IMG/VR virus record: IMGVR_UViG_3300042691_025267
Coordinates: 16,387 to 80,386 of that record
Source: a virus
Length of the DNA: 64,000 nucleotides
Strand: one strand, 5' to 3'
Part shown: one piece after another, positions 1-64,000 of the stretch
How positions within the stretch are numbered: the first letter of the stretch is position 1
How the letters are laid out: every line of letters starts with the position of its first letter
Program-made: the position numbers and the translations under genes
Notes under the pieces: model-generated
Told to the model about the DNA's origin: nothing
Seen by the model: only the letters and a program-made list of their open reading frames with translations
The model's database searches: none

Positions 1-1938
1 TTGATTGGTTTCCAAATCATACGTCTTGTCCAATGCGTAACGTTTCTTTGCAACCCAGAATCCAGTACTAGCAACCGATTCTCCTTTAATGAACAAACGA
101 TGATCGTTACAATTAAATGCTTTCTTAGCAAATACATTATAAAAGTTATTTAACTTATCTTCCATTTGTCGGGCAAGATCAATCGTAAACTGCTTGGGTA
201 CAACCCCATCAGTCAACAACGGTTTGGCAGATGCGTAGATAGAATCCGTATCAATATACACTACGTAATCTTTCTCGTCTCCCAACAACTTTTCATAATA
301 CTTGTTAACGACCTTTGCCGTAGACTTAATCACATCTTGTCCAGAGATCGTAACTGCGGCAGCATTGTCAACGTCATAGAAACGGAAGACGGGCAGACCC
401 AGCACACCATACAACGAGTTCAAGAAAATCTTCTGAATATGTTGACGACGATCATAATAGTCCGCCAGTTCCTTGTTTCCTTCATTGACATACTTCTTCA
501 TGGTATTCTTGTATTCTACACGAAGATTAAACCACGTATCCAATACCTCTGGAATAATACCCTTCTTATCATTATTATATAATACACCGTTGGAACTAAT
601 AGTCAGATTATTATCCACAAGGAATCCCATGAAGGTATCATAGTCCATTTCCATTGACGTATCTATACCCTTTTCTTCCACCACATATGCAACAATTTCT
701 TTCTTGAAGTGTTGTTCCATATTCCAGTTGCGAACATACCCCACTTTTGTTTCGGGTGAAATGTTCAAGCTCATGATAATGGATGGATACAGCGACTGTA
801 AGTCCAGTGAATAGACCCAATCATACAGACCAGGCGTTGGATCCTTTACGAACGCTCCGATGAATCCTTCTTCCCCATCATCCAGTGCTTCCATCTTTTC
901 CCGTGCATTTTGTGGCTTATCCGTCACAATGATTCCCTTGCGATGCAGATAGGTTACAATCGTACCTTCAAGGAATCGCGATGACATGGGATAATCTTCG
1001 TATGGCACGTGACCGATATGACAGATCCCACGAACCAACTCAATCAACTTGAGTTTCCGATCCATCTCCACAATGATCCGCACGTCCTGTAAGTTATACT
1101 CAATAAACTTATCTAGATCGTCACGGAACAATTGATCCAGTGATCCTTCATATGGAACCTTACCCATGTTCACTTCAATGCGACCAATCGTATCCAACCG
1201 ATAATTGGGTTGCTGCGTATAGGTAAACTTCTTATAGAGATCCAGATAATCTAGACTAGACACACCCGCAATCTTATATCGTTCCAATCGTTCCGAATAC
1301 TTGACCTTACCGATTGGACTGAGTTTATTGGCGATAGACTGACCACATACTTGTCTGATACGATTATACAGATAGGGAACGTCAAATCCATTACTATTCC
1401 ATCCCGTAATAATAGTAGGTTGGATTTGTTCGTAGACAGTAATGAACGCATGTAATAGTTCTACCTCACTGGTACAGAAGATAATATCTGTTTCCTCAGT
1501 AGATTTATTTTCGTACATCGCCGTCTTATCCAACACGAGTACAATATATTTCTTAATCGTAGGATCGTATAAGGCAATAGATGTCACTTCATTATTTGGC
1601 GTATGGATGTCTGGGATTCCATTCGTCATCGACACCTCAATGTCAAAGAACAATACGATATTCCCTTCTGATGGGGAATCTTCGTTTAAATATAAATCAG
1701 TTAATACCCGTGTCTCTTTGGGTAGATCACTTTCAAATATATTGGGATGACCACGGGTAAACCTGCGAGTCTTACTCACACGAACACCCGTCATACTTAG
1801 ATACTTTCCAGACGGATCTTTTACATACGCATAATTAAAATCAGACAACGGCAAAGTTACCAGACCCTTTGCGTCATCCCAAATATAAACTGTTTGTTCA
1901 TCGTCTTGCTGATCAATATAAATATTTTGATACGCCAT
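1..1938 (-). CDS. DNA polymerase family B, C-terminus cut by window edge
   Basis: Replicative DNA polymerase of the family B/T4 gp43 type. The reading frame is open from ATG at 1938 to base 1 (646 codons) with no stop, so the 3' end lies outside the window. Visible exonuclease motifs are Exo I FDIEVS near residue 99, Exo II NSNGFDVPYL near residue 184 and Exo III YNLQDV. Polymerase motifs are motif A DLQSLYPSII, motif B KIFLNSLYG, motif C YIDTDS and the later KKRYAL (KxY). Both proofreading and synthesis sites therefore look intact; only the thumb is missing from view. A GAGG Shine-Dalgarno lies 5 nt before the ATG, and a sigma70-like promoter (1966-1994) sits immediately upstream. It is the last gene of the DNA metabolism module in transcription order here. 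The family assignment is very secure. Confidence 0.97.
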   Translation of the reverse strand, partial: MAYQNIYIDQQDDEQTVYIWDDAKGLVTLPLSDFNYAYVKDPSGKYLSMTGVRVSKTRRFTRGHPNIFESDLPKETRVLTDLYLNEDSPSEGNIVLFFDIEVSMTNGIPDIHTPNNEVTSIALYDPTIKKYIVLVLDKTAMYENKSTEETDIIFCTSEVELLHAFITVYEQIQPTIITGWNSNGFDVPYLYNRIRQVCGQSIANKLSPIGKVKYSERLERYKIAGVSSLDYLDLYKKFTYTQQPNYRLDTIGRIEVNMGKVPYEGSLDQLFRDDLDKFIEYNLQDVRIIVEMDRKLKLIELVRGICHIGHVPYEDYPMSSRFLEGTIVTYLHRKGIIVTDKPQNAREKMEALDDGEEGFIGAFVKDPTPGLYDWVYSLDLQSLYPSIIMSLNISPETKVGYVRNWNMEQHFKKEIVAYVVEEKGIDTSMEMDYDTFMGFLVDNNLTISSNGVLYNNDKKGIIPEVLDTWFNLRVEYKNTMKKYVNEGNKELADYYDRRQHIQKIFLNSLYGVLGLPVFRFYDVDNAAAVTISGQDVIKSTAKVVNKYYEKLLGDEKDYVVYIDTDSIYASAKPLLTDGVVPKQFTIDLARQMEDKLNNFYNVFAKKAFNCNDHRLFIKGESVASTGFWVAKKRYALDKTYDLETNQ

Positions 1939-1965
1939 AGCACCTCAAGAGTAAATACCTACCGT

Positions 1966-1994
1966 AATATACAACAAAGGGACTTGAAGTTCAA
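1966..1994 (-). promoter_or_regulatory. Candidate sigma70-type promoter for polB
   Basis: Reading the minus strand, a -35 TTGAAC (1989-1994) is followed by exactly 17 bp and a -10 TATATT (1966-1971), ending 27 nt before the polB ATG. The -35 lies inside the palindrome at 1978-2000. It has the same 17-bp spacing as four other candidates in this window. Confidence 0.5.
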
Positions 1995-2000
1995 GTCCCT
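1978..2000 (-). terminator. Perfect palindrome at the dut stop codon, possible terminator
   Basis: AGGGACTTG and CAAGTCCCT form a 9-bp perfect stem around a 5-base loop that could pair further. The dUTPase stop codon (1991-1993) lies inside it, and the minus-strand transcript continues into a T-rich stretch (TTTGTTGT). It may terminate or attenuate transcription between dut and polB. The polB -35 overlaps it, so an operator role is an alternative. Confidence 0.45.
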
Positions 2001-2410
2001 GTGCTGCCGAATCCGTTTGCATTTCTTCCGTCACTAGACGATATTTCTTGAACTTCCTCTACTGAAAAATCCACGGTCGGAATCAATATGAGTTGTGCAA
2101 TCTTTTCACCTGCGTAAATCTTATCAGCACTTTCCGTTGAGTTATATAATGCAATTTTAATCTCTCCCGTGTATCCGTTATCAATTACTCCTGCAACAAC
2201 AAACAATCCTTGTTTGGTAGCAACTGATGAACGATCACGAATTAGTCCACCATATCCTTCTGGAAACTGAACAGCGATTCCTGTGGATAGTAGTTTGGTT
2301 TCTCCTGCATAAATTACAATGTCTTCTACGCAAAAGAGATCGTATCCTAAATCACCTGCATGTGCTTTTCGTGGAAGAGTTGCTTCTTCACGTAACCGTT
2401 TAACTTTCAT
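1991..2410 (-). CDS. dut: dUTP diphosphatase (dUTPase)
   Basis: Trimeric-type dUTPase, hydrolysing dUTP to dUMP and pyrophosphate. This keeps uracil out of phage DNA and supplies dUMP for dTMP synthesis. All five family motifs are recognisable in 139 aa: I AGDLGYDLF, II DRSS, III AGVIDNGYTGEI with the catalytic Asp, IV GEKIAQLIL, and V NGFGSTG near the C-terminus, where the phenylalanine stacks on uracil. The length is typical for the family. The start abuts the stop of the upstream thioredoxin (1-nt overlap), so the two are translationally coupled. It sits with ribonucleotide reductase and polymerase as a nucleotide-supply unit. Confidence 0.95.
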   Translation of the reverse strand: MKVKRLREEATLPRKAHAGDLGYDLFCVEDIVIYAGETKLLSTGIAVQFPEGYGGLIRDRSSVATKQGLFVVAGVIDNGYTGEIKIALYNSTESADKIYAGEKIAQLILIPTVDFSVEEVQEISSSDGRNANGFGSTGT

Positions 2411-2784
2411 TATATCCGTTCTCCAAATCGTTTAAATACTTCATCAATATTATCATGAATATATTTTTTCATAGTTTCTTCATCACCACCACCTGGCTTA
2501 TCCGTCAACTCAATCCCTCTACAAAATCCTTTGAAGTGTGGTACGCCAGATATTTTCCATGTTTCATAACAGTAGGTCATTTGTTCTCCTGGTTCCCATG
2601 CATGAATCTTATAAAAACGAATCCTTGCATTTCTTTCCTTGAAAAATTTTGCGGCGGCTTCATAGTTAGGCAGTGTTGCTTGACATGGACCACACTTGTC
2701 CCCATAAAACATAATAATATGAATATCGTTATCGGGAACAGGTAACCCTTTAATCATGTCATTCATTGTAACTTCTGTAACCAT
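2410..2784 (-). CDS. Thioredoxin-like protein with CGPC site
   Basis: Thioredoxin-fold protein of 124 aa. The redox site CGPC is at residues 31-34 after a hydrophobic strand (IHIIMFYG), and the cis-proline loop GVPHF is near residue 80. The N-terminal extension and the HAWEPGEQ insertion before the cis-Pro strand make it longer and more divergent than the second thioredoxin at 3164. A plausible role is reducing the C-terminal cysteines of the class II ribonucleotide reductase encoded just upstream, but the partner is inferred. It overlaps the dUTPase start by 1 nt. Confidence 0.85.
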   Translation of the reverse strand: MVTEVTMNDMIKGLPVPDNDIHIIMFYGDKCGPCQATLPNYEAAAKFFKERNARIRFYKIHAWEPGEQMTYCYETWKISGVPHFKGFCRGIELTDKPGGGDEETMKKYIHDNIDEVFKRFGERI

Positions 2785-2793
2785 AACAGTTCC

Positions 2794-3153
2794 TCACTTA
2801 AGATATCTTTTTAACTTAGATCTTATTTTTTTAACATTATCTCTTATATCACATTCCCACAAATTTATAAACCTATATCCAAGTTCTTCAAATCGTTTCT
2901 TTCTCTCTAAATCACGATTCCAGATTTCTCTTGCAGTTTTTTTCTTACCTTTATTAAAGTAATCCGGTTTATATCTTTGTGGGTTACAGTGCCAGAAATC
3001 ACCATAACACTCTATAATATACTTATCACCGACCAAAAAGTCAACATTATATTTGTCAATTTCTACTTGTACTTTAAACTTGACTTTTAATTTTTTCAGT
3101 ATATCAAAAACTGTTTGTTCAATCTTATTAAGCGATGTATTCTTATCGCTCAT
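2794..3153 (-). CDS. Vsr-like (PD-(D/E)XK) endonuclease
   Basis: Small nuclease of 119 aa related to very-short-patch-repair endonucleases. A core strand pair carries D38 (VDFLV) and E48 (IIECYGDFWH), and the GDFWH segment matches the Vsr GCFWH hallmark. A helix with WNRDLERKKRFEELGYR is followed by LWECDI, again as in Vsr. No linked methylase is present, so mismatch repair of a phage methylation site is unlikely. Stand-alone Vsr-like enzymes in phages can act as homing endonucleases. It is inserted between the two thioredoxin genes, as an invading gene would be. The fold is fairly sure; homing activity is inference. Confidence 0.75.
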   Translation of the reverse strand: MSDKNTSLNKIEQTVFDILKKLKVKFKVQVEIDKYNVDFLVGDKYIIECYGDFWHCNPQRYKPDYFNKGKKKTAREIWNRDLERKKRFEELGYRFINLWECDIRDNVKKIRSKLKRYLK

Positions 3154-3163
3154 ACATCAAACG

Positions 3164-3433
3164 TCATGTGGTTTCTCTGGCTGCATCAAATGCGGTAATA
3201 TATTTTTCTTTATGATTTAATCCGACTAATCTAGCAACGATCTGATTATCTTTTTCCACAATCACCGTGGGAACATTACGAATCCCGTACAACTCTGCTG
3301 CATCTGAATCGGTATCAACGTCCACCGTTTTAAATGTAATATCGGTGAATTGTTCTTCAAACTTCTTGAACTCTGGTGCCAGCACTTTACACGGCTGACA
3401 CCAGGGGGCGGTAAATCTTGTAACATTAATCAT
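3164..3433 (-). CDS. Thioredoxin with WCQPC site
   Basis: Compact classical thioredoxin of about 89 aa. The active site WCQPC is at residues 11-15, the VDVDTDSDAAELYGI strand-helix follows, and cis-Pro is in NVPTV. An in-frame ATG at 3448 would add five residues, but GGAG lies only 2 nt from it. The ATG at 3433 has GGAG at 9 nt and starts directly on the first beta strand (MINVTRF), so I prefer 3433. It follows the ribonucleotide reductase by about 20 nt and is its most likely reductant. Confidence 0.9.
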   Translation of the reverse strand: MINVTRFTAPWCQPCKVLAPEFKKFEEQFTDITFKTVDVDTDSDAAELYGIRNVPTVIVEKDNQIVARLVGLNHKEKYITAFDAARETT

Positions 3434-3454
3434 GAACCATTTCTCCAATAAATA

Positions 3455-5305
3455 TTAAATTACTTCACATCCACCACCACCGCACGCAACTTCACCAGCC
3501 AGATTCGTATCATCGCCGATTTCTACGACTTGACTTAAATCAATTGCATGTAAGTGGGAAATTAATTCTTCGTACTTCTCCTTTGTGCAGTCTTCAAACG
3601 GAGCCTGAACATACGAGTGATCAGAATGTGGCAACACCGACAGTGCTGTAAAGTTTTCCTTGTTCGTCCACATCCATTCCCCAACGTCAACCCATTCTCC
3701 ATCTTTAATAGATACGGTAACGGAGACATTGTTTTTGTTCTCACCCTTACGATGTCCTTGCTTCACCCATTCCTTCCACACCTTACTCACACGATGAAGA
3801 AGATCTAACGCACTTTCTTCACGGGTCACAGCACCTTCTGGAGCACGTTGCGGAACACTGATTACTGACTGTTGGTTGGGCTTGAAGTAATCGTCTTCCA
3901 AGAGTTCTGGATGATTGAACATCAAGTATGAATAAATACTTTCGTTCTTACCCACTCGTACACGACGGATGTAGTAATCGTTATGCCAAGCGTGAATTCC
4001 AGAAGAAGTTCCAAGAACCAGAGAAGAGGTACCTTCGGGTTTTACCGTAGTAGTACGGGCAGCCTTCTTGATGCCGATGATTTCTGCGACTCGTTCGTTT
4101 TCCGCCTTCACTACGTTCGCTGCTTCCTTCATGTCCAACTTCAGTACTGCACCAGACGCAATGCCGGTCATACTGACGCCAATCAACGCTTCTCGTTCCG
4201 TGGTCTTTTTCCATATATCTCTCAAGTAATGAAAGTTCGTGTAACTTGCTTGAAGAGTCCCGATGAAGGCGGCAGCCCGTGCGCGGGCATTCAAATCATC
4301 TTGACTATCAACATTACCCGCATTGATAGTGGTCAAGTTACAGAATTGAAAGGGACGGAGAGAGATTTCCGCGCACGGGTTTAAGCCCCAACTTGCATCA
4401 TTCGTGAAAAAGAAACCAGGTTCGCCGGATCCACTAAGTTCAATCTTCTTCCACAATTCTAAGAAGACTTCCTTTTCAATCTTATGACGAACAATGACCG
4501 CACTGTTATTCGCACGGGCACGTTGTGGATTGTTTTCCCACCAGTTACCGAACTTACAGGTGAGCATATCATCATCGTCCAAATCAAACAGAGAGATCAT
4601 TGCCGAACGACGAATACCACCAGACAATACTGCATCAGCAATGTAGCAAAGGATGTCATGGACTTCAATAGATGACAACTGTTCACCACTCTGCTTACGA
4701 TCAAAGATCTTTTGGATGTTATGAAGTGCATCCTTGAGTGGTTCTGGACCAGGCGCCTTTCCGCCACTCGTCAACAGTAATGCACCTTTCTGACGAACAT
4801 CACGGAAATCAAATAATGGAAGTGGCTTACCCTTTAAGTATGAGGCAACCAATACCTTCACTGCATCTGCCCATCCTTCAATACTATCACCGACAAGATA
4901 TCGGCGTGTCTTTGATGGTTTGGTGACCTCTGGAAGTTTTTCAATATGCTGACGTTGTACTGAATATCCTACACCTGTTCCCGAAAGAAGAAGGAACATC
5001 ACTTCACTAAACGCATCTGCGTGATCAATAGGTAAGAAGCAACAGTTATATAGACGTGCGTTATTAATTCCAATCGGCTTTCCTGCGAACTGTAATGAAC
5101 GCATGGATGGAAGAATCTTTTTATCGTATACAAATTTATAAGCTGCTTCAATTTCATCTACTAAATGTGGAAACTTTTCCACATGCATTTGTTTATTTCT
5201 TGTTACTAACTCGTCCCACGTTTCTCTTCGTTGTTTTTCTGGTACGTACTTTGCGTACTTCATGAATGTCGTAATGTCTGACAGCAGCTTAGATTCTAAC
5301 AACAT
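3455..5305 (-). CDS. Class II (B12-dependent) monomeric ribonucleotide reductase
   Basis: Adenosylcobalamin-dependent ribonucleoside-triphosphate reductase of the monomeric RTPR type, making dNTPs for phage replication. Expected residues are present: NPCAEI with N309, the thiyl-radical C311 and E313; FCNL with C322 as one redox cysteine; its partner in LYNCC (C88/C89); and C-terminal shuttle cysteines C608 and C613 in CGGGGC. GGIRRSA and PEGTSS loops also match the family. At 616 aa it is shorter than the Lactobacillus enzyme (about 739 aa). No class I small subunit is encoded nearby, which fits. A thioredoxin follows by about 20 nt. Activity would depend on cobalamin from the host. Confidence 0.93.
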   Translation of the reverse strand: MLLESKLLSDITTFMKYAKYVPEKQRRETWDELVTRNKQMHVEKFPHLVDEIEAAYKFVYDKKILPSMRSLQFAGKPIGINNARLYNCCFLPIDHADAFSEVMFLLLSGTGVGYSVQRQHIEKLPEVTKPSKTRRYLVGDSIEGWADAVKVLVASYLKGKPLPLFDFRDVRQKGALLLTSGGKAPGPEPLKDALHNIQKIFDRKQSGEQLSSIEVHDILCYIADAVLSGGIRRSAMISLFDLDDDDMLTCKFGNWWENNPQRARANNSAVIVRHKIEKEVFLELWKKIELSGSGEPGFFFTNDASWGLNPCAEISLRPFQFCNLTTINAGNVDSQDDLNARARAAAFIGTLQASYTNFHYLRDIWKKTTEREALIGVSMTGIASGAVLKLDMKEAANVVKAENERVAEIIGIKKAARTTTVKPEGTSSLVLGTSSGIHAWHNDYYIRRVRVGKNESIYSYLMFNHPELLEDDYFKPNQQSVISVPQRAPEGAVTREESALDLLHRVSKVWKEWVKQGHRKGENKNNVSVTVSIKDGEWVDVGEWMWTNKENFTALSVLPHSDHSYVQAPFEDCTKEKYEELISHLHAIDLSQVVEIGDDTNLAGEVACGGGGCEVI

Positions 5306-5351
5306 CTATACTTCTCCAAATAGTTGAGGTTTGTCGGTTCTTATAAGTATA

Positions 5352-6737
5352 TCACTCGCCGTCAGAAAAATCGTCGTGTAACTCATTAAATTTCTTTGCT
5401 AGAGTTTTCTTCAACATACTTTCCCCGGCTTGCATTTGCTTCTTCAATAGAATTCCCTTGGAGGAATTTTCATCATAAATTTCAATTTTTCCAATACTCG
5501 TATTCATAAATACTGGGAGCGTAACACCATCAGCACCGAAACGATTTTTCATTACGTGTGCTCTACCTGTATGATTTGCTTTATCTTCCAGTTTACGGGA
5601 AAGTGAAATCACCAAGTCTGCGTTCATAATCTTTTCATACGACGATGCAATCTTATCTGCTTGAATGACTTCATCTTGGATACTAGACCGTTGTGTTTGA
5701 CTCGCAGTCCAGCACGGAAGTCCCATCTCACCAGAGAGTCCGCGAAGTTCCTTGTAGATTTGTCCAAGTTCTTCATGTCGTGCATCAGACCGTTCTGTAG
5801 ACCTCATAAGATCTGCGTAGTCAATCAACATGATATCGGGTTTCATCTTATTCGCAATCAAGTGTTCTAAGTGTGCTTGAATGGTGTGAGTGGTGATGGC
5901 GCTAGGTGGATAGTATTTAATAACAATATCACCCATTACTCCATCAACGACACCACGAACTTGATCTGCATTATTTGGAATATTCCCAGGTTCAATTCCT
6001 GTGAAGATGGTATCAAATCGTAGACCCACATAATTTTCATTTAATTCTAATGTGTAGTACACCACACGTTTTCCTGCACGTGCCGCATTCGCACCAATCG
6101 TGGCAAGTGCCCAACTCTTACCGATACCAGACGGAGCAGCAATAACACCCAATTCGCCAGACGCAAGTCCACCACCAATCAATGTATCAATTGCATCCCA
6201 TCCCGTAGGAATAACATTTCGTGTTTCACCTGCCAACCGCATTTCAATATCTTTCTTCCAATCATGACCAATGTTGCGTGGCTGACCAGACTTCAATGCA
6301 GTATCTACGAGACTCTTAATGTCTCCATATCGTCCAGCTTGAAGAAGATCAACGGACTTAATGATTGCAGACTTCAGTGCTTGATTCTTTGCGAAGTCAA
6401 GAAAACTATCTTTGATATACTGCAAGTCATCATCGTTCTTACGTTGAAACGCCGTACGTAGTTGTTCCTTCACGGCAATCTTCAATACATCATCATTTAC
6501 TCTATCCAATTCAATCTTAAATACTTCAAGAGTAGGAACTGCTTTATATTGTGTGAAATAATCCATCGTCTGTTCAACAATCCATTGACCCGCATCACTT
6601 TCAAAGAATTTTGGATTGAGTACATCCAATGACTGTTGTAAGAAATCAGTTGATGATAACAAGTTAGCCAACACTTTCGCCTGAAAGGTTGGTCCATATT
6701 TTGCCAAATTGTCTACGGTCGTATCAGTTTGTGTCAT
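5352..6737 (-). CDS. Replicative DNA helicase, DnaB/T4 gp41 family
   Basis: Hexameric 5'-3' replicative helicase of superfamily 4 (461 aa). The N-terminal 150 residues are helical, like the DnaB N-domain. The RecA-like core has Walker A APSGIGKS at 201-208, Walker B DIMLIDYADL at 301-310, and a later glutamine segment TASQTQRSS. A basic C-terminal tail (KKTLAKKFNEL) follows. I see no primase domain in it. The start overlaps the FEN nuclease gene by 14 nt. With polymerase B, SSB and RecA it forms a complete T4-style replisome core except for clamp, loader and primase, which are not in this window. Confidence 0.93.
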   Translation of the reverse strand: MTQTDTTVDNLAKYGPTFQAKVLANLLSSTDFLQQSLDVLNPKFFESDAGQWIVEQTMDYFTQYKAVPTLEVFKIELDRVNDDVLKIAVKEQLRTAFQRKNDDDLQYIKDSFLDFAKNQALKSAIIKSVDLLQAGRYGDIKSLVDTALKSGQPRNIGHDWKKDIEMRLAGETRNVIPTGWDAIDTLIGGGLASGELGVIAAPSGIGKSWALATIGANAARAGKRVVYYTLELNENYVGLRFDTIFTGIEPGNIPNNADQVRGVVDGVMGDIVIKYYPPSAITTHTIQAHLEHLIANKMKPDIMLIDYADLMRSTERSDARHEELGQIYKELRGLSGEMGLPCWTASQTQRSSIQDEVIQADKIASSYEKIMNADLVISLSRKLEDKANHTGRAHVMKNRFGADGVTLPVFMNTSIGKIEIYDENSSKGILLKKQMQAGESMLKKTLAKKFNELHDDFSDGE

Positions 6738-7773
6738 GCGTAAATCTATTAAGGGGAATGAACGTCTGTGCTAACCACGAGTCGTAGTTAGGGAACGCAC
6801 CTAGTAATTTAGTTCTCATCATTAACTTTGTCAAGTCATATTTTCTGAATTCAACTGTTGCATTATGAAACATATTCACCACTTTCATACGTGCATCGGT
6901 TGACATCATACCTTCGTGTAGATTCATCAGCTGAATATTTCGTTCCACAATATCACGATTATCAAGGATATTAGAAATAACTTTAGGTATCTTTTTTGTG
7001 TCACCATATTTATCTTCAATAAATTGTAAATTAATATCAATGGATGGATCAACAATTTCTGGAATATATTTCTTTAATGTTGCTTGTCCAACGCCCTTAA
7101 CTCCTTCAATATTGTCGCTGTTATCACCATCAAGTGCTCTATAAAAATAGAAATGCTTCGGATGTATTCCATACTCTTCCAGAACTACATCCACATCAAA
7201 TGTTTTCTTCTTGACGGGATTATACATTTTAACTGAGTCAGACACGAGTTGTAAGAAATCTTTATCAGTGGAATAAATAATACTATGTCCACCTTCCGCT
7301 GTTACTAATTGACTTAGTTGTCCAATTACATCATCTGCTTCAACATTATCTAATGCAAGAATTGTGACGGGTAAACATTCTAACATCTCAATCAGTGATA
7401 CCAATTGAAACTTCATGTTTTCTTTTTCTTGTTCGTCCGTAGTTAAATCATACGCACGATTTAGACGTACTGGTGGCTTTCTATTTGCCTTATACTGTGG
7501 GTAAATCTTTCTCCGTCGTTGACTTCCACCTTTTCCATCAAATACCAACACGACACGAGTCGGCTTGAATGTACGAATCGCAAGACCAATACTTTTGAGA
7601 AATCCAATCATTCCGCCAATATGATGTCCATCTTCATTCATTGACGGAACCACTGTATAAGATCGTAAGAATGTATTAAGTCCATCGACCAACAGGACAC
7701 GAGAATTATATCCCATGCCCTGTTGGTCGTTTTCAAACTTCATGTTGTGGAAAATACTTTGGAGATCAGCCAT
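6724..7773 (-). CDS. 5'-3' exonuclease of the FEN / T4 RNase H family
   Basis: Flap endonuclease/5' exonuclease that would remove RNA primers from Okazaki fragments. The PIN/FEN acidic residues are visible: LLVDGLN at the N-terminus, VLVFDGKGG, the EADDVI helix near residue 144, STDKDF, and DGDNSDNIEG followed by the helix-hairpin-helix VKGVGQATLKKY that grips DNA. The R-rich YPQYKANR segment of the helical arch is also present. At 349 aa it is slightly longer than T4 RNase H. It overlaps its neighbours on both sides, indicating co-translation with helicase. Confidence 0.92.
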   Translation of the reverse strand: MADLQSIFHNMKFENDQQGMGYNSRVLLVDGLNTFLRSYTVVPSMNEDGHHIGGMIGFLKSIGLAIRTFKPTRVVLVFDGKGGSQRRRKIYPQYKANRKPPVRLNRAYDLTTDEQEKENMKFQLVSLIEMLECLPVTILALDNVEADDVIGQLSQLVTAEGGHSIIYSTDKDFLQLVSDSVKMYNPVKKKTFDVDVVLEEYGIHPKHFYFYRALDGDNSDNIEGVKGVGQATLKKYIPEIVDPSIDINLQFIEDKYGDTKKIPKVISNILDNRDIVERNIQLMNLHEGMMSTDARMKVVNMFHNATVEFRKYDLTKLMMRTKLLGAFPNYDSWLAQTFIPLNRFTHDTN

Positions 7774-8008
7774 GTAGTAAAATGTTATGAGAACTGGTTG
7801 CGTTACTAATCGTGTTGGTGTTCCATGTTCCCATCAAATTTCCCCTATTAATTGTATAGGTATGTGATGGTAGATTAGAGCAATACTTTTGCATTAACGC
7901 CGTTCGCACTTCCAACTCAAACATGGGTGTAATATCATATTCATCACCATGTGTATCGGAATATGCACGCATGACTAACTGTACGATGTCTTCTAAATTA
8001 TTCGTCAT
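7766..8008 (-). CDS. Small unknown protein between RecA and FEN
   Basis: About 80 aa, not recognised. The longer frame (from 8044) overlaps recA deeply. The ATG at 8008 gives MTNNLEDIV, is preceded by GGGAG at 6 nt and overlaps the recA stop by 11 nt, so I take it as the start. The first part is helical and acidic (LEDIVQLVMRAYSDTHGDE); the end is Ser/Thr/Asn-rich and ends NILLHG. The tight overlap with both neighbours suggests an accessory replication or recombination factor, but nothing in the sequence proves this. Confidence 0.7.
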   Translation of the reverse strand: MTNNLEDIVQLVMRAYSDTHGDEYDITPMFELEVRTALMQKYCSNLPSHTYTINRGNLMGTWNTNTISNATSSHNILLHG

Positions 8009-9134
8009 CGGAGGCTCCCGTAATACTAATGGCTTCTGGATCAAATTCGGTCTGATACTTCATGATGAGTGAGTCACAGATCGTTTGATAAATGACTTCC
8101 TTTCGTTCCGCATCTGCATCCAAGAACTTACTGAACTCCTTGGATTGGAATTTGGTTTCTTCGCCTGTCGTTGGATCCACATAGGTATACCACGCACCTG
8201 CTTGCTTCACCAACTTGTTTTCCTTCATGACATCCAACCACGATCCCGCATCATCAATTCCACGATTGAAATAAATTTGGAATTCCGCAGTACGATGTGG
8301 TGGACCCAAACGATTCTTGACGATGTTTGCTTTCACCTTCACACCAATCACATCACCGCCAGAATTACTAATCTTACCCATCAGATTCAAACGGAGCCGA
8401 GTAGATGCATGGAATGCAATTGCCTTACCACCCGAAGTCGTCCACGGATCACTAAACGCCATTGCGTTCATCTTCTGACGGAGTTGGTTTGTAAAGACTA
8501 GTGCGATTCGCTCTCGTCCAAGAAGTCCTGTAATCTTACGCATTGCCTTGGAGATAATGATTGCTTTATCTGTAGCATATCCGTCCTTTCCAAAATCGGC
8601 TTCCATTTCTTTCTTCGTGGAGGCAGCAGCAACAGAATCCACGACAATGGTAACCAACTTATCCTTATCTTTCCCAGTCCGTACCTTCTCAATAATTGTG
8701 GTGACAGCATCAAAAATTTCCTCAACAGTCTGTAAATGAACATAGACTAGTTTATTTGTATCAATACCCACCGCCTTAAAGAACTCAGGGTTGACTGCCG
8801 TTTCCGTATCAATGAGTACACCGACACCACCACGCTTCTGTGTGTTAGCGATCAACTGTGCTCCAATCAACGACTTACCAGAACCTTCCAATCCCGTCAA
8901 TTCGGTAATACGACCAACGGCAATACCACCGTGCGGACGATTACTGATAGCAATGTCCAACATGGTATTACCCGTTGAAATGAAATCGGTAAAGTCGGTA
9001 GGTGTTTCTTCACGACCATCAAGGAAGTATGCGATCTGATCGCTATCCTTGTTCATCTTATTGAGTGAGTCTGCAATAAGGGACGCCAGTTCATCACGAT
9101 CTGGTTCTTGAATGACCTTCTTTTCTTTTGCCAT
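7998..9134 (-). CDS. RecA/UvsX-type recombinase
   Basis: ATP-dependent strand-exchange protein for recombination-dependent replication and repair. Features in 378 aa: Walker A GLEGSGKS at 81-88, catalytic glutamate region DTETAVNPEF, Walker B LVTIVVDSVAA at 160-170, the conserved glutamine in FTNQLRQK followed by a DNA-binding loop, and SGGKAIAFHAS. The GGIAVGRITEL lead-in resembles bacterial RecA and T4 UvsX; the acidic C-terminus (GASDDE) is typical of both. It is preceded by its own candidate promoter at 9173-9201 with an overlapping palindrome. Secure call; RecA versus UvsX subfamily is not resolved. Confidence 0.94.
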   Translation of the reverse strand: MAKEKKVIQEPDRDELASLIADSLNKMNKDSDQIAYFLDGREETPTDFTDFISTGNTMLDIAISNRPHGGIAVGRITELTGLEGSGKSLIGAQLIANTQKRGGVGVLIDTETAVNPEFFKAVGIDTNKLVYVHLQTVEEIFDAVTTIIEKVRTGKDKDKLVTIVVDSVAAASTKKEMEADFGKDGYATDKAIIISKAMRKITGLLGRERIALVFTNQLRQKMNAMAFSDPWTTSGGKAIAFHASTRLRLNLMGKISNSGGDVIGVKVKANIVKNRLGPPHRTAEFQIYFNRGIDDAGSWLDVMKENKLVKQAGAWYTYVDPTTGEETKFQSKEFSKFLDADAERKEVIYQTICDSLIMKYQTEFDPEAISITGASDDE

Positions 9135-9153
9135 AAATGTTTCCTATAAAATA

Positions 9154-9192
9154 CGTTAATGACTCACTAAGAAATCTAGTGAGCCATTAGCG
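9154..9192 (-). promoter_or_regulatory. Long inverted repeat in the recA leader
   Basis: Arms CGTTAATG + CTCACTA and TAGTGAG + CATTAGCG pair over 15 positions, with one A-C mismatch, one G-T wobble and a 7-base loop. On the transcript strand it is followed by a short T-rich stretch (TATTTTAT), so it could be a terminator after the SSB gene. However, its centre (9173) coincides with the -10 of the candidate recA promoter, which suits an operator equally well. Confidence 0.6.
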
Positions 9193-9201
9193 TAATGTCA
9201 A
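9173..9201 (-). promoter_or_regulatory. Candidate sigma70-type promoter for recA
   Basis: Minus strand: -35 TTGACA (9196-9201, perfect), 17-bp spacer, -10 TAGATT (9173-9178, 4 of 6). It lies in the 73-nt gap between the SSB stop and the recA start, inside a long inverted repeat. Confidence 0.5.
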
Positions 9202-9207
9202 GAGTGA

Positions 9208-9993
9208 TTAATTAAATACTTCGTCAAACTCATCAATCATATCTTTGACTGATGTTGTCTTCTGGGTAGTTGCAGACTTTGCTGCTGTCGGTGAAGTGAC
9301 GGGAGTATCCTCAACGGTCTTCTGTGTTGGGACCGCTGGACCACTGCTTGGATCAAGATACCGTTCAAGGGTGACCTTCAATTCCTCATACGAGGGTTCC
9401 TTGAAGATGGCACGAATGTCGGGCTGATCAGTGAGGAACTTTTCAATCTGTTCGGCAGTTCCAGCCGGAGTCTGATTTGGCTTTGGACGAACCATCGTCT
9501 TAGCGAAGTTCGTGTCGGACTTTTCCTGTGGGACATACTCAACCACAATGTCACGACCGTTCTTTACATCGGTGATATCGCCGTAATCGGGATCAGAGAT
9601 GATAGAGAGAAGCTCGGTATACACCGTCTTGCCAAACGACATGAAACGAACGCCCTTATCTTCCTCACCACGAACGAGGATTGGAACAAACGTACGGAGC
9701 TTCGGACGGAATACACGAGACTGTGCCCAATCATCCTTAGTACCGCCGGCAGCAAGTGCCTCGGCGAACTCCATGATCGGATCACGGTTACCATAGGATG
9801 TTGGGGAAAGGTGGGTCTTATTACCCAGATAGTGGAAGTACAGTTCAATAAAAGGATTTTCCTTATTTTCCTTCCACGGAACAATACGAATGACGTGCTT
9901 GCCTTCGGTGGGCTTCCAGAGAGCGTCGGTACGATCTCCCTGGCGATTAAACTGATTGAGCTTAGCCTTAAGTGCTGCGATGTTTAGCGACAT
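9208..9993 (-). CDS. gp32-like single-stranded DNA-binding protein
   Basis: SSB of the T4 gp32 organisation, 261 aa. It has a basic N-terminus (LKAKLNQFNRQG) resembling the cooperativity segment, a core with GKHVIRIVPW, PFIELYFHYLGNK and SPTSYG, then a Pro/Thr/Ala-rich linker from about residue 210 and an acidic aromatic tail (DMIDEFDEVF) that in gp32 recruits partner proteins. The entire protein lacks cysteine, so the zinc site of T4 gp32 is absent. Position between the recombinase and the tail/UGDH genes and its own strong-looking promoter (10048-10076) fit a highly expressed SSB. Confidence 0.85.
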   Translation of the reverse strand: MSLNIAALKAKLNQFNRQGDRTDALWKPTEGKHVIRIVPWKENKENPFIELYFHYLGNKTHLSPTSYGNRDPIMEFAEALAAGGTKDDWAQSRVFRPKLRTFVPILVRGEEDKGVRFMSFGKTVYTELLSIISDPDYGDITDVKNGRDIVVEYVPQEKSDTNFAKTMVRPKPNQTPAGTAEQIEKFLTDQPDIRAIFKEPSYEELKVTLERYLDPSSGPAVPTQKTVEDTPVTSPTAAKSATTQKTTSVKDMIDEFDEVFN

Positions 9994-10036
9994 AGTGTAC
10001 TCCTTAGTGTTTAGTGTGTTTAGTGAGTTTAAAACT

Positions 10037-10059
10037 CCCTATCACGAATAGTAATAGGG
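10037..10059 (-). promoter_or_regulatory. Palindrome centred on the SSB promoter -10
   Basis: CCCTAT, an 11-base spacer, then ATAGGG, a perfect 6-bp inverted repeat. The centre (10048) falls on the edge of the -10 hexamer of the SSB promoter. It could be an operator half-site pair; as an RNA hairpin followed by TTTT it is a weak terminator candidate. Confidence 0.4.
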
Positions 10060-10076
10060 TACTGCTTAGATGTCAA
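10048..10076 (-). promoter_or_regulatory. Candidate sigma70-type promoter for the SSB gene
   Basis: Minus strand: -35 TTGACA (10071-10076, perfect), 17-bp spacer, -10 TACTAT (10048-10053, 5 of 6). It lies in the 92-nt gap upstream of the SSB start. One of the two best promoter matches in the first 11 kb. Confidence 0.6.
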
Positions 10077-10085
10077 GTCAAATGT

Positions 10086-10496
10086 TTAGCAATCTATAAT
10101 GTGTAATAATTTAGTGTTTACGATTTTCAGTTTTCCGTAGGCAGTCACTAATACCATATTTTGTAATTCGTTCCAATCAATACGATATGATTTATCCAGC
10201 ACACCACCGTTCTTAGATTCAATCAGTTTATTAATTGCATTAATCGTATAAATGGTATTCGTTTGTTTCTTTCTATGTACTGATATAGTTGAAGCAGGTG
10301 GTGTTAATGACTCGTTTAATTGTTTTGATACGTTATATGTCAACACGAGCTGATTAGCATCTTCGGTATTTTCTAGTACATATATTTTATTAAATACTAA
10401 TTTATATGAACTTTTCACCTTTTCTACAGCAGCATCAAGTTCAGCAACTGTGGTGAACGTACATAATAATTGTGTTTCAGATTCCATATGTAACAT
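10086..10496 (-). CDS. Conserved-looking unknown protein, possible hairpin-controlled start
   Basis: 136 aa, function not recognised. No membrane segment or signal is seen. The N-terminal half alternates short strands and helices (TFTTVAELDAAVEKVKSSYK, IYVLENTEDANQLVLTYN); the middle has RKKQTNTIYTINAINKLI and the end YRIDWNELQNMVLVT. Several in-frame ATGs are clustered at the start (10496, 10487). The AAGAGG ribosome site and the start region are bracketed by an 8-bp hairpin at 10499-10520. It lies between the sugar dehydrogenase and SSB genes. A DNA- or RNA-binding role is only a guess from context. Confidence 0.75.
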   Translation of the reverse strand: MLHMESETQLLCTFTTVAELDAAVEKVKSSYKLVFNKIYVLENTEDANQLVLTYNVSKQLNESLTPPASTISVHRKKQTNTIYTINAINKLIESKNGGVLDKSYRIDWNELQNMVLVTAYGKLKIVNTKLLHIIDC

Positions 10497-10498
10497 CC

Positions 10499-10520
10499 AT
10501 TAAGAGTAAAACCTCTTAAT
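10499..10520 (-). promoter_or_regulatory. Hairpin sequestering a ribosome-binding site
   Basis: ATTAAGAG, six-base loop GTTTTA, CTCTTAAT: a perfect 8-bp stem in the leader of the 10086-10496 gene. The AAGAGG Shine-Dalgarno is in the 5' arm and the first start codon is 2 nt beyond the 3' arm, so folding would mask ribosome access. It could serve translational autoregulation; not proven. Confidence 0.45.
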
Positions 10521-10550
10521 AAATATTACCGTTAATGCATAAAGTACGTA

Positions 10551-11411
10551 TTATTCGGAAACTGCTCGTCCTTTCATCTGCTCCCAATCTCTCTCTGGAC
10601 GATCAACGAAAATGTTACGTTTCCAGACTGCCTCTAGCAACGGAGTTCCAACGCCTTTGGAATGTGCATAATGAATAATAGCTGACATATCTTTCGGGAA
10701 ACAGGTACCACCGAATCCATTGCGTCCATCGGGACCAGGTACTTTCCAGTGTCCTGTGCCAAGGCGGGAATCATTGACGATCAACTGACGAAGATCTTCC
10801 CACTCCACACCAGACTCCTTGGCAACCGTCGCCATTTCATTTGCAAACGATACCTTGGTTGCCAAGAATAGGTTTGCGGTATACTTGTATAGTTCGGCGG
10901 TGTTGGACGATACGACCTTACCAAACTTCGGATTAGACATTAAGCTGGTTTGACTGTTCAATGCCCATTCGGCAACCGCATCGGGTGTGGTAGACGACTT
11001 TCCAATCAGTGTGACTTCTTGGTTAATATAGTCGGTTAGATAATTTGCTTCCGTCAAAAACTCTGGACTGAACATGATGATATGTTCGGGATGCTGCTGT
11101 TGTAATCGTTCCGTCGTTCCCGGTGACACAGTGGATTTAATCACGATTACCTTCTTCTCACTGGTCATGCACAGATCATGTACTACCCGCTCTACAATAC
11201 CCGTATCACATGCTCCATTACTCATCATCGGAGTCGGAACCGCAACATAGATAAAGTTTGTACTTTCTAGAAATTCTTCAAATGAAGTGTGCGTGGGATT
11301 TCTTGCAGGATCTATATCAAATGTATGAACCGCATGTCCTTTCAACGTATATGCGTTTAATACTGCACCGCCTACATATCCCAATCCTACAATTCCAATA
11401 TTAAATGTCAT
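10551..11411 (-). CDS. Short UDP-sugar/GDP-mannose 6-dehydrogenase-like protein
   Basis: NAD-dependent nucleotide-sugar dehydrogenase family, 286 aa. It has a Rossmann start GIVGLGYVG (residues 6-14), AVPTPM, the STVSPGTT loop, PEFLTEANY and the catalytic cysteine C237 in GFGGTCFPKD. The usual C-terminal UDP-binding domain (about 120 aa) is absent: the protein ends soon after the central helix. It may work as a compact enzyme or supply only part of the reaction. A full-length relative is encoded at 39277. The 4-nt overlap with the upstream polymerase-like gene shows co-translation. Likely product is a UDP-uronic acid for glycan synthesis. Confidence 0.85.
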   Translation of the reverse strand: MTFNIGIVGLGYVGGAVLNAYTLKGHAVHTFDIDPARNPTHTSFEEFLESTNFIYVAVPTPMMSNGACDTGIVERVVHDLCMTSEKKVIVIKSTVSPGTTERLQQQHPEHIIMFSPEFLTEANYLTDYINQEVTLIGKSSTTPDAVAEWALNSQTSLMSNPKFGKVVSSNTAELYKYTANLFLATKVSFANEMATVAKESGVEWEDLRQLIVNDSRLGTGHWKVPGPDGRNGFGGTCFPKDMSAIIHYAHSKGVGTPLLEAVWKRNIFVDRPERDWEQMKGRAVSE

Positions 11412-12652
11412 AACCGTATCTCCGAAATATTACCATATGTTGTGCCCGTATATAAACGAACGGGGAATTTTTTATCTTCTTCAAGGATGGCAACAATCTG
11501 CATAACCAATTCTGTATCAAATCGTTCCATGTCTAGTAAGATACTATCATAAGTATAAAGTATCAAGTGGTTGCGCGAGGTTTTTAGTAAGTCCAATACT
11601 TGTCGTAATTTAGGTAAAGTTTTTATTACTTCCAATGATTGTACGTAATAATTAAACATTTTACTTGCGTTTGGTTCTGGAAACTCCACCGTTATCCCAT
11701 TGGGTAGTTCCAAGGTTCCCGTTGTTGTTTGAAACAGTTTCCGCAGTTCTACGACTCGTTCAAACAAATGAATACCATAGGTTTCATCCGACATACCATA
11801 GAGAATCTCAAACGTCTTTTGCTTACTCATTGCATACAGTTCATCGGTAATATCATCTGTACCGAAATACTTCTTTGCAAGCTCCATATGAAGTGATCCG
11901 CTCGGTAAAGTAATATCAAACTCATCGGCAATTAGTCGGAGATGATATGCCTCAAAATCCATTTGGACCAGTACTCCATTATCATACCGACTAATAAACG
12001 CATCACGAGTACCATCCGATTTATTCAATGCGGAAAAATTAATACCACCAAATCTATTACTGGGTCTTCCGGTAATCGTATAGGGATTATATTCTGAATA
12101 CACCAGATTATCTTTGAACGTTCGCAGTGTCCTTGGTTCAAAATGTTGTTGTAATACCTCCCGATCCACACAGATCCCCGCATCTTCTATTTCACGCAAC
12201 GTATGAATCATAGTTCGGACGGATTCACAGGTGTCTGTTATTGTAGTATTATTAATAATGTCCCATTGCTTCTTTGCATACTTCTTAATAATTGATCCCC
12301 ATGTTGACAGCGGAATCAATCGGTTGACATCATTTATACTATAAAAATGGTTATGCGTGTCGTTAATGTACGGCGTATACTCCCATTCAATCAATGGAAG
12401 GTTGTGGACGTAGGCACGTATGTGAACGTCCTCTGTGGTCAAATACGGACCCAGCGGTACCGTAAAAGGTTGAGCATCTTCATGAGACACTGAAATAATA
12501 TACGTTTCATCGGAAAAACTTACCCCCACACATAATATGTTATTTTCCTTTCTGTGGTAATGGATATCACGAAAAATCGGGGTCAATATACATTGCTCCC
12601 GATTCATTCGTTGGATTAGGTTTTCGTATTCAATAACCGTTGTAATAACCAT
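11408..12652 (-). CDS. Compact family A DNA polymerase-like protein
   Basis: 414 aa with a recognisable DNA polymerase I palm/fingers. TGRPSNRFGGINFSAL (near 195) parallels the family TGR...N.Q motif. Motif A is VQMDFEAYHLRL with D232. Motif B is KQKTFEILYGMS, aligning K277, F281, Y285 and G286. Motif C is TYDSILLD with D369, but the usual HDE is YDS, so the second acidic residue is Ser370. The N-terminal ~150 residues show no clear exonuclease motif. Both metal-binding aspartates survive, so activity is plausible but altered. The phage also has an intact family B polymerase (1-1938), making this a second, possibly specialised enzyme. It overlaps its neighbours by 1-4 nt. Confidence 0.8.
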   Translation of the reverse strand: MVITTVIEYENLIQRMNREQCILTPIFRDIHYHRKENNILCVGVSFSDETYIISVSHEDAQPFTVPLGPYLTTEDVHIRAYVHNLPLIEWEYTPYINDTHNHFYSINDVNRLIPLSTWGSIIKKYAKKQWDIINNTTITDTCESVRTMIHTLREIEDAGICVDREVLQQHFEPRTLRTFKDNLVYSEYNPYTITGRPSNRFGGINFSALNKSDGTRDAFISRYDNGVLVQMDFEAYHLRLIADEFDITLPSGSLHMELAKKYFGTDDITDELYAMSKQKTFEILYGMSDETYGIHLFERVVELRKLFQTTTGTLELPNGITVEFPEPNASKMFNYYVQSLEVIKTLPKLRQVLDLLKTSRNHLILYTYDSILLDMERFDTELVMQIVAILEEDKKFPVRLYTGTTYGNISEIRL

Positions 12653-13056
12653 TAAGTCTCCGATACCCAGTACTCCAGATAACTTGAAATATATCTACGT
12701 AACCCCCCAAAAGTCAAGTCCGCATCTGCAACGGTTATTCTATTTTGATCTTCTACACCATATAAGTTGGCACCACTACTGTGTTTTATAGTTTCTTTTT
12801 TACCTACTATTTTCCATTTAATGGTGGTTGTAATAAACCGAGGATTTTCTTTTAAATCTTCATATTGTGTCTTATCTATTTCCGTTACATACATTTGGTC
12901 ATTAACCTGTCTAACAAAATATCTGACAATAAACTTCTTCGACGCATCCTCTTGGGTAACTACGGGAAGTGCGGGTGTTGGTAATTTATCTATTGTGTCT
13001 CGTAACTCCTCTTCTGAGTCTTTATATAATTTTTTAAGAAGTTCTTCGTCTATCAT
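12652..13056 (-). CDS. Unknown protein at the end of the tail module
   Basis: 134 aa, function not recognised. An acidic helical N-terminus (EELLKKLYKDSEEELRD) is followed by a mixed region FIVRYFVRQVNDQMYVTEIDK and an aromatic C-terminus with TFGGLRRYISSYLEYW. No signal peptide or membrane segment. It lies directly after the hub/lysin gene (11-nt gap) and overlaps the polymerase-like gene by 1 nt, so it could be a minor virion or tail-assembly protein. That is context only. Confidence 0.7.
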   Translation of the reverse strand: MIDEELLKKLYKDSEEELRDTIDKLPTPALPVVTQEDASKKFIVRYFVRQVNDQMYVTEIDKTQYEDLKENPRFITTTIKWKIVGKKETIKHSSGANLYGVEDQNRITVADADLTFGGLRRYISSYLEYWVSET

Positions 13057-13067
13057 GTACGTTTTAG

Positions 13068-16000
13068 TTAGGGATTGCGAGGTTTATTTACTCTTCCGGC
13101 AACTCTTTTAGCAGCACTGAGTCCGCCCAATAGGTTCTTTTGTAGCGCACCTCTGGCAGCTTCTTCAAATGTCTTTACTTTAATATCGCTTGGTATTTTT
13201 ACTGATGGACTACTTGATTTATTTTCCGTAGAAGGGGTTGGTGCGGTTAGTATACCAAACATTTTTCGTTTCCATTCTTCGCCAAGATAGTTAAACACCG
13301 CATGTATTTTGGTTTTCCATCCAGAATTGTCGATGACATCTTCTATCGTTAATGTTTGAAATGCACCAAATGCTTTATAAAATGCGGGGATCCGGTCAAT
13401 CCAGAACAATTCACCAAGTCTAAATCCATTAATTCCAGGCATAGTGATGTCTGCTTTTATTGCTAATGCGCCAGGTGCAGCACCAAAAGAATTGGAGCGA
13501 ATTCCGTTTGCATTACCGGCAATTTGAGCAACCATGTGTTCGGGATATATTTCCGAGTATCTGAACAGGGTTTGTAATTTATGTAGTTCACGTATTTCTG
13601 CCTGTTTTTCTTCGGCAGCTTCTGTGCCGCTATCCAATATTTGTACTTGTCTGACAATTTCTTGTTGCCGTGCACATTCTTGGCAAAGACTTTTCCCTGC
13701 ATCAGCATTACCGTCGCCTGCGTTTTTATATACATCTTCCGTACATTGATCACTAGGAGATACCGTTGTTGGACTAGTTGTTGATGGAATCAATGGCAGA
13801 CCGACTCCGCCATAATATTCATTCAATTTAGCAAATGCTGCTGGGTTATTTTCTACCCAACCATTTGTAGTCCACAGGTCAAGTTCTGCTTTAGCAGTAC
13901 TGACAATTGTCGAAACTGCTTCAGCAGGTGGTCTAAGGATGACATATACGTTTTTATCCGTGACAAGTCCATTGCTCAAACCATATGATGCATAGGAAAC
14001 TTTATCAGAAACATTGCCTCCTATGGCAGATGCTTTATTAGATATATTTACAACAATATCTCCGTGCCCGGCTTTACCAGACCAATCGGATGTTGTATAT
14101 GTATTATCACTAACTTTACCTGAATCAGGATTTACTCTATTACCAACAATGATGTCACCCAGTTGTACCTTTGTACTTGCTGGACTTAGTGCTAACCAGC
14201 CAGGTGCTTTATTATTTTTTATACTTTGTGCGTAGTTTGAATGTTTTCCATTTCCAGGAAAGTTTGTTTTGCTCTGTTTCATGACGTAACTTATGAATGC
14301 ACCACTCCAATGATGTTCTTCAATCCATTTTGTTAAGTCGTCTGGTGCAGTCTGTGTCGGTAAACATGGTTTACATTTTTTACATTGGGGTCCATTAACT
14401 AATTTTTGTGCCTCTGACTGTAATACTTTTCGTTCTTCAACAGTTTTATTAGACACATCAACTGGACTAATCACTATTGGTGCCGAACGATTCCCTACAC
14501 CAGAGGTTTGTGCAGTGGTTTGAGTATTTTGTTTTTTACATCTACCATATGCTTCCACCAATTTTTTACGTTCTGTTCTAGGTAATATGGTTAAGTCTGG
14601 TCCTTGCTCAGTATCACCACCTGGATATATGGAGAGTACCGCAAACATTCTTCGCAGTACATCATTTGGATCAGATAATGAAGGATCGCGTGGAATGTCT
14701 CCATCAGATATATCCGTTCCTGTGGATTGCGCAGGTTGTTGTCCAGGCGGGGGAGCGTTGATGGCATCCATATCACTTTGTTGCACCAATCCGGTGGCAA
14801 CAATTTGAGTAAACAATCGTTTTGGTAACGATAAATCTACAGAACAATCTATTAACTCAGATCCTATTAATTCACCCGACTCGGTATCCGTGCGAATATA
14901 CTTGTTGAATAAATGTACTTTATCCATGAACCTAGACACCACATCATTTCCATTTTCACGCCAATTTGCGTCAACTACCATCCGATTATGTACTGGATTA
15001 ATTTCTGCATTAGCCGTTGGTTCTAGATCATCCAGCACCAAATTCCAATAGTTTCTAGTAGCAGCACTCATTCGTTGAAGTAATAGTGATATACCCCGAA
15101 GGAGTGTATCGCCTTGAATCATGCACTCAATAACTGCTTTATGGTTAATCCACACACCAGTACTTAGAAATGCCTTGTCTGGATTATTTGGATCCGTTAC
15201 GGTTGCCGAGTTTTCAAACAAACCCACCTTACTAAAATCTTCGGTGTCTTTTGTTTTTTTCATGGATGTCTGTTGAGAACCCTGTGTTTTATATTCAGGA
15301 TCTTTTTCTGCAAGTGTTGCTGCGAGTTCATTAACGATAACCAACGTGGTAAGATCGGTGGAACGCAAGTGTTTATTAATTCCAACATACGATTCCGCCG
15401 GATCCGTTAAAATAAGTGGACCGGGAGATGATGATGCAGTCTTTAAATCCCCTGTCGTGTTATAGGGCTTGAGTACTGCAATCTTAGCCAGTTCAACGGG
15501 AGTAAGTGCTGCACCTTTGAATATGGATTTTACGCCAACGTCTTCGTCATTCAAGACCACGTTAACAAAAAACCTCCAAGTCATAAAATAGGCGTCTTCT
15601 GCGTCACCGAAGGATATAGAATTTGTGTTTACGTTTTTATCGTTTGGTTTTGGTTCACCGCGTTTACTGTTACTTTGTTTAAATATTTTTACATGGTCTT
15701 TCCACGGACTATTCTTATTCGGATCCACCGTGTTATCTAACAACGTTTTTAAATTTTTTCCAGCCGAAGTATTTGTAAAATATCCGTAAATACTATTTGA
15801 ATTATCTGCACAAATTGGCGTTCCTCGTGCTCTTGCAGGAGTTACTGTATTTTTTGTGGAGTATGCCCATGAATCTTCGGAAGTACCAACGATTTTCACT
15901 GTACATTCAGCCGATCCATCTGAATTAGACTTTACATTAAAGTTTGCCACTCGACCAAACAACCACATGTATTGTCCGTTTGTCTTATATGCGTAGTCTT

Positions 16001-16718
16001 CTAAAATTTCTTCCGTACCAACTTCGTTTCTCCCAAGTCTCTGTAACATTTCTTTTAATTTTATGCGATCATGCCACGGAAACATGTGATCTCCAATCTT
16101 TGGCATTTCATCAGCGGACTTTGTTAGATTGGACAGTAAAGAAAATTCCTGACCCCACTCCAGTATCATACCAATACCAGGAACTAGGAATGTCCGATGT
16201 AAACTTTCTAATTGAATTAATGATGGAATTGAAATTTGTAAATCAGCACTTGCCAACATTCCGTTCTTTCCACGATTTATTGTAACTCTGGTTATTCCAG
16301 GCGGTGGTATACGAACATAGTTACCCGTATTGGTTGATAACGTTGCTCGTTTATCAAAGATTTGACCAATTGTAATAGCAAGTTCTGCGTCAGGGTCTTT
16401 TGCATAGACTCGTTTGGTTTCACCATTCGGTCCATAGGTGTATCCTATCAGTGGAGTATTATCACCTGCCTCAGCGTACATGTCTTCATACGCTACATCT
16501 TCTGCTATTCCGTGCAACCCCAACGAGAATCCAATATATCCTTCGCTTAAATCAGCACTCGCTTCGCCACCCAACATTTTATGACGTAACGTTGTTGTTG
16601 CTTTTACAAAGGGCATAGCCATTTGTATTGTATTATTTAGACGCGATCTATTATCCAATACGTCTGCAATTTTTCTGTTTATTACTTTGTAGTCAAAAGA
16701 ACTTTTATCGTGCGCCAT
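13068..16718 (-). CDS. Large baseplate hub/tail protein with DUF2272-type lysin domain
   Basis: 1216-aa tail protein at the baseplate end of the module. Residues 1-300 are beta-rich and hub-like (GITRVTINRG, PGIGMILEWGQE). A CxxC-containing linker (CKKCKPC near 781) precedes a domain at about 795-925 with WSGAFISYVM, LGDIIV, GHGDIVV and IGGNVS. That order is typical of DUF2272, an NlpC/P60-like peptidoglycan hydrolase family. A second CxxC (CQEC) follows, then a C-terminal domain with GFRLGELFWIDRIPAFYKAFGAFQ. I infer a tail-associated enzyme that opens the cell wall during injection, analogous in role to T4 gp5. Structural placement is by gene order; the lysin family is my recognition without a search. 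Confidence 0.75.
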   Translation of the reverse strand: MAHDKSSFDYKVINRKIADVLDNRSRLNNTIQMAMPFVKATTTLRHKMLGGEASADLSEGYIGFSLGLHGIAEDVAYEDMYAEAGDNTPLIGYTYGPNGETKRVYAKDPDAELAITIGQIFDKRATLSTNTGNYVRIPPPGITRVTINRGKNGMLASADLQISIPSLIQLESLHRTFLVPGIGMILEWGQEFSLLSNLTKSADEMPKIGDHMFPWHDRIKLKEMLQRLGRNEVGTEEILEDYAYKTNGQYMWLFGRVANFNVKSNSDGSAECTVKIVGTSEDSWAYSTKNTVTPARARGTPICADNSNSIYGYFTNTSAGKNLKTLLDNTVDPNKNSPWKDHVKIFKQSNSKRGEPKPNDKNVNTNSISFGDAEDAYFMTWRFFVNVVLNDEDVGVKSIFKGAALTPVELAKIAVLKPYNTTGDLKTASSSPGPLILTDPAESYVGINKHLRSTDLTTLVIVNELAATLAEKDPEYKTQGSQQTSMKKTKDTEDFSKVGLFENSATVTDPNNPDKAFLSTGVWINHKAVIECMIQGDTLLRGISLLLQRMSAATRNYWNLVLDDLEPTANAEINPVHNRMVVDANWRENGNDVVSRFMDKVHLFNKYIRTDTESGELIGSELIDCSVDLSLPKRLFTQIVATGLVQQSDMDAINAPPPGQQPAQSTGTDISDGDIPRDPSLSDPNDVLRRMFAVLSIYPGGDTEQGPDLTILPRTERKKLVEAYGRCKKQNTQTTAQTSGVGNRSAPIVISPVDVSNKTVEERKVLQSEAQKLVNGPQCKKCKPCLPTQTAPDDLTKWIEEHHWSGAFISYVMKQSKTNFPGNGKHSNYAQSIKNNKAPGWLALSPASTKVQLGDIIVGNRVNPDSGKVSDNTYTTSDWSGKAGHGDIVVNISNKASAIGGNVSDKVSYASYGLSNGLVTDKNVYVILRPPAEAVSTIVSTAKAELDLWTTNGWVENNPAAFAKLNEYYGGVGLPLIPSTTSPTTVSPSDQCTEDVYKNAGDGNADAGKSLCQECARQQEIVRQVQILDSGTEAAEEKQAEIRELHKLQTLFRYSEIYPEHMVAQIAGNANGIRSNSFGAAPGALAIKADITMPGINGFRLGELFWIDRIPAFYKAFGAFQTLTIEDVIDNSGWKTKIHAVFNYLGEEWKRKMFGILTAPTPSTENKSSSPSVKIPSDIKVKTFEEAARGALQKNLLGGLSAAKRVAGRVNKPRNP

Positions 16719-16726
16719 ATGAATCC

Positions 16727-16990
16727 TTAATAGGTTTGTGGAATAATAATTCGTGTTCCCGGTTTAATAAATATGGAGCCGTTTACTCCATCATTTCTAT
16801 TTGCGATGACATGCCACAGTGTTGCCGATCCTAAATACTTATATGCTAATGTATCCCACCGATCTCCAACTCTAGCAACATGTTCATATTCTATTAAATC
16901 TTCTATTGGATCATTTGGTATTCCCGTACTATAGTACCGTTTCCCATCATCCATTCGTAGTATATTGATATTATTAATATATCTTGCCAT
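16727..16990 (-). CDS. LysM baseplate wedge protein, T4 gp53-like
   Basis: 87-aa protein with one LysM module: RVGDRWDTLAYKYLGSATLWHVIANRN followed by KPGTRIIIP, the classical LysM strand-helix-helix-strand order (here given in two parts of the motif). T4 gp53 is a small LysM protein that joins baseplate wedges, and the position between two large tail genes supports the same role. It is shorter than T4 gp53 (about 196 aa), so only the LysM core plus a 30-residue N-terminal arm are present. Confidence 0.82.
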   Translation of the reverse strand: MARYINNINILRMDDGKRYYSTGIPNDPIEDLIEYEHVARVGDRWDTLAYKYLGSATLWHVIANRNDGVNGSIFIKPGTRIIIPQTY

Positions 16991-17011
16991 AAGTATTATA
17001 CCGATAGGTTA

Positions 17012-18871
17012 TTAAGGTGTTCTACGTCCAATGCCTAGTCCTGACGCAAACCCTGCGGCTGCGGTTTTTACGGTTCCAAAGTTGGGTTTAAATGCAGGAA
17101 TTTTAATCGGTCCCAATTGTGGTGCCCGTCGTTCGGTCGTCGTAGTTTCTGCTGGTTGTGGCGTGGAAGATTTTGGTATACTTTCTTCTTTTATGATAGT
17201 CGAGAAGTTATCCGTATCTTGTTCCGTCATTCCATAGAAAGGAGAACTTGCAATTCTTGTTGCTTTTTCTATCAATGTGAATTTCATATCCATGACAGCA
17301 GAAATTGGAACTTGTCGGTCTATATCCCACGATTCTGATATTTCATTAAAATTGGTATTTAACGCTGTCACATAACCTGGTTGGTTCGTGTATACATTAC
17401 CGATAGTTAAACGTACGATGTTTGGTTGTAATATTCCTCGACTGAATCCATACGGAAATACTAGTCCGGTCAAATAATTTATACGTCTCCATACACCGTC
17501 CAATTCATCTGCGCCAAATGCAATTATTCCAAGTTTAAATGATATTTCTCGTTGCACTCCCACGTAGTTAATAAACTTTTCCATGCGTCCAATATATTGA
17601 TATGGTTTATATTCAGGAGTTGCAGTTTGTTGCAAATCACGAATATACGCACGAAATCGTATCGGAGATGTGTCATCGCCCATCGCAAACGATACTACTA
17701 TTGGATCTTCAAATGATGAATTAATTGCACGATAGGGAATATTTTTAACTTCAGTGTTTACTTGTTTTGGTGGTAAATTACTTGGATCTTTAATATAAGA
17801 AATACGTTTTTTAGCATCAGTTGGTTCCGATAACTGGCCGTCACCAGATCGTTTTGCTTTTGCTGTTTGTGGTGTATCATTGTCTGACCATACTGCTTTA
17901 CTTAAAGAATCACTGGCGTCAAAATATTTTATGAACGATACCGATTTGGTAGATACCGATGTACCAAGTTGCGGATTTTGTGTAGACGTACCGAGTTGAA
18001 CATTGTCGGTAAGTGATTTTGGAAGTTTTACACCACCCAAATTAAATACTGAACCCAGCGCACGTTTACCCAACGACGACACTGCAGAAGTTTTATTATT
18101 TGGCTTTACAACCTCACTAACCGTTTCGTCTGCATAACTCTGTTGTTGTTCATATAATCGTTTTTGTATATCAGGAATATATTTGGATAATTCCGGTCTA
18201 CTAACCTTCCAACTTTCCGCATTCCAGTTACCACCAAGTTGACCAACATTTCGTTTTTGTAATGGACTCACAGCAGATACTGCGCTCTTTGCAGTATCTA
18301 CTACCGATTTAAGTGGACCTAACAATCTACCTTTTAATGCACCTCCAATCTTTCCCAACGTAGATGATGCACCAGGAGGTGCCGTTGGATCTTCTCCTAA
18401 CAAGGGAATACTTTTAGATTTCAATGCGTTATACGTAGACATCTGTAACTGTCCCATCGTTCTAACACTTTGATATGAACGATCAGTTTTACCGATCAGT
18501 TCATTTGCCGGTCGTAGATTTCGTTTGATGTGTAAAAATGGCACTGCATTTGCAACAACAAATGCCGGATTTATCAATCGTGTGGATTCAAACGTGTTAC
18601 CCAATTGTAACACTTGTTGTTTTGCCAAGAACAATAACCCGTTCGTACTGAGTTGGAACAACGTTAGTCGTTTCACATCTTCCACCGTACTTCTTAGTGG
18701 AAGCATTCGGGATTCCGCTTTGTTCCAATATCCCTTACCAGGCTTTCGTACTATAAACGGTGCATCATTTCTTCCATTGCTGGGTTTACCGTTTTCAAAC
18801 TTACTGGTTGCCCCAGCGTACAACTTGTCTACGTTCTGGTTAAATCGTTGTTCTAGAGTTAGAAATGACAT
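17012..18871 (-). CDS. Baseplate / tail-tube junction protein, gp48/54-like
   Basis: 619 aa. The N-terminal 370 residues are low in recognisable motifs and contain Gly/Ala/Ser/Gln-rich linkers (QLGTSTQNPQLGTS). From about 390 to 550 lies a compact conserved-looking domain: PIVVSFAMGDD, FRAYIRDL, YIGRMEKFINYVGVQREISF, INYLTGLVFPYGFSRG, VRLTIGNVYTNQPGYVTALN. This resembles tail-tube initiator/cap proteins of contractile tails (T4 gp48/gp54 class). A Pro-rich C-terminus ends in a Gly/Arg tail. Its position between tape measure and gp53-like genes fits a baseplate cap. The assignment is moderate and rests on context and motif impression. Confidence 0.6.
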   Translation of the reverse strand: MSFLTLEQRFNQNVDKLYAGATSKFENGKPSNGRNDAPFIVRKPGKGYWNKAESRMLPLRSTVEDVKRLTLFQLSTNGLLFLAKQQVLQLGNTFESTRLINPAFVVANAVPFLHIKRNLRPANELIGKTDRSYQSVRTMGQLQMSTYNALKSKSIPLLGEDPTAPPGASSTLGKIGGALKGRLLGPLKSVVDTAKSAVSAVSPLQKRNVGQLGGNWNAESWKVSRPELSKYIPDIQKRLYEQQQSYADETVSEVVKPNNKTSAVSSLGKRALGSVFNLGGVKLPKSLTDNVQLGTSTQNPQLGTSVSTKSVSFIKYFDASDSLSKAVWSDNDTPQTAKAKRSGDGQLSEPTDAKKRISYIKDPSNLPPKQVNTEVKNIPYRAINSSFEDPIVVSFAMGDDTSPIRFRAYIRDLQQTATPEYKPYQYIGRMEKFINYVGVQREISFKLGIIAFGADELDGVWRRINYLTGLVFPYGFSRGILQPNIVRLTIGNVYTNQPGYVTALNTNFNEISESWDIDRQVPISAVMDMKFTLIEKATRIASSPFYGMTEQDTDNFSTIIKEESIPKSSTPQPAETTTTERRAPQLGPIKIPAFKPNFGTVKTAAAGFASGLGIGRRTP

Positions 18872-18884
18872 ATGTTAGTTTTAC

Positions 18885-21800
18885 CTATTGAGATTGTGCG
18901 CGATATAATCCACTAACCACTGCCGAATCACTTGCATTTACTAGAACCTTTCCTACCTTGGCACCGTCCATGTGAATTTGAATACCTTGTAGTGCGGTAA
19001 TAAAGTTATTCAATTTTTGTTCCATGCCACTAGTATCCACCGTCACTGGTTTTTGTTCAGTTTCTCGTGGTTCCTGTTGTTGCTGCTGTCCACCTGCCAT
19101 CGTTCCAAGATCTACTGATGGTGATGATATGCCTGGTCCCGATGGCGTTGCTTGAGGTTTCTTCTTACCGAATAGTCCACCCGCCAATTTACCGAGCTTA
19201 GATCCAACCAATGAACCAATTGCAGTTCCTACGCCTGGTATTGGGATTGCCGTTCCGATTGCTCCGCCGAGTGCCTTTCCAATACCACCTTTGGCAAGTG
19301 ATCCTAACGCACCTTTTACCCCACCTTGCTTAAAGGCAGAGAATGCGTTCATTGCCCCAGAAAGTCCTGGAACCTTTTTACCAAGCATGCCTAGTCCTTG
19401 GGTTAATAATGAACTCTTGACTCCACCAACGCCACCTTCTTTAAAGGCACCCATTGCTCCAGAAAGTCCGGGAACCTTTCCACCTAAGAAGCCCAATCCT
19501 GTATTCAATAAACTAGATTTCAATCCGCCGACGCCACCTTCTTTAAAGGCGCCAATTGAACCAGATAAAGAAGAGAATCTATTTCCTAACAATCCCAATC
19601 CAGTATTCAACGCGTTAGATTTTATTCCACCAACTCCACCTTGTTTGTACGTATCATACATGTTAGTTGCTTGTGGCATATACTTCGCAAAGCCTGGCAC
19701 TCTACTACCGGCAAGTCCCATTCCTTTGGACATCAAATTGGATTTCAGACTACCTACCAATCCACCATCACGCATTTTAACACCGACGCCCGCAGCAAAG
19801 TTTTTTGACCATTCACTTGGTTGTTTCCGTGGCATTGCTTTCCCACGTTCACGACTATTCTTTACCCATTCTGGTTCTGCTTTCCCAACATCATATCCAG
19901 TATAAAACAATGGGTTTTTTCCTTTATTCCACGACATTTGTGATTGTTCTTTGTAAGTATCATAGGTTTCTGATAATCCCAGTCCAATAATAAATGCTTC
20001 TGCTCCTGCAACATTAACCGCACGTGAAATGAGGGATTCTGCTCCATCCATGCCAACCGTCTCAGCTATTGCTTTCCATTGACCTTTTAAGATTTGTTGG
20101 ATTAAGGCAAAGTTTTTCAGTTTTCCCGTCACGCCTTCAACTTTATCAAGTGTTTGTGCATACCGAGTTATATCTTTTAGAACTGCGGCAATAGAACCTA
20201 CCGTTGATGCAGAGTCAAGTGCAGCACTTCCAGTTTTATTTAAACTATCTAATTTATCCACACCAATAGAAGAAACTGCTTTTGCGTTTAATACATATTC
20301 ACCATTAGACAACATTGCAGGAATACTATCACTAGTTGGAGTTCCCGGTCCTGTAACTTTTCCACCTTCTGCAAATCCCGTCGCTGAGACTTTAGGTTTA
20401 TTTGTTGGGATTTGAGTAGAAGGTTGTACTGGTTGAAATAAATTACCTCTGTATGTTCCTGGCAGAATATTGCCGTATGTATTGTTGAGATACTGTATGT
20501 TGCTCGCCGTAATAGCATCCTCTTGAGCTTTTCTTATGTTTTCTTGACTAATCTGTGCCGCACGCATAGCAGGTAAGTTACGCATCTGTACTGCTTTATT
20601 TTCTTTATCTTTTGCATAACCGACATCACTTTCGGTAAATACATTTGTGTTTGTTTCTGCCGAATATCTAGCTCCTTGTACTTTACCTGCCTTAATCTGT
20701 TCTTGCACCTTACTATTATTTTCAGAAAGCCAAGTTTGTGTCAGTTTTTCAATTACAGTCTTATCTACACCAGCTTGACGTAAAACATCTCGTGCTTCGT
20801 ATCCTTTATTTTGAGAAAATAGTTGCCTTGCTTGATTTTCTGCTTTAATTTTATCCCCAATAAATGGTATTTCAGCAGCAATACGTAGAATTAGTTCGGA
20901 TAACGCACCAAACCCAGTCGTGATGGCAGCAATAAGTGCTATCGTACCTCCAGGACCCTCTAAAAACTTCATCAGATCGCCAGCAGGCCCCATTGCTTTC
21001 AATAGACTATCTAACAAAGAATTACCTTTTTCTGCTTCAGTTAATTCTGGAGATTTTGTTGGTTTTGGTGCGGCAAGTTTTTGTAATTCACTGATACTCA
21101 TACCCATGAATCGTTCTAATGCAATTCTGGTAGGTCGGTCAAGGTCCGTAATGTCCTTGCCTAGAGTTTGAAGTTGTCTATTAAGTTCATTATATAGATC
21201 GGCATCACTTCCTGTTACCGAAACTTCCATCAGTCTATTTGCGTCAATGTTCATTCCCATTGCGCCCAATTCAGCAGATCCCTCTAAGAATCCTTCATAA
21301 TTGTCAATAATACTATCACCAAATTGACTTACTTTATTTAAATCAACACCCATTCGTTTTGCATCAGCAGCGGCGCGTGCAAACGAATCAGCAAATCGTG
21401 ATCCATTTCGTGCCATCAATTCTGAATATTTTCCGATTGCCTCCATTGCAACTTTTGGAGTCATACCTGCTTTACTAAACTGTGTTAAAAATTTATTTTG
21501 AAGAACCCCTGCTTTGTTAAGATCACCGAGCGCTTGTGTGGCAAATACTCGACGTGCTTTTACGATAGCATCAGTAGATAATCCTCTTTCTGCTGCAAGA
21601 TTTGCCACACTTTTCATTGCACCTTCGTCTAATACGCCAAACTCTTCTTGCACAGATTTTAATGCATCTTCTCTAGTTTTTTGATCTACATAAATTTTTG
21701 CTTTTTCTACCAATGGGCCACGATCTGCGGTGAGTCTTTCGGCTAACCCCTTAAATTCTGTCATTGCGCCAGAGAATACATCCCCAACCGATCCTTGTCC

Positions 21801-22658
21801 AAATGCAGCACTTGTTAAACCACGACCAGCATTAAATAACGTTGAAAATGTGTCTCCAATGAGATCACCGAGTCCTGTAAAATCTAATGACTCAAAAGTT
21901 TCTTTCATCCCTACAAATGAATCTTTCAGCATCCGTGCTTGTAACTCGGCTGCTTGAGTCATTGAAAGACCAAAGTCTTGTTGTGTTTTCTTAATAGAAT
22001 TAACAAAATCTATTGCCGCACTTGCCGCCTTACCTAATCCAATAGCAAGTAGACTTAATCCTCCGACAACCAGACCAAGCGCTGCCGCAGCGCTTGCAAG
22101 TGTTGCGCCTCCTGCCATCTTGGCAATGTTACCAGCCACTGCCAATCTACTTGGTGCCGGTCCCGCCGAGGTTAATGCTTCCGATGCTTTTTGTTCTGTA
22201 GAAGATGATTTTTCGTATTTCTGTGATGCTTTTTCTGCTTTACTCTTTAAATCTTTACGTTGCGCATACAAGTCACGAAATTTGATTTCTTCAGTAATTG
22301 ATGCCAGTGCTCCGCCCGATGCTGCTCGTTTCCGTGTCAAGGTCACATATTCATCATATTGACGAGCACGGAGTTGCATTTCTCTACGATCAATATCAGC
22401 TTTTCGTTTAGCAGTAGCTAAACTTGCCTGCAACATAGTATTTTCTTGTCGTTTTAATTGAGCAGTTTTTAATTCTTCAACTATACTGTTTTTAAATTCA
22501 ACAACACGGGCTCTAAATGTTTTGTTTTGCTCTTTAAGATGTTTAACCTGTTCCGTGTGCGCAGAAATTAAACTACGAGTTTCCTCTTGTAGTTTTTTAT
22601 ATAATTTAGCTTGATCGGCCGCTTCTTTTTTAAGTTGGTCTACACTAGGATCTGCCAT
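18885..22658 (-). CDS. Tape measure protein
   Basis: 1257-aa tail-length protein. The first 180 residues are an alpha-helical coiled coil (QAKLYKKLQEETRSL, HLKEQNKTFRARV), followed by a hydrophobic Ala/Gly-rich segment (about 183-215). A long helical middle has SMTQAAELQARML and a typical TMP pattern of GG-ENG loops (SNGEYVLNA near 800). Residues ~960-1125 carry about five tandem units of roughly 33 aa of the form GGVGG-KSSLLNTGLG-LG-VPGLSGAMGAFK. By the usual ~1.5 angstrom per residue this would give a tail near 190 nm, much longer than T4. Tail-chaperone genes lie just upstream, as is standard. Confidence 0.92.
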   Translation of the reverse strand: MADPSVDQLKKEAADQAKLYKKLQEETRSLISAHTEQVKHLKEQNKTFRARVVEFKNSIVEELKTAQLKRQENTMLQASLATAKRKADIDRREMQLRARQYDEYVTLTRKRAASGGALASITEEIKFRDLYAQRKDLKSKAEKASQKYEKSSSTEQKASEALTSAGPAPSRLAVAGNIAKMAGGATLASAAAALGLVVGGLSLLAIGLGKAASAAIDFVNSIKKTQQDFGLSMTQAAELQARMLKDSFVGMKETFESLDFTGLGDLIGDTFSTLFNAGRGLTSAAFGQGSVGDVFSGAMTEFKGLAERLTADRGPLVEKAKIYVDQKTREDALKSVQEEFGVLDEGAMKSVANLAAERGLSTDAIVKARRVFATQALGDLNKAGVLQNKFLTQFSKAGMTPKVAMEAIGKYSELMARNGSRFADSFARAAADAKRMGVDLNKVSQFGDSIIDNYEGFLEGSAELGAMGMNIDANRLMEVSVTGSDADLYNELNRQLQTLGKDITDLDRPTRIALERFMGMSISELQKLAAPKPTKSPELTEAEKGNSLLDSLLKAMGPAGDLMKFLEGPGGTIALIAAITTGFGALSELILRIAAEIPFIGDKIKAENQARQLFSQNKGYEARDVLRQAGVDKTVIEKLTQTWLSENNSKVQEQIKAGKVQGARYSAETNTNVFTESDVGYAKDKENKAVQMRNLPAMRAAQISQENIRKAQEDAITASNIQYLNNTYGNILPGTYRGNLFQPVQPSTQIPTNKPKVSATGFAEGGKVTGPGTPTSDSIPAMLSNGEYVLNAKAVSSIGVDKLDSLNKTGSAALDSASTVGSIAAVLKDITRYAQTLDKVEGVTGKLKNFALIQQILKGQWKAIAETVGMDGAESLISRAVNVAGAEAFIIGLGLSETYDTYKEQSQMSWNKGKNPLFYTGYDVGKAEPEWVKNSRERGKAMPRKQPSEWSKNFAAGVGVKMRDGGLVGSLKSNLMSKGMGLAGSRVPGFAKYMPQATNMYDTYKQGGVGGIKSNALNTGLGLLGNRFSSLSGSIGAFKEGGVGGLKSSLLNTGLGFLGGKVPGLSGAMGAFKEGGVGGVKSSLLTQGLGMLGKKVPGLSGAMNAFSAFKQGGVKGALGSLAKGGIGKALGGAIGTAIPIPGVGTAIGSLVGSKLGKLAGGLFGKKKPQATPSGPGISSPSVDLGTMAGGQQQQQEPRETEQKPVTVDTSGMEQKLNNFITALQGIQIHMDGAKVGKVLVNASDSAVVSGLYRAQSQ
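19290..19775 (-). repeat. Tandem ~99-bp repeats in tape measure gene
   Basis: About five imperfect units encoding a Gly-rich 33-aa module with GGVGG...KSSLLNTGLG and VPGLSGAMGAFK. Neighbouring copies are also similar at DNA level (for example 19430-19550). Such repeats can change tail length by unit gain or loss. Confidence 0.75.
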
Positions 22659-22661
22659 ATA

Positions 22662-23033
22662 TTACTCAAACAGGGCGTGATATGCTACCGCCAACAATAG
22701 TTGTATATTACCACTTGGTACTGTTCCTAATGGATACCCCGATACGCCTGTTCCTTTAAATACACGAGTGCCACTAATACGTGCAATCGGCATACCACTT
22801 ACTGCATTTCCTTTAAATACCAAGTCTCCCACAAGCGTTACCAGTGGGCTACCAGATGGAGACATTCCTTTAAACAGTTTGTTTCCAGATACCGTGTATA
22901 CTGCAGCGCCCGATACACCGGACCCACCATATACTCTAGAATCTCCCACGATAGTTAACGTGGGAGATCCAGAGACAGATGATCCTTTATAAGCTCTATC
23001 AGTATTTTCCAACAAGTATCGCAATCGTATCAT
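22662..23033 (-). CDS. Repeat protein between tail chaperone and tape measure
   Basis: 123 aa made almost wholly of five ~20-residue repeats of the pattern (F/Y)KG--VSG-P---(I/L)VGD--(V/L), ending in a hydrophobic segment LLLAVAYHALFE. The regular Gly and hydrophobic spacing suggests a small beta-solenoid or flower-like fold. The family is unknown to me. It begins with an ATGA overlap on the frameshift ORF and stops 3 nt before the tape measure start, so it is part of the tail cistron. It may be a minor tail or assembly protein. Confidence 0.75.
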   Translation of the reverse strand: MIRLRYLLENTDRAYKGSSVSGSPTLTIVGDSRVYGGSGVSGAAVYTVSGNKLFKGMSPSGSPLVTLVGDLVFKGNAVSGMPIARISGTRVFKGTGVSGYPLGTVPSGNIQLLLAVAYHALFE

Positions 23034-23275
23034 CGTCGTTTACTCGCTTTCTCTATTTGTTTAGATTCTTCTTCTTTCAGTTTACCAAATTCTCTAATCA
23101 TAAAGTTTCGCATGTAAACCGGCATTTGGTATAAATCCATCACACTAAACGCACCTTTTGAGTAATGAGCAACCGTCATTATGATTTTTAACGTTTCAGC
23201 TTTATACTCTTGAGTCAGGCCAAAAAAAGTTGGTGCCGAGCGGCAACCTCGTCTCTTCTGAAGTACCACACACAC
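23030..23275 (-). CDS. Downstream frame of the tail-chaperone pair, probably reached by frameshift
   Basis: 81-codon frame overlapping the end of the gp26-like gene by 74 nt. It has no ATG near its 5' end, only a GTG without a convincing ribosome site. The part that looks like real protein begins exactly after a run of seven T on the coding strand (A at 23222-23228): GLTQEYKAETLKIIM, then a helix, MPVYMRNFMIREFGK and a charged tail KLKEEESKQIEKASKRR. A +1 (or -2) slip on TTT TTT T would fuse it to the upstream protein as a 311-aa product. Position before the tape measure matches the G/GT arrangement of other tailed phages. The independent GTG start is the alternative. Confidence 0.65.
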   Translation of the reverse strand: MCVVLQKRRGCRSAPTFFGLTQEYKAETLKIIMTVAHYSKGAFSVMDLYQMPVYMRNFMIREFGKLKEEESKQIEKASKRR

Positions 23276-23966
23276 AGTCTAATGTAATCTTAAAATTAAT
23301 ATCTGGGATAATGTTTCTGTATGTTTCCCGAAGATACCGTGCATCTCGTACTAACATATTGTCCACAAAACTCCAGATCGTAGACTTTGATGTATCTCCA
23401 TTCACCGACAAAATCATATGCTTTAATCGTGTAGTTGCGTCTGCTTCCACATCTGAGTTGATTTTTTTCAGTGACTTAACTTCTTTTTCTATTGCTAATT
23501 CATCACCACGAGTCAGTAACTTAAGAACAATTTCGGCCTTTGATAACGGAAGTACAATTTTAAAATCTGGCTTAGTTCCCACTTGTGGTTCATTTTGGGT
23601 ACTAAGTTCTGCCAAGTTTACCGTTTGATCTACCTGCTTTCCACAGGACGGACATTCCAGCGATACTTCATAGTCTTTACCATATCCTAAAATACGTGAG
23701 GCAACCATGACAGCATTTAAATCACCCACCAATAAATCGGTAGTCTTTACTCCTTTTGTGGCAATGATAGCGTCCATAAATCTATCTAACACAATTCCCT
23801 TTTGAATCAAGTTCGGTGATGTTAAGATATCTTCGTGCTTTGCTGTCATGTAATGTAATTCAATTTGACCACTACGTAACGGACTTCCCTCTGGATAAAA
23901 TAGTCCCTTAGATGGGAGATCAATGGTTTCCGTGGGAAATGTTGTTGTAACTGATTGTTGTTCCAT
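23202..23966 (-). CDS. T4 gp26-like baseplate hub-assembly / tail chaperone protein
   Basis: 254 aa with the pattern of the T4 baseplate hub-assembly family (PF12322 type): DLPSKGLFYPEGSPL, MTAKHEDILTSPNLIQKG, DLLVGDLNAVMVASRILGYGKDY, then a cysteine pair in ECPSCGK and another in DCVCG that could bind zinc. The C-terminus FFWPDSRV ends directly after a T7 run where the second frame takes over. It lies upstream of the tape measure, where tail assembly chaperones are encoded. Expected role: scaffold for the hub/tape measure, not retained in the virion. The ATG is preceded by AGAGGG at 5 nt. Confidence 0.8.
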   Translation of the reverse strand: MEQQSVTTTFPTETIDLPSKGLFYPEGSPLRSGQIELHYMTAKHEDILTSPNLIQKGIVLDRFMDAIIATKGVKTTDLLVGDLNAVMVASRILGYGKDYEVSLECPSCGKQVDQTVNLAELSTQNEPQVGTKPDFKIVLPLSKAEIVLKLLTRGDELAIEKEVKSLKKINSDVEADATTRLKHMILSVNGDTSKSTIWSFVDNMLVRDARYLRETYRNIIPDINFKITLDCVCGTSEETRLPLGTNFFWPDSRV

Positions 23967-24001
23967 AAAACCCTCTTGTTAAAGTTATACCCTAATAAAT
24001 A

Positions 24002-25885
24002 TCATTCGTCTACAGTTTCTATATCAAAACGTTCGTTATAATCTGTACTTAATCGTCTGACAAACTCTTTAAAATAGGACTTTTGCTTCTCTGGCGTGAC
24101 CAATGCTCCATCCACAATAATGTCCGCAACTTCCTGTTTCTCTTTCAGAATATCCCGCATATATTCGTCCATTGTATTATCGCACACCATATAATAGACT
24201 TGGACTTGGGCAGTTTGACCTATACGATGGGTACGATCTTCTGCTTGTTCATGGTTTGCTGGCACGTAGTCCATATTAAGAAAGACCACGGTATCAATTT
24301 TATGTTGGAGTCCGTCAATACCCATACCTGCTGCTAGGAGACTGAACAGTCCGACTTTTGCTTTCCCCGATACCAACTTATCAATCGTTTCTTGACGTTC
24401 GTTACGGTTCATCTCACCCGTCAATATTGCCGCTTGATCCCCATAATGTTCTAATAATAATTTAAGTGGGGCAATATAGTTACTGAAGATCAGAATCGGT
24501 TTGTCGTTATCCAAGAATTCATCCACCATTTCCAGTAACCGTGGGAGTTTCTTTTCAATCAAGAATCCCTGCAACTTCGGCATATGCTTAACAGACGGTT
24601 TCCCATCCGATTTCCATTTTCCGAAGAGTTCTTTTAGTAATTGATTATATTCTTTCCGTTCGTCTTTGGTGAGTTCCACATAGAGATCGTTTCGTTGCTT
24701 AGCGGGTAACTCGGTGAGCACTTGATCTTTCTTTCTGCGAATTACGAGGTCTTTCGTACGATCATGAAGGTCTTGCAAGTTCATGGGTGCCGCACCTTTC
24801 CATCCCCCATATCGTTGTGTAAAATGAAAGAAGTTATTGAACCTGTCTTTGTCCAAGAAGTTCAACAAACTAAATGCTTCTATGGGACGAGACATGACCG
24901 GCGTTCCCGTCAAAAAAATGGTATACTTGGTTTTCACGCCGGGATACTTTCGTCGTTCTTTCCACGATCCCAAGATAGACTTTGCCCGAATAGTTTGACG
25001 GTTCTTCAAATACGTTGCTTCATCACATACTAATAAATCAAATCCTTGGTCACGTAACCAGTGATTGTTCTTGGCTACTGCATCGTAATGCGTGATGTGA
25101 AATTGGTGTTTGAGATGACCATCATATGTTTTACTATCCCAAATGGTACTGTCCTTTCCCGTAAACTTTTTAATTTCACGTTGCCAGTTCACCACCACAG
25201 ACAATGGACAGACAATAATGGTTTTGAGATTATGTAATTGTGCGTACGCAATAGCTTGTACCGTTTTACCCAATCCCGGTGCATCGGCAATGAGGCATCG
25301 ACCACCTGCTCTATCCACAAATTGTACGCCGACTTTCTGATAGGGGTATAGATTTAGTTTTAAGCCGGGTACAGTGAAGTCCGTATCCTCTAATTGACGA
25401 ATTTCATCAAGGTCTTCCCGACGTTCTTGTAATTTTGTTAATAACTTTTCCGCAGATGATGACAGTGTACTTTGCGGGAAAAGTTTCTTCACTTTCGGTA
25501 GATGGACTGCGGGAAACTCCCATCGCTTCTCATCCCCATTCCATTTCCGCCCGTCAATTTCATATTTGAACTGTTCCACTAACAGCTTATTATATGGCAT
25601 GACAAGATAGGCCGTTTTGGAATCCTTTAAGTGAATTTCAATCGGACCTACCTTTTCTTCTTTTTGTTCTTGCGGTTTTTCTGAGAGTTTTGTTCGTGGG
25701 AGGGATAGATCACTCACATCATCCCCGACTAAGGCACGTTTTGCTGCTTCTACCCACACCTCGGGCAATCCAGGAGTCGTACTAATCCATTGGAGATATT
25801 GTGGTGCGGTACGTCTAACATTCCCTAACGTAGTTCCCTTATATTTTCCCCACGTAAAAATGACTTCATCCAGTGACGGGTGCAT
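24002..25885 (-). CDS. SNF2/HARP-type helicase with N-terminal ExoX-C-like domain
   Basis: 627-aa superfamily 2 DNA-dependent ATPase. Residues 8-50 (WGKYKGTTLGNV...YLQWI) match the small domain found at the C-terminus of exodeoxyribonuclease X. Residues ~88-125 (YLVMPYNKLLVEQFK...WEFP) look like a HARP module as in the annealing helicase SMARCAL1. The motor has Walker A DAPGLGKT at 201-208, DEAT at 288-291, LTGTP, and the C-lobe arginine-finger motif EDRTHRIGQ. Likely roles are fork remodelling or strand annealing, functionally comparable to T4 UvsW, though UvsW is not of this family. It stands between the tail module and the accessory island. Confidence 0.9.
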   Translation of the reverse strand: MHPSLDEVIFTWGKYKGTTLGNVRRTAPQYLQWISTTPGLPEVWVEAAKRALVGDDVSDLSLPRTKLSEKPQEQKEEKVGPIEIHLKDSKTAYLVMPYNKLLVEQFKYEIDGRKWNGDEKRWEFPAVHLPKVKKLFPQSTLSSSAEKLLTKLQERREDLDEIRQLEDTDFTVPGLKLNLYPYQKVGVQFVDRAGGRCLIADAPGLGKTVQAIAYAQLHNLKTIIVCPLSVVVNWQREIKKFTGKDSTIWDSKTYDGHLKHQFHITHYDAVAKNNHWLRDQGFDLLVCDEATYLKNRQTIRAKSILGSWKERRKYPGVKTKYTIFLTGTPVMSRPIEAFSLLNFLDKDRFNNFFHFTQRYGGWKGAAPMNLQDLHDRTKDLVIRRKKDQVLTELPAKQRNDLYVELTKDERKEYNQLLKELFGKWKSDGKPSVKHMPKLQGFLIEKKLPRLLEMVDEFLDNDKPILIFSNYIAPLKLLLEHYGDQAAILTGEMNRNERQETIDKLVSGKAKVGLFSLLAAGMGIDGLQHKIDTVVFLNMDYVPANHEQAEDRTHRIGQTAQVQVYYMVCDNTMDEYMRDILKEKQEVADIIVDGALVTPEKQKSYFKEFVRRLSTDYNERFDIETVDE

Positions 25886-26105
25886 TCTCTTCTGGAGTTT
25901 CTTCTATACGGACGTAGACCATATTTTCCATGTCTAACCGCCATCCGTTCTTGGGGTCAATTTGTAATATTTGCATCATTTGTATATTTGCTTCTTGAAT
26001 TTCGGTCATCAATTGTGTCTGATAACTCTTTAATAGTGCATTATTTGACTTGATTAGATTTTGTAACGCAAGTGGAACATCTACCGTAACTTGTTTAGTG
26101 CTCAT
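25866..26105 (-). CDS. Small helical unknown protein
   Basis: 79 aa, not recognised. The central 40 residues form one amphipathic helix or short coiled coil (LQNLIKSNNALLKSYQTQL, EIQEANIQMMQILQI). A WRLDMENMVYVRIEE strand and an acidic/Pro end follow. It overlaps the helicase start by 20 nt and the subtilase stop by 11 nt, so it is co-translated and could be a helicase partner. Confidence 0.7.
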   Translation of the reverse strand: MSTKQVTVDVPLALQNLIKSNNALLKSYQTQLMTEIQEANIQMMQILQIDPKNGWRLDMENMVYVRIEETPEENAPVTG

Positions 26106-26754
26106 GTATACCTCCTAAAAACATCTGTTTAATTTCTATTGCATTTTTTTCTGGGAACTGTTGTACCAATTTAGCCAGTTGTCCCGATACTCGTGCTGCT
26201 GCCAACGAAGTACCAGACGCTATCTGTGTTTCTCCGTCTAGTGTTGTAACTTCTACGTCAATCCCCAAGGCAATCACATCAACTTCTGGTCCAAAATTAC
26301 TTCCCCGACCTTCTTCCCATGACATGACTTGATTATACATATCACATGCACCAACGCCAATTACTTCATTCATATTCACGGGAGAAAATTCAGAGGCTGG
26401 TCGCATTTCGTTTCCTGCTGCTGCAACTACAATAAACTTTGTAGGATCCAACTCTCGTATCTTATCGTCAATAATATGATGGCGTGGAACTGCCCATGCG
26501 CAGGTGACGATATTGACAGGTTCCGTTGCATCGTGTTGTATTGCGGTAAATGCTTCCATCATCTGTCCAAATGTACCCACTGAACCCAATCCAATTTTTA
26601 CATTCTTTAGTAGAACGTTGGGGTTAGTTCGTCTAATGACACTTGCTACTCCTGTGCCATGTCCATCTAGATCGTCAAACGTTCCATCATAGGTGTATAC
26701 GTTTATCCCGTTTGGTATTCCACTGTCTACTACGTAAATTGTTACACTTCCCAT
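26095..26754 (-). CDS. Minimal subtilisin-like serine protease (S8)
   Basis: 219-aa subtilase consisting of only the catalytic domain. The triad is D10 (YVVDSG), H32 (DGHGTGVAS) and S183 (ASGTSLAAA), with oxyanion N115 (AAAGNE). No signal peptide and no propeptide are visible, so it would act in the host cytoplasm or in the virion. It is related to the larger subtilase at 27696 (shared PRxxIxDxKI, GVGA-D-Y--V-SW and GSN-GP-VD segments) and probably arose by duplication. Candidate tasks are maturation of virion proteins or cleavage of a modified peptide. No such role is documented here. Confidence 0.9.
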   Translation of the reverse strand: MGSVTIYVVDSGIPNGINVYTYDGTFDDLDGHGTGVASVIRRTNPNVLLKNVKIGLGSVGTFGQMMEAFTAIQHDATEPVNIVTCAWAVPRHHIIDDKIRELDPTKFIVVAAAGNEMRPASEFSPVNMNEVIGVGACDMYNQVMSWEEGRGSNFGPEVDVIALGIDVEVTTLDGETQIASGTSLAAARVSGQLAKLVQQFPEKNAIEIKQMFLGGIHEH

Positions 26755-26978
26755 TTACCTTTTGGACATGCACTTGGTCCTTTTGGACTATATACTTTTT
26801 TTGACAATGGACATCCACATGCACCACAGATATGCGTCCGTATTAACATTTTAAACTCTTTGAACTCACACGCATCGCAAACTTCTGCTCTACGTTCAGC
26901 AGTTTCTTTTTGTTCAATAGTTGGATTACTGGCACGATGCCATGCAGTGATAATTTCTCGTATATCAGGAATATTCAT
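26742..26978 (-). CDS. Small zinc-ribbon-like Cys-rich protein
   Basis: 78 aa. An N-terminal helix (IREIITAWHRASNP) precedes a cysteine cluster CDAC...CGACGC...C, followed by KKVYSPKGPSACPKGKW. The spacing suggests one zinc ribbon or two half-sites. Function is unknown; protein- or nucleic-acid-binding adaptors of this size are common in T4-related phages. It overlaps both neighbours (13 and 4 nt), linking the first subtilase and the first sulfotransferase-like gene. Confidence 0.75.
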   Translation of the reverse strand: MNIPDIREIITAWHRASNPTIEQKETAERRAEVCDACEFKEFKMLIRTHICGACGCPLSKKVYSPKGPSACPKGKWEV

Positions 26979-27694
26979 ATTGGAAATTCATAATTAAAAT
27001 ATACAAAATCGTCGTGAAACAAATATTTCACCAAGTTCTTAAATTTTTCTGAGTTAATATCTATATTAATTTTTATTTTTTCCTTGGGTGTGATATTTTC
27101 TTGTTTAATTACAGATGTGTCATATCCCAACGTGACTTCTATCCAATCATTAAATTCGTTTATATTTTCATATCTAAATATTTTAACCTTTGGTTTGTAC
27201 GCCCATTCTACTTGAGTTGTAAAAAATGAGGACACAAACCCCGGTCCGTCTGCATCAAAAATTAACTGTAAATTATTTATATATTTTGGTACACAATTTT
27301 TATAAAACGAGTCATAACAAAAATCGTAAAAAAACTTTTCCGATTGAAATATGTCTATAAAGTTAAATCCCTTCGTCCTTGGATCAGTTTCTTCAATTTT
27401 AATTCTTTGTTTTGAATCGACATCAAACTGATATGTGGTTTTATATACGTTTCCTTGTAAATACGAATCACGTTTAAACTTCATGAAATATAGTGCTGAA
27501 ATAAATCTTTTATACGGATTTCTTATTACGGTAAACGCCGGAATATCTATGTGTTCTTTAGTATATGGATCGTGTGTATGTAAAAAGTTTTCACCGATCT
27601 CTGGGAAAAATAACTTCGTATATGCAATGGTTCCTGTTTTTGGTATTTTTATATAAAAAAACTTATTATTATTAATTCTTGAAGTAACTATCAT
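26975..27694 (-). CDS. Sulfotransferase family protein
   Basis: About 239 aa. The 5'-phosphosulfate-binding loop is visible as FYIKIPKTGTIAYTKLFF and the 3'-phosphate-binding motif as TVIRNPYKRFISALY, the two hallmarks of PAPS-dependent (family 2) carbohydrate sulfotransferases. A later YENINEF resembles the third conserved segment. I choose the ATG at 27694 (MIVTSRI), right beside the stop of the upstream subtilase. The frame extends to 27763, but that part overlaps the subtilase. It transfers sulfate from PAPS to a sugar or polypeptide acceptor. The APS kinase domain encoded at 29853 could supply PAPS. Confidence 0.8.
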   Translation of the reverse strand: MIVTSRINNNKFFYIKIPKTGTIAYTKLFFPEIGENFLHTHDPYTKEHIDIPAFTVIRNPYKRFISALYFMKFKRDSYLQGNVYKTTYQFDVDSKQRIKIEETDPRTKGFNFIDIFQSEKFFYDFCYDSFYKNCVPKYINNLQLIFDADGPGFVSSFFTTQVEWAYKPKVKIFRYENINEFNDWIEVTLGYDTSVIKQENITPKEKIKINIDINSEKFKNLVKYLFHDDFVYFNYEFPI

Positions 27695-27695
27695 A

Positions 27696-29222
27696 TTAAG
27701 CTTGTGTAAAACATTCACCATTAGAACATCCGCAACTGTACCCTTTGGGGGGGATAGCACCACAGGTCTGAAAGCAAAACCCTTCGCATGCAGCAGGTAT
27801 TACCACTATTGTACCATTTTCTTCTTTATATTGATACACTTCTTCCGTTGTAGATTCTTCTGGATCATTTATATATGTACCTATCAACAACGGGTATACT
27901 TCTAACTGTGTATCATTTTGATCTACTACTTTGATAAATATTCTCGTATTTTTAACATAATTAACATCCGTTGGACTAAACCTAATAGTATTAGTAGTTG
28001 TGTCAATCGTAACCCACTCAGGATAATATCTACGTATGTTACCGAAAACAACATCATCTATGTCTATTCCATAGGCATATTGATCATTTAATTCTAATAT
28101 TAATTCATACTCTGTACCAATCTGTACATTTATTTTTTCTTTCGGGATATTTTTTATAAACTTATCAAATGATGAGATGTATAGTATACTATTTGGTGTT
28201 GTGCCATAGATACTTTCATTTCTAAACAAAATATCAGTAATTCCACTATTAATTACTATGAATTGTATGTGGTATGCAGTAAGATTATTCGTTGAATTTA
28301 AATCTTTTATATATTGTGCAACTACCCCCGACGTTAATGCAGCAGCAAGTGAAGTACCAGAAGATTCTTTTATAGTACCGTCTATGTTTAGAACATTAAC
28401 TCCAATTCCTGGCGCAAAAATATCTACATCGGGCCCCCAGTTTGAACCAGCTCCACCCCCCCAACTAATAACTCTATCATATGGATCGGATGCACCTACA
28501 CCTATCACCGTATCTAACCCCACGGGCGATAGATTATTTGCGTCTGACATGGTGTTACCTGCTGCGGCCACTACTACAAAATTACTATCTTGCAATTCTT
28601 TAATTTTTGTATCAAGAATTTTACTTCGTGGAATAGTCCATGAGCAATTTACTACAGCAACTTCGGTTATATCGGTTCGGTCTTGCAAAATTGCGTCAAA
28701 TGCAAGTAACAAATCACTTATGTTAATCACTGCTGCCATTTCAATTCTTACGTTTTTTAATTCTACGTTAGTTGCTACACCAAGTGTGCTACCAACTATT
28801 AGACTTGCCATAGCAGTACCGTGACCCAACTCGTCAGAAAAATCACCATTGAAACTATAACAGTTAACAATATTTGCGTCAACTAATTCTGGTAACGTTG
28901 CGTTTATTCCACTATCAATCAAATAAACTTTTACTCCATCCCCATGATTTAATGGAAAATACTTTTCTTTCATTGGAAGTGCATTAGAAATAATTCTTAA
29001 TTGGTGCCACTCCGAATTAGATGGATGTACTTCCGTACTCAAGTCTTCTTCTATATCTAATACACCAGATATGTTCGTAAATACGTCTTCTGATTCGCAC
29101 GATACATTGACTACCTGCATGGAAGTAAATATACGATTTACTACTATACCTTGATTGGTCATACTGCTAAGTAAATTTTCTATATTAATATCTTTTTCAA
29201 AAACTACATTATAGTTTTTCAT
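27696..29222 (-). CDS. Large subtilase with N-terminal propeptide-like and Cys-rich C-terminal regions
   Basis: 508 aa from ATG at 29222 (GAGG at 6 nt); an upstream in-frame start at 29234 is less likely. Residues 1-65 look like an I9-type prodomain. The catalytic domain has D103 (YLIDSG), H134 (LGHGTAMAS), N223 (AAAGNT) and S291 (SSGTSLAAA). Residues ~350-460 form a beta-rich Ig/cadherin-like domain (FSPTDVNYVKNTRIFIKVV). The last 30 residues hold six cysteines. There is no signal peptide. Such a layout resembles secreted subtilases, which is unusual inside a phage late region. It could be a virion protease or a maturase for the neighbouring gene products. Confidence 0.9.
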   Translation of the reverse strand: MKNYNVVFEKDINIENLLSSMTNQGIVVNRIFTSMQVVNVSCESEDVFTNISGVLDIEEDLSTEVHPSNSEWHQLRIISNALPMKEKYFPLNHGDGVKVYLIDSGINATLPELVDANIVNCYSFNGDFSDELGHGTAMASLIVGSTLGVATNVELKNVRIEMAAVINISDLLLAFDAILQDRTDITEVAVVNCSWTIPRSKILDTKIKELQDSNFVVVAAAGNTMSDANNLSPVGLDTVIGVGASDPYDRVISWGGGAGSNWGPDVDIFAPGIGVNVLNIDGTIKESSGTSLAAALTSGVVAQYIKDLNSTNNLTAYHIQFIVINSGITDILFRNESIYGTTPNSILYISSFDKFIKNIPKEKINVQIGTEYELILELNDQYAYGIDIDDVVFGNIRRYYPEWVTIDTTTNTIRFSPTDVNYVKNTRIFIKVVDQNDTQLEVYPLLIGTYINDPEESTTEEVYQYKEENGTIVVIPAACEGFCFQTCGAIPPKGYSCGCSNGECFTQA

Positions 29223-29251
29223 AATAATCCTCAATCAAAGTACTTGAATTT

Positions 29252-29839
29252 TCATATAAGTACGTCATTTATATTTAATAAATTTGCAGCCCACTGACGT
29301 TCCATGCAGAAGTAACACCCACCACACTTCTCCACACCATCTTTATTTTTTATACCACATGACCTAGTTAATTTCAACAAATCCAACACATTCTCTGTAA
29401 CATACAATTGCATTATTTCTTTTTTATCCATATCAATAAACGGTCTGATATGTTTATCATTGTAAGGAGGGCCCCTAAACGGTGGTGTATCGTTTTTTAT
29501 GTATATAGTGGGGGTAAATTCATCCGTTAGTACTTTATTACATCCACTATATACATACCCGCCTTCCGTCAATAATATGTTTTCCACCAACTCCCGTATA
29601 TTGTAGTTTTTATATAATTTTTTATTACTAAAGTTAATTCCTTTCATAGTAAACCATTCCTGTACTCTCTTTACATTATTCACCGCATCTGCGGTTGGCA
29701 TCGTATACGAGAGAATCGGGATGGTCCTATTTTCTTCATAGAGTTGCTTTTGTAATAAAAATAATAAAATAGAACTATCCATTCCGCCAGAAAATAATAC
29801 GTTAATTTTTTCGCAGTCGGATGGTATTTTTATTGTCAT
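29252..29839 (-). CDS. QueC-like PP-loop ATPase (copy 1)
   Basis: 195 aa. PP-loop LFSGGMDSSILL at residues 14-25 binds ATP. The C-terminus has C-x9-C-x2-C-x2-C (SCG...KCGGCYFCMER), the zinc-binding pattern of QueC, 7-cyano-7-deazaguanine synthase. FRGPPYNDKHIRPF lies in the middle, with HIRPF resembling the P-F segment of QueC. No FolE, QueD, QueE or DpdA-type partner is seen in the window, so a deazaguanine pathway is not supported here; a related amidation or adenylation reaction is possible. A paralogue lies at 30803. Confidence 0.75.
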   Translation of the reverse strand: MTIKIPSDCEKINVLFSGGMDSSILLFLLQKQLYEENRTIPILSYTMPTADAVNNVKRVQEWFTMKGINFSNKKLYKNYNIRELVENILLTEGGYVYSGCNKVLTDEFTPTIYIKNDTPPFRGPPYNDKHIRPFIDMDKKEIMQLYVTENVLDLLKLTRSCGIKNKDGVEKCGGCYFCMERQWAANLLNINDVLI

Positions 29840-29852
29840 ATATAAGTATCAA

Positions 29853-30626
29853 TTATATTCCCATTTGCTTACGAATGTCGGTTGCGCTGATCGCTTCTGT
29901 GGACGCGTCCAGATTGATTTTCTCCACCTTATAGCCCACATCTCTACCGTAATACACGCCGGTAATGTTTGGTAGGAATATCACTTCAAATTTTCCTTGA
30001 TATTTGTCATTTAATTTTTTATAAATGAAATCAGATACTTCTTCATAATCAAACGGATTCTTTTCATCAATGTTGTGGGTATTGCGGACCCCAATAAGTA
30101 CCTGTCCTTCTTTTTCCAGGATGGTTTCAAACAATTTCAAATGACCATCGTGGAATGGCTGGAATCGTCCAATCATCAATCCTGTGGGTGCTTGCCAATC
30201 AAATTCTGGAACCGGCTCCATCTTTTTAGTAAGGCGTGCGATAATCTCGTCAGTTTGTTCACCGACATCACCCCATGCAGTAATTTCCACATCTACTACT
30301 TCTGGTCGTTGGAATACCTTATTGGTGTCCTCAAACCGACCTTCGTTGATTGTATTCATAAACACGATATAGTCGGGAGCAAACGCATCTCTGGTTTCTT
30401 CTAATGGACACACGAAATCGGCAACTACGTGGTCTGAACTGGCAATATCGGCAAGATGATACATTCTATCCGCCTGTCGGAGCCGTCCTTCTTCACTGAA
30501 GTCCCAATCATTAAACATCTTACGAACTTCGTCTGCATTAAAATATGCGGCTTTCAACTTCTCTGCCAACACTTTGGAAAGGGTCGTTTTTCCAGACCCC
30601 GGTAATCCCATAACTAAAATTTTCAT
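29853..30626 (-). CDS. APS-kinase-like domain fused to nucleotidyltransferase
   Basis: 257-aa two-domain protein. Residues 1-130 are a P-loop kinase of adenylylsulfate-kinase type: Walker A GLPGSGKTT at 7-15, then FNADEVRK and FVCPLEETRDAF. Residues 148-257 are an HxGH nucleotidyltransferase: GRFQPFHDGH at 153-162 and the closing ISATDIRKQM, closest in appearance to NMN/cytidylyl-transferase enzymes rather than classical ATP sulfurylase. If the second domain made APS, the protein would be a one-piece PAPS synthase; more conservatively it phosphorylates APS and adenylylates another substrate. Three sulfotransferase-like genes nearby make a sulfation role attractive. Confidence 0.82.
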   Translation of the reverse strand: MKILVMGLPGSGKTTLSKVLAEKLKAAYFNADEVRKMFNDWDFSEEGRLRQADRMYHLADIASSDHVVADFVCPLEETRDAFAPDYIVFMNTINEGRFEDTNKVFQRPEVVDVEITAWGDVGEQTDEIIARLTKKMEPVPEFDWQAPTGLMIGRFQPFHDGHLKLFETILEKEGQVLIGVRNTHNIDEKNPFDYEEVSDFIYKKLNDKYQGKFEVIFLPNITGVYYGRDVGYKVEKINLDASTEAISATDIRKQMGI

Positions 30627-30633
30627 ATAACCC

Positions 30634-30843
30634 TCATTCTTTAATTCCGTACGATACCCATTTGTACCATACTCGTTCGTGTAGAAAATATAACACCATT
30701 TTGGTCAGTACTTCCGCACCACCAATTGACAACCCAACTTTCCAATTACCCGATATGAGTCCTGCGAGTATTATGGTGTCTAGTGTACCAACAGCTCTCC
30801 AACTAATCGTCTTTGCTATATGTCGTTTTACATGTACTGTCAT
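30634..30843 (-). CDS. DUF2061 small membrane protein
   Basis: 69 aa with the DUF2061 pattern: KTISWRAVGTLDTIILAGLISGNW, a first hydrophobic segment, then GLSIGGAEVLTKMVLYFLHERVWYKW, a second (quoted in part). It should span the membrane twice. Function of the family is unknown. It lies 7 nt upstream of the APS-kinase fusion and overlaps the second QueC-like gene by 41 nt, so it is co-expressed with the putative sulfate-activation enzyme. Confidence 0.8.
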   Translation of the reverse strand: MTVHVKRHIAKTISWRAVGTLDTIILAGLISGNWKVGLSIGGAEVLTKMVLYFLHERVWYKWVSYGIKE

Positions 30844-31390
30844 AATATGAATAGTTAATTGCCCAAGTTCGTTCTATACAATTTAAACAACTTCCGCAAT
30901 GTCCATATTTTTGTAAATAACAACTGTGCGTAAGTTCCAGTAGTTCCCAAATATTTTCGTTCCTATATAATTGGACTACTTCGTGCTTATACATATCTTT
31001 GAATGGTATCAAGACTTGTGGATATTCAAAAAATTTTCTCTCTGGAAACTGAGGCATAAATTTATTACTTCCGATAACAAACTGATCCACCTCTCCAGTT
31101 CTTAGATACAATTTAATCCACCTAGTAAACGTTCTATTACTTGTTGAATCTTTATCGTTAATTTCTTCTGGTGGTATTATACTTGTGTTTAGTTTTGTGT
31201 TTATCCAACTTAAAATATTACGAATTCTATCCATACAAATCGTTGATTGAATCATTGTATAACACCGTATGTTTACATTCAATTTAGCTAATAGGTATAA
31301 TAGCAACGAACTCTCTAGGCCACCTGACAAATATAGTCCAATATTATTTGTTGTTGGGCTTATACTAATTAAATTGGACACAGATGTCAT
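30803..31390 (-). CDS. QueC-like PP-loop protein (copy 2)
   Basis: 195 aa, paralogue of the gene at 29252. PP-loop is LYLSGGLESSLLLYLL; the usual SGGxDS aspartate is glutamate here. The C-terminal zinc site HSCYLQKYGHCGSCLNCIER is near-canonical for QueC (C-x7-C-x2-C-x2-C). The middle contains PQVLIPFKDMYKHEVVQLY, matching the family PF--M-K-E segment. Function uncertain as for copy 1. Two paralogues might form a heterodimer or act on different substrates. The start overlaps the upstream sulfotransferase-like gene by 4 nt. Confidence 0.75.
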   Translation of the reverse strand: MTSVSNLISISPTTNNIGLYLSGGLESSLLLYLLAKLNVNIRCYTMIQSTICMDRIRNILSWINTKLNTSIIPPEEINDKDSTSNRTFTRWIKLYLRTGEVDQFVIGSNKFMPQFPERKFFEYPQVLIPFKDMYKHEVVQLYRNENIWELLELTHSCYLQKYGHCGSCLNCIERTWAINYSYYDSTCKTTYSKDD

Positions 31391-32025
31391 AAGTATGTAA
31401 TACTTGGTTCCAATAATTCATAGTCGTCTTTATATAGATTCATACACATCTCTTGTATTTTTTGCATGTCTCTAAATTTAGCAGGAGTAATATTAAAGTT
31501 ATCAATTGCAGAAGGTCTAGCTTTTACAGTGTCGCCAAATGTTAAATAAATCCATTTTGTATACTGGTCCATTGATACAATTTTATACTCTTTTATGTCT
31601 TGGACGGATTCGTTATAAGCAACCTCTATATTAACGGGTGGGATGTTATAAAAATAATCCATCTGGGATCTAGTGTGCATATCCAGTCTATAGTTTTTTA
31701 AAATCAATTCCTTTGCATTTAAAAAATCAGATAGTAAATCATGTCCACGACTTTTAGGAATAAATAATGGTATGTGTTCAACTTTAACAGTTTTATATAA
31801 AAATGGTTCGTATATAAATTGATTGTAAAACGACAATAATCTTATGCATGGATCTCTATATAGGAAAGTTTTGTGTTCTGCTTCTGTAATTACATTTTTA
31901 AATATGGGAACGTGAGTCACATCTGTCAAATTGTACTTAAATACATTATTTACTAGATGTGATGATCCATTTCTTGAAGGAGTTACGATGAGATGCCTTT
32001 TTTTTAAATCATAAAACACTCGCAC
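31387..32025 (-). CDS. Sulfotransferase-like protein (paralogue A)
   Basis: 212 aa from a GTG start. HLIVTPSRNGSSHLVN is in the place of the PAPS 5'-phosphosulfate loop and TFLYRDPCIRLLSFYNQF matches the 3'-phosphate-binding RDP--RL-SFY motif of carbohydrate sulfotransferases. The protein is shorter than most family members. The next gene encodes a close paralogue with the same motifs, YELLEP end and gene length. It probably sulfates a glycan or peptide acceptor. Assignment is by motif only. Confidence 0.65.
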   Translation of the reverse strand: MRVFYDLKKRHLIVTPSRNGSSHLVNNVFKYNLTDVTHVPIFKNVITEAEHKTFLYRDPCIRLLSFYNQFIYEPFLYKTVKVEHIPLFIPKSRGHDLLSDFLNAKELILKNYRLDMHTRSQMDYFYNIPPVNIEVAYNESVQDIKEYKIVSMDQYTKWIYLTFGDTVKARPSAIDNFNITPAKFRDMQKIQEMCMNLYKDDYELLEPSITYL

Positions 32026-32048
32026 AAAAAATTCTCAACAAATTATAG

Positions 32049-32678
32049 TCAGAGATATGTAATGTTTGGTTCTAGTAATTCGTAATCGTCTTTATACAAC
32101 GTCATACATAAATCTTGTATTCTTTGCATATTACGAAAATTAGAAGGATTGATGATAATACTATCTAACGCAGACGTTGATTGCGTAGTTTTTTTATCTA
32201 CAAACGTCAGTTTTAGCCATTTGGCATATTGATTGATTGAAACTATTTCATAGTCACTTATATTTTGGTCATATCGTTCATCTTTGAAATAGTCACTCTG
32301 CGGGGTTGTATGAAAATCTTCCTTATAATTTTTTATCAATTTATCGGTAGCGAGAATCATATCAGATAGTAAATCGTTTCCACGAGTTACCGGTTTAAAT
32401 AATTTATTGGCTAAATTCGTATCTTGATCTTCCTTGGCAAATGTTTTTACTGCCTGTGTATCAAATACAAATCTTTTATAATATGACATCAGTCTAACAC
32501 AGGGATCTCTGTATAAAAAGGTTTTTTTCTCGACTTCCGAAATTATACCATTAAATATAGGACTGTGAGTTACCTCGGTTAATTTGTATTCTATTGCGTG
32601 ATGATGTAGATGCGAAGATCCATTGCGAAATGGCACCACTATGAGATGTCGTTGACTTATATTGTAAAATATTTTCAT
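32049..32678 (-). CDS. Sulfotransferase-like protein (paralogue B)
   Basis: 209 aa, tandem paralogue of the 31387 gene. Shared features are HLIVVPFRNGSSHL (5' loop), KTFLYRDPCVRLMSYYKRF (3' loop), a DLLSDM helix and a nearly identical end LCMTLYKDDYELLEPNITYL. Divergence is concentrated in the middle, suggesting the copies differ in acceptor. It starts 1 nt after the carbamoyltransferase stop. Confidence 0.65.
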   Translation of the reverse strand: MKIFYNISQRHLIVVPFRNGSSHLHHHAIEYKLTEVTHSPIFNGIISEVEKKTFLYRDPCVRLMSYYKRFVFDTQAVKTFAKEDQDTNLANKLFKPVTRGNDLLSDMILATDKLIKNYKEDFHTTPQSDYFKDERYDQNISDYEIVSINQYAKWLKLTFVDKKTTQSTSALDSIIINPSNFRNMQRIQDLCMTLYKDDYELLEPNITYL

Positions 32679-34175
32679 TTATAGTACCGTTACTTTATAA
32701 AAATGTTCAAACTCAAGTGCATCGTTTCGTGTATTTACAATAGGTTGCCCCTTGATATTCAAACTGGTGTTTAGTAACATAGGGCACCCCGTTTCCTCAT
32801 ACCACGACATTAATAGTTGATAATATCCTGGATTATTTTCTTTAGTTACCGTTTGAACTCGTGAGGTACCATCGGCGTGAATAATTGCAGGAAACTCCTC
32901 TGGACGTTTACACTTTACTACATACTGCATATACGGACTTTCATCTGTCACCATATCAAAATAGTCAGCCGCATGTTCTTGGAGAATGGAAGGAGCAAAC
33001 GGACGAAACTTCTGTCGGCGTTTGATTGCATTCACCGTATCCTTAATTTCTGGACCCCGTGGGTCTGCTAATAAACTTCTATTACCCAACGCACGGGGTC
33101 CAAATTCTGCTCGCCCATTTGCCACTCCTACTAATTTATTCGTTTTCAATTCAGAAATCAACCCCCCAACGGGATATTCTCCTTCAATATTATACCCTAG
33201 AAATGGACTAGTGAATTGAATATGTTCGTTAGTATATGATAAGATTGCTCCTAGACTGTTTCCCGCATCGCCTGGATTAGGTATGATCCATACATTCTTA
33301 AAGTATTCCAACGTTATTGGATTAGCAACGCAATTCAGTGCGCATCCACCACCTAATACCAGATTATCAGATTTTATCAACTCTTTGGTCTTTTTTAAAA
33401 GATCACGAAAGTATAGTTCGTATACATACTGCGTTGCAGCTGCTATATCATACAAATCCTGCGGATCGTTGGTTCGGTTCAATTCAGGAAACCACCAAGA
33501 ACATCCACGATGTAAGTTGTGTTTTAATCGCAATAAATTTGATTTATAATAGAATTCATTCATATATTCTTTTTTATCAAAAAAATCTTCTATTATCATC
33601 GCAGAGTATTTGTGCGGATCACCATATGCGGCCATGCCCATGAGAATATATTCTTCTTCATTTGGTTTTAATCCCACCCGTTGCGTCATGGCAGAATACC
33701 ACAATCCTAGACTATGAGGATAACCAATACCTAATTTGTTGGTAAGTTTTGTACCTTTTCCTTCCCAAATTGTTGTCGTATCAAATTCACCAATTGCATC
33801 AATAATAAGAACTGCTGCTTCTTGAAACTGCGATGTATAGTATCCCGCCGATGCGTGACTTTTGTGATGGCCGGTAATTTTGACGGGAGCAGTGATTCCA
33901 TAGGTGGACAGATATCGTCGTATATTATTTTCTTTAATACGCAATCCTTGACCAGCATATAGTTGTCGTAGGGTTTTTACATATGGATTCTCGTACCAAA
34001 CAACGGACGATGGCTTTCCATATCGTAATGCATCCTTAATTAACTCCGGATGTAGATCTTTGTCGTTTTTATTTTTTGAATACCGTTCGCTTTGTGACGC
34101 AAATACCAACGAGTTATCTTTTATTACCGATAATGCAGCGTCATGACTGTTAGCAGAGATTCCCCATATTACCAT
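32679..34175 (-). CDS. NodU/CmcH-family carbamoyltransferase
   Basis: 498-aa O-carbamoyltransferase, transferring carbamoyl from carbamoyl phosphate via carbamoyl-AMP to a hydroxyl, usually on a sugar. The N-terminal Kae1-like domain shows WGISANSHDAALSV, ITGHHKSHASAGYY (metal-binding histidines), IDAIGEFDTT and GGCALNCVAN. The C-terminal YrdC-like-associated domain has GRAEFGPRALGNRSLLADPR and FRPFAPSIL. Slightly shorter than NodU (about 560 aa) but with all core motifs. In the island it fits sugar decoration alongside sulfation. Overlaps the SGNH gene upstream by 7 nt. Confidence 0.92.
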   Translation of the reverse strand: MVIWGISANSHDAALSVIKDNSLVFASQSERYSKNKNDKDLHPELIKDALRYGKPSSVVWYENPYVKTLRQLYAGQGLRIKENNIRRYLSTYGITAPVKITGHHKSHASAGYYTSQFQEAAVLIIDAIGEFDTTTIWEGKGTKLTNKLGIGYPHSLGLWYSAMTQRVGLKPNEEEYILMGMAAYGDPHKYSAMIIEDFFDKKEYMNEFYYKSNLLRLKHNLHRGCSWWFPELNRTNDPQDLYDIAAATQYVYELYFRDLLKKTKELIKSDNLVLGGGCALNCVANPITLEYFKNVWIIPNPGDAGNSLGAILSYTNEHIQFTSPFLGYNIEGEYPVGGLISELKTNKLVGVANGRAEFGPRALGNRSLLADPRGPEIKDTVNAIKRRQKFRPFAPSILQEHAADYFDMVTDESPYMQYVVKCKRPEEFPAIIHADGTSRVQTVTKENNPGYYQLLMSWYEETGCPMLLNTSLNIKGQPIVNTRNDALEFEHFYKVTVL

Positions 34176-34981
34176 TGTTTAGGTACTCCTAAATGTTTAT
34201 TTTCATACTTCTCAGGAGGAGTTTTGTTTATAAGATAAGAATGTTCATAGGAAATGAGATTAAACAAACGTTCAGTTATTATTGCATAACCTTTCTCGTT
34301 GGGATGTCCGCAAAATGCAACGGTATCTAAATCTTTATTTGCACGTACTTCGTGTAAAATATCTCGATGTTCTGGATACAGAATTTTATGGGTAAAGTTT
34401 AAACTTGCTGAATTTTTCATAAGGACATCTAACCCCCGACCTTCGTCGGCATTAACATTAATATAAAAAAATTTATAGTTAGATAATGTACATATGTTTT
34501 TTATTAGATTAACATAAAAATATGACTCCAGTACAACATCTCTGGTAGGATTATTACCCAAAAAATTGAAATAACTATCAGATAAATTCTGATATTCTGG
34601 TGTCATGTTTGTTACGTGCGAAAGTACCGATGAGATTTTTCCGTTTCTATAAAAACTTATTCTAGTAGAAAATGTAACCATCCATATTACCAATACGTCA
34701 TATTCGTCGGAAAGATTTCTATCAGAAAACAATTCCATCCATCGTTTGACGGTTTCGGAATTTGAACACCCACCGTGACCTAAATTCCATAAGTAATGAT
34801 AACCCAACTTCTTTTGCAGTTGATGTGGCCATCCCATAACATGAAATCTATCAGTACTGGCATTATACGGAGAAATTGTTTTATCTAACGGCTTTCTTCG
34901 TTCGTTCAACAAAGAAGGTTCATAACACCCAACTCCCTCCGTATAGGAACATCCTAATGTTATTAGAAGTTTCTTTTTCAT
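34169..34981 (-). CDS. SGNH-hydrolase-like protein 1
   Basis: 270 aa. Block I LLITLGCSYTEGVG carries the nucleophile Ser, block II NLGHGGCSN the oxyanion Gly, and block V is FCGHPNEKGY with the catalytic His. The Asp normally three residues before that His is not in place. SGNH enzymes add or remove acyl groups on glycans. It is the first of five consecutive members of this superfamily (34169-38280). Confidence 0.75.
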   Translation of the reverse strand: MKKKLLITLGCSYTEGVGCYEPSLLNERRKPLDKTISPYNASTDRFHVMGWPHQLQKKLGYHYLWNLGHGGCSNSETVKRWMELFSDRNLSDEYDVLVIWMVTFSTRISFYRNGKISSVLSHVTNMTPEYQNLSDSYFNFLGNNPTRDVVLESYFYVNLIKNICTLSNYKFFYINVNADEGRGLDVLMKNSASLNFTHKILYPEHRDILHEVRANKDLDTVAFCGHPNEKGYAIITERLFNLISYEHSYLINKTPPEKYENKHLGVPKQW

Positions 34982-34995
34982 ATAATTATCCGTAA

Positions 34996-35772
34996 CTATT
35001 GAGAAATTTTATTCACCATCCATCTGGAAATGCAATCGTATCCAAGTGGATTTGGATGACTGCATCTAGAAAATCCTTTACTGGAGTGAGTGGATACTAT
35101 TAATTCTTTAAAGCTGTCAAACTCAGTTGGATGTAAACATCCTTCAATTTTATACTTGTTTATAATTTCGTTGACCGGAGTAAACGCCGTACCCCAGTGA
35201 AATTTATATCCACAACTTTTTGCAAAATATTCAACTGCTCTAATACTAAACAAAGTTTCTTGCATAGCCCCATGTGGTATCATGTGGGAAATATATAAGT
35301 CATGTATATATGCAGGAATGTAAGGTGGTTTATATAAATTTTCTCCCGTACTTCCCGTTTCTTCATTAATGGTAAATCCACGGGTTGTCACACTCCATAA
35401 TATACTACTGTTCCCGTTTGTGTTCAAGTACAAACTAAAACGATGTGGATCGGTCAATAAAAAAACTAGTACAACCTCATCATAATTAGATCTAAAATTT
35501 GCATACTTATCGTTTATAAACGTTTTTGCAATGCCGGGGTTTGTAAATCCCGCAATACCTAGATTTTTTAGATCGTAATTTAATATCCTAGAGGTGATTG
35601 ATGGCCAACTATATTGTTTTTCCATTTTTTCAATTTCATCGTCGTAGTCTTTTCTTTCTTCTGATGATAAATGAATACTGAGGTTATTGGTTCGTTCTAA
35701 GTATTCTGGTGTATAACACCCAACCCCGTGTGTCCAGCTATCTCCAAGTGTTATTAACAATTTTTTAGTCAT
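34996..35772 (-). CDS. SGNH-hydrolase-like protein 2
   Basis: 258 aa from ATG 35772. Block I LLITLGDSWTHGVG, a degenerate block II NLGIAGFTN, and block V RCSHPNPLGY (His present, Asp missing). The frame extends upstream through a 34-bp direct repeat (35739-35808) that duplicates MTKKLLITLGD. The inner ATG has GGAG 5 nt upstream, supplied by that repeat; the outer ATG at 35808 lacks one. Substrate is unknown; a glycan esterase or acyltransferase is likely by family. Confidence 0.72.
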   Translation of the reverse strand: MTKKLLITLGDSWTHGVGCYTPEYLERTNNLSIHLSSEERKDYDDEIEKMEKQYSWPSITSRILNYDLKNLGIAGFTNPGIAKTFINDKYANFRSNYDEVVLVFLLTDPHRFSLYLNTNGNSSILWSVTTRGFTINEETGSTGENLYKPPYIPAYIHDLYISHMIPHGAMQETLFSIRAVEYFAKSCGYKFHWGTAFTPVNEIINKYKIEGCLHPTEFDSFKELIVSTHSSKGFSRCSHPNPLGYDCISRWMVNKISQ

Positions 35773-35808
35773 GTTATCTCCAAGTGTTATTAACAATTTT
35801 TTAGTCAT
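35739..35808 (-). repeat. 34-bp tandem direct repeat at a gene start
   Basis: Two identical 34-bp copies, 35739-35772 and 35775-35808, with a 36-bp period. Each holds an in-frame start codon and the first ten codons of the SGNH-like gene. The period is a multiple of three, so translation from either ATG yields the same downstream protein. Confidence 0.9.
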
Positions 35809-36745
35809 CAAGTATGCCAGAATTTATAATTTTTTCACCCCAAAGTTTATGAGTATCTTCATTTGGGTGAGTAACTTTAAATAAAATATTATTATACTTA
35901 CGCTGCCAATTAAAATAATTCAAGGTTTTGTTTAATTCCTTATTAATAAAACTCATGTCATCAGGAGTGAATTGTTTGTAAACATCAAACGGATTAATAT
36001 TAGTGTTAATCACCCAATCATAAAAAGTTTTGATTAACGTTTCCCAATAATAACTACTCAAATCAACGGGTGGAATTATTGGATCATTTTTTAATAAACT
36101 AAGATGTTCTACCATTGAAATATCTATTGCATTTTTGTATGGTCTATCTATCCATCTAGTAAAATTTTTCCAGAAAATATATTTTACGTTTGAATGTTTA
36201 TCTAAAACAGAATTATACAAAGTTTCCAGTCTACGTTCATACCACGAATAAAATGCTTGTATAGAAATAGGATCTTTAATTATTTCTTGAAAAAAGCCAC
36301 GATATGTAAAATCAAAAGGTATCTCATAGTTTAATAACCAATACCCCTTTATACCTAATTGAAAAAAATCACGGGATGGTTCAGTTAGTTGAATTATACA
36401 TCGTACAGTATCATATTTACCAGCAACTTCATTCAACAATCTACGCAAAGAAAGTGCAATATTAACATTGTTACCACCGGGCAGTGCGCACAGACAAAAA
36501 TCCGAATCATATTTAATTGCACTATAAATTCCCAAATTATTATTAATACGATGTTCCGTGTTATCAATTCCCAGTGCGTGTTGACCTCCCATTGAATCTC
36601 CCCAAGACCAACTTTCTCCTACTACTATAACCAAATCTTTTTTATTTCTATTCAACCAAACTTCTGTGTTTAAATTTGGAGGATTTTTATAGTGTGATTC
36701 TAGTAATAATTTTTTGGTAACAATACTTTCCTTATATATATTCAT
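35801..36745 (-). CDS. SGNH-hydrolase-like protein 3
   Basis: 314 aa. Block I VIVVGESWSWGDS with the Ser nucleophile near residue 45, block II LCALPGGNNVNIALS and block V VTHPNEDTHKLW with the His. The Asp before His is absent. More divergent than its neighbours and rich in aromatic residues. The stop overlaps the repeat region at the start of the next gene. Confidence 0.65.
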   Translation of the reverse strand: MNIYKESIVTKKLLLESHYKNPPNLNTEVWLNRNKKDLVIVVGESWSWGDSMGGQHALGIDNTEHRINNNLGIYSAIKYDSDFCLCALPGGNNVNIALSLRRLLNEVAGKYDTVRCIIQLTEPSRDFFQLGIKGYWLLNYEIPFDFTYRGFFQEIIKDPISIQAFYSWYERRLETLYNSVLDKHSNVKYIFWKNFTRWIDRPYKNAIDISMVEHLSLLKNDPIIPPVDLSSYYWETLIKTFYDWVINTNINPFDVYKQFTPDDMSFINKELNKTLNYFNWQRKYNNILFKVTHPNEDTHKLWGEKIINSGILDD

Positions 36746-36757
36746 TTTATGGATCTC

Positions 36758-37537
36758 TTATCTTAGTAAAAATCTTCCACAATTTCTGTTTATATTGTAG
36801 TTATGTCGCATTGCAGCCTGTTGATCATGTAGTGGTATATTATTTTCTATAAATTCCGCAGATAACTGATTGGTATAATATTCCGACAAATACAACCTAC
36901 ACCACAATTCATGATGCTTCACGGTTGGATGGTAATCTACCCAATTATCACCTGCGTTTGATTTTTTAAACACGTATGGTTTAAATTGACGATTTTGCTG
37001 TAGCCAGGTTAGCATGTTGGGTTCTTGTCCAAAATAAGAATCTATGTCGTCTACATATTCTTTATAAAATTCTTGTTCCTGTACGGGTGGGTTGAACTGT
37101 TGCAATTCATGTCCTACTGTTGGACTAATATCAAACGCTTTCATAAATTTATAATTACATCCGATACTGTCGAGTAATATTTTTGTTTGCTTAATTGCCA
37201 TCCATGTATTATAAAATCCTTGCGTAAAGGACCAATTATTATCACGCCACTGTTGTTCATATGGCAATGAATGAGCATTGAATATATTGCCATTTCTGGT
37301 CCATGCGCTCGTATAAAAATCTATTCTTGGAATACTAGTATACATTACGAACACTGTGTCGTTTGCTGTAAGTTTATTTACCTGATGACATTCTAATACT
37401 CTTGATGATATCAAATAATTACCACTACCAGCAAGTCCCCAATTTTCGTAATAATCAAAGGATTGTCCGACAATATCTGCCCACGTTGGCCATACATATT
37501 CTGTAAAACTGCAACCAAATGCAAACATTCGTTTCAT
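36758..37537 (-). CDS. SGNH-hydrolase-like protein 4
   Basis: 259 aa. Block I MFAFGCSFTEYVWPTW at the N-terminus, block II NWGLAGSGNYL, block V VDYHPTVKHHELW where an Asp sits two residues before the His. This arrangement, with TDxFxxHPT-like context, is typical of phage-encoded SGNH proteins. The C-terminal 30 residues are Asn/Gln/Arg-rich. A 4-nt ATGA-type overlap joins it to the next gene. Confidence 0.72.
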   Translation of the reverse strand: MKRMFAFGCSFTEYVWPTWADIVGQSFDYYENWGLAGSGNYLISSRVLECHQVNKLTANDTVFVMYTSIPRIDFYTSAWTRNGNIFNAHSLPYEQQWRDNNWSFTQGFYNTWMAIKQTKILLDSIGCNYKFMKAFDISPTVGHELQQFNPPVQEQEFYKEYVDDIDSYFGQEPNMLTWLQQNRQFKPYVFKKSNAGDNWVDYHPTVKHHELWCRLYLSEYYTNQLSAEFIENNIPLHDQQAAMRHNYNINRNCGRFLLR

Positions 37538-38280
37538 AATTTTAACCTATCAAAAATGTTATTTGCTAATTCTGCATATCCGATCTCATTAAAATGAGAG
37601 CAAAAAGATGTGTTTTCTGGGGTGAGTTGTGGAAATTTTATATTCAAATATGCATCTTCTTGTAAATACGATACGTTTCTATCTGCTCCTTCTTTAAATA
37701 GAAAATCAAAATAGAACTTATACCCTCTTAGTTGACAGAAGTATTTTATTATTTGTATATAAAAATCTCTTTCTAGGTGTAAATCTTCTTCTGGATTTTT
37801 CATCAATTCCAACAAACCAGTTATTAATTTACTATATTCATTTCTATTATTATTGATGTGTATATCCTTTACTAATCCGTTTATAAAAAAACTTATTCGT
37901 GAAGACGAGGGGACTAGCCATATAACTGTCACATCATATCCTACAGAAAAATCAACTTCTCCATACCCACTTAAAAATCGTTTTACTTGTCCCGATGGTC
38001 CACTACCGCCACGTCCTAAATTGATAACTCTATCAAACCCCATCATTTCTTTTAGTACATTTGGCCAAGAATATTCTAAAAATCTAGACTTACTTAAAAA
38101 TAACATTTCATGAAATTTATCAATTCTATCTTCTGGCAAAGGAGTCGCCCAATTAGGATTGTGACTAATATCTTTATTTCCTAACAGAAACTCTGCAAGT
38201 TTTGTTGGATCATAATTTCCCCATCCCTCAGTAAAACTATCACCAAGCGCAATAAGTAATTTAGGTTTCATATATCGCAT
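37534..38280 (-). CDS. SGNH-hydrolase-like protein 5
   Basis: 248 aa. Block I LLIALGDSFTEGWG, block II NLGRGGSGPSGQ, block V SFCSHFNEIGY (His present, Asp missing). Closest in layout to proteins 1 and 2 of the row: TxLGxSxTxGxGxYxP at the start and a FYxxxIK helix before block V. ATG at 38280 or 38271; the first is in frame with the overlap on the upstream gene. Confidence 0.73.
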   Translation of the reverse strand: MRYMKPKLLIALGDSFTEGWGNYDPTKLAEFLLGNKDISHNPNWATPLPEDRIDKFHEMLFLSKSRFLEYSWPNVLKEMMGFDRVINLGRGGSGPSGQVKRFLSGYGEVDFSVGYDVTVIWLVPSSSRISFFINGLVKDIHINNNRNEYSKLITGLLELMKNPEEDLHLERDFYIQIIKYFCQLRGYKFYFDFLFKEGADRNVSYLQEDAYLNIKFPQLTPENTSFCSHFNEIGYAELANNIFDRLKL

Positions 38281-39275
38281 CTATTCTTAGATTTTAATGT
38301 TCTATAGTTATACTCTACTATTTCTTTTATATTTTTTTGCCATAATAACCAGTATTCGTCTGGCATAGTACTTAATCTTAATAGTTCTTTCATAATAGCG
38401 TTATGACGTTCTTCTGAATCAGTAATTGTATCGTACTCTTCATTTATAAATGGCGAAAACGTTTTGTATCCCAATTTTCTTAATTCAATCAATGCTGTTG
38501 GCCATCCTGCTATTATAAACGGGTGTTTTAATGAAATCGGTTTAAAAACCTTTTCAGAAAAAAATTTATAAGCTCCAGTAGTTTCTACGTTTACATCAAA
38601 CATAGTTTCTGTTACTACGCTAAAATAACTTTCCGAAAAATATTGAATATCATCCTCAATGATATTTGTTGGGTTCGTTCTAGTTTCTGTTATGTTTAAT
38701 CGTATGGGTAACATACCGAGTACATCGTTGAGGTTGTCGTACTGTTTATTACGAAATTTATTATCGTTTAATAAATTTTCTATACACGCCCCTTCGAAAG
38801 AAAAAAAAGATTTGTTAAATAAATTATATTTAATACTATCATATAGTAAATTAAATCTATATAGTTTTGCAACTCTATTAAAGCTCAGAAATAATTTTTT
38901 TTTATTTATTATTTCATAACTTACTTCTGGCATATGAAGTAACTGTTCAGCAGCGTTTACTTCAAATATTGGCGTATATTTTACTTCTATCTTATTTTTC
39001 CAACCAAATTTTTCAAACATCACATCATATTTTTCTTGTCCATCAATAGATCCAGTAAATGTTATAAACTTTATTGGGTGGTCTACAAAATAATCTGCAA
39101 TTCTCTGCATTTTTCTGATGTTATCACTTAACCACTCTGAGGAGTTGCTTAATACTATCACAGATACGTTTTTAGAAAGTGCAGTTTTAATTTCAGTCAC
39201 TATAGATTTAAATGCCCTTTTTATAAAGCCAAAATCTGCATTATGACCGGCGTATATATAATAGTAATTTTCCAT
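38268..39275 (-). CDS. Glycosyltransferase-like protein, HPF family (copy 1)
   Basis: 335 aa. The recognisable part is residues ~240-300: FFSEKVFKPISLKHPFIIAG, then LRKLGYKTFSPFINEEYDTITDSEER, reminiscent of the donor-binding half of fucosyltransferase/exostosin-type GT-B enzymes. KLFLSFNRVAKLYR near 150 may be the acceptor-side loop. Two related proteins lie at 40567 and 41584. Call is by motif resemblance; donor and acceptor are unknown. Confidence 0.55.
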   Translation of the reverse strand: MENYYYIYAGHNADFGFIKRAFKSIVTEIKTALSKNVSVIVLSNSSEWLSDNIRKMQRIADYFVDHPIKFITFTGSIDGQEKYDVMFEKFGWKNKIEVKYTPIFEVNAAEQLLHMPEVSYEIINKKKLFLSFNRVAKLYRFNLLYDSIKYNLFNKSFFSFEGACIENLLNDNKFRNKQYDNLNDVLGMLPIRLNITETRTNPTNIIEDDIQYFSESYFSVVTETMFDVNVETTGAYKFFSEKVFKPISLKHPFIIAGWPTALIELRKLGYKTFSPFINEEYDTITDSEERHNAIMKELLRLSTMPDEYWLLWQKNIKEIVEYNYRTLKSKNRCDI

Positions 39276-39276
39276 A

Positions 39277-40533
39277 TCACAAATATTTGAATTCGTGCTC
39301 TTGGAAGATCAGTCGTGTTTCTTCGTCCATAATATTTACTGGATTTTGATTTCTGGTATTACCGTAATGAATGATTTCTCCGGGATGTTGGAACGATGTT
39401 AATTTTCTCCACGGATCTATAACCGTTACCCAACTAGGGAACCGAATATTTTCCACGTATTCTTCCCAATAACCGATTAAATACACATCCGTCCAATCAG
39501 TTCGTAAATCAGAATCTCCTGTGTGTTCATCGTAGTAATTTACTTCTCCGCCCAATTGTTCTATATAATGTCCGACCAATAGACTAGAACTACCGTTTAA
39601 ATAAGGTACACCGGGTTTGTATGATTTACCTATTATTGTAATCTTTTTACCGTTTTCAATACATCGTTCTGCTATATTTTTTGCTTGTATTTCTCGTGCA
39701 ACCATTATAGAATCAAATAAATCATAACCTAAATTTAATTTCTTTGCCAAATATCTTAATGCAATGTTGTCACGTGGATGACACGCACCGCCGTCACCCA
39801 TTCCCGCAGTCATATACTTTGGTCCCATTATACGATCAGTGGATTTCTTTAATGCGTTAGTAACTACATCTACATTTATGTTACCGTTACGTTCAGCAAC
39901 GTCTTGTATCATATTTACCAATGCAATTTTGGTAGAGATAAATGTATTATAAAAAATTTTAATTGATTCTGCCTCATCCCATGTACCAACTTCATATCGT
40001 GGATCGTTCTGCATCATCGTTTTATAAAAATCAATTAAAATTTTAGCATCACCAGTCAATGAACCATCCTGGGTTCCTATGATTACCATTTCAGGATTTA
40101 CCATATCCCGTTCAACCGTACCCATTGCTATTAGATATGGATTATATATAAACCTATAATTTGTGGTGTGTTGTATAAATTGACTGCGTACTGTTCCTGG
40201 AAGTACTGTACTTATTAACACCACCAACTGATCTTGCGTACAGTGATTATTTAGTTCTCTGAGAACGTCTGTTACTGTGAAGTAGTCAAAGTCTCTTGGT
40301 TCTAAATGTGAAGTTGGCGTTTCTCCGCCATAAAATTCTTCATGTGGAGTTGGAACTGCCACGAATATTAATTCGGCATCCAATACTGCTTCTTGAATAC
40401 TGTTAGCCAATGGAAACTTCGGTGTCGGTGGACGCATTGGATCATATCCAGTAACCGTATGTCCAGCGTTCACCATTTCATTTGCACACGGTGCACCGAG
40501 TTTACCGCACCCAATCATAGATACTTTCATCAA
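39277..40533 (-). CDS. UDP-glucose/UDP-sugar 6-dehydrogenase, full length
   Basis: 418 aa with all three UGDH domains: Rossmann MIGCGKLGAP, AVPTPHEE, STVLPGTV, the catalytic C251 in GDGGACHPRDN and the C-terminal domain GKKITIIGKSYKPGVPYLNGSSS. The lysine of the usual CxPKD is arginine here. It oxidises UDP-glucose or UDP-GlcNAc-type sugars to uronic acids using NAD. It sits between glycosyltransferase-like genes, implying a dedicated donor sugar. Start is ATG 40533 or the adjacent 40530. Confidence 0.9.
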   Translation of the reverse strand: MMKVSMIGCGKLGAPCANEMVNAGHTVTGYDPMRPPTPKFPLANSIQEAVLDAELIFVAVPTPHEEFYGGETPTSHLEPRDFDYFTVTDVLRELNNHCTQDQLVVLISTVLPGTVRSQFIQHTTNYRFIYNPYLIAMGTVERDMVNPEMVIIGTQDGSLTGDAKILIDFYKTMMQNDPRYEVGTWDEAESIKIFYNTFISTKIALVNMIQDVAERNGNINVDVVTNALKKSTDRIMGPKYMTAGMGDGGACHPRDNIALRYLAKKLNLGYDLFDSIMVAREIQAKNIAERCIENGKKITIIGKSYKPGVPYLNGSSSLLVGHYIEQLGGEVNYYDEHTGDSDLRTDWTDVYLIGYWEEYVENIRFPSWVTVIDPWRKLTSFQHPGEIIHYGNTRNQNPVNIMDEETRLIFQEHEFKYL

Positions 40534-40566
40534 AACCCCTCAACTTAAAGTAATTTTTAATATATA

Positions 40567-41580
40567 TTATTCAATTTCAATTGCATCGTATTTTAATATA
40601 TTGTTTATTAAAATTGGTTTTATTATATCGGGATAGGTTGTTCCCAACTTTATAGCATGTTCTTTGTTTGCCAAAAGTTTATCTTTAACTTTATTATACA
40701 ATAAAAACTGGTCTTTCCTTGACAATAAATTAAGTCTGTGTATTTCTAATACAGCCATTTCAAATCTACGAACGTCATCTTCTATAGAATCAAATGAATA
40801 ATCAAATATTTCCTCATATAATTCAAATCCAAGTTCTTTCAACCATAAATTATAATTTATTTTGTTGATCACAATAAATGGTTTCTTTAAAAATAAAGGA
40901 ATTGTAGTTTTTTCCGTTATGAAATAATGATCTATTGTTGATTCATTTACTAGTTGTATAAACGAATTATTGTATTCTGACGGTAGAGTTCTAAATGGGT
41001 TTGGTGCGGTGAGAAACTTCTCGTCCAAAACAAGTTGTTTTTCTTTCCAGTATAGAAATTCGTAGGCATAATCCGTATATTTTCTGGTAGGTATTATCCA
41101 AGAAATTGCTTGATCATCAATCAAATTATGTTTTTGCAATAGATCCATCATTAAACATCTGTGTGGATGTGGTCTATTATTTAGAGATATTAATGTATAT
41201 TTAATATCTGCTTCGGAGTTTAATTCATATGCAAATCTATCTAAATCACCAGGTTCATCAAACCCATTATTTTGCAATGATACATTAAAAAATGCAGTTT
41301 CCCACGGAACAACATTCTTTATACAGTTAAATTTAGTAGAAGTAATATCGTGCAATAAAGCTTCCGTAGATTTCCAGCAATTAACAATGGTTATATTAAT
41401 ATGTTTTTCATTTGCCCAATCCAATAAAACATCAAAATTAAAAGAACCGTCTGCGCTGAAGAATGATACATAATTATGTTCTTGTTCATTTACCAGTATG
41501 ACCTCGTTAATATCTTGTCTTTCCCGTAATGAGTTAATGTCTATTAGATCTGCTGCTCTAGTTCCTATATACAGTCTCAT
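40567..41580 (-). CDS. Glycosyltransferase-like protein, HPF family (copy 2)
   Basis: 337 aa, related to the 38268 protein. YFITEKTTIPLFLKKPFIVI and LWLKELGFELYEEIFDYSFD correspond to its SEK-FKPI-HPF and LGYKTF-----YD segments. TLISLNNRPHPHRCLMMDLL near 150 parallels the acceptor-side loop. The His of HPF is Lys here. Function inferred as in copy 1. Confidence 0.55.
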   Translation of the reverse strand: MRLYIGTRAADLIDINSLRERQDINEVILVNEQEHNYVSFFSADGSFNFDVLLDWANEKHINITIVNCWKSTEALLHDITSTKFNCIKNVVPWETAFFNVSLQNNGFDEPGDLDRFAYELNSEADIKYTLISLNNRPHPHRCLMMDLLQKHNLIDDQAISWIIPTRKYTDYAYEFLYWKEKQLVLDEKFLTAPNPFRTLPSEYNNSFIQLVNESTIDHYFITEKTTIPLFLKKPFIVINKINYNLWLKELGFELYEEIFDYSFDSIEDDVRRFEMAVLEIHRLNLLSRKDQFLLYNKVKDKLLANKEHAIKLGTTYPDIIKPILINNILKYDAIEIE

Positions 41581-41583
41581 ATA

Positions 41584-42891
41584 TCATCTCAATGTTTCCC
41601 AAAAGTCCAGTTGTATATTTTTATGTCTACTTTTAAGTACTTCAAAATTGTGATCCACTACTTCGTTCGTTTCTTGAATAAATTGTGATTTTTTTGCATG
41701 ACTCCATGAATCAATTTCTTTACATACATTTGAAATTGCAAAAACTCGTTCGCGATGGTTGTCAATAGTATCATAACTTTCATCAAACCAATTAGAAAAT
41801 GTTCTATAGCCCTTTTTCTTTAATGATACCAAAGAATTTGGTGCACCAACTAAAATAAACGGGTGTCTATATTTAATAGGCTTGAACGTCTTTTCTGTTT
41901 CTGCAATTGCATGTTGATATGCGTGGGTTTCCGTTACAACACTTAATAAAGTACCTTTATAAAAATGCTCAGTAGAATGTCCTATTTCCATTGTCATTTC
42001 TGCATGTCTCGTATGATCAGATGACAGGTGATCTATTTTTAATGGCAGAATATATTGTTGAATATACTGTAGTTCTTCTTCCGAAATATCCAGCTGTTGC
42101 GCAATGTTACGATCTACCGTCTCTATAAATGAATTTGGAGACTCAGGATTTTTTTCAGGAAATGTAAACAAAGAACTTCCCAATAAATTTTGTTTGTAGA
42201 ATGCCAAAAACAAATCAAGTCTATGTGGTCTGTATCTATAATTTAAACTCAAGAAAGTTTTATGTATGTGTCTGATGTGTCGGTCGTTTACATACTCTCG
42301 GTTTGTCAATTGTTTTGACATATTCCACTCAAACGAATCCCAACAAAATATTTTAAGTCTGTTAGATGTGGGTGTATTACGTTGATCACAAAAGTTTTGG
42401 TATAAATCATCTCCATTTGGACATCCCGTCATATAAATTACTTTATGCGGTGGTATTTGATGATTTAAAAAGTATTGTTCCATTAGATGAAAAAAGTTTG
42501 GATATACGAAAGATTCCATAGAAAAATCAAGTAACATGTATCCTTTCCCATTCCTAAGTCCATCCATCACTCTACTAGATACTTTAGAATTTTCAAATAA
42601 TCCAGTGGGAACTCCAAACGTAAATAAAGATTCCGCAGTTGTTTTATAAATGTATTGAAAATCGTATATAAAAATATCTTCTCTAGTAACTTCACTGGCA
42701 GATTTTAATACAAAGTTTTCGGGAAATTTTGATAACACCTCTTTATAAAAGTATGCGGACGTTGCCCTACGATTATCAGATATCGTTACATTTTCCACGG
42801 ATAATGCAAGATCATAAATGTTTGGCATTCGTGCATTACATAATGGACCTTGTGGTCCTATCCATTCGTAAATTACATTTATTTTAGTCAT
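41584..42891 (-). CDS. Glycosyltransferase-like protein, HPF family (copy 3)
   Basis: 435 aa, the longest of the three. VVTETHAYQHAIAETEKTFK continuing into PIKYRHPFILVG, then LKKKGYRTFSNWFDESYDTIDNHRER, match copy 1 closely. FLSLNYRYRPHRLDLFLAF is the acceptor-side loop. The N-terminal 190 residues contain a Rossmann-like segment (IFIYDFQYIY, YMLLDFSMESF). The start overlaps the SGNH gene by 8 nt. Confidence 0.6.
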   Translation of the reverse strand: MTKINVIYEWIGPQGPLCNARMPNIYDLALSVENVTISDNRRATSAYFYKEVLSKFPENFVLKSASEVTREDIFIYDFQYIYKTTAESLFTFGVPTGLFENSKVSSRVMDGLRNGKGYMLLDFSMESFVYPNFFHLMEQYFLNHQIPPHKVIYMTGCPNGDDLYQNFCDQRNTPTSNRLKIFCWDSFEWNMSKQLTNREYVNDRHIRHIHKTFLSLNYRYRPHRLDLFLAFYKQNLLGSSLFTFPEKNPESPNSFIETVDRNIAQQLDISEEELQYIQQYILPLKIDHLSSDHTRHAEMTMEIGHSTEHFYKGTLLSVVTETHAYQHAIAETEKTFKPIKYRHPFILVGAPNSLVSLKKKGYRTFSNWFDESYDTIDNHRERVFAISNVCKEIDSWSHAKKSQFIQETNEVVDHNFEVLKSRHKNIQLDFWETLR

Positions 42892-43768
42892 TATTTATTA
42901 TAGTATAAATTTGATTTGCTACTGATATTTGGTGTTTTTCGCCGAAATGAACCCCATCGTATGCTGGAAAGATGTAGTCACTTCCCGAAAAATACCAACC
43001 ACTTAATCCTTTGGTAAAATCAACTACATGTGGAACTATTCCTGTATATTGATTAAAATCTTCTATATTACAATTCCACATACTATTGATCAGTAAGTTA
43101 TAAACTTTTACGTTTAACGCTTTTAGTAATACATTAACCGCACAATAATCTTCTATGAAATCATTGCTCCACATAGTATTTGACAGTATTGCCTTATCAT
43201 AAACATCATTGATTACTCTATCGTGTAAATCTAATGCAGGATCAATTTTCCATTTTACATTTAAGTGCTGTGGAGCGCCACCCTCTCGTATGAAAGTTTT
43301 TCTTGTCGGTTCAGTCCAAAGAATTAACACTCGTTCTGGCAACGGCATTCCAGACAAGACCCACGAAAATAATGTATGTTTTACATATTTTGCGCTGGAT
43401 CCTCCTTTCCCTAAATTAAGTATTTTCGTATTCAATTTACCTTCTAGGTGATGTACCCACATTTCTGTATGACGTACACCAATTCCCTCGGTAAACGAAC
43501 ATCCAATTGCAATATCAAATTTTCTATCTTGTACAGTAGAAAACTCATAAGTTCTATATCCCATAGAATTATAGGTATAGAAATCATCTTCCATTTCATA
43601 ATAAGGCCAGTCAGAAGATGGAATGTTCAATACTTTTATTTTTTCTAAAAACTCTAGATACTGTCTTTCACTATAAGTACCGTCAAACTTAGAACTACCG
43701 ACGTTTCCATAAAAATGGGCAAAATTGAACAGTTGATTGTACTTATGTGTTGGAGAAAACTTAAGCAT
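42884..43768 (-). CDS. SGNH-hydrolase-like protein 6
   Basis: About 294 aa from ATG 43768, which has CGGAG 9 nt upstream and overlaps the radical SAM stop by 8 nt; the frame extends to 43858 but deep into that gene. About 90 N-terminal residues carry YYEMEDDFYTYNSMGYRT, as in phage SGNH proteins with an N-terminal extension. Block I is IAIGCSFTEGIG, block II NLGKGGSSA, block V YDGVHFGEKHQ with both Asp and His in the canonical DxxH spacing. It is thus the best candidate for an active esterase/acyltransferase among the six. Confidence 0.75.
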   Translation of the reverse strand: MLKFSPTHKYNQLFNFAHFYGNVGSSKFDGTYSERQYLEFLEKIKVLNIPSSDWPYYEMEDDFYTYNSMGYRTYEFSTVQDRKFDIAIGCSFTEGIGVRHTEMWVHHLEGKLNTKILNLGKGGSSAKYVKHTLFSWVLSGMPLPERVLILWTEPTRKTFIREGGAPQHLNVKWKIDPALDLHDRVINDVYDKAILSNTMWSNDFIEDYCAVNVLLKALNVKVYNLLINSMWNCNIEDFNQYTGIVPHVVDFTKGLSGWYFSGSDYIFPAYDGVHFGEKHQISVANQIYTIINND

Positions 43769-44738
43769 TACTAAAACTCCGTTTAGGAATAATGATATCT
43801 GTCCCGCAGTGGCAATGGTATTTATTGCAAGAAATAGTTTTCGGACCAACTCCGTCAACGTTTTCTAAAATATGTCCCACGTTGCCAGACAATCCGCAAC
43901 TAGCCATTGATACATATCCCGCTGGGTTGATAAAAATACTGTCACCAATGTCACAGTCCCATCCAGTAAAAAAGTTTTCCCGTTTAATAATCAATTCGTT
44001 ACTATTAGTGGGGGAGGTTGACCCATCGTCCCATCTGTTAAGAGAAACTGCTTGACTTTCCTTGTAAATTTTATTCGGTGGCCATTTTACTTCCAAATCC
44101 CGATGTTCTTCCAGCCACCTATCTTTAAAAGATTCCTTATATTTCCAAGGTGAAGCGTTTCCCGACATTTCGTCAAATAACGGAGTCCACTCAATAACAT
44201 ATCCAGGAAGTTTTTCTTTTAACATTTCCCCGTACTCTACTACTTCCCAAAAACGTTCCTCGTGCATCAACATTTTATTACAAAAATAACTAATCTTGTC
44301 ACACATTAATAAACTATTTTCAAGATATCGTTGTTTGTTTACACTTTCAATGTGAAAACTTGCCACAACATCATCAAATAAATGATAATATTTTTCCCAC
44401 CAATCCGTAGCGCGACTGAGATTGGTGTTAATTGCTATCGTGTTGTTTGGGGTATATTCTTTAAAAAATTCTACTACTGGTAATAGGTTCTTCCAGATGG
44501 TTGGTTCTCCACCACTTAGGTATATTTTAAATGCATCATATCCACCGTCTAAATACCTGTCAACGATCAATTTTAAATTTTTTAAATATATATTTAAATT
44601 TTGACTGTTTTTATGGTTACCACTCCAGTTACCAGGATTACAATATGAGCATTTATAATTACAATGATCATTTACCTGCCACGTGATGGCTAAGTATTTA
44701 GTTTTTGGATAAATTTCTAAGAGTTTTTTCTCAGCCAT
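43761..44738 (-). CDS. Radical SAM enzyme with C-terminal auxiliary-cluster motif
   Basis: 325 aa. The [4Fe-4S] site is CNYKCSYC (C26, C30, C33), followed by LSGGEPTIW, the SAM-binding GGE. The C-terminal part contains DCDIGDSIFINPAGYVSMASC and, after a gap, CNKYHCHCG, which would bind a second cluster as in twitch/SPASM domains. Such enzymes modify peptides or sugars. It begins a run of four radical SAM genes (43761-48618) linked by overlaps. Confidence 0.88.
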   Translation of the reverse strand: MAEKKLLEIYPKTKYLAITWQVNDHCNYKCSYCNPGNWSGNHKNSQNLNIYLKNLKLIVDRYLDGGYDAFKIYLSGGEPTIWKNLLPVVEFFKEYTPNNTIAINTNLSRATDWWEKYYHLFDDVVASFHIESVNKQRYLENSLLMCDKISYFCNKMLMHEERFWEVVEYGEMLKEKLPGYVIEWTPLFDEMSGNASPWKYKESFKDRWLEEHRDLEVKWPPNKIYKESQAVSLNRWDDGSTSPTNSNELIIKRENFFTGWDCDIGDSIFINPAGYVSMASCGLSGNVGHILENVDGVGPKTISCNKYHCHCGTDIIIPKRSFSNA

Positions 44739-46009
44739 AGATATAGTTCCGTTAATTCAGGTATACTTTCGTACCACAGTTCATTTCTAAGTCCATCGTA
44801 TTTTTTATTCTTATCAAAAAATTCTTTCAATAAACCTACATTTGCTTCTGCTTTTTCTAATGCACCACACACAGTTCTAAATTGCCCAACGTTTTGCTCA
44901 TACTGTTCGGAATCCAAATATTTACCCTTGATCCAGTGGAAATGGTACCACCACTTGTCTTCCAACTTAGCAGCAATTTCTCGTGGTAGATTACCTATAT
45001 TCATTTCTGGAGGATACGTTAAAATGTTTAATCGTAAACCAGATACGTCAATCAACCCTTCCTCTATGAGCCACCGATGAAAATCTGGAAAACTGAACAC
45101 GTTGAATAGTGATATTGTCGGAGTTATTCCTAATTTTACATGCGGTACGTATTTCTTAATATCAAGTAAATTTTTATGTATTTGTTTCCACTCGGTACCA
45201 TGACGCAACAATTCTGCAACATCATCTCGACCATCTAAACTAGCCCAAATCTGTACGTTCGGAAATTTTTCCCAGTACTCAATTGCATGTTTATTTTTAT
45301 ACCGAAGAGTCAATAAATTTGTAGTGTACGTTAGTTCCACATTAGTATGATTGTGTTCTATCCAATAATCCAAAATATCATAATGTTCGTTCGTAATTAA
45401 CGATTCTCCTCCGGCAAAATACACTTCTTCCGTATCCAATAAGTATGGCTTTAATTTAGTCAGTAGAGTTCCATCGTCGTTTGCGTTTACTACAGTACTG
45501 TCCATATTAAAGAATTTTTTTAGATCCTTTTTACCAGACTTACCCTGCATCTTGACAAATTCATCTGCCCATCTACTACTACATCCCGGTCCACACGTAC
45601 GACACTTCATATTACAAATATTACTAAAGCGTATATCTAAGTATTTTAGTTTAAACTTGTTAATTGATCCATCTGTATTAGTACTTTCTACCAAATCAAT
45701 TGACTGTTCATATCGTCTGGCATTATTTGATTTACGCATGGACCAAATACCCATATCTTCCAAATCATAACACCGTTTGCAAACGTCAACATATTCATCG
45801 TTTAACATTTTTAAACGCATCTCATTAAAATCTGGACTGTTCATAATATCCAGTACGGTGTCTTTATCTGTAGAAGATACAGGCTTATTAGAGTCTGCTA
45901 TACAACATGGCATAACTCGTTTATCTGGCCATGCATGAAAATGTATCCACGGCAGAATACAAAAATGTTTTGTTTCTGAAATAACCGGTAATTGTTTAGA
46001 TAGACTCAT
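44717..46009 (-). CDS. Radical SAM enzyme with N-terminal SPASM-like cysteines (1)
   Basis: 430 aa. An N-terminal cluster FCILPWIHFHAW...MPCC (C17, C35, C36) and CKRCYDLE (C77, C80) precede the radical SAM site CNMKCRTCG (C132, C136, C139) and FAGGESLI. The PWxH...CC pattern is that of a SPASM-type auxiliary domain placed before the core rather than after it. Substrate unknown. The close paralogue at 45996 has the same layout. Overlaps the downstream gene by 22 nt. Confidence 0.88.
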   Translation of the reverse strand: MSLSKQLPVISETKHFCILPWIHFHAWPDKRVMPCCIADSNKPVSSTDKDTVLDIMNSPDFNEMRLKMLNDEYVDVCKRCYDLEDMGIWSMRKSNNARRYEQSIDLVESTNTDGSINKFKLKYLDIRFSNICNMKCRTCGPGCSSRWADEFVKMQGKSGKKDLKKFFNMDSTVVNANDDGTLLTKLKPYLLDTEEVYFAGGESLITNEHYDILDYWIEHNHTNVELTYTTNLLTLRYKNKHAIEYWEKFPNVQIWASLDGRDDVAELLRHGTEWKQIHKNLLDIKKYVPHVKLGITPTISLFNVFSFPDFHRWLIEEGLIDVSGLRLNILTYPPEMNIGNLPREIAAKLEDKWWYHFHWIKGKYLDSEQYEQNVGQFRTVCGALEKAEANVGLLKEFFDKNKKYDGLRNELWYESIPELTELYLWLRKNS

Positions 46010-47240
46010 ACCATTCCTTTAATTCTGGGTAGGTTTCTGAAAAGTTGTCGTTGCGGATACTATCAAAGTGTTGCGTGAGTTGTTTAAACTTCAGTTGGTG
46101 TTCTCGTACAGGGTCTAATTCTTCTTGAATAAAATGATAAATATCTGTTAATCCGTGCGCAATTGGACCATCTGGTGCGGTTTCTAACCACTGACCAATT
46201 TTACTCTTTATATCACGTTTCATTTCTCTCGTAAATACGTTGTTTAAATTATAATGGTCAGGATTTATAAGTTTGTAAAAAGAACAGTGCGTATTATGTA
46301 AATCTATTACTTGGTGTTGTTGTAAATTTTCTAAAAATTCTATAATAGTATATGCGTTAAACACTCCCACCACACAATTAAATCGTATTGATACGGTTGG
46401 GCAGTTATTCCGAATGAACTGTAGGTTTCCTATTACTTCACTCCACACGGTACCCTTTCGCATATACTCTGCTCTCGCACCAAATGAGTCCAGACTGGCA
46501 TAAAATTCTACTTGTTTAAATTTATTCCATAGATCAGTAACGTGTGTATTACCAAATTTTAATTTACTACTGTTACTGTTATATCGCAAAACAAGATCCG
46601 TATTATTATTCTCAATCAAGAACTGGAGTATTTCGTAGTGTTCGGGAGTAATCAGTGGTTCCCCACCTGCAAAATATAACATTTCCAATTCTCCTAGATG
46701 TGGCTTAAACTGCTCTAAAAGATTTGGATTTCCATTTGATGCATGCATCAATCCATTAACTTCGCCGTATCCTTGTTTGAAGGATTCGGCCGCCCACGTG
46801 GAAGAAAACATATCTCCACACGTACGACATTTAAAATTACACAAGTTACTGAACCGTACGTCGAAATATTTTAGATGCATACCAGGAAGATATCCATCAT
46901 TTTCTGTTACTTTAGTTAAATCAAAATGATGACCAAACTCATTATTTGCAAAATTACGAAATGAAAAACCACCGCCTCCAGTAGATTCGTGCTTATAACA
47001 ATTTGCACATCCATCAACTCGTTCTCCAGCAAGTAATTTTTTACGAATTACTTTTAAATCCTCACCATTCCAAATTTCATCAATTGTTTGTTCACGAACG
47101 TTACCTATTGGATTTTCGTATTTTGTAGTACAGCACGGGTACGTGGCCCCATCTGTGTTCACATACAGATGAAGCCACGGAAACATACAAAATGTTTTAT
47201 TATGTGTTAATAACTGGGAGAGTTCTGGATGTTGATTCAT
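45996..47240 (-). CDS. Radical SAM enzyme with N-terminal SPASM-like cysteines (2)
   Basis: 414 aa from ATG 47240 (a GTG at 47249 is less likely). Layout equals its neighbour: FCMFPWLHLYVNTDG...YPCC (C18, C36, C37), GCANCYKHES (C78, C81), core CNFKCRTCG (C134, C138, C141), FAGGEPLI. A Gly-rich stretch (STGGGGFSF) follows the N-terminal cluster. The N-terminus overlaps the preceding gene by about 40 nt. Likely modifies the same class of substrate as the 44717 enzyme at a different position, or forms a heterodimer. Confidence 0.88.
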   Translation of the reverse strand: MNQHPELSQLLTHNKTFCMFPWLHLYVNTDGATYPCCTTKYENPIGNVREQTIDEIWNGEDLKVIRKKLLAGERVDGCANCYKHESTGGGGFSFRNFANNEFGHHFDLTKVTENDGYLPGMHLKYFDVRFSNLCNFKCRTCGDMFSSTWAAESFKQGYGEVNGLMHASNGNPNLLEQFKPHLGELEMLYFAGGEPLITPEHYEILQFLIENNNTDLVLRYNSNSSKLKFGNTHVTDLWNKFKQVEFYASLDSFGARAEYMRKGTVWSEVIGNLQFIRNNCPTVSIRFNCVVGVFNAYTIIEFLENLQQHQVIDLHNTHCSFYKLINPDHYNLNNVFTREMKRDIKSKIGQWLETAPDGPIAHGLTDIYHFIQEELDPVREHQLKFKQLTQHFDSIRNDNFSETYPELKEWYESI

Positions 47241-48618
47241 TTGCCCCACTCAAGTAAAACGTTTTATATTCAGGAAATGTTTCTGGAAAGTTTGTGCCGC
47301 GTCGTTTATCATATTCAGTAAACCAGTTATAAAAGTCTTTACGAGCTTCCTCAAGTTTATCTTCTGAATATACTGTATTTTCCATGTATTTAACCACCCG
47401 ACGAAACCGCTCAAGTTCCAACTCAGAGAACTTTGTGACATCGTTTTCGTCAGTATTCTCTTCCATAAATGTAAGGTGACTGTGCATATAAGGCATGAAC
47501 TCTTCTTTTGGTAAGATGTTCATATCATACTGCAAAGGTTCTTTTAAGTATGGAGTATCAAACCGAATCTTTCTTTCCAATGGTCTTATTTGATCGTCTG
47601 GAATAATATCGTTGTAACGTACTCGCCATTCAAGAATCTTTTTTAATAGTTGATCAAATGTACTGACTGATAGTGCGTTGAACGTTATCATAAACGTGAC
47701 ATGACTTTTGGTCATACGAACATATGTATCTAAATTCTTTTCCCATGTTTCAAGATCTAATCCAGTTCTAAGATATTCTGCACGTTCTCCCCACGTATCA
47801 ATACTACTGAACAGTTTGAATTTTTTAATTGAATTTGTTTTAAGTAGTTTATTTACTTCTTTGGAAAGTCGAACTACCCATTCATTTTTTCCACCAAGAT
47901 TACTATTAATATTAAGTTCCAAATTTGGCAAAGGATTTTCTTTAAGTGACTGTAGCAATCTCCAAGTACTCTTGTGCATTAAAGGTTCTCCGCCAGTTAA
48001 ACGAAGAATATTTAATGTTTTACTTACTTCGGGCCACCACTTCCACCAGGCCTCAACGTATGGATTTGTTTCTTCCTCATACATGGTAAACCAATCAATA
48101 TCTTGTCTATGATTTTTTACCATACCATATGGACCAAATTGTTGTATTTCTCTGTAGTAACGGGAGGATGCTTTGGGATGACAATATCCACATTTAAAGT
48201 TACATTCGTTTCCAAAACTTAACTCAATATACTCGGGATTTATATCAAAGTCCCAAGGCATGTCTTTAATTTCTTGTAAACGTTCTTTTGTGTAAATTGA
48301 TGCAGTACGAATATGTCTATCGGAAATATACTCCGGTCCCATGTTTTCAATATTCCAACAATATTGACATCCAGCGGGTCTTTCTCCCTTCAACATCTGC
48401 TGACGTTCTTGCTTCTTGTGTGACGTATTATGTAAAGCAGATGGATTCTTTTCTATTTCATCCAACGGAATCCTGTGTGGAGCGGGATGATAACAACTGT
48501 GGGTTTCTCCAGTCTGTAGATAGATGGTTACGTGATGCCACTTTGCCAAACAGAATGATTTACTGATTTCATCCGTTATGGGTAGTACTGTTTTAATTCT
48601 ATCTAAATCATAGCTCAT
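47200..48618 (-). CDS. Radical SAM enzyme (3), longer variant
   Basis: 472 aa. N-terminal FCLAKWHHVTIYLQTGETHSC and GCQYCWNIENMGPEY give C23, C42, C84 and C87, a variant of the CC pattern with one Cys replaced. Core CNFKCGYCHPKASS (C139, C143, C146) and LTGGEPLMH. The C-terminal third is helical and charged. It shares RxMLxGExPxGCxYC with the other two. Same superfamily; different substrate is likely. Confidence 0.87.
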   Translation of the reverse strand: MSYDLDRIKTVLPITDEISKSFCLAKWHHVTIYLQTGETHSCYHPAPHRIPLDEIEKNPSALHNTSHKKQERQQMLKGERPAGCQYCWNIENMGPEYISDRHIRTASIYTKERLQEIKDMPWDFDINPEYIELSFGNECNFKCGYCHPKASSRYYREIQQFGPYGMVKNHRQDIDWFTMYEEETNPYVEAWWKWWPEVSKTLNILRLTGGEPLMHKSTWRLLQSLKENPLPNLELNINSNLGGKNEWVVRLSKEVNKLLKTNSIKKFKLFSSIDTWGERAEYLRTGLDLETWEKNLDTYVRMTKSHVTFMITFNALSVSTFDQLLKKILEWRVRYNDIIPDDQIRPLERKIRFDTPYLKEPLQYDMNILPKEEFMPYMHSHLTFMEENTDENDVTKFSELELERFRRVVKYMENTVYSEDKLEEARKDFYNWFTEYDKRRGTNFPETFPEYKTFYLSGANESTSRTLPVINT

Positions 48619-49256
48619 TGCTTATATCCTATACACATATATCTTGTAAATTGTGCGCAGTCCAGTTCACCTTTGTAAAGAATATTATCAATATGATTTT
48701 GAGATACGAACATATCTAAATTTTCTGAGAACCTTACGTGATCTGCAACCGCATGATAATTATTTCCTTGTACGGCAAGTAAAGTATTTTCTTTAATATT
48801 TGCAAACCAATCATCATATCCACGTTGACGTAAATGTTCAGTAGAAGTATTTACTATTAATGCAATGTCGTCTGGATAGAACTCTTTGGAGAATACTGTC
48901 ATGTCGTATGTTTTAAACTTAATACGTGGATCGTTGTTTGTCAACATATTTCCGTACAATGCACACTTTGGATCTTTATCTAAACTATACACTGTATGAA
49001 TGTTTGGTAAATGATCAATAATTAACATTGCCGCAAATCCATGCCAACCGCCAAATACATAAGCAGTTCCAGTTTTTTCCCACTCAGGATTATTTTTATA
49101 AATTTCTTTTATCTGATCAATTAACCACGATTTACTTTTTACTTGACTGCCCCAAAATGCTTCCAACATATCATATCTATTTCTAGAATCATTAGTTTCT
49201 CTTATGAGGTTGATCCAGTGTATAAATCGGTCTTCAGTAATATATGAACGGGTCAC
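48615..49256 (-). CDS. SAM-dependent methyltransferase-like protein
   Basis: 213 aa from a GTG start with AGGAG upstream. AYVFGGWHGFAAMLI resembles a class I SAM-binding motif and VYSLDKDPKC an acidic post-strand motif; DDIALIVNTSTEHL corresponds to motif IV. The usual D/EXGXGXG is altered to FGGWHG, so the family is suggested, not proven. It lies between the radical SAM cassette and the B12 radical SAM gene. Confidence 0.6.
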   Translation of the reverse strand: MTRSYITEDRFIHWINLIRETNDSRNRYDMLEAFWGSQVKSKSWLIDQIKEIYKNNPEWEKTGTAYVFGGWHGFAAMLIIDHLPNIHTVYSLDKDPKCALYGNMLTNNDPRIKFKTYDMTVFSKEFYPDDIALIVNTSTEHLRQRGYDDWFANIKENTLLAVQGNNYHAVADHVRFSENLDMFVSQNHIDNILYKGELDCAQFTRYMCIGYKQ

Positions 49257-49294
49257 GTTTTTTGATCTCCTGTATTTTACGTTTGGTTACATAC

Positions 49295-49322
49295 TTTTCG
49301 GTAATATTGTGTATACCGAAAA
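49295..49322. promoter_or_regulatory. Stem-loop in the gap before the methyltransferase gene
   Basis: TTTTCGGTA, a 10-base loop, TACCGAAAA: a perfect 9-bp stem in the 74-nt gap between the stop at 49331 and the start at 49256. There is no T-run after it on the transcript strand, so it is not a classical terminator; it may be a processing or stability element. Confidence 0.4.
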
Positions 49323-49330
49323 TAATCCAA

Positions 49331-51550
49331 TCAAGAATCTTCACTAACATATTCATTCTCCATTACCGTTAATTGTTTTGTTGGTTCCCGTATACTGGAA
49401 CCATTGTTGTTACCCCAATCACCAGCCTCATTAAATTTATACTTAAAGGAAAAATCTATTATTCTATTTAAATGAGCTTCTTCTCGTAACAAATCTCCAA
49501 AATCCGAATCTGCTCTACCATTAATTCCCCACGAGGGTTTTGCCAATTTTTTAGCACGAACTGCGGTATTTGACATCATTCTACTATAGTCTTGTGCGTA
49601 GAATGGGCCCTTTCTACCTGGATTGCCGTCTTCGTCAAATTCATGTGAATATGGTCTGTTGTCATATGGATTGTCTATCTGATCAAACTGGTAGTCAAAG
49701 TCTGCGTACCATTTACCATCATCCGTGATACTAAATCTGAACGTTGCGGAATACATACCAGGCCCAAACTGATTGCCAAATTCTTTCAAGTCAATCTCTG
49801 GATTAAACTTCACCACTGCATCATATCCACCACGGGTTTTCCATAACATTCTAAAAAACGGCCACATTTCGTTTACCAGTGCATCCGCAAACGGATTAAT
49901 ATTTGGTTTAATTATATTATAATCAAAGTCTTCGTAATGTTCTATTTCGTTAATGGTAGATGGGTTATGTAAAGTTATTTCATAATGTTCTTTTGCTAAG
50001 TTAAACCGAACGGGATATCCAAAGGGGGTATCCGTACAGCCTGTCATGAAATCTAAAAACATATGAAATGTCTTTACTCGTGTCATCACATGTGTGCCGC
50101 CGCGTCGGAGATCGTTCGTTATCCAATGACCTTGGTATTTGTGCGCAGATACATTAAATCGGTGTGTGTTTTGACCAACAATGGTTTCTGGTCCCACTGC
50201 CATTCCTACACCCGCACCCACGTTGTTGATATTGTTGTTTCTATTTCTCCATAAAAACGTCATACTATCAGCAAAGTCTTGTAATTCTTCGTTTGGAAAT
50301 CCAACAATCCAGTTGGTTGCCGCATAAATTCCGACTTCTTTTCCATGACGAAAATTTGCTTCCATCTCTTCAATGGTAACACCTTTGTTCATTGCATCAA
50401 GAACTCGTTGACTACCGGATTCAATCCCATAGTTTAACATAATACATCCACCGGCTTTCAAATCTTTAAAAAATTCTAAGTCCATTCTTCCATCGCACCG
50501 AGAATATCCTGTCCAATGAATTTTTAGTCCCTTCGCTTCTACCGCTTTACAGAAAGCACGGAGTTCTTTGAGATTTCCATTGACTAAGCTATCAATAAAC
50601 CAAATGACATCAGTTCCTTTGTTATAATACAACCACTCAATTTCTTTAATAGCATCTACGGCAGTACGTTGACGATACTTCCAGAAGTGCGTTTCTTCAC
50701 AAAACGTACACTTGGCTGTACATCCTCGACTAAATTGACTATTCACACCGTTTGGTAATTCATATTGAGAGAAGTCAATACTTTCATAATCTGGCATGGG
50801 AAGATTATTGATATTAATTCTTTGTCCTTCTGGTTGTACGATGTACCACGTTTCCGTGCGTTCTACGCCATGTTCTACCTCATCCAAAATGTCTAAGATT
50901 GCTCCTTCTCCCTCGCCACTGACCACGTAGTCATAATATGGTTGAATATTAAACCAACTTTTTTGTACGTTACTTCCGCCAATTGCAATTTTAATTTTTG
51001 GATTTCGTCTTTTTAACTCTTGTGCCATCCACTTCGTCGGTTCTTCGCTAATATAATACATACTAAAACCAACTATGTCCGCACCATATTCCAATATTTG
51101 ATCAATTGCAGCAGTAAGTATAGGTTCTAGAATAGGATGGATGTCCTTTGCATACGTGTCACCCAACCAATGCCAACTAGCACTTGGATCCCATAATCTA
51201 AATGGTAACTTATTATTTGGTGCCCAATCATTTTTGTATTGGTTATATGCACGAACATTTAAATCCATGATTTTAGTTTCGTACCCAGCAGTTTTGGCAA
51301 CTCCACTTAGTAATGCAAGATTATACGGAGGCATCTGTGGAGCCCATTCTGGACATAACACTAGTGCAAGTTTCGTTTTTCTAAACTTATAGTCGATGTA
51401 TACTGGAGTAACATTTCTTTGCTCAAACGGTCTTACGTATGGAGCAATCGCATCCATCATAGCTTTATGCTTGGCATCTGCCACGTCCATCGTCGGTTGC
51501 TCAGGAGCTAATACTTCTGACTTTGCCAATCCCCGTAAATTAAAATCCAT
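49331..51550 (-). CDS. Cobalamin-binding radical SAM enzyme
   Basis: 739 aa. Residues 55-215 form a B12-binding-type Rossmann domain (LALVLCPEWAPQMPPYNLAL, ADIVGFSMYYISE, IAIGGSNV, YVVSGEGE) without the DxHxxG histidine. The radical SAM site is RGCTAKCTFCEE (C277, C281, C284). The middle has WTGYSRCDGR and GIESGSQRVLDAMNKG, typical of the BchE/methylthiotransferase-like class B enzymes. The C-terminal 230 residues are novel and end in an acidic/Asn-rich tail. Such enzymes methylate unactivated carbons on peptides, sugars or lipids. Cobalamin would come from the host, as for the class II RNR. Confidence 0.9.
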   Translation of the reverse strand: MDFNLRGLAKSEVLAPEQPTMDVADAKHKAMMDAIAPYVRPFEQRNVTPVYIDYKFRKTKLALVLCPEWAPQMPPYNLALLSGVAKTAGYETKIMDLNVRAYNQYKNDWAPNNKLPFRLWDPSASWHWLGDTYAKDIHPILEPILTAAIDQILEYGADIVGFSMYYISEEPTKWMAQELKRRNPKIKIAIGGSNVQKSWFNIQPYYDYVVSGEGEGAILDILDEVEHGVERTETWYIVQPEGQRININNLPMPDYESIDFSQYELPNGVNSQFSRGCTAKCTFCEETHFWKYRQRTAVDAIKEIEWLYYNKGTDVIWFIDSLVNGNLKELRAFCKAVEAKGLKIHWTGYSRCDGRMDLEFFKDLKAGGCIMLNYGIESGSQRVLDAMNKGVTIEEMEANFRHGKEVGIYAATNWIVGFPNEELQDFADSMTFLWRNRNNNINNVGAGVGMAVGPETIVGQNTHRFNVSAHKYQGHWITNDLRRGGTHVMTRVKTFHMFLDFMTGCTDTPFGYPVRFNLAKEHYEITLHNPSTINEIEHYEDFDYNIIKPNINPFADALVNEMWPFFRMLWKTRGGYDAVVKFNPEIDLKEFGNQFGPGMYSATFRFSITDDGKWYADFDYQFDQIDNPYDNRPYSHEFDEDGNPGRKGPFYAQDYSRMMSNTAVRAKKLAKPSWGINGRADSDFGDLLREEAHLNRIIDFSFKYKFNEAGDWGNNNGSSIREPTKQLTVMENEYVSEDS

Positions 51551-51564
51551 AACTATTTAACCCC

Positions 51565-52686
51565 TTAATTATTATCTCCATATTTTTTATCAAAATATTC
51601 TTCTAACCATTCCCATCGTTCGGTTTTTAACAATTCATCTACGTTGTCTCTATGCAGAGTGGCGTATGCATGTCCATCTCCAGCTCCTTGTAATACCCAA
51701 TCGGCATATATTCCTTTTGCATGTGACCTCCATTGCTTTAGCCATTCCCTTGATAATTGCGTGTCTTTTAATGTTAACTTTACAGTTTCACGAAACGCAG
51801 TACGCCACGCTTCATATTTACTAGTTGCAAAATGTGCTTCACTTACCGTTAGTGGAATGGGATATATCTTACCGTATTCAGTCAAATCTAATCCAAAATT
51901 ACTTGGGGTATTTTTTATAATTTTTGTATTATAACACCCAACTGCCATGTGTCCATATTCCAGTCCATTACTCATATTTTCTGCTTGAAAAATGATATGA
52001 GCTTCTGGTACACTGCCGTCTGGTACATAATCAAATACTGATGGATCGGTGACTTTATTTTTTCCTGTTACTACGAAAAAGTAGGGCGCAGTGTCCGCCA
52101 TATCTGCGCATTGTAAAAATGCGTTCAACCGCGGAGAAATACCATCTACTCGTTCGGCTCTGGGACATACACGTTTTAGGTGTTTCCAATTTTCTTCTGC
52201 AGTAGTTTCTCCGTTACTTATAAAAAATACGGGAAATCGTTGTGTAATAATTGTTTCATTTGCAGAAGTAGTACGTTTTTTTGCAATTGTCGGTTGTACC
52301 TTAATAACATTAATTCCTGGCCAATCCCACGGACTGTCATGTTTTTTCTTATATTCTGCAATTTGTTTTTTATCACCTGCCCAACCAGCAATAAACGTTT
52401 CCTCTTCGCTCTTTTCAATAACAAACAACACCGGACCTTCTATATATGTCCATTTATCATCTGCATACATATACAAGTTTGTATCAGAGTCTTTTGCGTC
52501 TACTATATTAATATAATCCATCAGATCCAATTCATGAGGACCGAATAGTACCCATCCATCATCCATTCGTACTTCTGATAGCATGGAGGACACCCATCCA
52601 AGATTTCTGACCCATGATTTAGTCTCTACTGTCCAATATTTTTTAAATAGGTTAGTATGCAGTAACCAAGATTCGCCATTTAGCAT
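51565..52686 (-). CDS. Unknown protein, possible GT-A-like domain
   Basis: 373 aa, not firmly recognised. Residues ~150-290 contain FPVFFISNGE, VDGISPRLNAFLQCA, YFFVVTGKNKV and FQAENMSNGLEYGHMAVGC, an alternating strand-helix layout that could be a divergent nucleotide-diphospho-sugar transferase. The flanks are aromatic-rich (WSWVRNLGW-like N-terminus; WLKQWRSHAKGIYADW C-terminus). It ends 1 nt past the start of the next glycosyltransferase gene upstream and is therefore co-translated with it. I give no function. Confidence 0.65.
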   Translation of the reverse strand: MLNGESWLLHTNLFKKYWTVETKSWVRNLGWVSSMLSEVRMDDGWVLFGPHELDLMDYINIVDAKDSDTNLYMYADDKWTYIEGPVLFVIEKSEEETFIAGWAGDKKQIAEYKKKHDSPWDWPGINVIKVQPTIAKKRTTSANETIITQRFPVFFISNGETTAEENWKHLKRVCPRAERVDGISPRLNAFLQCADMADTAPYFFVVTGKNKVTDPSVFDYVPDGSVPEAHIIFQAENMSNGLEYGHMAVGCYNTKIIKNTPSNFGLDLTEYGKIYPIPLTVSEAHFATSKYEAWRTAFRETVKLTLKDTQLSREWLKQWRSHAKGIYADWVLQGAGDGHAYATLHRDNVDELLKTERWEWLEEYFDKKYGDNN

Positions 52687-53378
52687 TATTTTGTCCCCTT
52701 AATTTTCTTCCGCTTGACAATTTGTTCTTGATTCGTTCCAATACTTGGACCAAACGCCCATTGTCCAATGTGACGAATTTGCCGACTGAGGTTCATGTCT
52801 ACAAGGATTTCATGACCCGCATCACGAAGTTTTCTTTGGAAGTAAAAATCTTCCCCGTGCCATGCTCCCTCTTTATATTCAAATTCAAACCAAGGCTTTT
52901 GAATGTTAGTTAACACGGACGTTTTCATCAACATGCACCCCATCCCAATTCCTTCCACGGGTTCCAACTCTTGTTGTGATTCCAGTGGGAGCCAGTTATC
53001 CCAGTCTTCCACCTTGGGATACGCAACCGTTGTGAGTGGCACGGATCTCTTCATGTAGTTTGCGGCAACGATATCTTTGTTATGACTCATCAATCGCAAT
53101 GCAGTCGTTGAAGGAAACATCATATCTGAATCTAACCACAGTAGATAATCAGCTTTCACTTCCACTGCTTTATTTGCCAATCTTTCTCGTTGATTGAGGA
53201 GAATGGTACTCATGTCATAGGTTACGTGGACATCAATTCCAGTTAACACGCACGTCTTTATTAATTCCGTCAATGACATTGCAAATAACGTATGTACGGT
53301 ATCTCTGCACGGTACTAAAATAATTAATTTGGTGGGCTTGGTCTTCCACGCAGATCCGTCAAAAATATTCTTACTCAT
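52686..53378 (-). CDS. GT-A fold glycosyltransferase
   Basis: 230 aa. KLIILVPCRDTVHTLFAMSL begins the GT-A fold; ADYLLWLDSDMMFP contains the DxD metal motif (D83, D85); GIGMGCMLMKTSVL and EDFYFQRKLRDAGHEI complete the acceptor side. Compact, soluble, family 2-like. It overlaps its neighbours by 1 and 4 nt. Donor and acceptor unknown. Confidence 0.8.
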   Translation of the reverse strand: MSKNIFDGSAWKTKPTKLIILVPCRDTVHTLFAMSLTELIKTCVLTGIDVHVTYDMSTILLNQRERLANKAVEVKADYLLWLDSDMMFPSTTALRLMSHNKDIVAANYMKRSVPLTTVAYPKVEDWDNWLPLESQQELEPVEGIGMGCMLMKTSVLTNIQKPWFEFEYKEGAWHGEDFYFQRKLRDAGHEILVDMNLSRQIRHIGQWAFGPSIGTNQEQIVKRKKIKGTK

Positions 53379-53836
53379 ACACCCGCAACTCCTTCTACCG
53401 AAGATGCAGCCTGGGTAGTTATGTCGCTGATAATATTGACCAGTTCTTGAATTCTCTTGACTGTTAGTTGGTAATCCGCCAATGGAAACTGCGTGATTGC
53501 GTTTAATGTATCCGTTGTATATTTTCCACGAATCAACATTTCCATTGCCGCAACACGGGAATACTTTTCAATCATTGCCATCCGTGCCGCAACCGGTTCA
53601 TTTATTAACAACCGATATAAATGTTCTATATCATGGTCGTGTAAAATATTTTCTAAGAATTCAATACGATCAGTATTAGGTTCTGCTTGTTCCTTTAAGA
53701 ACTTTAATTCGTATAATAATTCTAACAGCTTCAACTTGTCATACCCAATAGATACCCATTTTGAATAACGTTCTTCGTATTGGGACGGCTGTTCGTTTAT
53801 ACTTGCTAAAAGAAAATCGGGGGTAATACCATTCAT
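53375..53836 (-). CDS. Unknown helical protein with its own promoter
   Basis: 153 aa from ATG 53836, which has GAGG 5 nt upstream; the frame extends to 53905 but lies over the promoter. Almost entirely alpha-helical (KLKLLELLYELKFLKEQAE, RIEFLENILHDHDIEHLY), with a C-terminal Val/Ala/Ser segment. No motif is recognised. It follows the fibre genes and has the best promoter match of the window directly upstream. It might be a fibre-assembly or regulatory protein. Confidence 0.75.
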   Translation of the reverse strand: MNGITPDFLLASINEQPSQYEERYSKWVSIGYDKLKLLELLYELKFLKEQAEPNTDRIEFLENILHDHDIEHLYRLLINEPVAARMAMIEKYSRVAAMEMLIRGKYTTDTLNAITQFPLADYQLTVKRIQELVNIISDITTQAASSVEGVAGV

Positions 53837-53867
53837 AAAAACCTCGTTGTAAATGTAACCGTTGTTG

Positions 53868-53896
53868 AATATAACTAGATGATGTACCGTTGTCAA
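53868..53896 (-). promoter_or_regulatory. Strong sigma70-type promoter candidate
   Basis: Minus strand: -35 TTGACA (53891-53896, perfect), 17-bp spacer, -10 TATATT (53868-53873, 5 of 6). It ends 31 nt before the ATG at 53836 and sits right after the fibre gene stop. Confidence 0.65.
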
Positions 53897-53905
53897 TACC
53901 CACAA

Positions 53906-55177
53906 TTAATATATAGTAGAAGATACCCGAAATGACGGCATAATACTTCTAGTTGGTGTTGGTGATGGAGAGTATCGTATTGATGGCGTAGGTGATGCAC
54001 TTAAACCAAATCTAAAATCAAATGAGCCGCCGCCACCAACAGTTCCAGATGTCGGGGTAACTGTTGGAGTTACTGTACGAGTTGGAGTAACCGTTGGAGT
54101 AACCGATTGCGAAGTTGTTATCGTTGGGGTCACTGTTGGAGTAACCGATGGCGAAGTTGTTATCGTTGGGGTCACTGTTGGAGTGACGCTTGGGCAAATG
54201 ACCGTACCTTGTAATTGACCAGCAGAATATTCTCTTAAAGTACCACCAACATTTACCACCCCCGTAAATGCGGCAGTACAACTATTGTTTGTATAAAAAT
54301 ATCCATTACAATTTGATTGATAAAATGGACCAGATGGGAATGGACTTGAACAATATCCACTTAAATTATTACCGTATGAATAATTTCCTTGAAAACTACA
54401 CACGCAAGGAGAGGCACTTGGTGTAACTGTAGGCGTTGGTGTAATTGATGGCGATACAGTTATACTTGGTGTGACAGACGGCGTTTGAGTGACAGACGGC
54501 GTTTGAGTGACAGACGGCGTTGGTGTAATTGATGGCGATACAGTTATACTTGGTGTAACTGTAGGCGTTGGTGTAATTGATGGCGATACAGTTATACTTG
54601 GTGTAACTGTAGGCGTTGGTGTAATTGATGGGGTTTGAGTGACAGACGGCGTTTGTGTTACTGATGGAGTTTGTGTTACTGATGGCGATACAGTTATACT
54701 TGGTGTAACTGTAGGCGTTGGTGTAATTGATGGGGTTTGCGTGACAGACGGCGTTTGCGTGACAGACGGCGTTTGCGTGACAGAAGGCGTTTGCGTGACA
54801 GACGGCGTTTGCGTGACAGAAGGCGTTTGTGTTACTGATGGAGTTTGCGTGACAGAAGGCGTTCGCGTGACAGAAGGCGTTCGCGTGACGGTTGGAGTAA
54901 CTGTTGGAGTCGGACTTGGAGTTGGAATGGGATAACATAAAAAATAATTTCTAGCAGTTGGCGTTACTGCTGGATTAGGTATGTCAAACGCAATAGTTGC
55001 ATCTGTGTATCCCGGTGGACATCCTGGGGCCGGTGTGCCTTGCGGTCCTATTTGTCCATATTTTCCCACCAATGCATATGCAACAGATACAGAAGGTGCA
55101 ATAATATAATTTGCAATACTTGCAGTTTCTGCATATGAACTAGTTGATGGGACACCAAACGGGAAAAATATACTCAC
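53906..55177 (-). CDS. Mucin-like Pro/Thr/Ser-repeat fibre or adhesin protein
   Basis: 423 aa from GTG 55177 (AGGAG at 6 nt). The N-terminus FGVPSTSSYAETAS is shared with two small neighbouring proteins. A collagen-like GPQGTP follows. Residues ~82-255 are a low-complexity repeat built on the hexad PSVTQT alternating with PTPTVTPSITVS. Residues ~256-330 form a Cys-containing globular insert (CVCSFQGNYSYGNNLSG). A second PT repeat (~330-395) leads to a Gly-rich FDFRFGLS end. Such Thr/Ser-Pro stalks resemble O-glycosylated mucins. The surrounding glycosyltransferases make it a candidate acceptor. Likely a virion fibre by context. Confidence 0.75.
   Translation of the reverse strand: MSIFFPFGVPSTSSYAETASIANYIIAPSVSVAYALVGKYGQIGPQGTPAPGCPPGYTDATIAFDIPNPAVTPTARNYFLCYPIPTPSPTPTVTPTVTRTPSVTRTPSVTQTPSVTQTPSVTQTPSVTQTPSVTQTPSVTQTPSVTQTPSITPTPTVTPSITVSPSVTQTPSVTQTPSVTQTPSITPTPTVTPSITVSPSITPTPTVTPSITVSPSITPTPSVTQTPSVTQTPSVTPSITVSPSITPTPTVTPSASPCVCSFQGNYSYGNNLSGYCSSPFPSGPFYQSNCNGYFYTNNSCTAAFTGVVNVGGTLREYSAGQLQGTVICPSVTPTVTPTITTSPSVTPTVTPTITTSQSVTPTVTPTRTVTPTVTPTSGTVGGGGSFDFRFGLSASPTPSIRYSPSPTPTRSIMPSFRVSSTIY
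54412..54931 (-). repeat. 18-bp tandem repeats coding the PSVTQT stalk
   Basis: Many units close to GTGACAGACGGCGTTTGC (plus strand), each encoding one PSVTQT hexad, interleaved with longer units encoding TPTPTVTPSITVSPSI. Several copies are identical at DNA level, so unit number should vary by recombination or slippage. Confidence 0.85.
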
Positions 55178-55192
55178 AAATAACTCCTGGTT

Positions 55193-55378
55193 TTATACTA
55201 ATCTAGTTGCCGATACCGTTTGGTATAACGGGCCAGTTGGTCCTACAAAATTTACCACATACTCGGCCAAAGAAGCAGTTGCAGGAAATCCCGCCAAAGA
55301 TGTTGTAACTCCTACACTAGCACTTATGGCAAATGAACTACTGACTGGAATTCCTAGTGGTGAAAATGATATACTCAT
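55193..55378 (-). CDS. Small fibre-associated protein sharing an N-terminal motif
   Basis: 61 aa. LGIPVSSSFAISASVG matches the N-terminus of the mucin-like protein (FGVPSTSSYAETAS). The sequence is Ser/Ala/Val/Thr-rich, with GPTGP as a short collagen-like turn. Function unknown; it may be a short structural relative or a truncated fibre. The start is ATG at 55378 with 15 nt to the next gene. Confidence 0.65.
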   Translation of the reverse strand: MSISFSPLGIPVSSSFAISASVGVTTSLAGFPATASLAEYVVNFVGPTGPLYQTVSATRLV

Positions 55379-55391
55379 AGGTTAAGTCAAC

Positions 55392-55625
55392 TCACGTAAA
55401 TGTACAAACTTCCACTTTTCCACTAGCAACCATTTCCAAATATTGAGCAGTTGTTAACAAACATATACCCTTTCCACGGGAACCCGACTGTGGGTATAAT
55501 ACTTCCCCTGCATTAGAAGAAGACAGTACATATTGAATATAACTTATTTTACCTGCATAAGAAGCACTGATTGCGTATGCTGCGTTGTATAGAGAACCCG
55601 AACCATATGGATAGACTGATAGCAC
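55392..55625 (-). CDS. Small fibre-associated protein 2
   Basis: 77 aa from GTG 55625 (GGAG about 9 nt upstream, overlapping the previous gene's end). YGSGSLYNAAYAISASYAGK repeats the N-terminal pattern of the two neighbours; the rest (YIQYVLSSSNAGE, LLTTAQYLEMVASGKVEVC) looks like a small globular domain. Probably structural. Confidence 0.65.
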   Translation of the reverse strand: MLSVYPYGSGSLYNAAYAISASYAGKISYIQYVLSSSNAGEVLYPQSGSRGKGICLLTTAQYLEMVASGKVEVCTFT

Positions 55626-55626
55626 C

Positions 55627-56490
55627 TTAGTTCTCCAGAGAAAATACGTGTATTGATGCCGAAATATTTGCAGTTCCAGCAGTTGCCATGTTTTCTATGA
55701 CATAGTAAATTTCATGTTCTCCAACCATTTTAGTTCTATCAATTCTAGTAAGATTCAAGTTCGTTCCCATGTTTTGTAAATTTGCCCCGATTATTTTTGG
55801 TACAAAATACGTGGTTTCACTGCCAGACAAAATTGCATCTACTATCAAATATGAAGTTGCGTTTGATTCTGTTGCGAACGGGCGTGTTATTTCTGTAGCA
55901 TTATACAAAGAAGCTGATGTAGAGTATAATCTCACTCTTGCCCGTACGTCTGAACCGGAAACTGACGCACTTACTAATAAGTAGGTTTGTGGAATAGATG
56001 AATCCACTAATGACCCAGATGCTCTACTACCAGCACTCAAATTGTGTTGTATAGTAGGCAACGTCATTCTACTTGCTGCGCTAATGTCAGGATTTTCCAA
56101 TAGGTAACGATTAAATGTTATGGTTGGGTATGGAGGTGACGTTACGCCATCAATTTTATAATACGTTAACTTTGATGAGGGATTCTGAACAACAGAATAT
56201 AATACGGGATCTACTGTATGAGTCGTTGCGTTACTCATACTGAAATCCCCTATCAATGCCGTTTCCGCTGATATGTTTGTGTTTCCGAATACCCTATTTT
56301 TTTCTACCGCATTGTCTCTGCTGGATTGATTATCGTATAATCGTAATCTACAAGGAACGGTGTTGGTTATGTTTAATAACACATATGCGGATCCTAACTC
56401 AATTGACCCGGATCCTACGGAATCTGTTTGTAATGAGATGGACTCACGTTTTAAGGAAACACCCAGTTTGATATATTCAGCTAATCCCAT
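55627..56490 (-). CDS. Virion structural protein with internal duplication
   Basis: 287 aa, beta-rich, Ser/Thr/Asn-rich and nearly Cys-free. Two related halves are visible: SAYVLLNITNTVPCRLRLYD with VEKNRVFG around residues 33-70, and TYLLVSASVSGSDVRARVRLY with TEITRPF around 168-205. No enzyme motif. Composition and position beside the fibre genes suggest a fibre or collar protein. Function is inferred from context. Confidence 0.7.
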   Translation of the reverse strand: MGLAEYIKLGVSLKRESISLQTDSVGSGSIELGSAYVLLNITNTVPCRLRLYDNQSSRDNAVEKNRVFGNTNISAETALIGDFSMSNATTHTVDPVLYSVVQNPSSKLTYYKIDGVTSPPYPTITFNRYLLENPDISAASRMTLPTIQHNLSAGSRASGSLVDSSIPQTYLLVSASVSGSDVRARVRLYSTSASLYNATEITRPFATESNATSYLIVDAILSGSETTYFVPKIIGANLQNMGTNLNLTRIDRTKMVGEHEIYYVIENMATAGTANISASIHVFSLEN

Positions 56491-56531
56491 ATATTATATT
56501 TAAAGTGTACTTACATAAATAGTTTATACTA

Positions 56532-58877
56532 TTAGTTTTCTCTACGTACGTCTGGGGAGTAATGTGAAATTCTGTTATGATTTATAGGACTTGCCAGTAA
56601 AACCGCAGGTGTAAGTTCTCCTCGTAACGTACGTTGGAACATATAACTCATCCACGTTTGTTCATATGGGTTTTCCCAAGGCGTTTCTAAAAACATTTTA
56701 TAATTTCCAGTTTTACTAACTAACATGGGCCAGTTTGCATAGTATACATCGCCAACTGCATAAGATATGCCACCATGAACTTCTATTCTATTAAACTTTG
56801 TTCTCGGAGCGTTGGGATCCAATCCAGTAATAGGTAGTTGGTCATAATCTGGCCACAATTCCGTACGAATGCTTTGTGGAACATTATACCAAGAAACTTG
56901 GATATTATTATCCATATAAACTTCTGTATACGACACTTTCAGGAAATCCAGGCTTTCTTTTGCCACTATTTCATGAGTAAGATCATACAAATTGGGTATG
57001 TAAGTTTTGAACCCATTTCTACAGGTATTTCCCGTGATAGGTTCATGTAAACACATATCATCCTCAAAAAAGTAATAATACTGACTATCGCTTTCGTGAA
57101 AATGTTTAGCGGCGTAGTGTCTCCCGCGATTAATTCCTAAGTTAGTTCCTGTTTGGATGTGTTCAAACCCATAATGTTTACACAAAAAATCATATCTTGC
57201 AAACGTTGAACTATCTGTTGAATTGTTAATTAAAATTTTTCTTGGTCTGTTTATGAAGTCTGGGTGTAGTTCAAAACTTTTCAGTAATGTTTCAAACTGT
57301 TCAGGGAAATTAAATCCCAATACGTATAATGAAGTTTTATCTTGTTTGTTGTATCTATTATGTGAAATTATTTTTTTAGTGTTATCAATAGGTTCCAACG
57401 CAACAGAGTCGTTTATCAAATCTTGAATAAACTTCACTATCAATCCATTATCACTCAACGCATATCTGCGGTAAATATTAGGTTCTAGATGAGACATGAT
57501 ACTAAAAATACTTTCTTCGGTACCCATGTAGCCATTATCAAGGGAGTCTTTTAGTAGTGTATAATACACTGCATTTGCTTCACTCAAAACATCTTTGTGA
57601 CCACCAAATAATCCGCCACGACACACATAATTGACACGTGTACGTGCATATCGGTTCATTGCACTGAAGTCAAACCCATGAATTTCTGTTTGAGTCTGGT
57701 ATGGGTAACTTAAAAATAAAAATGTGTCTAGGTGATCTATTATCTTATCAAGACAATGGTTCTCAGTAAAAAACTTCTCATAGACGGTATTAGTTATTCC
57801 CGCATCTAACCAAATAAAATAATCGTTATTAAAGACATTCATCAACTTCGCATCGTGTAACATGAACATCTTTGATTGTACTATTGGGTTATACCACTCG
57901 TTAACTGCTTGTGGACTGTTGACTAACCATCCAGTTTCTCCTGTTTGATTATACCACGACGGATTTGTACGAATTGCTTGGGTACTATCCCAAAAAGGAC
58001 CATATAAATTTTTGATATCTTCCAACTCAAATATTTTAACATGCGTATTTGTTTTGTTTCTATTTGAATTCTGCCACACTAAATATTCCAGATCTTTTGG
58101 TAGATACAAAAACATGTTTACTGGAATGTCTAGAAACTTTTTGAAATTTTCTATGTAATGATCAAAAGATCTACCTTCCCGTTGAATATTCCATAACCCA
58201 CTAACCAATGTTAGGTTAACCGGAGGTTTAGTTTCAATGTGTAAAGTACTACAGAGTTCTTCAAAGCTGTGAACTTGTCCTTTACCACTATTATTTTTTA
58301 TGATGACAATAAAATTTCCACCAAAAAAGTATTCGTGCGCATCGGCAATGTTTTTAAAGTTTTTCTCAAACTCTTCAAATATATTAGTACCGTCGCCGCC
58401 ACCGCCACAATCTTCAATTATATACAATCCGTCTGGTTTAACTTTTCTGAAAAAGTTATACATGGTATATAATTGACCAATTCCCGTGTGTAAACCATCG
58501 TCAATAATAATATCAAGAGATTCGTCTTGAAAATACTGGTTACACTTAACTGTGTCCACAGAACTGAATATAAATGTTTCCAGTCGTTCCTCTTTCATTC
58601 GACAATCTTCTGCAACATCCACTCCATAAATTTGAGCATTTTGGAAGTAGTCTCTCCATGCACGAAGTGATCCACCTGGCTTATAGTGTGGATACAATCC
58701 TGTATTTCCGACAAACGTACTTGGTATTTCTGGCTGCAAAGTACCGATGCCGATTTCTAACAATGACTGCACCGTCTTTTGTCTTGATCGTAACAATTGA
58801 TCGTACAGAGGAGCGTAACCACTTCTAACTTTATCAGAACCGTATTTTTCTACATAAAAACTTATTGTATCATTCAT
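56532..58877 (-). CDS. Three-domain methyltransferase / HtrL-type / GT2 glycosyltransferase fusion
   Basis: 781 aa. Residues 1-200: class I methyltransferase (KYGSDKVRSGYAPLYDQLL, LLEIGIGT at 39-46, DIIIDDGLHTG at 122-132, YIIEDCGGG). Residues ~220-490: HtrL/WlaTC-type glycosyltransferase (LVSGLWNIQREGRSFDHYI, MFLYLPKDL, FIWLDAGI at 354-361). Residues ~515-781: GT2-like domain (SLYVLGFNFPEQFETLL, NLGINRGRHYA, YYFFEDDM with the acidic DxD-like site). Methylation and two sugar transfers in one chain would allow ordered synthesis of a methyl-capped oligosaccharide. Located beside the fibre genes. Confidence 0.82.
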   Translation of the reverse strand: MNDTISFYVEKYGSDKVRSGYAPLYDQLLRSRQKTVQSLLEIGIGTLQPEIPSTFVGNTGLYPHYKPGGSLRAWRDYFQNAQIYGVDVAEDCRMKEERLETFIFSSVDTVKCNQYFQDESLDIIIDDGLHTGIGQLYTMYNFFRKVKPDGLYIIEDCGGGGDGTNIFEEFEKNFKNIADAHEYFFGGNFIVIIKNNSGKGQVHSFEELCSTLHIETKPPVNLTLVSGLWNIQREGRSFDHYIENFKKFLDIPVNMFLYLPKDLEYLVWQNSNRNKTNTHVKIFELEDIKNLYGPFWDSTQAIRTNPSWYNQTGETGWLVNSPQAVNEWYNPIVQSKMFMLHDAKLMNVFNNDYFIWLDAGITNTVYEKFFTENHCLDKIIDHLDTFLFLSYPYQTQTEIHGFDFSAMNRYARTRVNYVCRGGLFGGHKDVLSEANAVYYTLLKDSLDNGYMGTEESIFSIMSHLEPNIYRRYALSDNGLIVKFIQDLINDSVALEPIDNTKKIISHNRYNKQDKTSLYVLGFNFPEQFETLLKSFELHPDFINRPRKILINNSTDSSTFARYDFLCKHYGFEHIQTGTNLGINRGRHYAAKHFHESDSQYYYFFEDDMCLHEPITGNTCRNGFKTYIPNLYDLTHEIVAKESLDFLKVSYTEVYMDNNIQVSWYNVPQSIRTELWPDYDQLPITGLDPNAPRTKFNRIEVHGGISYAVGDVYYANWPMLVSKTGNYKMFLETPWENPYEQTWMSYMFQRTLRGELTPAVLLASPINHNRISHYSPDVRREN

Positions 58878-58906
58878 ATTACGTCTACCTGAAACATGTG
58901 TTTAAA

Positions 58907-59254
58907 TTATTCACTACCATGATTGACTTTGATGTCTTTGAATCCTTCGCCAAATAATTCAACCATTTCATTTTTGTATCCAACGCGAATTTTATTTAAT
59001 CCACGGATTGCAATTGCGCGACGACCGACTTCTTCCAGTCCAAGTTCACCTTCTCGTCCGGCACGAATATCGGCTTCTAAATCCCAAATCTTTCCATTTA
59101 CTTCAACCAATTTATCAATGAATTCTTTAACATCATATGATGCCAATTCTGAATAATACGTATTGATTTCATCGGTCATATCATTGTCAGTCCGCTGATG
59201 TTTTAAAATTGCGATAGATAGTCTATCCGCCATTTCTGATACTGGCATTTTCAT
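58907..59254 (-). CDS. Conserved-looking helical protein in glycosyltransferase cluster
   Basis: 115 aa, all-alpha and charged. ADRLSIAILKHQRT opens, VNGKIWDLEADIRAGREG forms the centre, and LEEVGRRAIAIRGLNKIRV and YKNEMVELFGEGFKDIKVNH the end. The N-x-K-x-W-x-LE-x-x-R centre recalls DUF4254-type helical bundles, but this is only a resemblance. No function is assigned. It sits between the triple fusion and a GT2 enzyme, which suggests a role in the glycan system. Confidence 0.7.
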   Translation of the reverse strand: MKMPVSEMADRLSIAILKHQRTDNDMTDEINTYYSELASYDVKEFIDKLVEVNGKIWDLEADIRAGREGELGLEEVGRRAIAIRGLNKIRVGYKNEMVELFGEGFKDIKVNHGSE

Positions 59255-59259
59255 ATTAT

Positions 59260-60051
59260 TTACCTGTTCATGTATCCGAGTTGTTCAAACTCAGGCGGTA
59301 CATAAAATCTGATATGTAGTGGGTCGCCACATCCTTGTCCGGGATCGTGGGCAATTCTACCCGTTACAGGAAAACTATTTCCTACCAATGTACCCCATTC
59401 TTCAATAGAATTATACGTGGGATCATTTTCATAAGGAACCACTAATTTATGTATATCTTTGCTTGCTAAATAGGCAGACAGTAATACGTCATCCGACATG
59501 GTTTTTCCTACAAAGTCCGTAAATAACTCTTCCGTAAAAAATCCTCTTTTATAGGAAACGGACTTGTAATGTTGAAGTACTCGTACACGAGTAGGTGTGG
59601 GAATCATACTTACAAAGTGATCACGAATATCACTAAATATAGGACCATCAACGACATCTAATGCGTCATATCCAATAGCACAATTTTTATATAGTTCTTG
59701 ATTCCGTACATGTTCTTTAATCATGTCTGGGTGATACCGTTGGTCGTCATCCACGATAATAAGAATCGTATCATCGTTTGTTATTCGTCGGATGGTGGGT
59801 AGTATCTTAGTCACTGGACCTTCATCTTCAACTCTGAATATTTTAACTTTATCCAGCGATGTTAGCCATTCAGGAATAGTGTACTCAGTATTATGAAGTT
59901 TATATGTCCGAGGTATATTAAAATGTATTTCAAAATCATCATAGTTTTGCTCACACAATGACATAATACAAGAATATATACCTTCTTCCCCGTAATGTGT
60001 ATTACTTAAACGTTCGGGAATTGTTGTTAATGATACTATAACATTTGTCAT
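59260..60051 (-). CDS. Family 2-like glycosyltransferase
   Basis: 263 aa from ATG 60051 (ATGA overlap with the upstream stop). VIVSLTTIPERL is the first strand, ILIIVDDDQRYHPDMI carries the metal-binding DDD (101-103), VGKTMSDDVLLSAYL the catalytic acidic pair, and GQGCGDPLHIRFY the C-terminal end. Soluble, one domain. Substrate unknown. Confidence 0.78.
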   Translation of the reverse strand: MTNVIVSLTTIPERLSNTHYGEEGIYSCIMSLCEQNYDDFEIHFNIPRTYKLHNTEYTIPEWLTSLDKVKIFRVEDEGPVTKILPTIRRITNDDTILIIVDDDQRYHPDMIKEHVRNQELYKNCAIGYDALDVVDGPIFSDIRDHFVSMIPTPTRVRVLQHYKSVSYKRGFFTEELFTDFVGKTMSDDVLLSAYLASKDIHKLVVPYENDPTYNSIEEWGTLVGNSFPVTGRIAHDPGQGCGDPLHIRFYVPPEFEQLGYMNR

Positions 60052-61055
60052 GATAACCACTCGTCTAAATTTAACTGATTATAAGTATTAAGTACTTGCT
60101 TCTCAATGATTAAATTATCTTCGTAATACTTTCGAGAGTTTAACGAAATCATATGTAAGAACTCATCATTATGTATTACATCACTATATCGTTGATGTAA
60201 TAATTTTACATATTTTTCTCCTGCGGTACCATAATTTTCCATATCAACCGGACGATCTATTGAAACATAATGATGATTTGGTATCAATGGAGGATTAAAA
60301 TTGTTTAAATATTCAAATCTGATAAACGGGATTCCAAGTCCCATCAATTCTATATCTCTATAACAAAATTCTCCTCTGCCATCAACGGATAATGCAAGTT
60401 TAGTATCTACTAAATGTGTCAGATATTCTTCTTCTGGTACTGGACTGAAGTTATCGTGTATGATTGCTGGATCAATTACGTTTAGTATAGTGCGTGCTTC
60501 CAGAGAGGTTCCTTTAAAATATAATTTTTTATTTGTTGGGGAGTGGGTTTTTCTAATATTGTAATATTTGTCTATAAGGATGGGATCAATATAGGGAAAA
60601 TATGTCCACGGTTCACATTTGTAAGATTCTTCATGAAAAAAATACTTTACAATTGAATCCCTGTGCTGCGACATCAACGCTTTCTTAAAATGAGTATTTT
60701 TGTAAAATCGTACCGCACACCCAAGCGTATCATCTCTAGTTGATATTAGAAAAAAATCTTTAGTGTGTTGGTTTTCTATGATATATTCGGATTCAAAAAT
60801 ACCAAATTCATCTTCATGTGATAGTAGTTTAATATTAAACGGTTTAGAATGTGCGTGTTCAAATTCTCTACACTCTTCTACATGAAATTTTGTAGTTAAA
60901 AATCGCGTAAATTCATCAAAAAATATATTATATCGTCTATTTTTATATGTGTATGAATTTGTAGGATTATAAATTTTTATGTGTGACATTATATGATATA
61001 CTCCACTTTTATATGTGTATGAATTTGTAGGATTATAAATTTTTATGTGTGACAT
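60048..61055 (-). CDS. Glycosyltransferase-like protein (GT90/exostosin type) with duplicated N-terminus
   Basis: 335 aa. KLYFKGTSLEARTIL and LALSVDGRGEFCYRDIELMG are reminiscent of GT90/exostosin donor-binding motifs; PFIRFEYLNNF, HHYVSID follow. The first 22 residues (MSHIKIYNPTNSYTYK...) are repeated exactly at DNA level by a 66-bp tandem duplication. Starts at 61055 and 60989 are equivalent in upstream context. I keep the longer frame. Confidence 0.68.
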   Translation of the reverse strand: MSHIKIYNPTNSYTYKSGVYHIMSHIKIYNPTNSYTYKNRRYNIFFDEFTRFLTTKFHVEECREFEHAHSKPFNIKLLSHEDEFGIFESEYIIENQHTKDFFLISTRDDTLGCAVRFYKNTHFKKALMSQHRDSIVKYFFHEESYKCEPWTYFPYIDPILIDKYYNIRKTHSPTNKKLYFKGTSLEARTILNVIDPAIIHDNFSPVPEEEYLTHLVDTKLALSVDGRGEFCYRDIELMGLGIPFIRFEYLNNFNPPLIPNHHYVSIDRPVDMENYGTAGEKYVKLLHQRYSDVIHNDEFLHMISLNSRKYYEDNLIIEKQVLNTYNQLNLDEWLS

Positions 61056-61072
61056 TATATGATATACTCCAC
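60941..61072 (-). repeat. Perfect 66-bp tandem duplication at a gene boundary
   Basis: 60941-61006 and 61007-61072 are identical over 66 bp. Each copy contains the end of the upstream gene (VEYII plus stop), the next start codon and its first 15 codons. The length is 22 codons, so the downstream frame is preserved. Confidence 0.95.
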
Positions 61073-62308
61073 ACGTTCACACCACCCACGATCCTTGCTA
61101 TACGCCCAGAACACGACTTTCTTCGGACTCTTTCCCGTTAAGAACATTTCTTCATAGTGAATCGGAATATCATGTTCCATGAAATTTTTTAGTTGATGGT
61201 CTACAATATATCGTTGATTCAATCCAATTCCATTTTCATCATCAAATGCAACGAGAATGTGTTGGTAGTCCGTTGCTGGAAAGTCTTTCTTGTGTATGGT
61301 TACCAGATGATAGAATGATTTCATGAAGGAGTTTTCCCACTCTTCCTCATTATCTATCATTGGGTTTGGTGGAAATTTATTCTCAATGGTATATGATTGA
61401 ACAGATTTTTTCTTGAAGTGTATCCCTGCATACTTTTCAAAATCTCGTAACGATCTAACCGTGCCCAAATCATATCCTGTGAGATCAAACCCGCCGTCTT
61501 CGGTTTTCAACAACTGTCGGACTTTTGCTCGGGCACGATCTTGAAATAGTGCCCAATTCTCACCACGTTTATGTTGGTCGTCCCACAACAATTTTCCATC
61601 GCGTTCTTCCCGCATCGTGGCGTGCCAAATGACTAATTTGTGTGGGTGAAATAAATCATATCCGTGGGTAAACGAACGAACTGTGAGATTCAATTCTTCG
61701 CCACTGAAATAGATGTCACTGTCATGTTTGATTTCCTTTGCCCACTCCGTACGAGCAAATGCAAAGTGACCCGAAATAAAACGGGAATGGAATGGCTCCG
61801 TCATAGTTTGCCAATTCGGTATCCCGCCAGGACGAATGAAGATAGTTCCATGTGGATAGAAGGCAGCAAACTGTTGTTGCCACGGTTCCATCGTTCGTCC
61901 TTCGGGATCCTTGAACGGATTGTAATAGGGGAGGTAGCCCGTAAGAATTGGTTTAAATCCTTTCTTCTCCAACCCAGCATGCATGTTAAGTAATTCAACA
62001 TCCCAATGTTCAATAAATCGGTGATGTGCGTCTAACTGGAGAATGTAATCTTCATCGGTGATCAGTTCATTGATACGGAATCGTGCATACGGCAATCCCT
62101 TTGCTTGTTCATACGGAATATCAATAATCTTAAATCGTTTATCTTTCCGAAACTCGTCTACATTGTCAAACCCATCCGTTGGGTTAAATTGTCGGCAAAT
62201 ACCAAACCGCAATCGTTTCGGATACTTTGCTTGTGCAATTGCATCTTTTATGGTAGGAATGAGTTCCGGTTCTCTGTATGCGGGGAGGTGAATAAATATT
62301 GTTTTCAT
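61055..62308 (-). CDS. GlcNAc-transferase family (PF11397-type) glycosyltransferase 1
   Basis: 417 aa. IFIHLPAYREPELIPTIKDA begins the GT-A fold; YILQLDAHHRF has the D93xH95 metal site; RFISGHFAFARTEWAKEI, YFSGEELNLTVRSFTHGYDL and HPHKLVIWH complete the conserved core of the GlcNAc (Skp1-type) transferase family, which in eukaryotes adds GlcNAc to hydroxyproline. A paralogue is next door. Donor probably UDP-GlcNAc by family; acceptor unknown. Confidence 0.85.
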   Translation of the reverse strand: MKTIFIHLPAYREPELIPTIKDAIAQAKYPKRLRFGICRQFNPTDGFDNVDEFRKDKRFKIIDIPYEQAKGLPYARFRINELITDEDYILQLDAHHRFIEHWDVELLNMHAGLEKKGFKPILTGYLPYYNPFKDPEGRTMEPWQQQFAAFYPHGTIFIRPGGIPNWQTMTEPFHSRFISGHFAFARTEWAKEIKHDSDIYFSGEELNLTVRSFTHGYDLFHPHKLVIWHATMREERDGKLLWDDQHKRGENWALFQDRARAKVRQLLKTEDGGFDLTGYDLGTVRSLRDFEKYAGIHFKKKSVQSYTIENKFPPNPMIDNEEEWENSFMKSFYHLVTIHKKDFPATDYQHILVAFDDENGIGLNQRYIVDHQLKNFMEHDIPIHYEEMFLTGKSPKKVVFWAYSKDRGWCERVEYII

Positions 62309-63579
62309 CGTCTAAATACTCCCGTTAACCGCTCAGTAAAGCCTTTTGATTCACTCTGTGGCCAGACCACCCATCCATGTGGCAATTGCTCAGAATGGAA
62401 ACTTCTCCAGATATGAATAAATTTATCAGTTTCCAAAGGTACACTCAATATTTTTTCAATTTCTTCTTTAGTTGCGTCTTCACGATGGATTTCGTTTCCG
62501 TCTTTATCCGTAAATGCTACTGCCCAGAAAATATAATCATTTTCAGTAAACGTTGGTTTATAAAGGTCAATACACATTCTATGGTAGGATACTAAATGTT
62601 CCGTATGTGATTGTTCGTCCAATGAAATGGGTGGAATCGTTTTTTTCAACGTTTCTTTATGAACTCGCCGGGTACTGAACTCCAATCCAGCATACATCTC
62701 GTATTCTTTTAAGGTGCGTTTGGATTTTGTCAATGTCTTTTCTGACATCTCGTTATCCATTCCTAGTAGTTCCCGTCCATGCTTATACGAGTCTCTATCA
62801 AGTAATGCCCAGTCCTTATGATCATCCCAGTGCTTTTTCTTATTGTTTCTGGTGTACTCGTGCCAAATAAAGACACGATGGGGAGCAAACAAATCATATC
62901 CTGCCATATATGCTCGGACGGATAGATTAATTTCTTCCCCGTGAAAATAATAATTGGGATCGTATTCTACATCTTGACAGAATTTTCCATCGGCAAAAAT
63001 AAAATGTCCGGAGGCAAACCGTGTAGGAATTGGTTTGTCTAATTCTTTAAAATTATCAATAGTATGTGGAAGAAAATGTACTGGACCTTCTGGAGCAAAT
63101 CTATCAAACTCCATGACCCACGGCATATTTGTACGACCCTCTGGATCTTTAGCGGGATCAAAGCTAGGTAAATATGAGGTTAATACTGGGAGTGGGTGTT
63201 CTTTGGAACGGAGATTCTCTAACATACCAATTAATTCAACGTCCCAGTTCGGTTCAAACCGGTGATGTGAGTCTAATTGTAGAGTATATCGTTGTCCGTT
63301 ATATGCAGTATTTAATTTATGTCGGATCCAGCACGGACCCTTCGCATCACGATAATCAATATCAATAATATGAAAACGAGAATCATCTTTATACTCGTCT
63401 AAGTTGTCCCATTGTTCGTACGGAGAGTGCTGCCATCCAATAGCAAACTGTAGTCGTTCTGGATGGGTTGCTTTTCCAATACAGTCCCGCAACGTATTGA
63501 GTAGTTCGGGATCTCTGTATGCAGCAATCTGTACGTAAATTGTTGGATTAGAAACCGTTTTCTTTTTTCTTGGAGCCAT
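62305..63579 (-). CDS. GlcNAc-transferase family (PF11397-type) glycosyltransferase 2
   Basis: 424 aa, paralogue of the 61055 protein (QIAAYRDPELLNTLRDCI, LQLDSHHRF with D103xH105, FASGHFIFADGKF, YFHGEEINLSVRAYMAGYDL, APHRVFIWHEY). It has a basic N-terminus (MAPRKKK). The C-terminal 120 residues differ from copy 1. It is the first gene after the 63611 promoter, which would drive the glycosyltransferase run. Confidence 0.85.
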   Translation of the reverse strand: MAPRKKKTVSNPTIYVQIAAYRDPELLNTLRDCIGKATHPERLQFAIGWQHSPYEQWDNLDEYKDDSRFHIIDIDYRDAKGPCWIRHKLNTAYNGQRYTLQLDSHHRFEPNWDVELIGMLENLRSKEHPLPVLTSYLPSFDPAKDPEGRTNMPWVMEFDRFAPEGPVHFLPHTIDNFKELDKPIPTRFASGHFIFADGKFCQDVEYDPNYYFHGEEINLSVRAYMAGYDLFAPHRVFIWHEYTRNNKKKHWDDHKDWALLDRDSYKHGRELLGMDNEMSEKTLTKSKRTLKEYEMYAGLEFSTRRVHKETLKKTIPPISLDEQSHTEHLVSYHRMCIDLYKPTFTENDYIFWAVAFTDKDGNEIHREDATKEEIEKILSVPLETDKFIHIWRSFHSEQLPHGWVVWPQSESKGFTERLTGVFRR

Positions 63580-63610
63580 ATAACCCTCGTGAGGAAACCT
63601 TTAACTTACC

Positions 63611-63639
63611 AATATACATATTATTCACTTTGTTGTCAA
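63611..63639 (-). promoter_or_regulatory. Strong sigma70-type promoter candidate for the glycosyltransferase run
   Basis: Minus strand: -35 TTGACA (63634-63639, perfect), 17-bp spacer, -10 TATATT (63611-63616). It lies 31 nt before the ATG at 63579, in the 66-nt gap after the small fibre gene. Hexamers and spacing are identical to the 53868 promoter. Confidence 0.65.
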
Positions 63640-63645
63640 GTGGGT

Positions 63646-63855
63646 TTAATACGTCGTTACCACCCACTGTGTTCCATTCCAAAATTTTACAGGTTTTGTA
63701 ACCCATGCGGCACCCGTCCAGACTTTCATGGGCTTTGCCACAAATGCGGCACCCGTCCATACTTTAATTTGTCCAGTGGTTCCTACCGCCGACGACAGTG
63801 AAACGTCGAAGGTGCCGGCGCCACCGTCTCGTAGTACAAGTGTATCAAATGCCAT
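63646..63855 (-). CDS. Short tail-fibre-type protein with WTG repeats
   Basis: 69 aa. The C-terminal half is three ~12-residue repeats of the form (V/F)W(T/N)G-x-x-(F/W)V-x-KP(M/V)K, common in phage receptor-binding and fibre-tip proteins. The N-terminus VLRDGGAGTFDVSLSS is a short strand. It overlaps the stop of the upstream gene (TAATG) by 1 nt. A reading frame at 63548-63760 on the same strand is the out-of-frame shadow. Confidence 0.75.
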   Translation of the reverse strand: MAFDTLVLRDGGAGTFDVSLSSAVGTTGQIKVWTGAAFVAKPMKVWTGAAWVTKPVKFWNGTQWVVTTY

Positions 63856-64000
63856 TATGGACTACCGGTTGCCGTTCCATTGCCAGACCGCCCAACCAAC
63901 GCATCGGTTTCACGCGCCTCGACAAACACTTCATTCACATTGTCATACCATGTAAATGTTACATCACCGTTGCCCGTCCGAGTGGTACTCTTGAGTAAGG
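63855..64000 (-). CDS. Partial CDS, C-terminus of an upstream structural protein
   Basis: Open frame from the window edge to TAA at 63855-63857, about 48 codons. The visible end includes STTRTGNGDVTFTWYDNVNE and ARETDALVGRSGNGTATGSP. Gly/Thr/Asn-rich beta composition suits a fibre or neck protein. The start is outside the window; family unknown. Confidence 0.6.
   Translation of the reverse strand, partial: LLKSTTRTGNGDVTFTWYDNVNEVFVEARETDALVGRSGNGTATGSP

Follow-up and report, generated by a model that had tools for sequence, protein, structure and literature searches.

Two active-site residues of E. coli DNA polymerase I (Pol I), R754 and H881, contact the nucleotide, R754 at its triphosphate. 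A further residue, E710, has been described as the block to ribonucleotides, and in the family A polymerase (PolA) of phage Tt72, which is active with a motif C that reads HDS, mutants retain 76% (S616A), 35% (E389A, the E710 position), and 4% (two Asp mutants) of activity (PMC9324360). Crass-like phages switch between PolA and family B polymerase (PolB) among relatives and reportedly never carry two polymerases (PMC7886860). In the open-access literature we found no described two-polymerase phage of the kind considered here. Many aquatic phages carry a small polymerase beside their main polymerase.

The window, by which we mean the whole 64,000-nucleotide stretch of IMG/VR virus record IMGVR_UViG_3300042691_025267 that was analysed, contains one such gene, whose features and surroundings are collected in the table. 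In the ORF listing, an open reading frame of 414 aa runs from 12652 to 11408 on the minus strand and fills that interval exactly; GGAG precedes its start codon, which shares one base with the stop codon of the upstream gene F3. PHROGs assigns the product as a DNA polymerase, residues 182-290 score against Pfam DNA_pol_A at E=6e-5, short of the curated cut-off, and the profile of the protein's family aligns with the Klenow fragment at E=1.2e-9. The frame is real and encodes a family A polymerase homologue. An earlier sequence-only reading, which named no strand, had proposed a second, compact family A polymerase-like enzyme here, and this is borne out by a confidently predicted Klenow-like palm, by invariant catalytic aspartates, and by a full-size replicase that is always alongside.

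The palm that this reading had anticipated is present in the AlphaFold2 model built on a 50-row alignment (pLDDT 94.2, pTM 0.90), which Foldseek matches to Klenow, the apicoplast polymerase, and Pol theta/nu in the PDB at E of about 1e-13 to 1e-15, with TMq up to 0.75 (1kfs). In E. coli, 126 residues separate the IE helix from the TGR motif; here there are only 22-40, which means that the thumb has been lost, and the fingers segment measures 46-57 residues in the small polymerases versus 77 in E. coli. The claim that there is no visible exonuclease stands for the DxE residues, which are not kept (P25/F27 at Klenow D355/E357, in a weak alignment), and falls for the domain itself, of which about 135 residues remain at the N-terminus. 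This domain appears to superpose on the Klenow proofreading domain, because the Foldseek match covers full-length Klenow and a TMq of 0.75 exceeds what residues 140-414 (66% of the chain) could supply; the hhalign alignment to the proofreading domain is weak (E=0.006, probability 6%). Going by the model, the N-terminus is probably an inactive remnant of a DnaQ-type proofreading domain. Since the canonical features of Pol I (E710/R754/H881, the thumb, and the 3'-5' exonuclease residues) are missing, we place the protein outside the Pol I-type enzymes, on a divergent branch of the family A fold that has no thumb.

Residues were mapped to Klenow by family-profile and profile-profile alignments, which agree, and conservation was scored in 52 representative relatives (80% identity clusters). 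These alignments confirm the motifs first read from the letters, namely motif A with D232, motif B with K277...YG (in full, K277...F281...Y285-G286), and motif C with D369, and the check on homologues that the sequence-only reading had itself proposed finds D232 and D369 in 52/52. Equally without variation in the 52 are H237, Y273, K277, F281, Y285, G286, Q338, Y368, and D374, while N334 is kept in 51. Retained from Klenow are D705 (D232), R668 (R196), K758 (K277), F762 (F281), Y766 (Y285), N845 (N334), Q849 (Q338), and D882 (D369), and replaced are E710 (H237), R754 (Y273), and H881 (Y368). The three replaced residues are canonical in all nine PolAs of our reference set (E. coli, T7, and seven other phages), and none of them is found in the 52 representatives. 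Among 170 near-full-length members, a pattern check reads His at one of the two positions checked in 169 and Tyr at the other in all 170, and motif C reads YD[SA] in all 162 near-full-length members that its pattern matched. Motif C had been singled out as rewritten, with TYDS in place of HDE, and most of that claim dissolves: five of the nine reference PolAs have HDS, with Ser at the E883 position, HDS is common in phage PolAs, and the HDS enzyme of Tt72 is active, so that the Ser can be ruled out as the key oddity and only the change from His to Tyr is unusual. The real rewriting lies instead in the nucleotide-contacting residues H237, Y273, and Y368, which, like the missing thumb, the earlier reading had not noted. 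Given E710H, R754Y, and H881Y, nucleotide selection probably differs from that of Pol I, and relaxed exclusion of ribonucleotides is possible. E710 and R754 are important for nucleotide binding by Pol I, and therefore losing both could leave very weak dNTP activity.

The family is large. Scanning IMG/VR with the protein found 22 loci, and with a 12-member alignment at least 569 confirmed stretches; complete members have about 393-455 aa. Near-full-length relatives occur in six of 50,697 phage records (four of Flavobacterium phage immuto, Microcystis phage Mel-JY01, and one 484-kb uncultured phage), and searching with the 484-kb phage's own peptides confirmed no relatives of its copy. The PolB of this last phage is matched in two frames of 1022 and 625 aa (LR756508.1, about 260623-266900), which suggests a split or interrupted gene. 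A bacterial origin was considered and rejected, as the seven matches in a scan of genome contigs all lie in metagenome-assembled genomes and are probably phage contigs. The gene is under purifying selection, with dN/dS of about 0.06-0.13 in five pairs at high dS (0.7-3.0), and these ratios together with the invariant catalytic residues rule out a pseudogene. In a phylogeny with the reference PolAs, of the sort that had been suggested, the small polymerases form one group (support 100/100, stem of 1.71 changes per column), and their position among PolAs is uncertain because of long branches.

Table. Features of the small polymerase locus in window coordinates.
Feature	Position	Strand	Evidence
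Replicative family B polymerase, 841-aa frame continuing past window	1..1938	-	open frame without stops, running on into adjoining sequence
DnaB/gp41-type replicative helicase	5352..6737	-	Pfam DnaB_C E=2e-18
Separate 5'-3' exonuclease (Pol I N-terminal type)	6724..7773	-	Pfam 5_3_exonuc_N E=6e-35
UvsX/RecA recombinase	7998..9134	-	Pfam RecA E=9e-53
gp32-like ssDNA-binding protein	9208..9993	-	Pfam gp32 E=2e-15
F4, 136 aa, steady companion of small polymerase	10086..10496	-	40-locus gene order, phage record matches, model
Small family A polymerase gene, 414 aa	11408..12652	-	ORF, Pfam, Klenow alignment, AlphaFold, Foldseek
Palm and shortened fingers, thumb absent (residues 140-414)	11411..12235	-	Klenow alignments, AlphaFold, segment lengths
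Motif C Y368-D369 (Klenow H881-D882)	11546..11551	-	52/52 invariant; His in 9/9 references
Y273 at Klenow R754 (triphosphate contact)	11834..11836	-	52/52 invariant; Arg in 9/9 references
H237 at steric-gate position (Klenow E710)	11942..11944	-	52/52 invariant; Glu in 9/9 reference PolAs
Motif A catalytic D232 (Klenow D705)	11957..11959	-	52/52 invariant; Klenow alignment
N-terminal domain (residues 1-135), probable inactive DnaQ-type proofreading remnant	12248..12652	-	Foldseek, weak hhalign
F3, 134 aa, immediately upstream	12652..13056	-	its stop overlaps polymerase start

We examined 13 genomes, the window's own included, for replication genes. Each has one copy of the small polymerase and, beside it, a full-size replicase, which is PolB in eight (the window's own among them) and a PolA of about 780 aa in the other five. 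The intact PolB reported for this phage is indeed there, open without stops from the window's left edge onward. Across 40 loci, gene order is nearly always F1-F5-F2-F3 (the tail side), the polymerase, F4, gp32, UvsX/RecA, the 5'-3' exonuclease, and DnaB, and optional insertions fall between the polymerase and F4. Co-translation with a tail-module gene, also proposed earlier, agrees with the overlap of stop and start in this phage and its close kin, to which such tight coupling with F3 is mainly confined, but most of the distant relatives show intervals of about 12-77 nt. What stays constant is the connection with the replication genes (F4-gp32-UvsX-exonuclease-DnaB).

Several other genes at these loci deserve mention. 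A UDP-glucose/GDP-mannose dehydrogenase gene (10551-11411, minus strand), which shares 4 bases with the stop end of the polymerase gene, separates the latter from F4 and is found in several close relatives only. The window also encodes a 1216-aa protein of the tail module (13068-16718, minus strand), which contains a DUF2272 domain (E=1e-10). F3, which has about 120-260 aa elsewhere, reaches 927 and 644 aa in loci L043 and L044, and in locus L067 a GroEL-like chaperonin gene (12835-14451) stands between UvsX and the 5'-3' exonuclease. In locus L001 (15232-18261) the DnaB helicase gene is in two parts that have intein-like ends and are separated by a free-standing ORF (340 aa) for a VSR-like endonuclease; the arrangement resembles that of a fractured gene carrying a split intein, which we take to be akin to the gp41-1 type. 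The UvsX/RecA gene of locus L089 (7758-11337) is split likewise, and related endonuclease ORFs lie within the gene and directly after it. Resembling the endonucleases of these two split genes is a 119-aa ORF of the window (2794-3153, minus strand) that carries the VSR-like motif YGDFWHCNP and is free-standing between thioredoxin-like genes.

F4 (about 130 aa) is the most constant companion. It occurs in six phage records, those that also carry the small polymerase, while the neighbouring gp32 matches 189. Of the F4 loci, 40 have 3 kb or more upstream, and 37 of these contain the small polymerase. F4 has an invariant motif, HR..(N/T)NT.YT.N..N, and a confident structure model (pLDDT 90). No convincing match to F4 turned up in Pfam, in PHROG, or among PDB folds. 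As a lead, F4 may be a partner of the small polymerase; shared ancestry could give the same pattern.

Our best reading, about an even bet (probability roughly 0.5), is that the protein is a catalytically active accessory polymerase with the family A fold, distinct from the replicase, that selects nucleotides differently from Pol I and serves gaps or intermediates of recombination. A specialised role of this sort, suggested earlier, is supported by the invariant aspartates, the low dN/dS, and the separate full-size replicative polymerase in every genome. Catalysis would use the two-metal palm mechanism through D232 and D369; the O-helix Lys, Phe, and Tyr are retained, as are the minor-groove contacts. 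In view of the absent thumb, short fingers, and dead proofreading domain, the enzyme would add short patches in a distributive, error-tolerant manner, and genome copying would be left to PolB or the full PolA. It is the gene neighbourhood that suggests the gap and recombination role: F4, gp32, UvsX/RecA, and the separate 5'-3' exonuclease probably act with the small polymerase on such structures, an arrangement somewhat like a Pol I divided into two genes. A bolder idea, which we hold only tentatively and think unlikely, is that the family is a widespread class of phage enzymes in which the thumbless polymerase, with its His steric gate and rewired triphosphate site, works with F4 as its dedicated partner to use ribonucleotides or unusual substrates in repriming or patching recombination intermediates.

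An unlikely alternative to the accessory polymerase is a ribonucleotide-tolerant priming or repriming enzyme that, where forks stall or at recombination intermediates, makes short primers or extends them. The thumbless build suits short, distributive synthesis, and an invariant His occupies the position of E710, the residue described as blocking rNTPs (PMC9324360). However, the bulk of His may still keep ribose out, and the small polymerase has no zinc-binding or primase-specific domain. The lost steric gate had prompted the hypothesis that this is the phage's missing primase, and as sole primase it is ruled out by DnaG-type primases in 11 of the 13 genomes, one of them weakly matched; none turned up in the 80-kb record itself or in a linear record of 164 kb. 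Less likely is Okazaki-fragment maturation, in which the small polymerase would replace RNA primers together with the separate 5'-3' exonuclease, as bacterial Pol I does. That exonuclease is of Pol I type, is present in 13/13 genomes, and lies a few genes downstream, but T4-type phages manage Okazaki maturation without such a polymerase, and the altered nucleotide site would be left unexplained. We think it improbable that the protein is an inactive scaffold, as also proposed earlier, or a replisome regulator: the losses of three nucleotide-contacting residues and of the thumb would fit, but D232, D369, K277, F281, Y285, N334 (51/52), and Q338 are kept across very diverged members. A relative of T7 RNA polymerase acting in transcription, which would share a non-Glu steric gate and a Ser after the motif C Asp, is very improbable for a protein of only 414 aa with a TGR-type motif of the DNA-polymerase form and with DNA polymerases as the best 50 PDB fold matches listed.

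This large family retains a catalytic core without the thumb or the three substrate-contacting residues of the nine reference PolAs; it tests the minimum of Pol I needed for polymerisation and could be the source of an enzyme that selects nucleotides in an unusual way. With E. coli Klenow the small polymerase shares the fold (TMq up to 0.75), the motif A and C aspartates, and the equivalents of K758, F762, Y766, R668, N845, and Q849, and it differs in having no thumb, short fingers, lost proofreading residues, and the E710H, R754Y, and H881Y substitutions. The HDS phage PolAs (Herelleviridae, Tt72) have the same D-S of motif C and an Asp five residues on, but they are full-size, keep E710/R754/H881, and are, as far as known, the only polymerase of their phage. 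Gene 1 of Flavobacterium phage immuto ('DNA polymerase family A') belongs to the same family, in the same gene order and with a cultured host, and in that phage a full-size PolA, its second, takes the place of PolB as replicase. As in crAss-like phages, the replicase alternates between PolA and PolB; in contrast to them, a second, small polymerase persists in many aquatic phages whichever replicase serves.

Follow-up and report, generated by a model that had tools for sequence, protein, structure and literature searches.

Xu et al. (2004) are said to have described the frameshift of tail assembly chaperone (TAC) genes, as in lambda gpG/gpGT, as general among tailed phages, and Vladimirov, Gautam and Davidson (2022, Virology 566:9-15) reportedly identified the chaperone genes of T4-like phages. 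A 2016 review gives the direction of the tail frameshift as -1, -2 or +1 depending on the phage, with +1 very likely for HSTV-2 and -2 used by phage Mu, and calls the frameshift conserved 'except T4'; the known Shine-Dalgarno (SD) spacings are 3 nt for +1 shifts and 9-14 nt for -1 shifts (PMC5009743). For T4-like phages, a 2025 paper mentions -1 signals in TAC-N genes (PMC12846349), and the PRFect paper reports that some of them use two genes (PMC10885494). Both papers cite the 2022 study, which reportedly already tied the gp26 family to the G/GT strategy. The first-pass annotation of the locus described here had argued that a frameshift in it would link the T4 gp26 family to that strategy; the link holds but is not new, having been published in 2022 according to these citing papers.

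The gp26-like locus and its second frame

The window, which is the whole stretch of DNA analysed here (64,000 nucleotides), is part of a virus record totalling 80,386 bases and carries the gp26-like locus on its minus strand. The ORF for the short form of the putative chaperone, TAC-N (23202..23966, minus strand, frame 0, 254 aa), belongs to the T4 gp26 family, with a match to PF12322 (T4_baseplate) of E 1.3e-11 and 45 bits against a curated cut-off of 24.5, and it also matches phrog_150 (baseplate hub; E 4.7e-13). Its product ends in FFWPDSRV, of which the tail WPDSRV and the TAA stop (23202..23222, minus strand) would be read by non-shifting ribosomes. The stop ends at 23202, 20 nt past a run of seven T (23228..23222), as the first-pass annotation had stated for a 254-codon frame. 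That annotation also described a second frame of 63 codons, entered from the T run and with no ATG at its 5' end, and this frame is indeed present. Entered from the T run, the +1 frame reads GGC CTG ACT CAA from 23221, continues as GLTQEYK...ASKRR and stops at 23032-23030 (TAC-C, 63 codons plus stop; 23030..23221, minus strand). The fusion of TAC-N with this extension, TAC-NC, is 311 aa long, the annotated length being reproduced from the window sequence.

The stop of the +1 frame overlaps the start of the next gene as ATGA (23033-23030). This gene (22662..23033, minus strand) encodes a 6-fold beta flower protein (Pfam Bflower_3), and the overlap suggests that its translation may be coupled to that of the +1 frame. 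Downstream of the chaperone lies a gene for a probable tape measure protein of 1257 aa (18885..22658, minus strand), residues 654-809 of which match phrog_3547 (tail length tape measure; E 2.7e-12). As in lambda G/GT-type systems, the chaperone gene precedes that of the tape measure protein within the tail module. A long ORF also occurs within 1.5 kb downstream of the chaperone in all 88 relatives with enough sequence. In LIS04 and SP-15 the sheath and tube genes come, in that order, before gp26, and the tape measure gene after it; immuto has the gene for a tail completion protein in the place of the tube gene. No tRNA genes were found in the window by ARAGORN. Elsewhere, the minus strand of the window has two neighbouring subtilase-like genes (Peptidase_S8; 26095-26754 and 27696-29234, E 6.1e-20 and 4.6e-22), with a weak sulfotransferase-like match between them (26975-27763). 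A QueC-like PP-loop protein (E 2.1e-9) adjoins a protein with a kinase-like N-terminal part and a cytidylyltransferase-like C-terminal part (29252-29839 and 29853-30626, minus strand).

Relatives were collected from IMG/VR in two sets. A search with the window protein returned 80 loci, and a search with the alignment and one N-terminal peptide pattern returned 80 further loci; as the second set was found solely through an N-terminal pattern, it is not biased towards the junction. Together with ten phage records and the window, these gave 171 gp26 sequences, some of which are near-copies. Cultured relatives include Flavobacterium phage immuto and Microcystis phage Mel-JY01, in which the residues at the junction are slightly different. 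Grouping by shared 5-mers gave 113 distinct relatives among the sequences with a +1 site; the first set contains 64 distinct loci. The extension profile matches in the +1 frame directly after the gp26 ORF in 165 of the 171 sequences, including weak matches (16-19 bits) in GXN1, LIS04 and SP-15. Three sequences (XacN1, RAS14 and LR756511) have a weak extension in the -1 frame instead, and the remaining three are two contigs that end too early and RM378, whose +1 frame is open but unscored by the profile.

Past the junction, all 111 distinct relatives compared have an open +1 frame of 57 codons or more (median 80), which is far beyond chance; the -1 frame meets a stop after a median of 2 codons. 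Counted from the first slip codon, and with FF included, the frame-0 stop comes 5-10 codons later in 64 of 64 distinct loci of the first set. The conserved core of the extension alignment is about GLTPEYR...YNMP..LR.FY. In eight close relatives, the part of the extension that lies past the frame-0 stop has a pN/pS of 0.24 in the +1 frame versus 1.9 and 1.0 in the other frames; purifying selection acts on the +1 ORF in its own frame. Loss or gain of one base in a gene that was once continuous, through assembly error or pseudogene formation, was considered as another reading. No point in support of this was found, and its probability is negligible, given that homologues of many samples, and sequenced phage isolates as well, have the identical frame relation.

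The second frame could instead be a separate gene with its own start, for which the window offers two in-frame GTG codons, at 23275 and 23269, and no ATG. Neither is preceded by a convincing ribosome-binding site or a strong SD in the window. In the interval from the last +1-frame stop to the junction, 39 of the 64 distinct loci lack both ATG and GTG, and 26 lack ATG, GTG and TTG, so that a separate gene is not a general explanation; like the second ORF of lambda G/GT-type genes, the extension is generally unable to start alone. The residues directly after the junction (GLTPEY) are also conserved, which speaks against a separate start, and we regard a separate gene as highly improbable. Two arrangements that the first-pass annotation had named as contradicting a frameshift, a separate ATG-initiated second gene and one continuous frame without the T run, were looked for in the 171 gp26 sequences and seen in none. 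Small hypothetical genes are annotated inside the extension in immuto (L081:6854-6964), RM378 (L088:4677-4853) and SP-15 (L090:4755-4874). These are probably fragments of the +1-frame extension, and the annotation can be corrected for such chaperones, whose second halves are now separate small hypothetical genes or unlisted.

We modelled the gp26-like part and the extension separately using AlphaFold2. The top PDB match of the gp26 model (mean pLDDT 88.9) is the HK97 tail assembly chaperone 2ob9, ranked first of 350,542 chains but weak by itself (Foldseek E 0.6; VIA Z 4.8 versus 2.6 for the next; 85 residues aligned, rmsd 4.5). In a viral structure library, it is most similar to baseplate hub subunits of T4-like phages. 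The extension model (mean pLDDT 87.8) is a three-helix domain (helices 4-20, 27-31 and 35-62), and Foldseek of this 63-aa extension gave no significant match in the viral library. Profiles of the extension and of gp26 gave nothing significant against single T4 gp51 and gp26 sequences; the extension profile aligned near the gp51 C-terminus with a probability of 0.1%.

The proposed slip site and direction of the shift

The slip site in the window is TTT TTT T (23222..23228, minus strand), with frame-0 codons at 23228-23226 and 23225-23223, followed by TGG at 23222-23220. Slippage at this motif, as originally proposed, agrees with its retention in nearly all relatives. Among the 113 distinct relatives the TTT TTT pair occurs in nearly all, with TTC as the first codon in four, and with TTT (103) or CTT (7) as the second; the next frame-0 codon is TGG in 106. 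As in slippery sequences of the lambda G/GT type, TTT or CTT followed by T or C stands before the +1 codon in nearly all relatives. The full run of seven T is not essential for the frame relation, to judge from the aligned sites: the longest run is three T at 6 of the 113 sites and four T at 5 of them, the frame relation is unchanged, and in these relatives the P-site codon is still NTT with T or C after it. The same short runs bear on the idea that the second product comes from slippage of transcription on the T run and not of the ribosome. Seven consecutive T are a modest site for such slippage, but the runs of 3 or 4 T at eleven sites speak strongly against it there, and the variants TTC TTT TGG and TTT CTT TGG likewise argue against it and favour +1 P-site slippage. 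We consider transcriptional slippage very unlikely.

The window site alone is compatible with both a +1 and a -2 shift, and the first-pass annotation had named both. After a -2 shift the P-site tRNA would have moved back two bases on the T run, which the seven T permit, and the product would contain an extra Phe (FFFGLTQ); phage Mu provides a precedent (PMC5009743). Comparison of relatives favours +1. Re-pairing of the P-site tRNA is possible in the +1 direction at 113 of 113 sites and in the -2 direction at 109 of 113 under a permissive pairing rule, and the CTT sites would require extra wobble for -2; CTT is known as a P-site codon from prfB (PMC5009743). At the four distinct TTC TTT TGG sites, -2 re-pairing is impossible and +1 is possible. 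Because sites of this type fit +1 alone, +1 is likely to be the rule in the family, and a -2 shift is improbable.

It is very probable that in this T4-like phage, as apparently in numerous uncultured relatives, one gene encodes two forms of a T4-like tail assembly chaperone by +1 ribosomal slippage, a mechanism and a step that we infer from the comparison of sites. The majority of ribosomes would read TTT TTT TGG CCT ... TAA and release the 254-aa TAC-N. In a minority, the P site would hold tRNA-Phe on the second TTT while the Trp codon TGG awaits decoding, and this tRNA would move forward by one base (TTT T to TTT), re-pairing on 23224-23222. The shifted ribosomes would then read GGC CTG ACT ... 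and produce the 311-aa TAC-NC with the C-terminal three-helix domain. By analogy with lambda G and GT, TAC-N and TAC-NC are the likely products, at a ratio set by the presumed minority of shifting ribosomes. In a chaperone role modelled on gpG/gpGT, TAC-N would form a coat around the tape measure protein, and the tube protein would be brought in through the C-terminal domain.

The upstream SD-like element

The site has neither of the known bacterial stimulators of +1 shifting, which are a stop codon in the A site and an SD at a distance of 3 nt upstream. In the window, an SD-like GAGG (23247..23250, minus strand) precedes the first slip codon by 22 nt and is part of GAGGTTGCC, which is invariant in eight close relatives (alignment A3). 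An SD-like 5-mer occurs at this place in 10 of the 113 distinct relatives versus 0.4 expected under synonymous shuffling. A possible hairpin with a putative role, GGT-GCC-GCTC-GGC-ACC (23232..23248, minus strand), is located just before the slip site, and the 27 nt before the site have a folding energy of -7.9 kcal/mol. When the eight closest relatives were folded, no pair had changed on both sides.

Synonymous shuffling gives an expectation of 23.5 SD-like 5-mers at 20-31 nt upstream of the first slip codon (at most 38 in any of 200 shuffles) and of 27.9 at 32-44 nt upstream; the counts observed across the relatives are 130 and 85. No excess was detected nearer than 20 nt or beyond the 20-45 nt zone in the 113 distinct relatives. 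GGAGG is found at -31 in 44 of 111 distinct relatives, and in this group it lies in the loop of a stem formed by columns 5-11 with 20-26 of alignment A5. In this stem 69.2% of cells are paired versus 57.6% in shuffles (0 of 500 as high), and 50 cells are changed on both sides versus 16.4 in shuffles and at most 23 in slid versions. The SD-in-loop stem score is above the synonymous null (p 2e-11), although the sequences are related and this figure, like the others for 5-mers, stem and folding, overstates their independence. The 36 nt before the site have a folding energy of -6.79 versus -4.21 (sd 0.21) under synonymous shuffling, and the energy of a control stretch farther upstream is not lowered. 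No column-wise hairpin common to the whole family emerged, the covarying stem being confined to the GGAGG(-31) group; many relatives have a hairpin with a GGAGG loop, and the window subgroup has the plain GAGG at -22.

Neither a +1 clade nor an SD-in-loop hairpin was found described in the literature examined, which covered Vladimirov et al. 2022 only as cited by others. The +1 direction of this clade thus appears to be undescribed, as does an SD-like element 22-33 nt before the site, often in the loop of a covarying hairpin. The conserved element is a concrete candidate for a stimulator of +1 shifting without a stop codon. Tentatively, and with somewhat less than even confidence, we propose that a hairpin whose loop contains the SD-like GGAGG, some 20-40 nt before UUU_UGG, could act as a new driver of +1 shifting by pairing with 16S rRNA and/or re-forming behind the ribosome, pulling the mRNA by one base. 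On this proposal, relocation of the SD from 9-12 nt upstream to a distant hairpin would have been what switched the gp26 family between -1 and +1.

Comparison with known systems

P-SSM2, S-PM2, HTVC008M, Cr30, phiM12, KVP40 and phiW-14 carry the extension in the -1 frame; the junction is at a T run, which an SD-like motif precedes by 9-12 nt. The extension in the window is not in this frame. On a gp26 protein tree the +1 sequences cluster, with two label changes versus 9.3 in shuffles, although long branches make the deeper order uncertain. XacN1, RAS14 and LR756511, large phages with an extension in the -1 frame, are placed near the +1 clade. In T4, genes 26 and 51 are separate and on opposite strands, unlike in KVP40, a Vibrio phage of the Straboviridae, where gp26 is followed by an open -1-frame extension at TTTTTTC. 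Judged by the frame of the extension, this clade appears to shift forwards (+1) and the best-known T4-like relatives backwards (-1). A homologous chaperone would therefore keep its two-product strategy while the direction of the shift differs by clade, so that what sets the direction can be asked.

The +1 site of prfB (release factor 2) resembles the one proposed here in a P-site slip on UUU_U or CUU_U. In prfB, however, UGA occupies the A site and the SD is 3 nt upstream (PMC5009743), whereas in the window clade UGG comes next (106 of 113), the SD-like element is about 20-30 nt upstream and SDs are not enriched in the nearest 20 nt. T4 gene 60 bypassing, with a 5' stem-loop outside the mRNA exit channel (PMC5009743), is similar in that a hairpin precedes the recoding site and could fold again behind the ribosome. 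The likeness is an analogy only, as gene 60 skips a long coding gap, and the window clade would skip one base and has the SD-like motif in the loop.

Lambda gpG/gpGT resembles the proposed arrangement in its two products, in a shift near the end of the first frame and in its position upstream of the tape measure gene, but the lambda shift is -1 (PMC5009743) and that proposed for the window clade is +1. The T4-like TACs are closer still in having a gp26-family TAC-N, a C-terminal domain in an overlapping frame and a place in the tail module. In P-SSM2 and similar phages this domain is in the -1 frame with the SD-like motif 9-12 nt upstream, whereas in the window clade it is in the +1 frame. Tail chaperones in two forms were already known, and the forward shift appears to be what sets this clade apart from its best-known T4-like relatives.

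Follow-up and report, generated by a model that had tools for sequence, protein, structure and literature searches.

Why a T4-like (uvsW/gp26-like) phage should carry a long block of enzymes of the kinds that decorate glycans or peptides, and on what these would act, is the question raised by a 64,000-nt stretch of IMG/VR record IMGVR_UViG_3300042691_025267 (record positions 16,387 to 80,386), here called the window, whose numbering is used for all coordinates. The reading favored from sequence comparison, at a probability of about 0.5, is that the island is an exchangeable glycan-decoration cassette whose most likely target is a Ser/Thr-dense tail-fibre or stalk protein of the phage itself, the product of the gene immediately upstream.

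Extent and gene content of the island

The island spans 26095-53905 and comprises 30 genes, all on the minus strand and tightly packed, with intergenic gaps of -98 to +74 nt (Table 1), bearing out the uninterrupted run described in an earlier note on this DNA. That note had set the limits at 26095-53378; the left edge stands, whereas the right edge was moved to 53905 because U53 is the leading gene of the cassette in each of the six relatives with sequence extending to this end. Most of the enzyme types it named were recovered as well, the sulfotransferase, SGNH and methyltransferase calls being weaker and several of them at motif level, and to these were added two QueC-like genes, an APS-kinase/nucleotidyltransferase fusion (KNT), a DUF2061 protein and a zinc-ribbon protein. 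The GC content of the island is 34.8%, versus 39.8% for the other genes, with a marginal difference only in GC3 (p 0.049). The T4-type late promoter TATAAATA occurs only twice, which is below chance and uninformative on timing.

Table 1. Features of the island and its flanks in the window
Feature	Coordinates	Strand	Evidence
uvsW helicase (left boundary, 24002-26105)	24002-25885	-	
f14, small protein (left boundary, 24002-26105)	25866-26105	-	
S8b, short second subtilase lacking prodomain and Cys tail	26095-26754	-	PF00082 72 bits; D/H/S + Asn aligned
f21, 78-aa zinc-ribbon-like protein, 3' end of cassette	26742-26978	-	7 contigs, Cys pairs conserved; weak Pfam zinc-ribbon
ST1, sulfotransferase	26975-27763	-	PF03567 E 7e-4, sub-threshold; phrog_3347 E 3e-8; PKTGT and RNP motifs
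S8a, subtilase: prodomain, S8 domain, beta domain, Cys-rich C-terminal tail (6 Cys)	27696-29234	-	PF00082 79 bits; alignment
QueC1, QueC-family PP-loop enzyme	29252-29839	-	PF06508 37.6 bits vs cut-off 22; profile nearest Cap9 in PDB
KNT, APS-kinase-like domain + HIGH-type nucleotidyltransferase fusion	29853-30626	-	PF01583 26.5 vs 21.1; PF01467 35.3 vs 21
DUF2061 small membrane protein, adjoins KNT	30634-30843	-	PF09834 E 2.8e-21; 11/12 contigs
QueC2, second QueC-family enzyme	30803-31390	-	PF06508 34.3 bits
ST2, putative sulfotransferase	31387-32025	-	motif only (LYRDPxxRLxS); paralogue of ST3; no Pfam match
ST3, putative sulfotransferase	32049-32678	-	motif only; no Pfam match
CarbT, NodU/NolO-type carbamoyltransferase	32679-34175	-	PF16861 E 5e-57; PF02543 E 1e-44
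Five tandem SGNH-like proteins	34169-34981, 34996-35811, 35801-36745, 36758-37537, 37534-38280	-	GxSxTxG and C-x-HPN motifs
GTx1, GT-B-like family	38268-39275	-	family clustering
UDP-glucose/GDP-mannose dehydrogenase family	39277-40533	-	PF03721 and PF00984 above cut-off
GTx2, GT-B-like family	40567-41580	-	family clustering
GTx3, GT-B-like	41584-42891	-	AF2 pTM 0.81; Foldseek; 29 family members over 8 contigs
SGNH6, hydrolase/acyltransferase-like	42884-43858	-	GCSFTEG and DGVH; relative L188:4082-4969 passes PF00657, E 7e-7
rS1, radical SAM	43761-44738	-	PF04055 29.8 vs 29.5
rS2, radical SAM, N-terminal SPASM/twitch	44717-46009	-	PF13186 and PF04055
rS3, N_Twi_rSAM	45996-47249	-	NF033640 362.7 bits vs 170
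rS4, N_Twi_rSAM, most conserved copy (80% to G001)	47200-48618	-	NF033640 326.3 vs 170
MT, methyltransferase-like (weak)	48615-49256	-	PDB methyltransferase matches E 0.025-0.04; 12/12 mapped contigs
B12-binding radical SAM, C-methyltransferase-like	49331-51550	-	PF04055 E 3e-19, PF02310; closest TIGR03975, below its cut-off
U51, conserved protein at cassette head	51565-52686	-	7 contigs; no family match
GT1574, GT-A-like glycosyltransferase	52686-53378	-	phrog_1574 E 7e-23; PF03452 Anp1 just below cut-off
U53, first gene of cassette	53375-53905	-	7 contigs, same position
PTPS, mucin-like protein with Thr/Ser/Pro repeats, immediately upstream, proposed acceptor	53906-55177	-	74% S/T/P in 80-aa stretch; 156 Ser+Thr; tandem repeats
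Two PF11397 GlcNAc-transferases	61055-62308, 62305-63579	-	E 9e-53 and 7e-67

If the favored reading holds, the GT-B and GT-A glycosyltransferases would build a glycan, fed by sugars altered by UDP-glucose dehydrogenase (and, in relatives, by NAD epimerases found in the variable middle of their cassettes), and the radical SAM enzymes, methyltransferase, SGNH proteins, NodU-type carbamoyltransferase and QueC-like ATP-dependent enzymes would then elaborate it. The GTx family had no sequence match, including in a PDB sequence search, and was therefore studied by predicted fold; the AF2 model of GTx3 resembled GT-B enzymes in Foldseek (trehalose-6-P synthase and others, E down to 3.5e-5, TM 0.35-0.40). 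The carbamoyltransferase has both the PF02543 N-domain and the PF16861 C-domain of the NodU type, and two of the five radical SAM proteins, rS3 and rS4, match NF033640 at full length above its 170-bit cut-off. The first, second and fifth tandem SGNH-like proteins are paralogues by their motifs, the third and fourth being weak calls. S8b was present, among the mapped phages, only in the window phage, and ST1 probably starts at an internal Met near 27694.

Conservation and exchange among related phages

Seven uvsW-related phages (G002, G004-G007, G009 and the window phage) share an ordered frame, U53-glycosyltransferase-U51-methyltransferase-radical SAM, then the carbamoyltransferase, then DUF2061-kinase/nucleotidyltransferase-QueC-subtilase-sulfotransferase, around a variable middle of sugar enzymes. 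Order and roster recur in G002-G009, in lineages whose uvsW is about 70% identical, and partly in the unrelated backbones G022-G027; rS4 accompanies the subtilase in 12 of 13 subtilase-bearing records (the exception being a 25-kb fragment), and 12 other records of 44-178 kb (G010-G021) have neither. Among cultured phages, none with this cassette was found. The scattered, non-conserved occurrence that the earlier note would have taken to indicate unrelated acquisitions was thus not found.

The closest relatives of the window phage lack the cassette and carry other genes at that site, so that the locus is exchangeable. Identity matrices of head genes track that of the backbone gene uvsW (correlation 0.66-0.86), whereas those of KNT, CarbT and S8 fail to do so (0.03-0.13). 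A one-block transfer of the island was considered and, as the matrices disagree and the middle is mosaic, rejected; the single integrated decoration system proposed earlier finds support for the conserved frame. The untracked identities, the widely varying middle genes and the replacement of the site in close relatives would also suit a mosaic of unrelated auxiliary genes that accumulated at a permissive, hypervariable site and have no function in common. This is judged very unlikely, given the recurrence of frame and roster across diverged lineages and unrelated backbones and a dN well below dS in island genes; judging from these comparisons, the island is not a chance pile-up.

The proposed sulfation module and the subtilase-QueC1 pair

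As part of the proposed pathway, the two to three sulfotransferases would sulfate the glycan with PAPS from KNT. A sulfotransferase lies within 5 kb of KNT in 23 of 24 viral KNT sequence clusters, as against 1 of 71 KNT-less uvsW loci, which implies a compact PAPS supply, and it is this role, with PAPS as the presumed product, that is proposed for KNT. The 16 top Foldseek matches of its AF2 model in the PDB are APS kinases, and this best structural match together with PF01583 above cut-off places KNT among the APS kinases, TIGR00455 scoring far below its own cut-off. It shares the APS-kinase fold with bifunctional PAPS synthetases and, as in animal PAPSS, has the kinase at the N-terminus and the nucleotidyltransferase at the C-terminus, but the latter domain is of the NMNAT-like HIGH type and not the ATP sulfurylase PF01747, which matched nowhere in any of 15 records. 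One record (G021) carries KNT-ST1-f11-DUF2061 without the rest of the cassette, and in the cultured Xanthomonas phage AhaSv KNT, 47% identical to that of the window, lies two genes from a sub-threshold Sulfotransfer_4 protein. Since KNT in AhaSv also neighbours a NADAR gene, and since KNT was next to these sulfotransferases in only 2 of 76 cases in a scan of cellular genomes (SAR86, SAR11), KNT may instead have an NAD-type role.

Both subtilases exceed the PF00082 cut-off with the D/H/S triad and oxyanion Asn intact. A QueC-like gene precedes Cys-tailed viral subtilases 33:1 and tail-less ones 1:16. The tails, hypervariable and Cys/Gly-rich on a conserved protease, all contain an even number of Cys (4, 6 or 8), which favors disulfides. 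With a QueC-like partner of its own in nearly every case, the Cys-tailed subtilase probably acts in processing of the decorated fibre or is displayed together with it. Such tails and the strict QueC1 coupling could also be expected if the radical SAM-SPASM, B12-binding radical SAM, subtilase and QueC-like enzymes acted on a ribosomal peptide, e.g., the subtilase tail, in a RiPP-like manner; subtilases are used by some RiPP clusters, and the B12-binding enzyme is closest to RiPP C-methyltransferases. The even Cys count lowers this reading, and it is judged unlikely also in that the radical SAM copy number (1-7) does not follow the single tail, sugar genes dominate the roster, and no core-like precursor was found among small ORFs of at least 60 aa, the small adjacent ones being DUF2061, the zinc-ribbon protein and f14. 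Relatives of the N-twitch and B12-binding radical SAM enzymes also act on peptides, an observation that counts against the favored reading.

QueC1 and QueC2 keep the SGGxDS, PFx4K and Zn-Cys motifs, and the canonical QueC substrate motifs YxQxHxxE, VPxRN and YPDC are absent from all 16 sequences, so that only family-level PF06508 holds. Cap9-type deazaguanylation was considered, as Cap9 (type IV CBASS) is the nearest PDB entry, and rejected, the substrate motifs being missing, Cap9's Y/FxQx5E and YxDC included. Like Cap9/QatC enzymes (PMC13329287, PMC13279940), of which Cap9 is their nearest solved structure, QueC1/2 have one specific protein gene as partner, but they lack the deazaguanine-binding motifs YxQxHxxE, VPxRN and YxDC. 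For QueC1, neither a cellular relative in the genome scan nor a match among cultured phages was found. That QueC1 is a dedicated ATP-dependent modifier of the Cys-knot-tailed subtilase, i.e., a new QueC-family protein modification without deazaguanine, and that this and a compact phage PAPS synthase together yield a fibre that is a sulfated glycoprotein and has a protease attached, is a doubtful extension.

The candidate acceptor and comparison with known systems

In six of seven contigs the gene just upstream of U53 encodes a Ser/Thr-dense repeat protein (collagen-like tail fibre or mucin-like repeat), separated from U53 in G007 by a 64-aa ORF that is probably spurious. Equal density occurs in only 14 of 567 proteins, both of the two upstream proteins tested by PHROGs are tail fibres, and PF11397 GlcNAc-transferases accompany mucin-like proteins in relatives. 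The comparisons establish the gene families, their order and co-occurrence, and the predicted fold of the kinase; from these we infer that the cassette acts as one pathway with the fibre as acceptor. Against a fibre acceptor, the Ser/Thr-rich fibres of G002 (0.53) do not adjoin the cassette, and G022, G026 and G027 have no Ser/Thr-dense fibre in the sequence examined.

The main rival is that the cassette alters host LPS or capsule during infection and thereby blocks superinfection or conceals the infected cell. Such a role has been put forward for islands of pelagimyophages and cyanophages, and the authors of work on similar marine islands took them to modify host O-chains (PMC7029224). Genes for carbamoyltransferase, UDP-glucose dehydrogenase and epimerases are indeed classic O-antigen/Nod-factor genes, and SAR11 contigs too carry fused KNT, in some cases with N-twitch radical SAM or carbamoyltransferase genes nearby. 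Yet the seven islands contain no multi-pass transporter, flippase, polymerase, membrane glucosyltransferase or membrane acyltransferase, their only multi-pass proteins being the small two-segment f66 and DUF2061; host export machinery would therefore need to be borrowed, and the small flippase plus multi-pass membrane glucosyltransferase of Gtr seroconversion clusters was not found in them. The cassette moreover abuts fibre genes, and G016, without carbamoyltransferase or PF11397 gene, is also without Ser/Thr-dense fibres. Envelope remodelling is accordingly possible but rather improbable; between virion and host envelope, both named in the earlier note, the Ser/Thr-dense upstream gene and the lack of a multi-pass exporter lean, indirectly, to the virion.

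Carbamoyltransferase, sulfotransferase and APS kinase occur together, as here, in the tailoring sets of Nod factors (NodU, NodH, NodPQ) and saxitoxin (sxtI, sxtN, sxtO), which concern secreted small molecules of bacteria and draw PAPS from different gene families. Mycobacteriophage virion glycosylation, to our knowledge, takes few genes and lacks sulfation, carbamoylation and a set of radical SAM enzymes. Its glycans lie, as Freeman et al. 2023 are cited in PMC12619734, on capsid and tail tube, whereas the acceptor proposed here is a fibre or stalk. Sulfation or carbamoylation of glycans is seldom attributed to phages, and fibre decoration, if true, would rank with the most elaborate systems of virion glycosylation that bacterial viruses have; KNT is a short protein that can be tested and gives a marker of sulfation in viruses, and the pairing of QueC1 with the subtilase points to unexplored QueC-family chemistry.

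No publication describing this roster was found in the open-licence literature. The island is about 28 kb in this freshwater phage and about 40 kb in several relatives, and the earlier claim that it exceeds typical phage glycan cassettes is tempered by hypervariable clusters of tail-fibre and glycosyltransferase genes, 34-45 kb long, that are known from cyano- and pelagimyophages (PMC7029224). With their host recognition cluster it shares a large hypervariable island among T4-like structural genes, with tail fibres, glycosyltransferases and radical SAM cassettes; that cluster, however, occupies the interval between VrlC and gp14 and is reported to lack synteny, whereas the present frame is ordered and placed between fibre/stalk genes and uvsW, beside uvsW and a hub gene, and a text search of the same paper found no sulfotransferase or carbamoyltransferase (PMC7029224). 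The cassette is a further variant of the known hypervariable fibre/glycosyltransferase islands, and decoration of the fibre, if true, would account for the many glycosyltransferase and radical SAM genes in the fibre islands of T4-like phages from aquatic habitats, at present taken for host O-antigen genes.

Layout and exchange of the island

The 80,386-bp IMG/VR record, of which the window covers positions 16387-80386, has a T4-like, tailed phage backbone. Its ribonucleotide reductase is best matched among cultured phages by that of Microcystis phage Mel-JY01 (63% identity), a sequence similarity that may possibly hint at the host. The island comprises 30 genes, all on the minus strand, with neighbours overlapping or at most 74 nt apart. 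The subtilases, sulfotransferases, carbamoyltransferase, SGNH proteins, dehydrogenase, glycosyltransferases, radical SAM enzymes and methyltransferases that the earlier note had listed there proved to be real, two of the sulfotransferases, several SGNH proteins and the methyltransferase being assigned by motifs or by the gene's relatives rather than by a threshold-passing match. The left edge lies at f14/uvsW (f14 being a small protein), and the right edge was set at 53905 because U53 is the first cassette gene in G002, G004-G007 and G009.

Features of the window (window coordinates)
Feature	Position	Remark
Ribonucleotide reductase	3455-5305	
DnaB	5352-6737	
Second UDP-glucose/GDP-mannose dehydrogenase family gene	10551-11411	distant from the cassette, amid replication/structural genes
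Tape measure	18885-22658	
Baseplate hub	23202-23966	
uvsW-type helicase	24002-25885	
QueC1	29252-29839	
KNT	29853-30626	
QueC2	30803-31390	
U53	53375-53905	
PTPS	53906-55177	mucin-like; 18-132 bp tandem repeats in DNA
Methyltransferase-like + HtrL_YibB (PF09612) protein	56532-58877	781 aa; lies upstream of the cassette; found in G010, G013 and G014 too

A uvsW scan yielded 80 related loci. Close relatives, such as G010 (166 kb) and G018 (115 kb), have a uvsW 90% identical to that of the window, yet their whole records lack the subtilase and the N-twitch radical SAM gene, whereas in the island-bearing relatives uvsW identity is only about 70-72%; it follows that either exchange brought the island in or the close kin have lost it. 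At the site of the cassette, the gene order is S55-f17-f26-f25-f14-uvsW in cassette-free G014 and G016, and PTPS-f14-uvsW in cassette-free G013, while in G010-G012 the site holds a shorter set including PF11397 transferases, joined in G010 by an epimerase-family gene and two carbamoyltransferases. Seven contigs keep the order U53-GT1574-U51-(B12rS)-MT-rS4 ... CarbT ... DUF2061-KNT-QueC1-S8-ST1 with minor gaps, and exchange GTx, SGNH, epimerase and extra radical SAM genes in the middle. On different backbones, G022, G023, G026 and G027 share KNT, DUF2061, ST2/f11, MT, radical SAM and CarbT genes with the window, as well as QueC1-S8 where the sequence is long enough. Identity matrices, indicative only because the taxa are few and KNT is split in G005, showed the head genes co-travelling with uvsW, and KNT, CarbT and S8 shuffling.

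A candidate acceptor

In the window, the gene directly upstream of U53 encodes PTPS, a Thr/Ser/Pro tandem-repeat protein; G004-G007 and G009 have at this position long proteins that contain collagen-like Gly-X-Y runs, X/Y being mostly Ser/Thr. Both of the two that were tested gave matches to PHROGs for tail fibres, among them one for a distal-subunit C-terminus, and comparable Ser/Thr density was found in only 14 of 567 proteins. G010-G014 have mucin-like proteins instead, and PF11397 GlcNAc-transferases, a family that includes polypeptide GlcNAc-transferases; G016, which has neither the cassette nor PF11397/PF16861 genes, showed no Ser/Thr-dense protein within the 40 kb examined. That two different repeat types occupy one position, each adjoining decoration genes, is the best hint of the fibre or stalk being the acceptor, with G002, G022, G026 and G027 as exceptions to the association. 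The cassette could conceivably remodel the host O-antigen, but no multi-pass exporter was found in seven islands, which argues against this.

The PTPS N-terminus resembles the relatives' small collagen-like f17 proteins (FxPFG...). G023, which shares much of the enzyme roster, encodes a 442-aa protein (L192:14283-15608) with up to 93% Ser/Thr/Pro over 80 aa.

The QueC1-subtilase pair and the KNT module

Besides a prodomain, an intact catalytic site and a beta domain, the full-length subtilase carries a C-terminal tail, which in alignment is hypervariable except for its cysteines. Among distinct full-length viral subtilase homologues, QueC1 directly precedes 33 of 34 testable tail-bearing members, but not 16 of 17 tail-less ones (Fisher p 4e-11, kinship ignored). 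Tail cysteines always number 4, 6 or 8, in some cases with knottin-like spacing (C-x5-C-x5-CC-x3-C-x4-C). This pattern suggests disulfides, and accordingly a subtilase that resides on the virion or otherwise outside the cytoplasm. Tail-less relatives without QueC1 in other viral contigs (L261-L290) often end differently (..FQLK). QueC1 and QueC2 retain the ATP loop, PFx4K and the zinc cysteines, their closest PDB profile match being Cap9 (E 2.4e-8), and a motif test found in them none of the deazaguanine-binding motifs of QueC-family enzymes defined in PMC13329287. They may use ATP to activate a carboxyl group, either of a sugar or of the subtilase.

KNT combines an APS-kinase-like domain with a nucleotidyltransferase (motifs GRFQPFHxGH and ISATxIR) that is NMNAT-like by sequence comparison. 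With its AlphaFold2 model (pLDDT 84.5; pTM 0.57, the inter-domain arrangement being uncertain), Foldseek ranked APS kinases at the top. No canonical ATP sulfurylase was found in 15 records. In other viral contigs the two domains are often separate genes. In 48 of 64 cases there, the same strand carries a sulfotransferase-family gene no more than 300 nt away, one of these neighbours being a clear PF00685 member (E 1e-14). With viral KNT sequences clustered at 90% identity, a sulfotransferase lies within 5 kb in 23 of 24 clusters, versus 1 of 71 uvsW loci without KNT; sulfotransferase-like genes also occur in the KNT records G015, G021 and phage DLP_6. KNT thus probably supplies PAPS, although cellular KNT genes of SAR86/SAR11 are seldom near these sulfotransferases, and an NAD-related role is conceivable.

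In SAR86 and SAR11 genomes (L318-L370) the fused KNT is chromosomal. Cultured Casjensviridae phages, such as Xanthomonas phage AhaSv (L371, 2968-4738), carry a full-length, 47% identical KNT, which in AhaSv is separated by two genes' distance, a NADAR gene intervening, from a gene for a sub-threshold Sulfotransfer_4 protein, and offer a cultured system for assaying KNT.

Relation to known systems

Pelagimyophages and cyanomyophages have been described as carrying hypervariable islands of fibre and glycosyltransferase genes that include radical SAM cassettes (PMC7029224), and virion glycosylation is known in mycobacteriophages, according to work cited in PMC12619734. Judging from the searchable literature, the ordered gene frame adjoining uvsW, the compact kinase/nucleotidyltransferase-sulfotransferase module and the pairing of QueC1 with a Cys-tailed subtilase are new.
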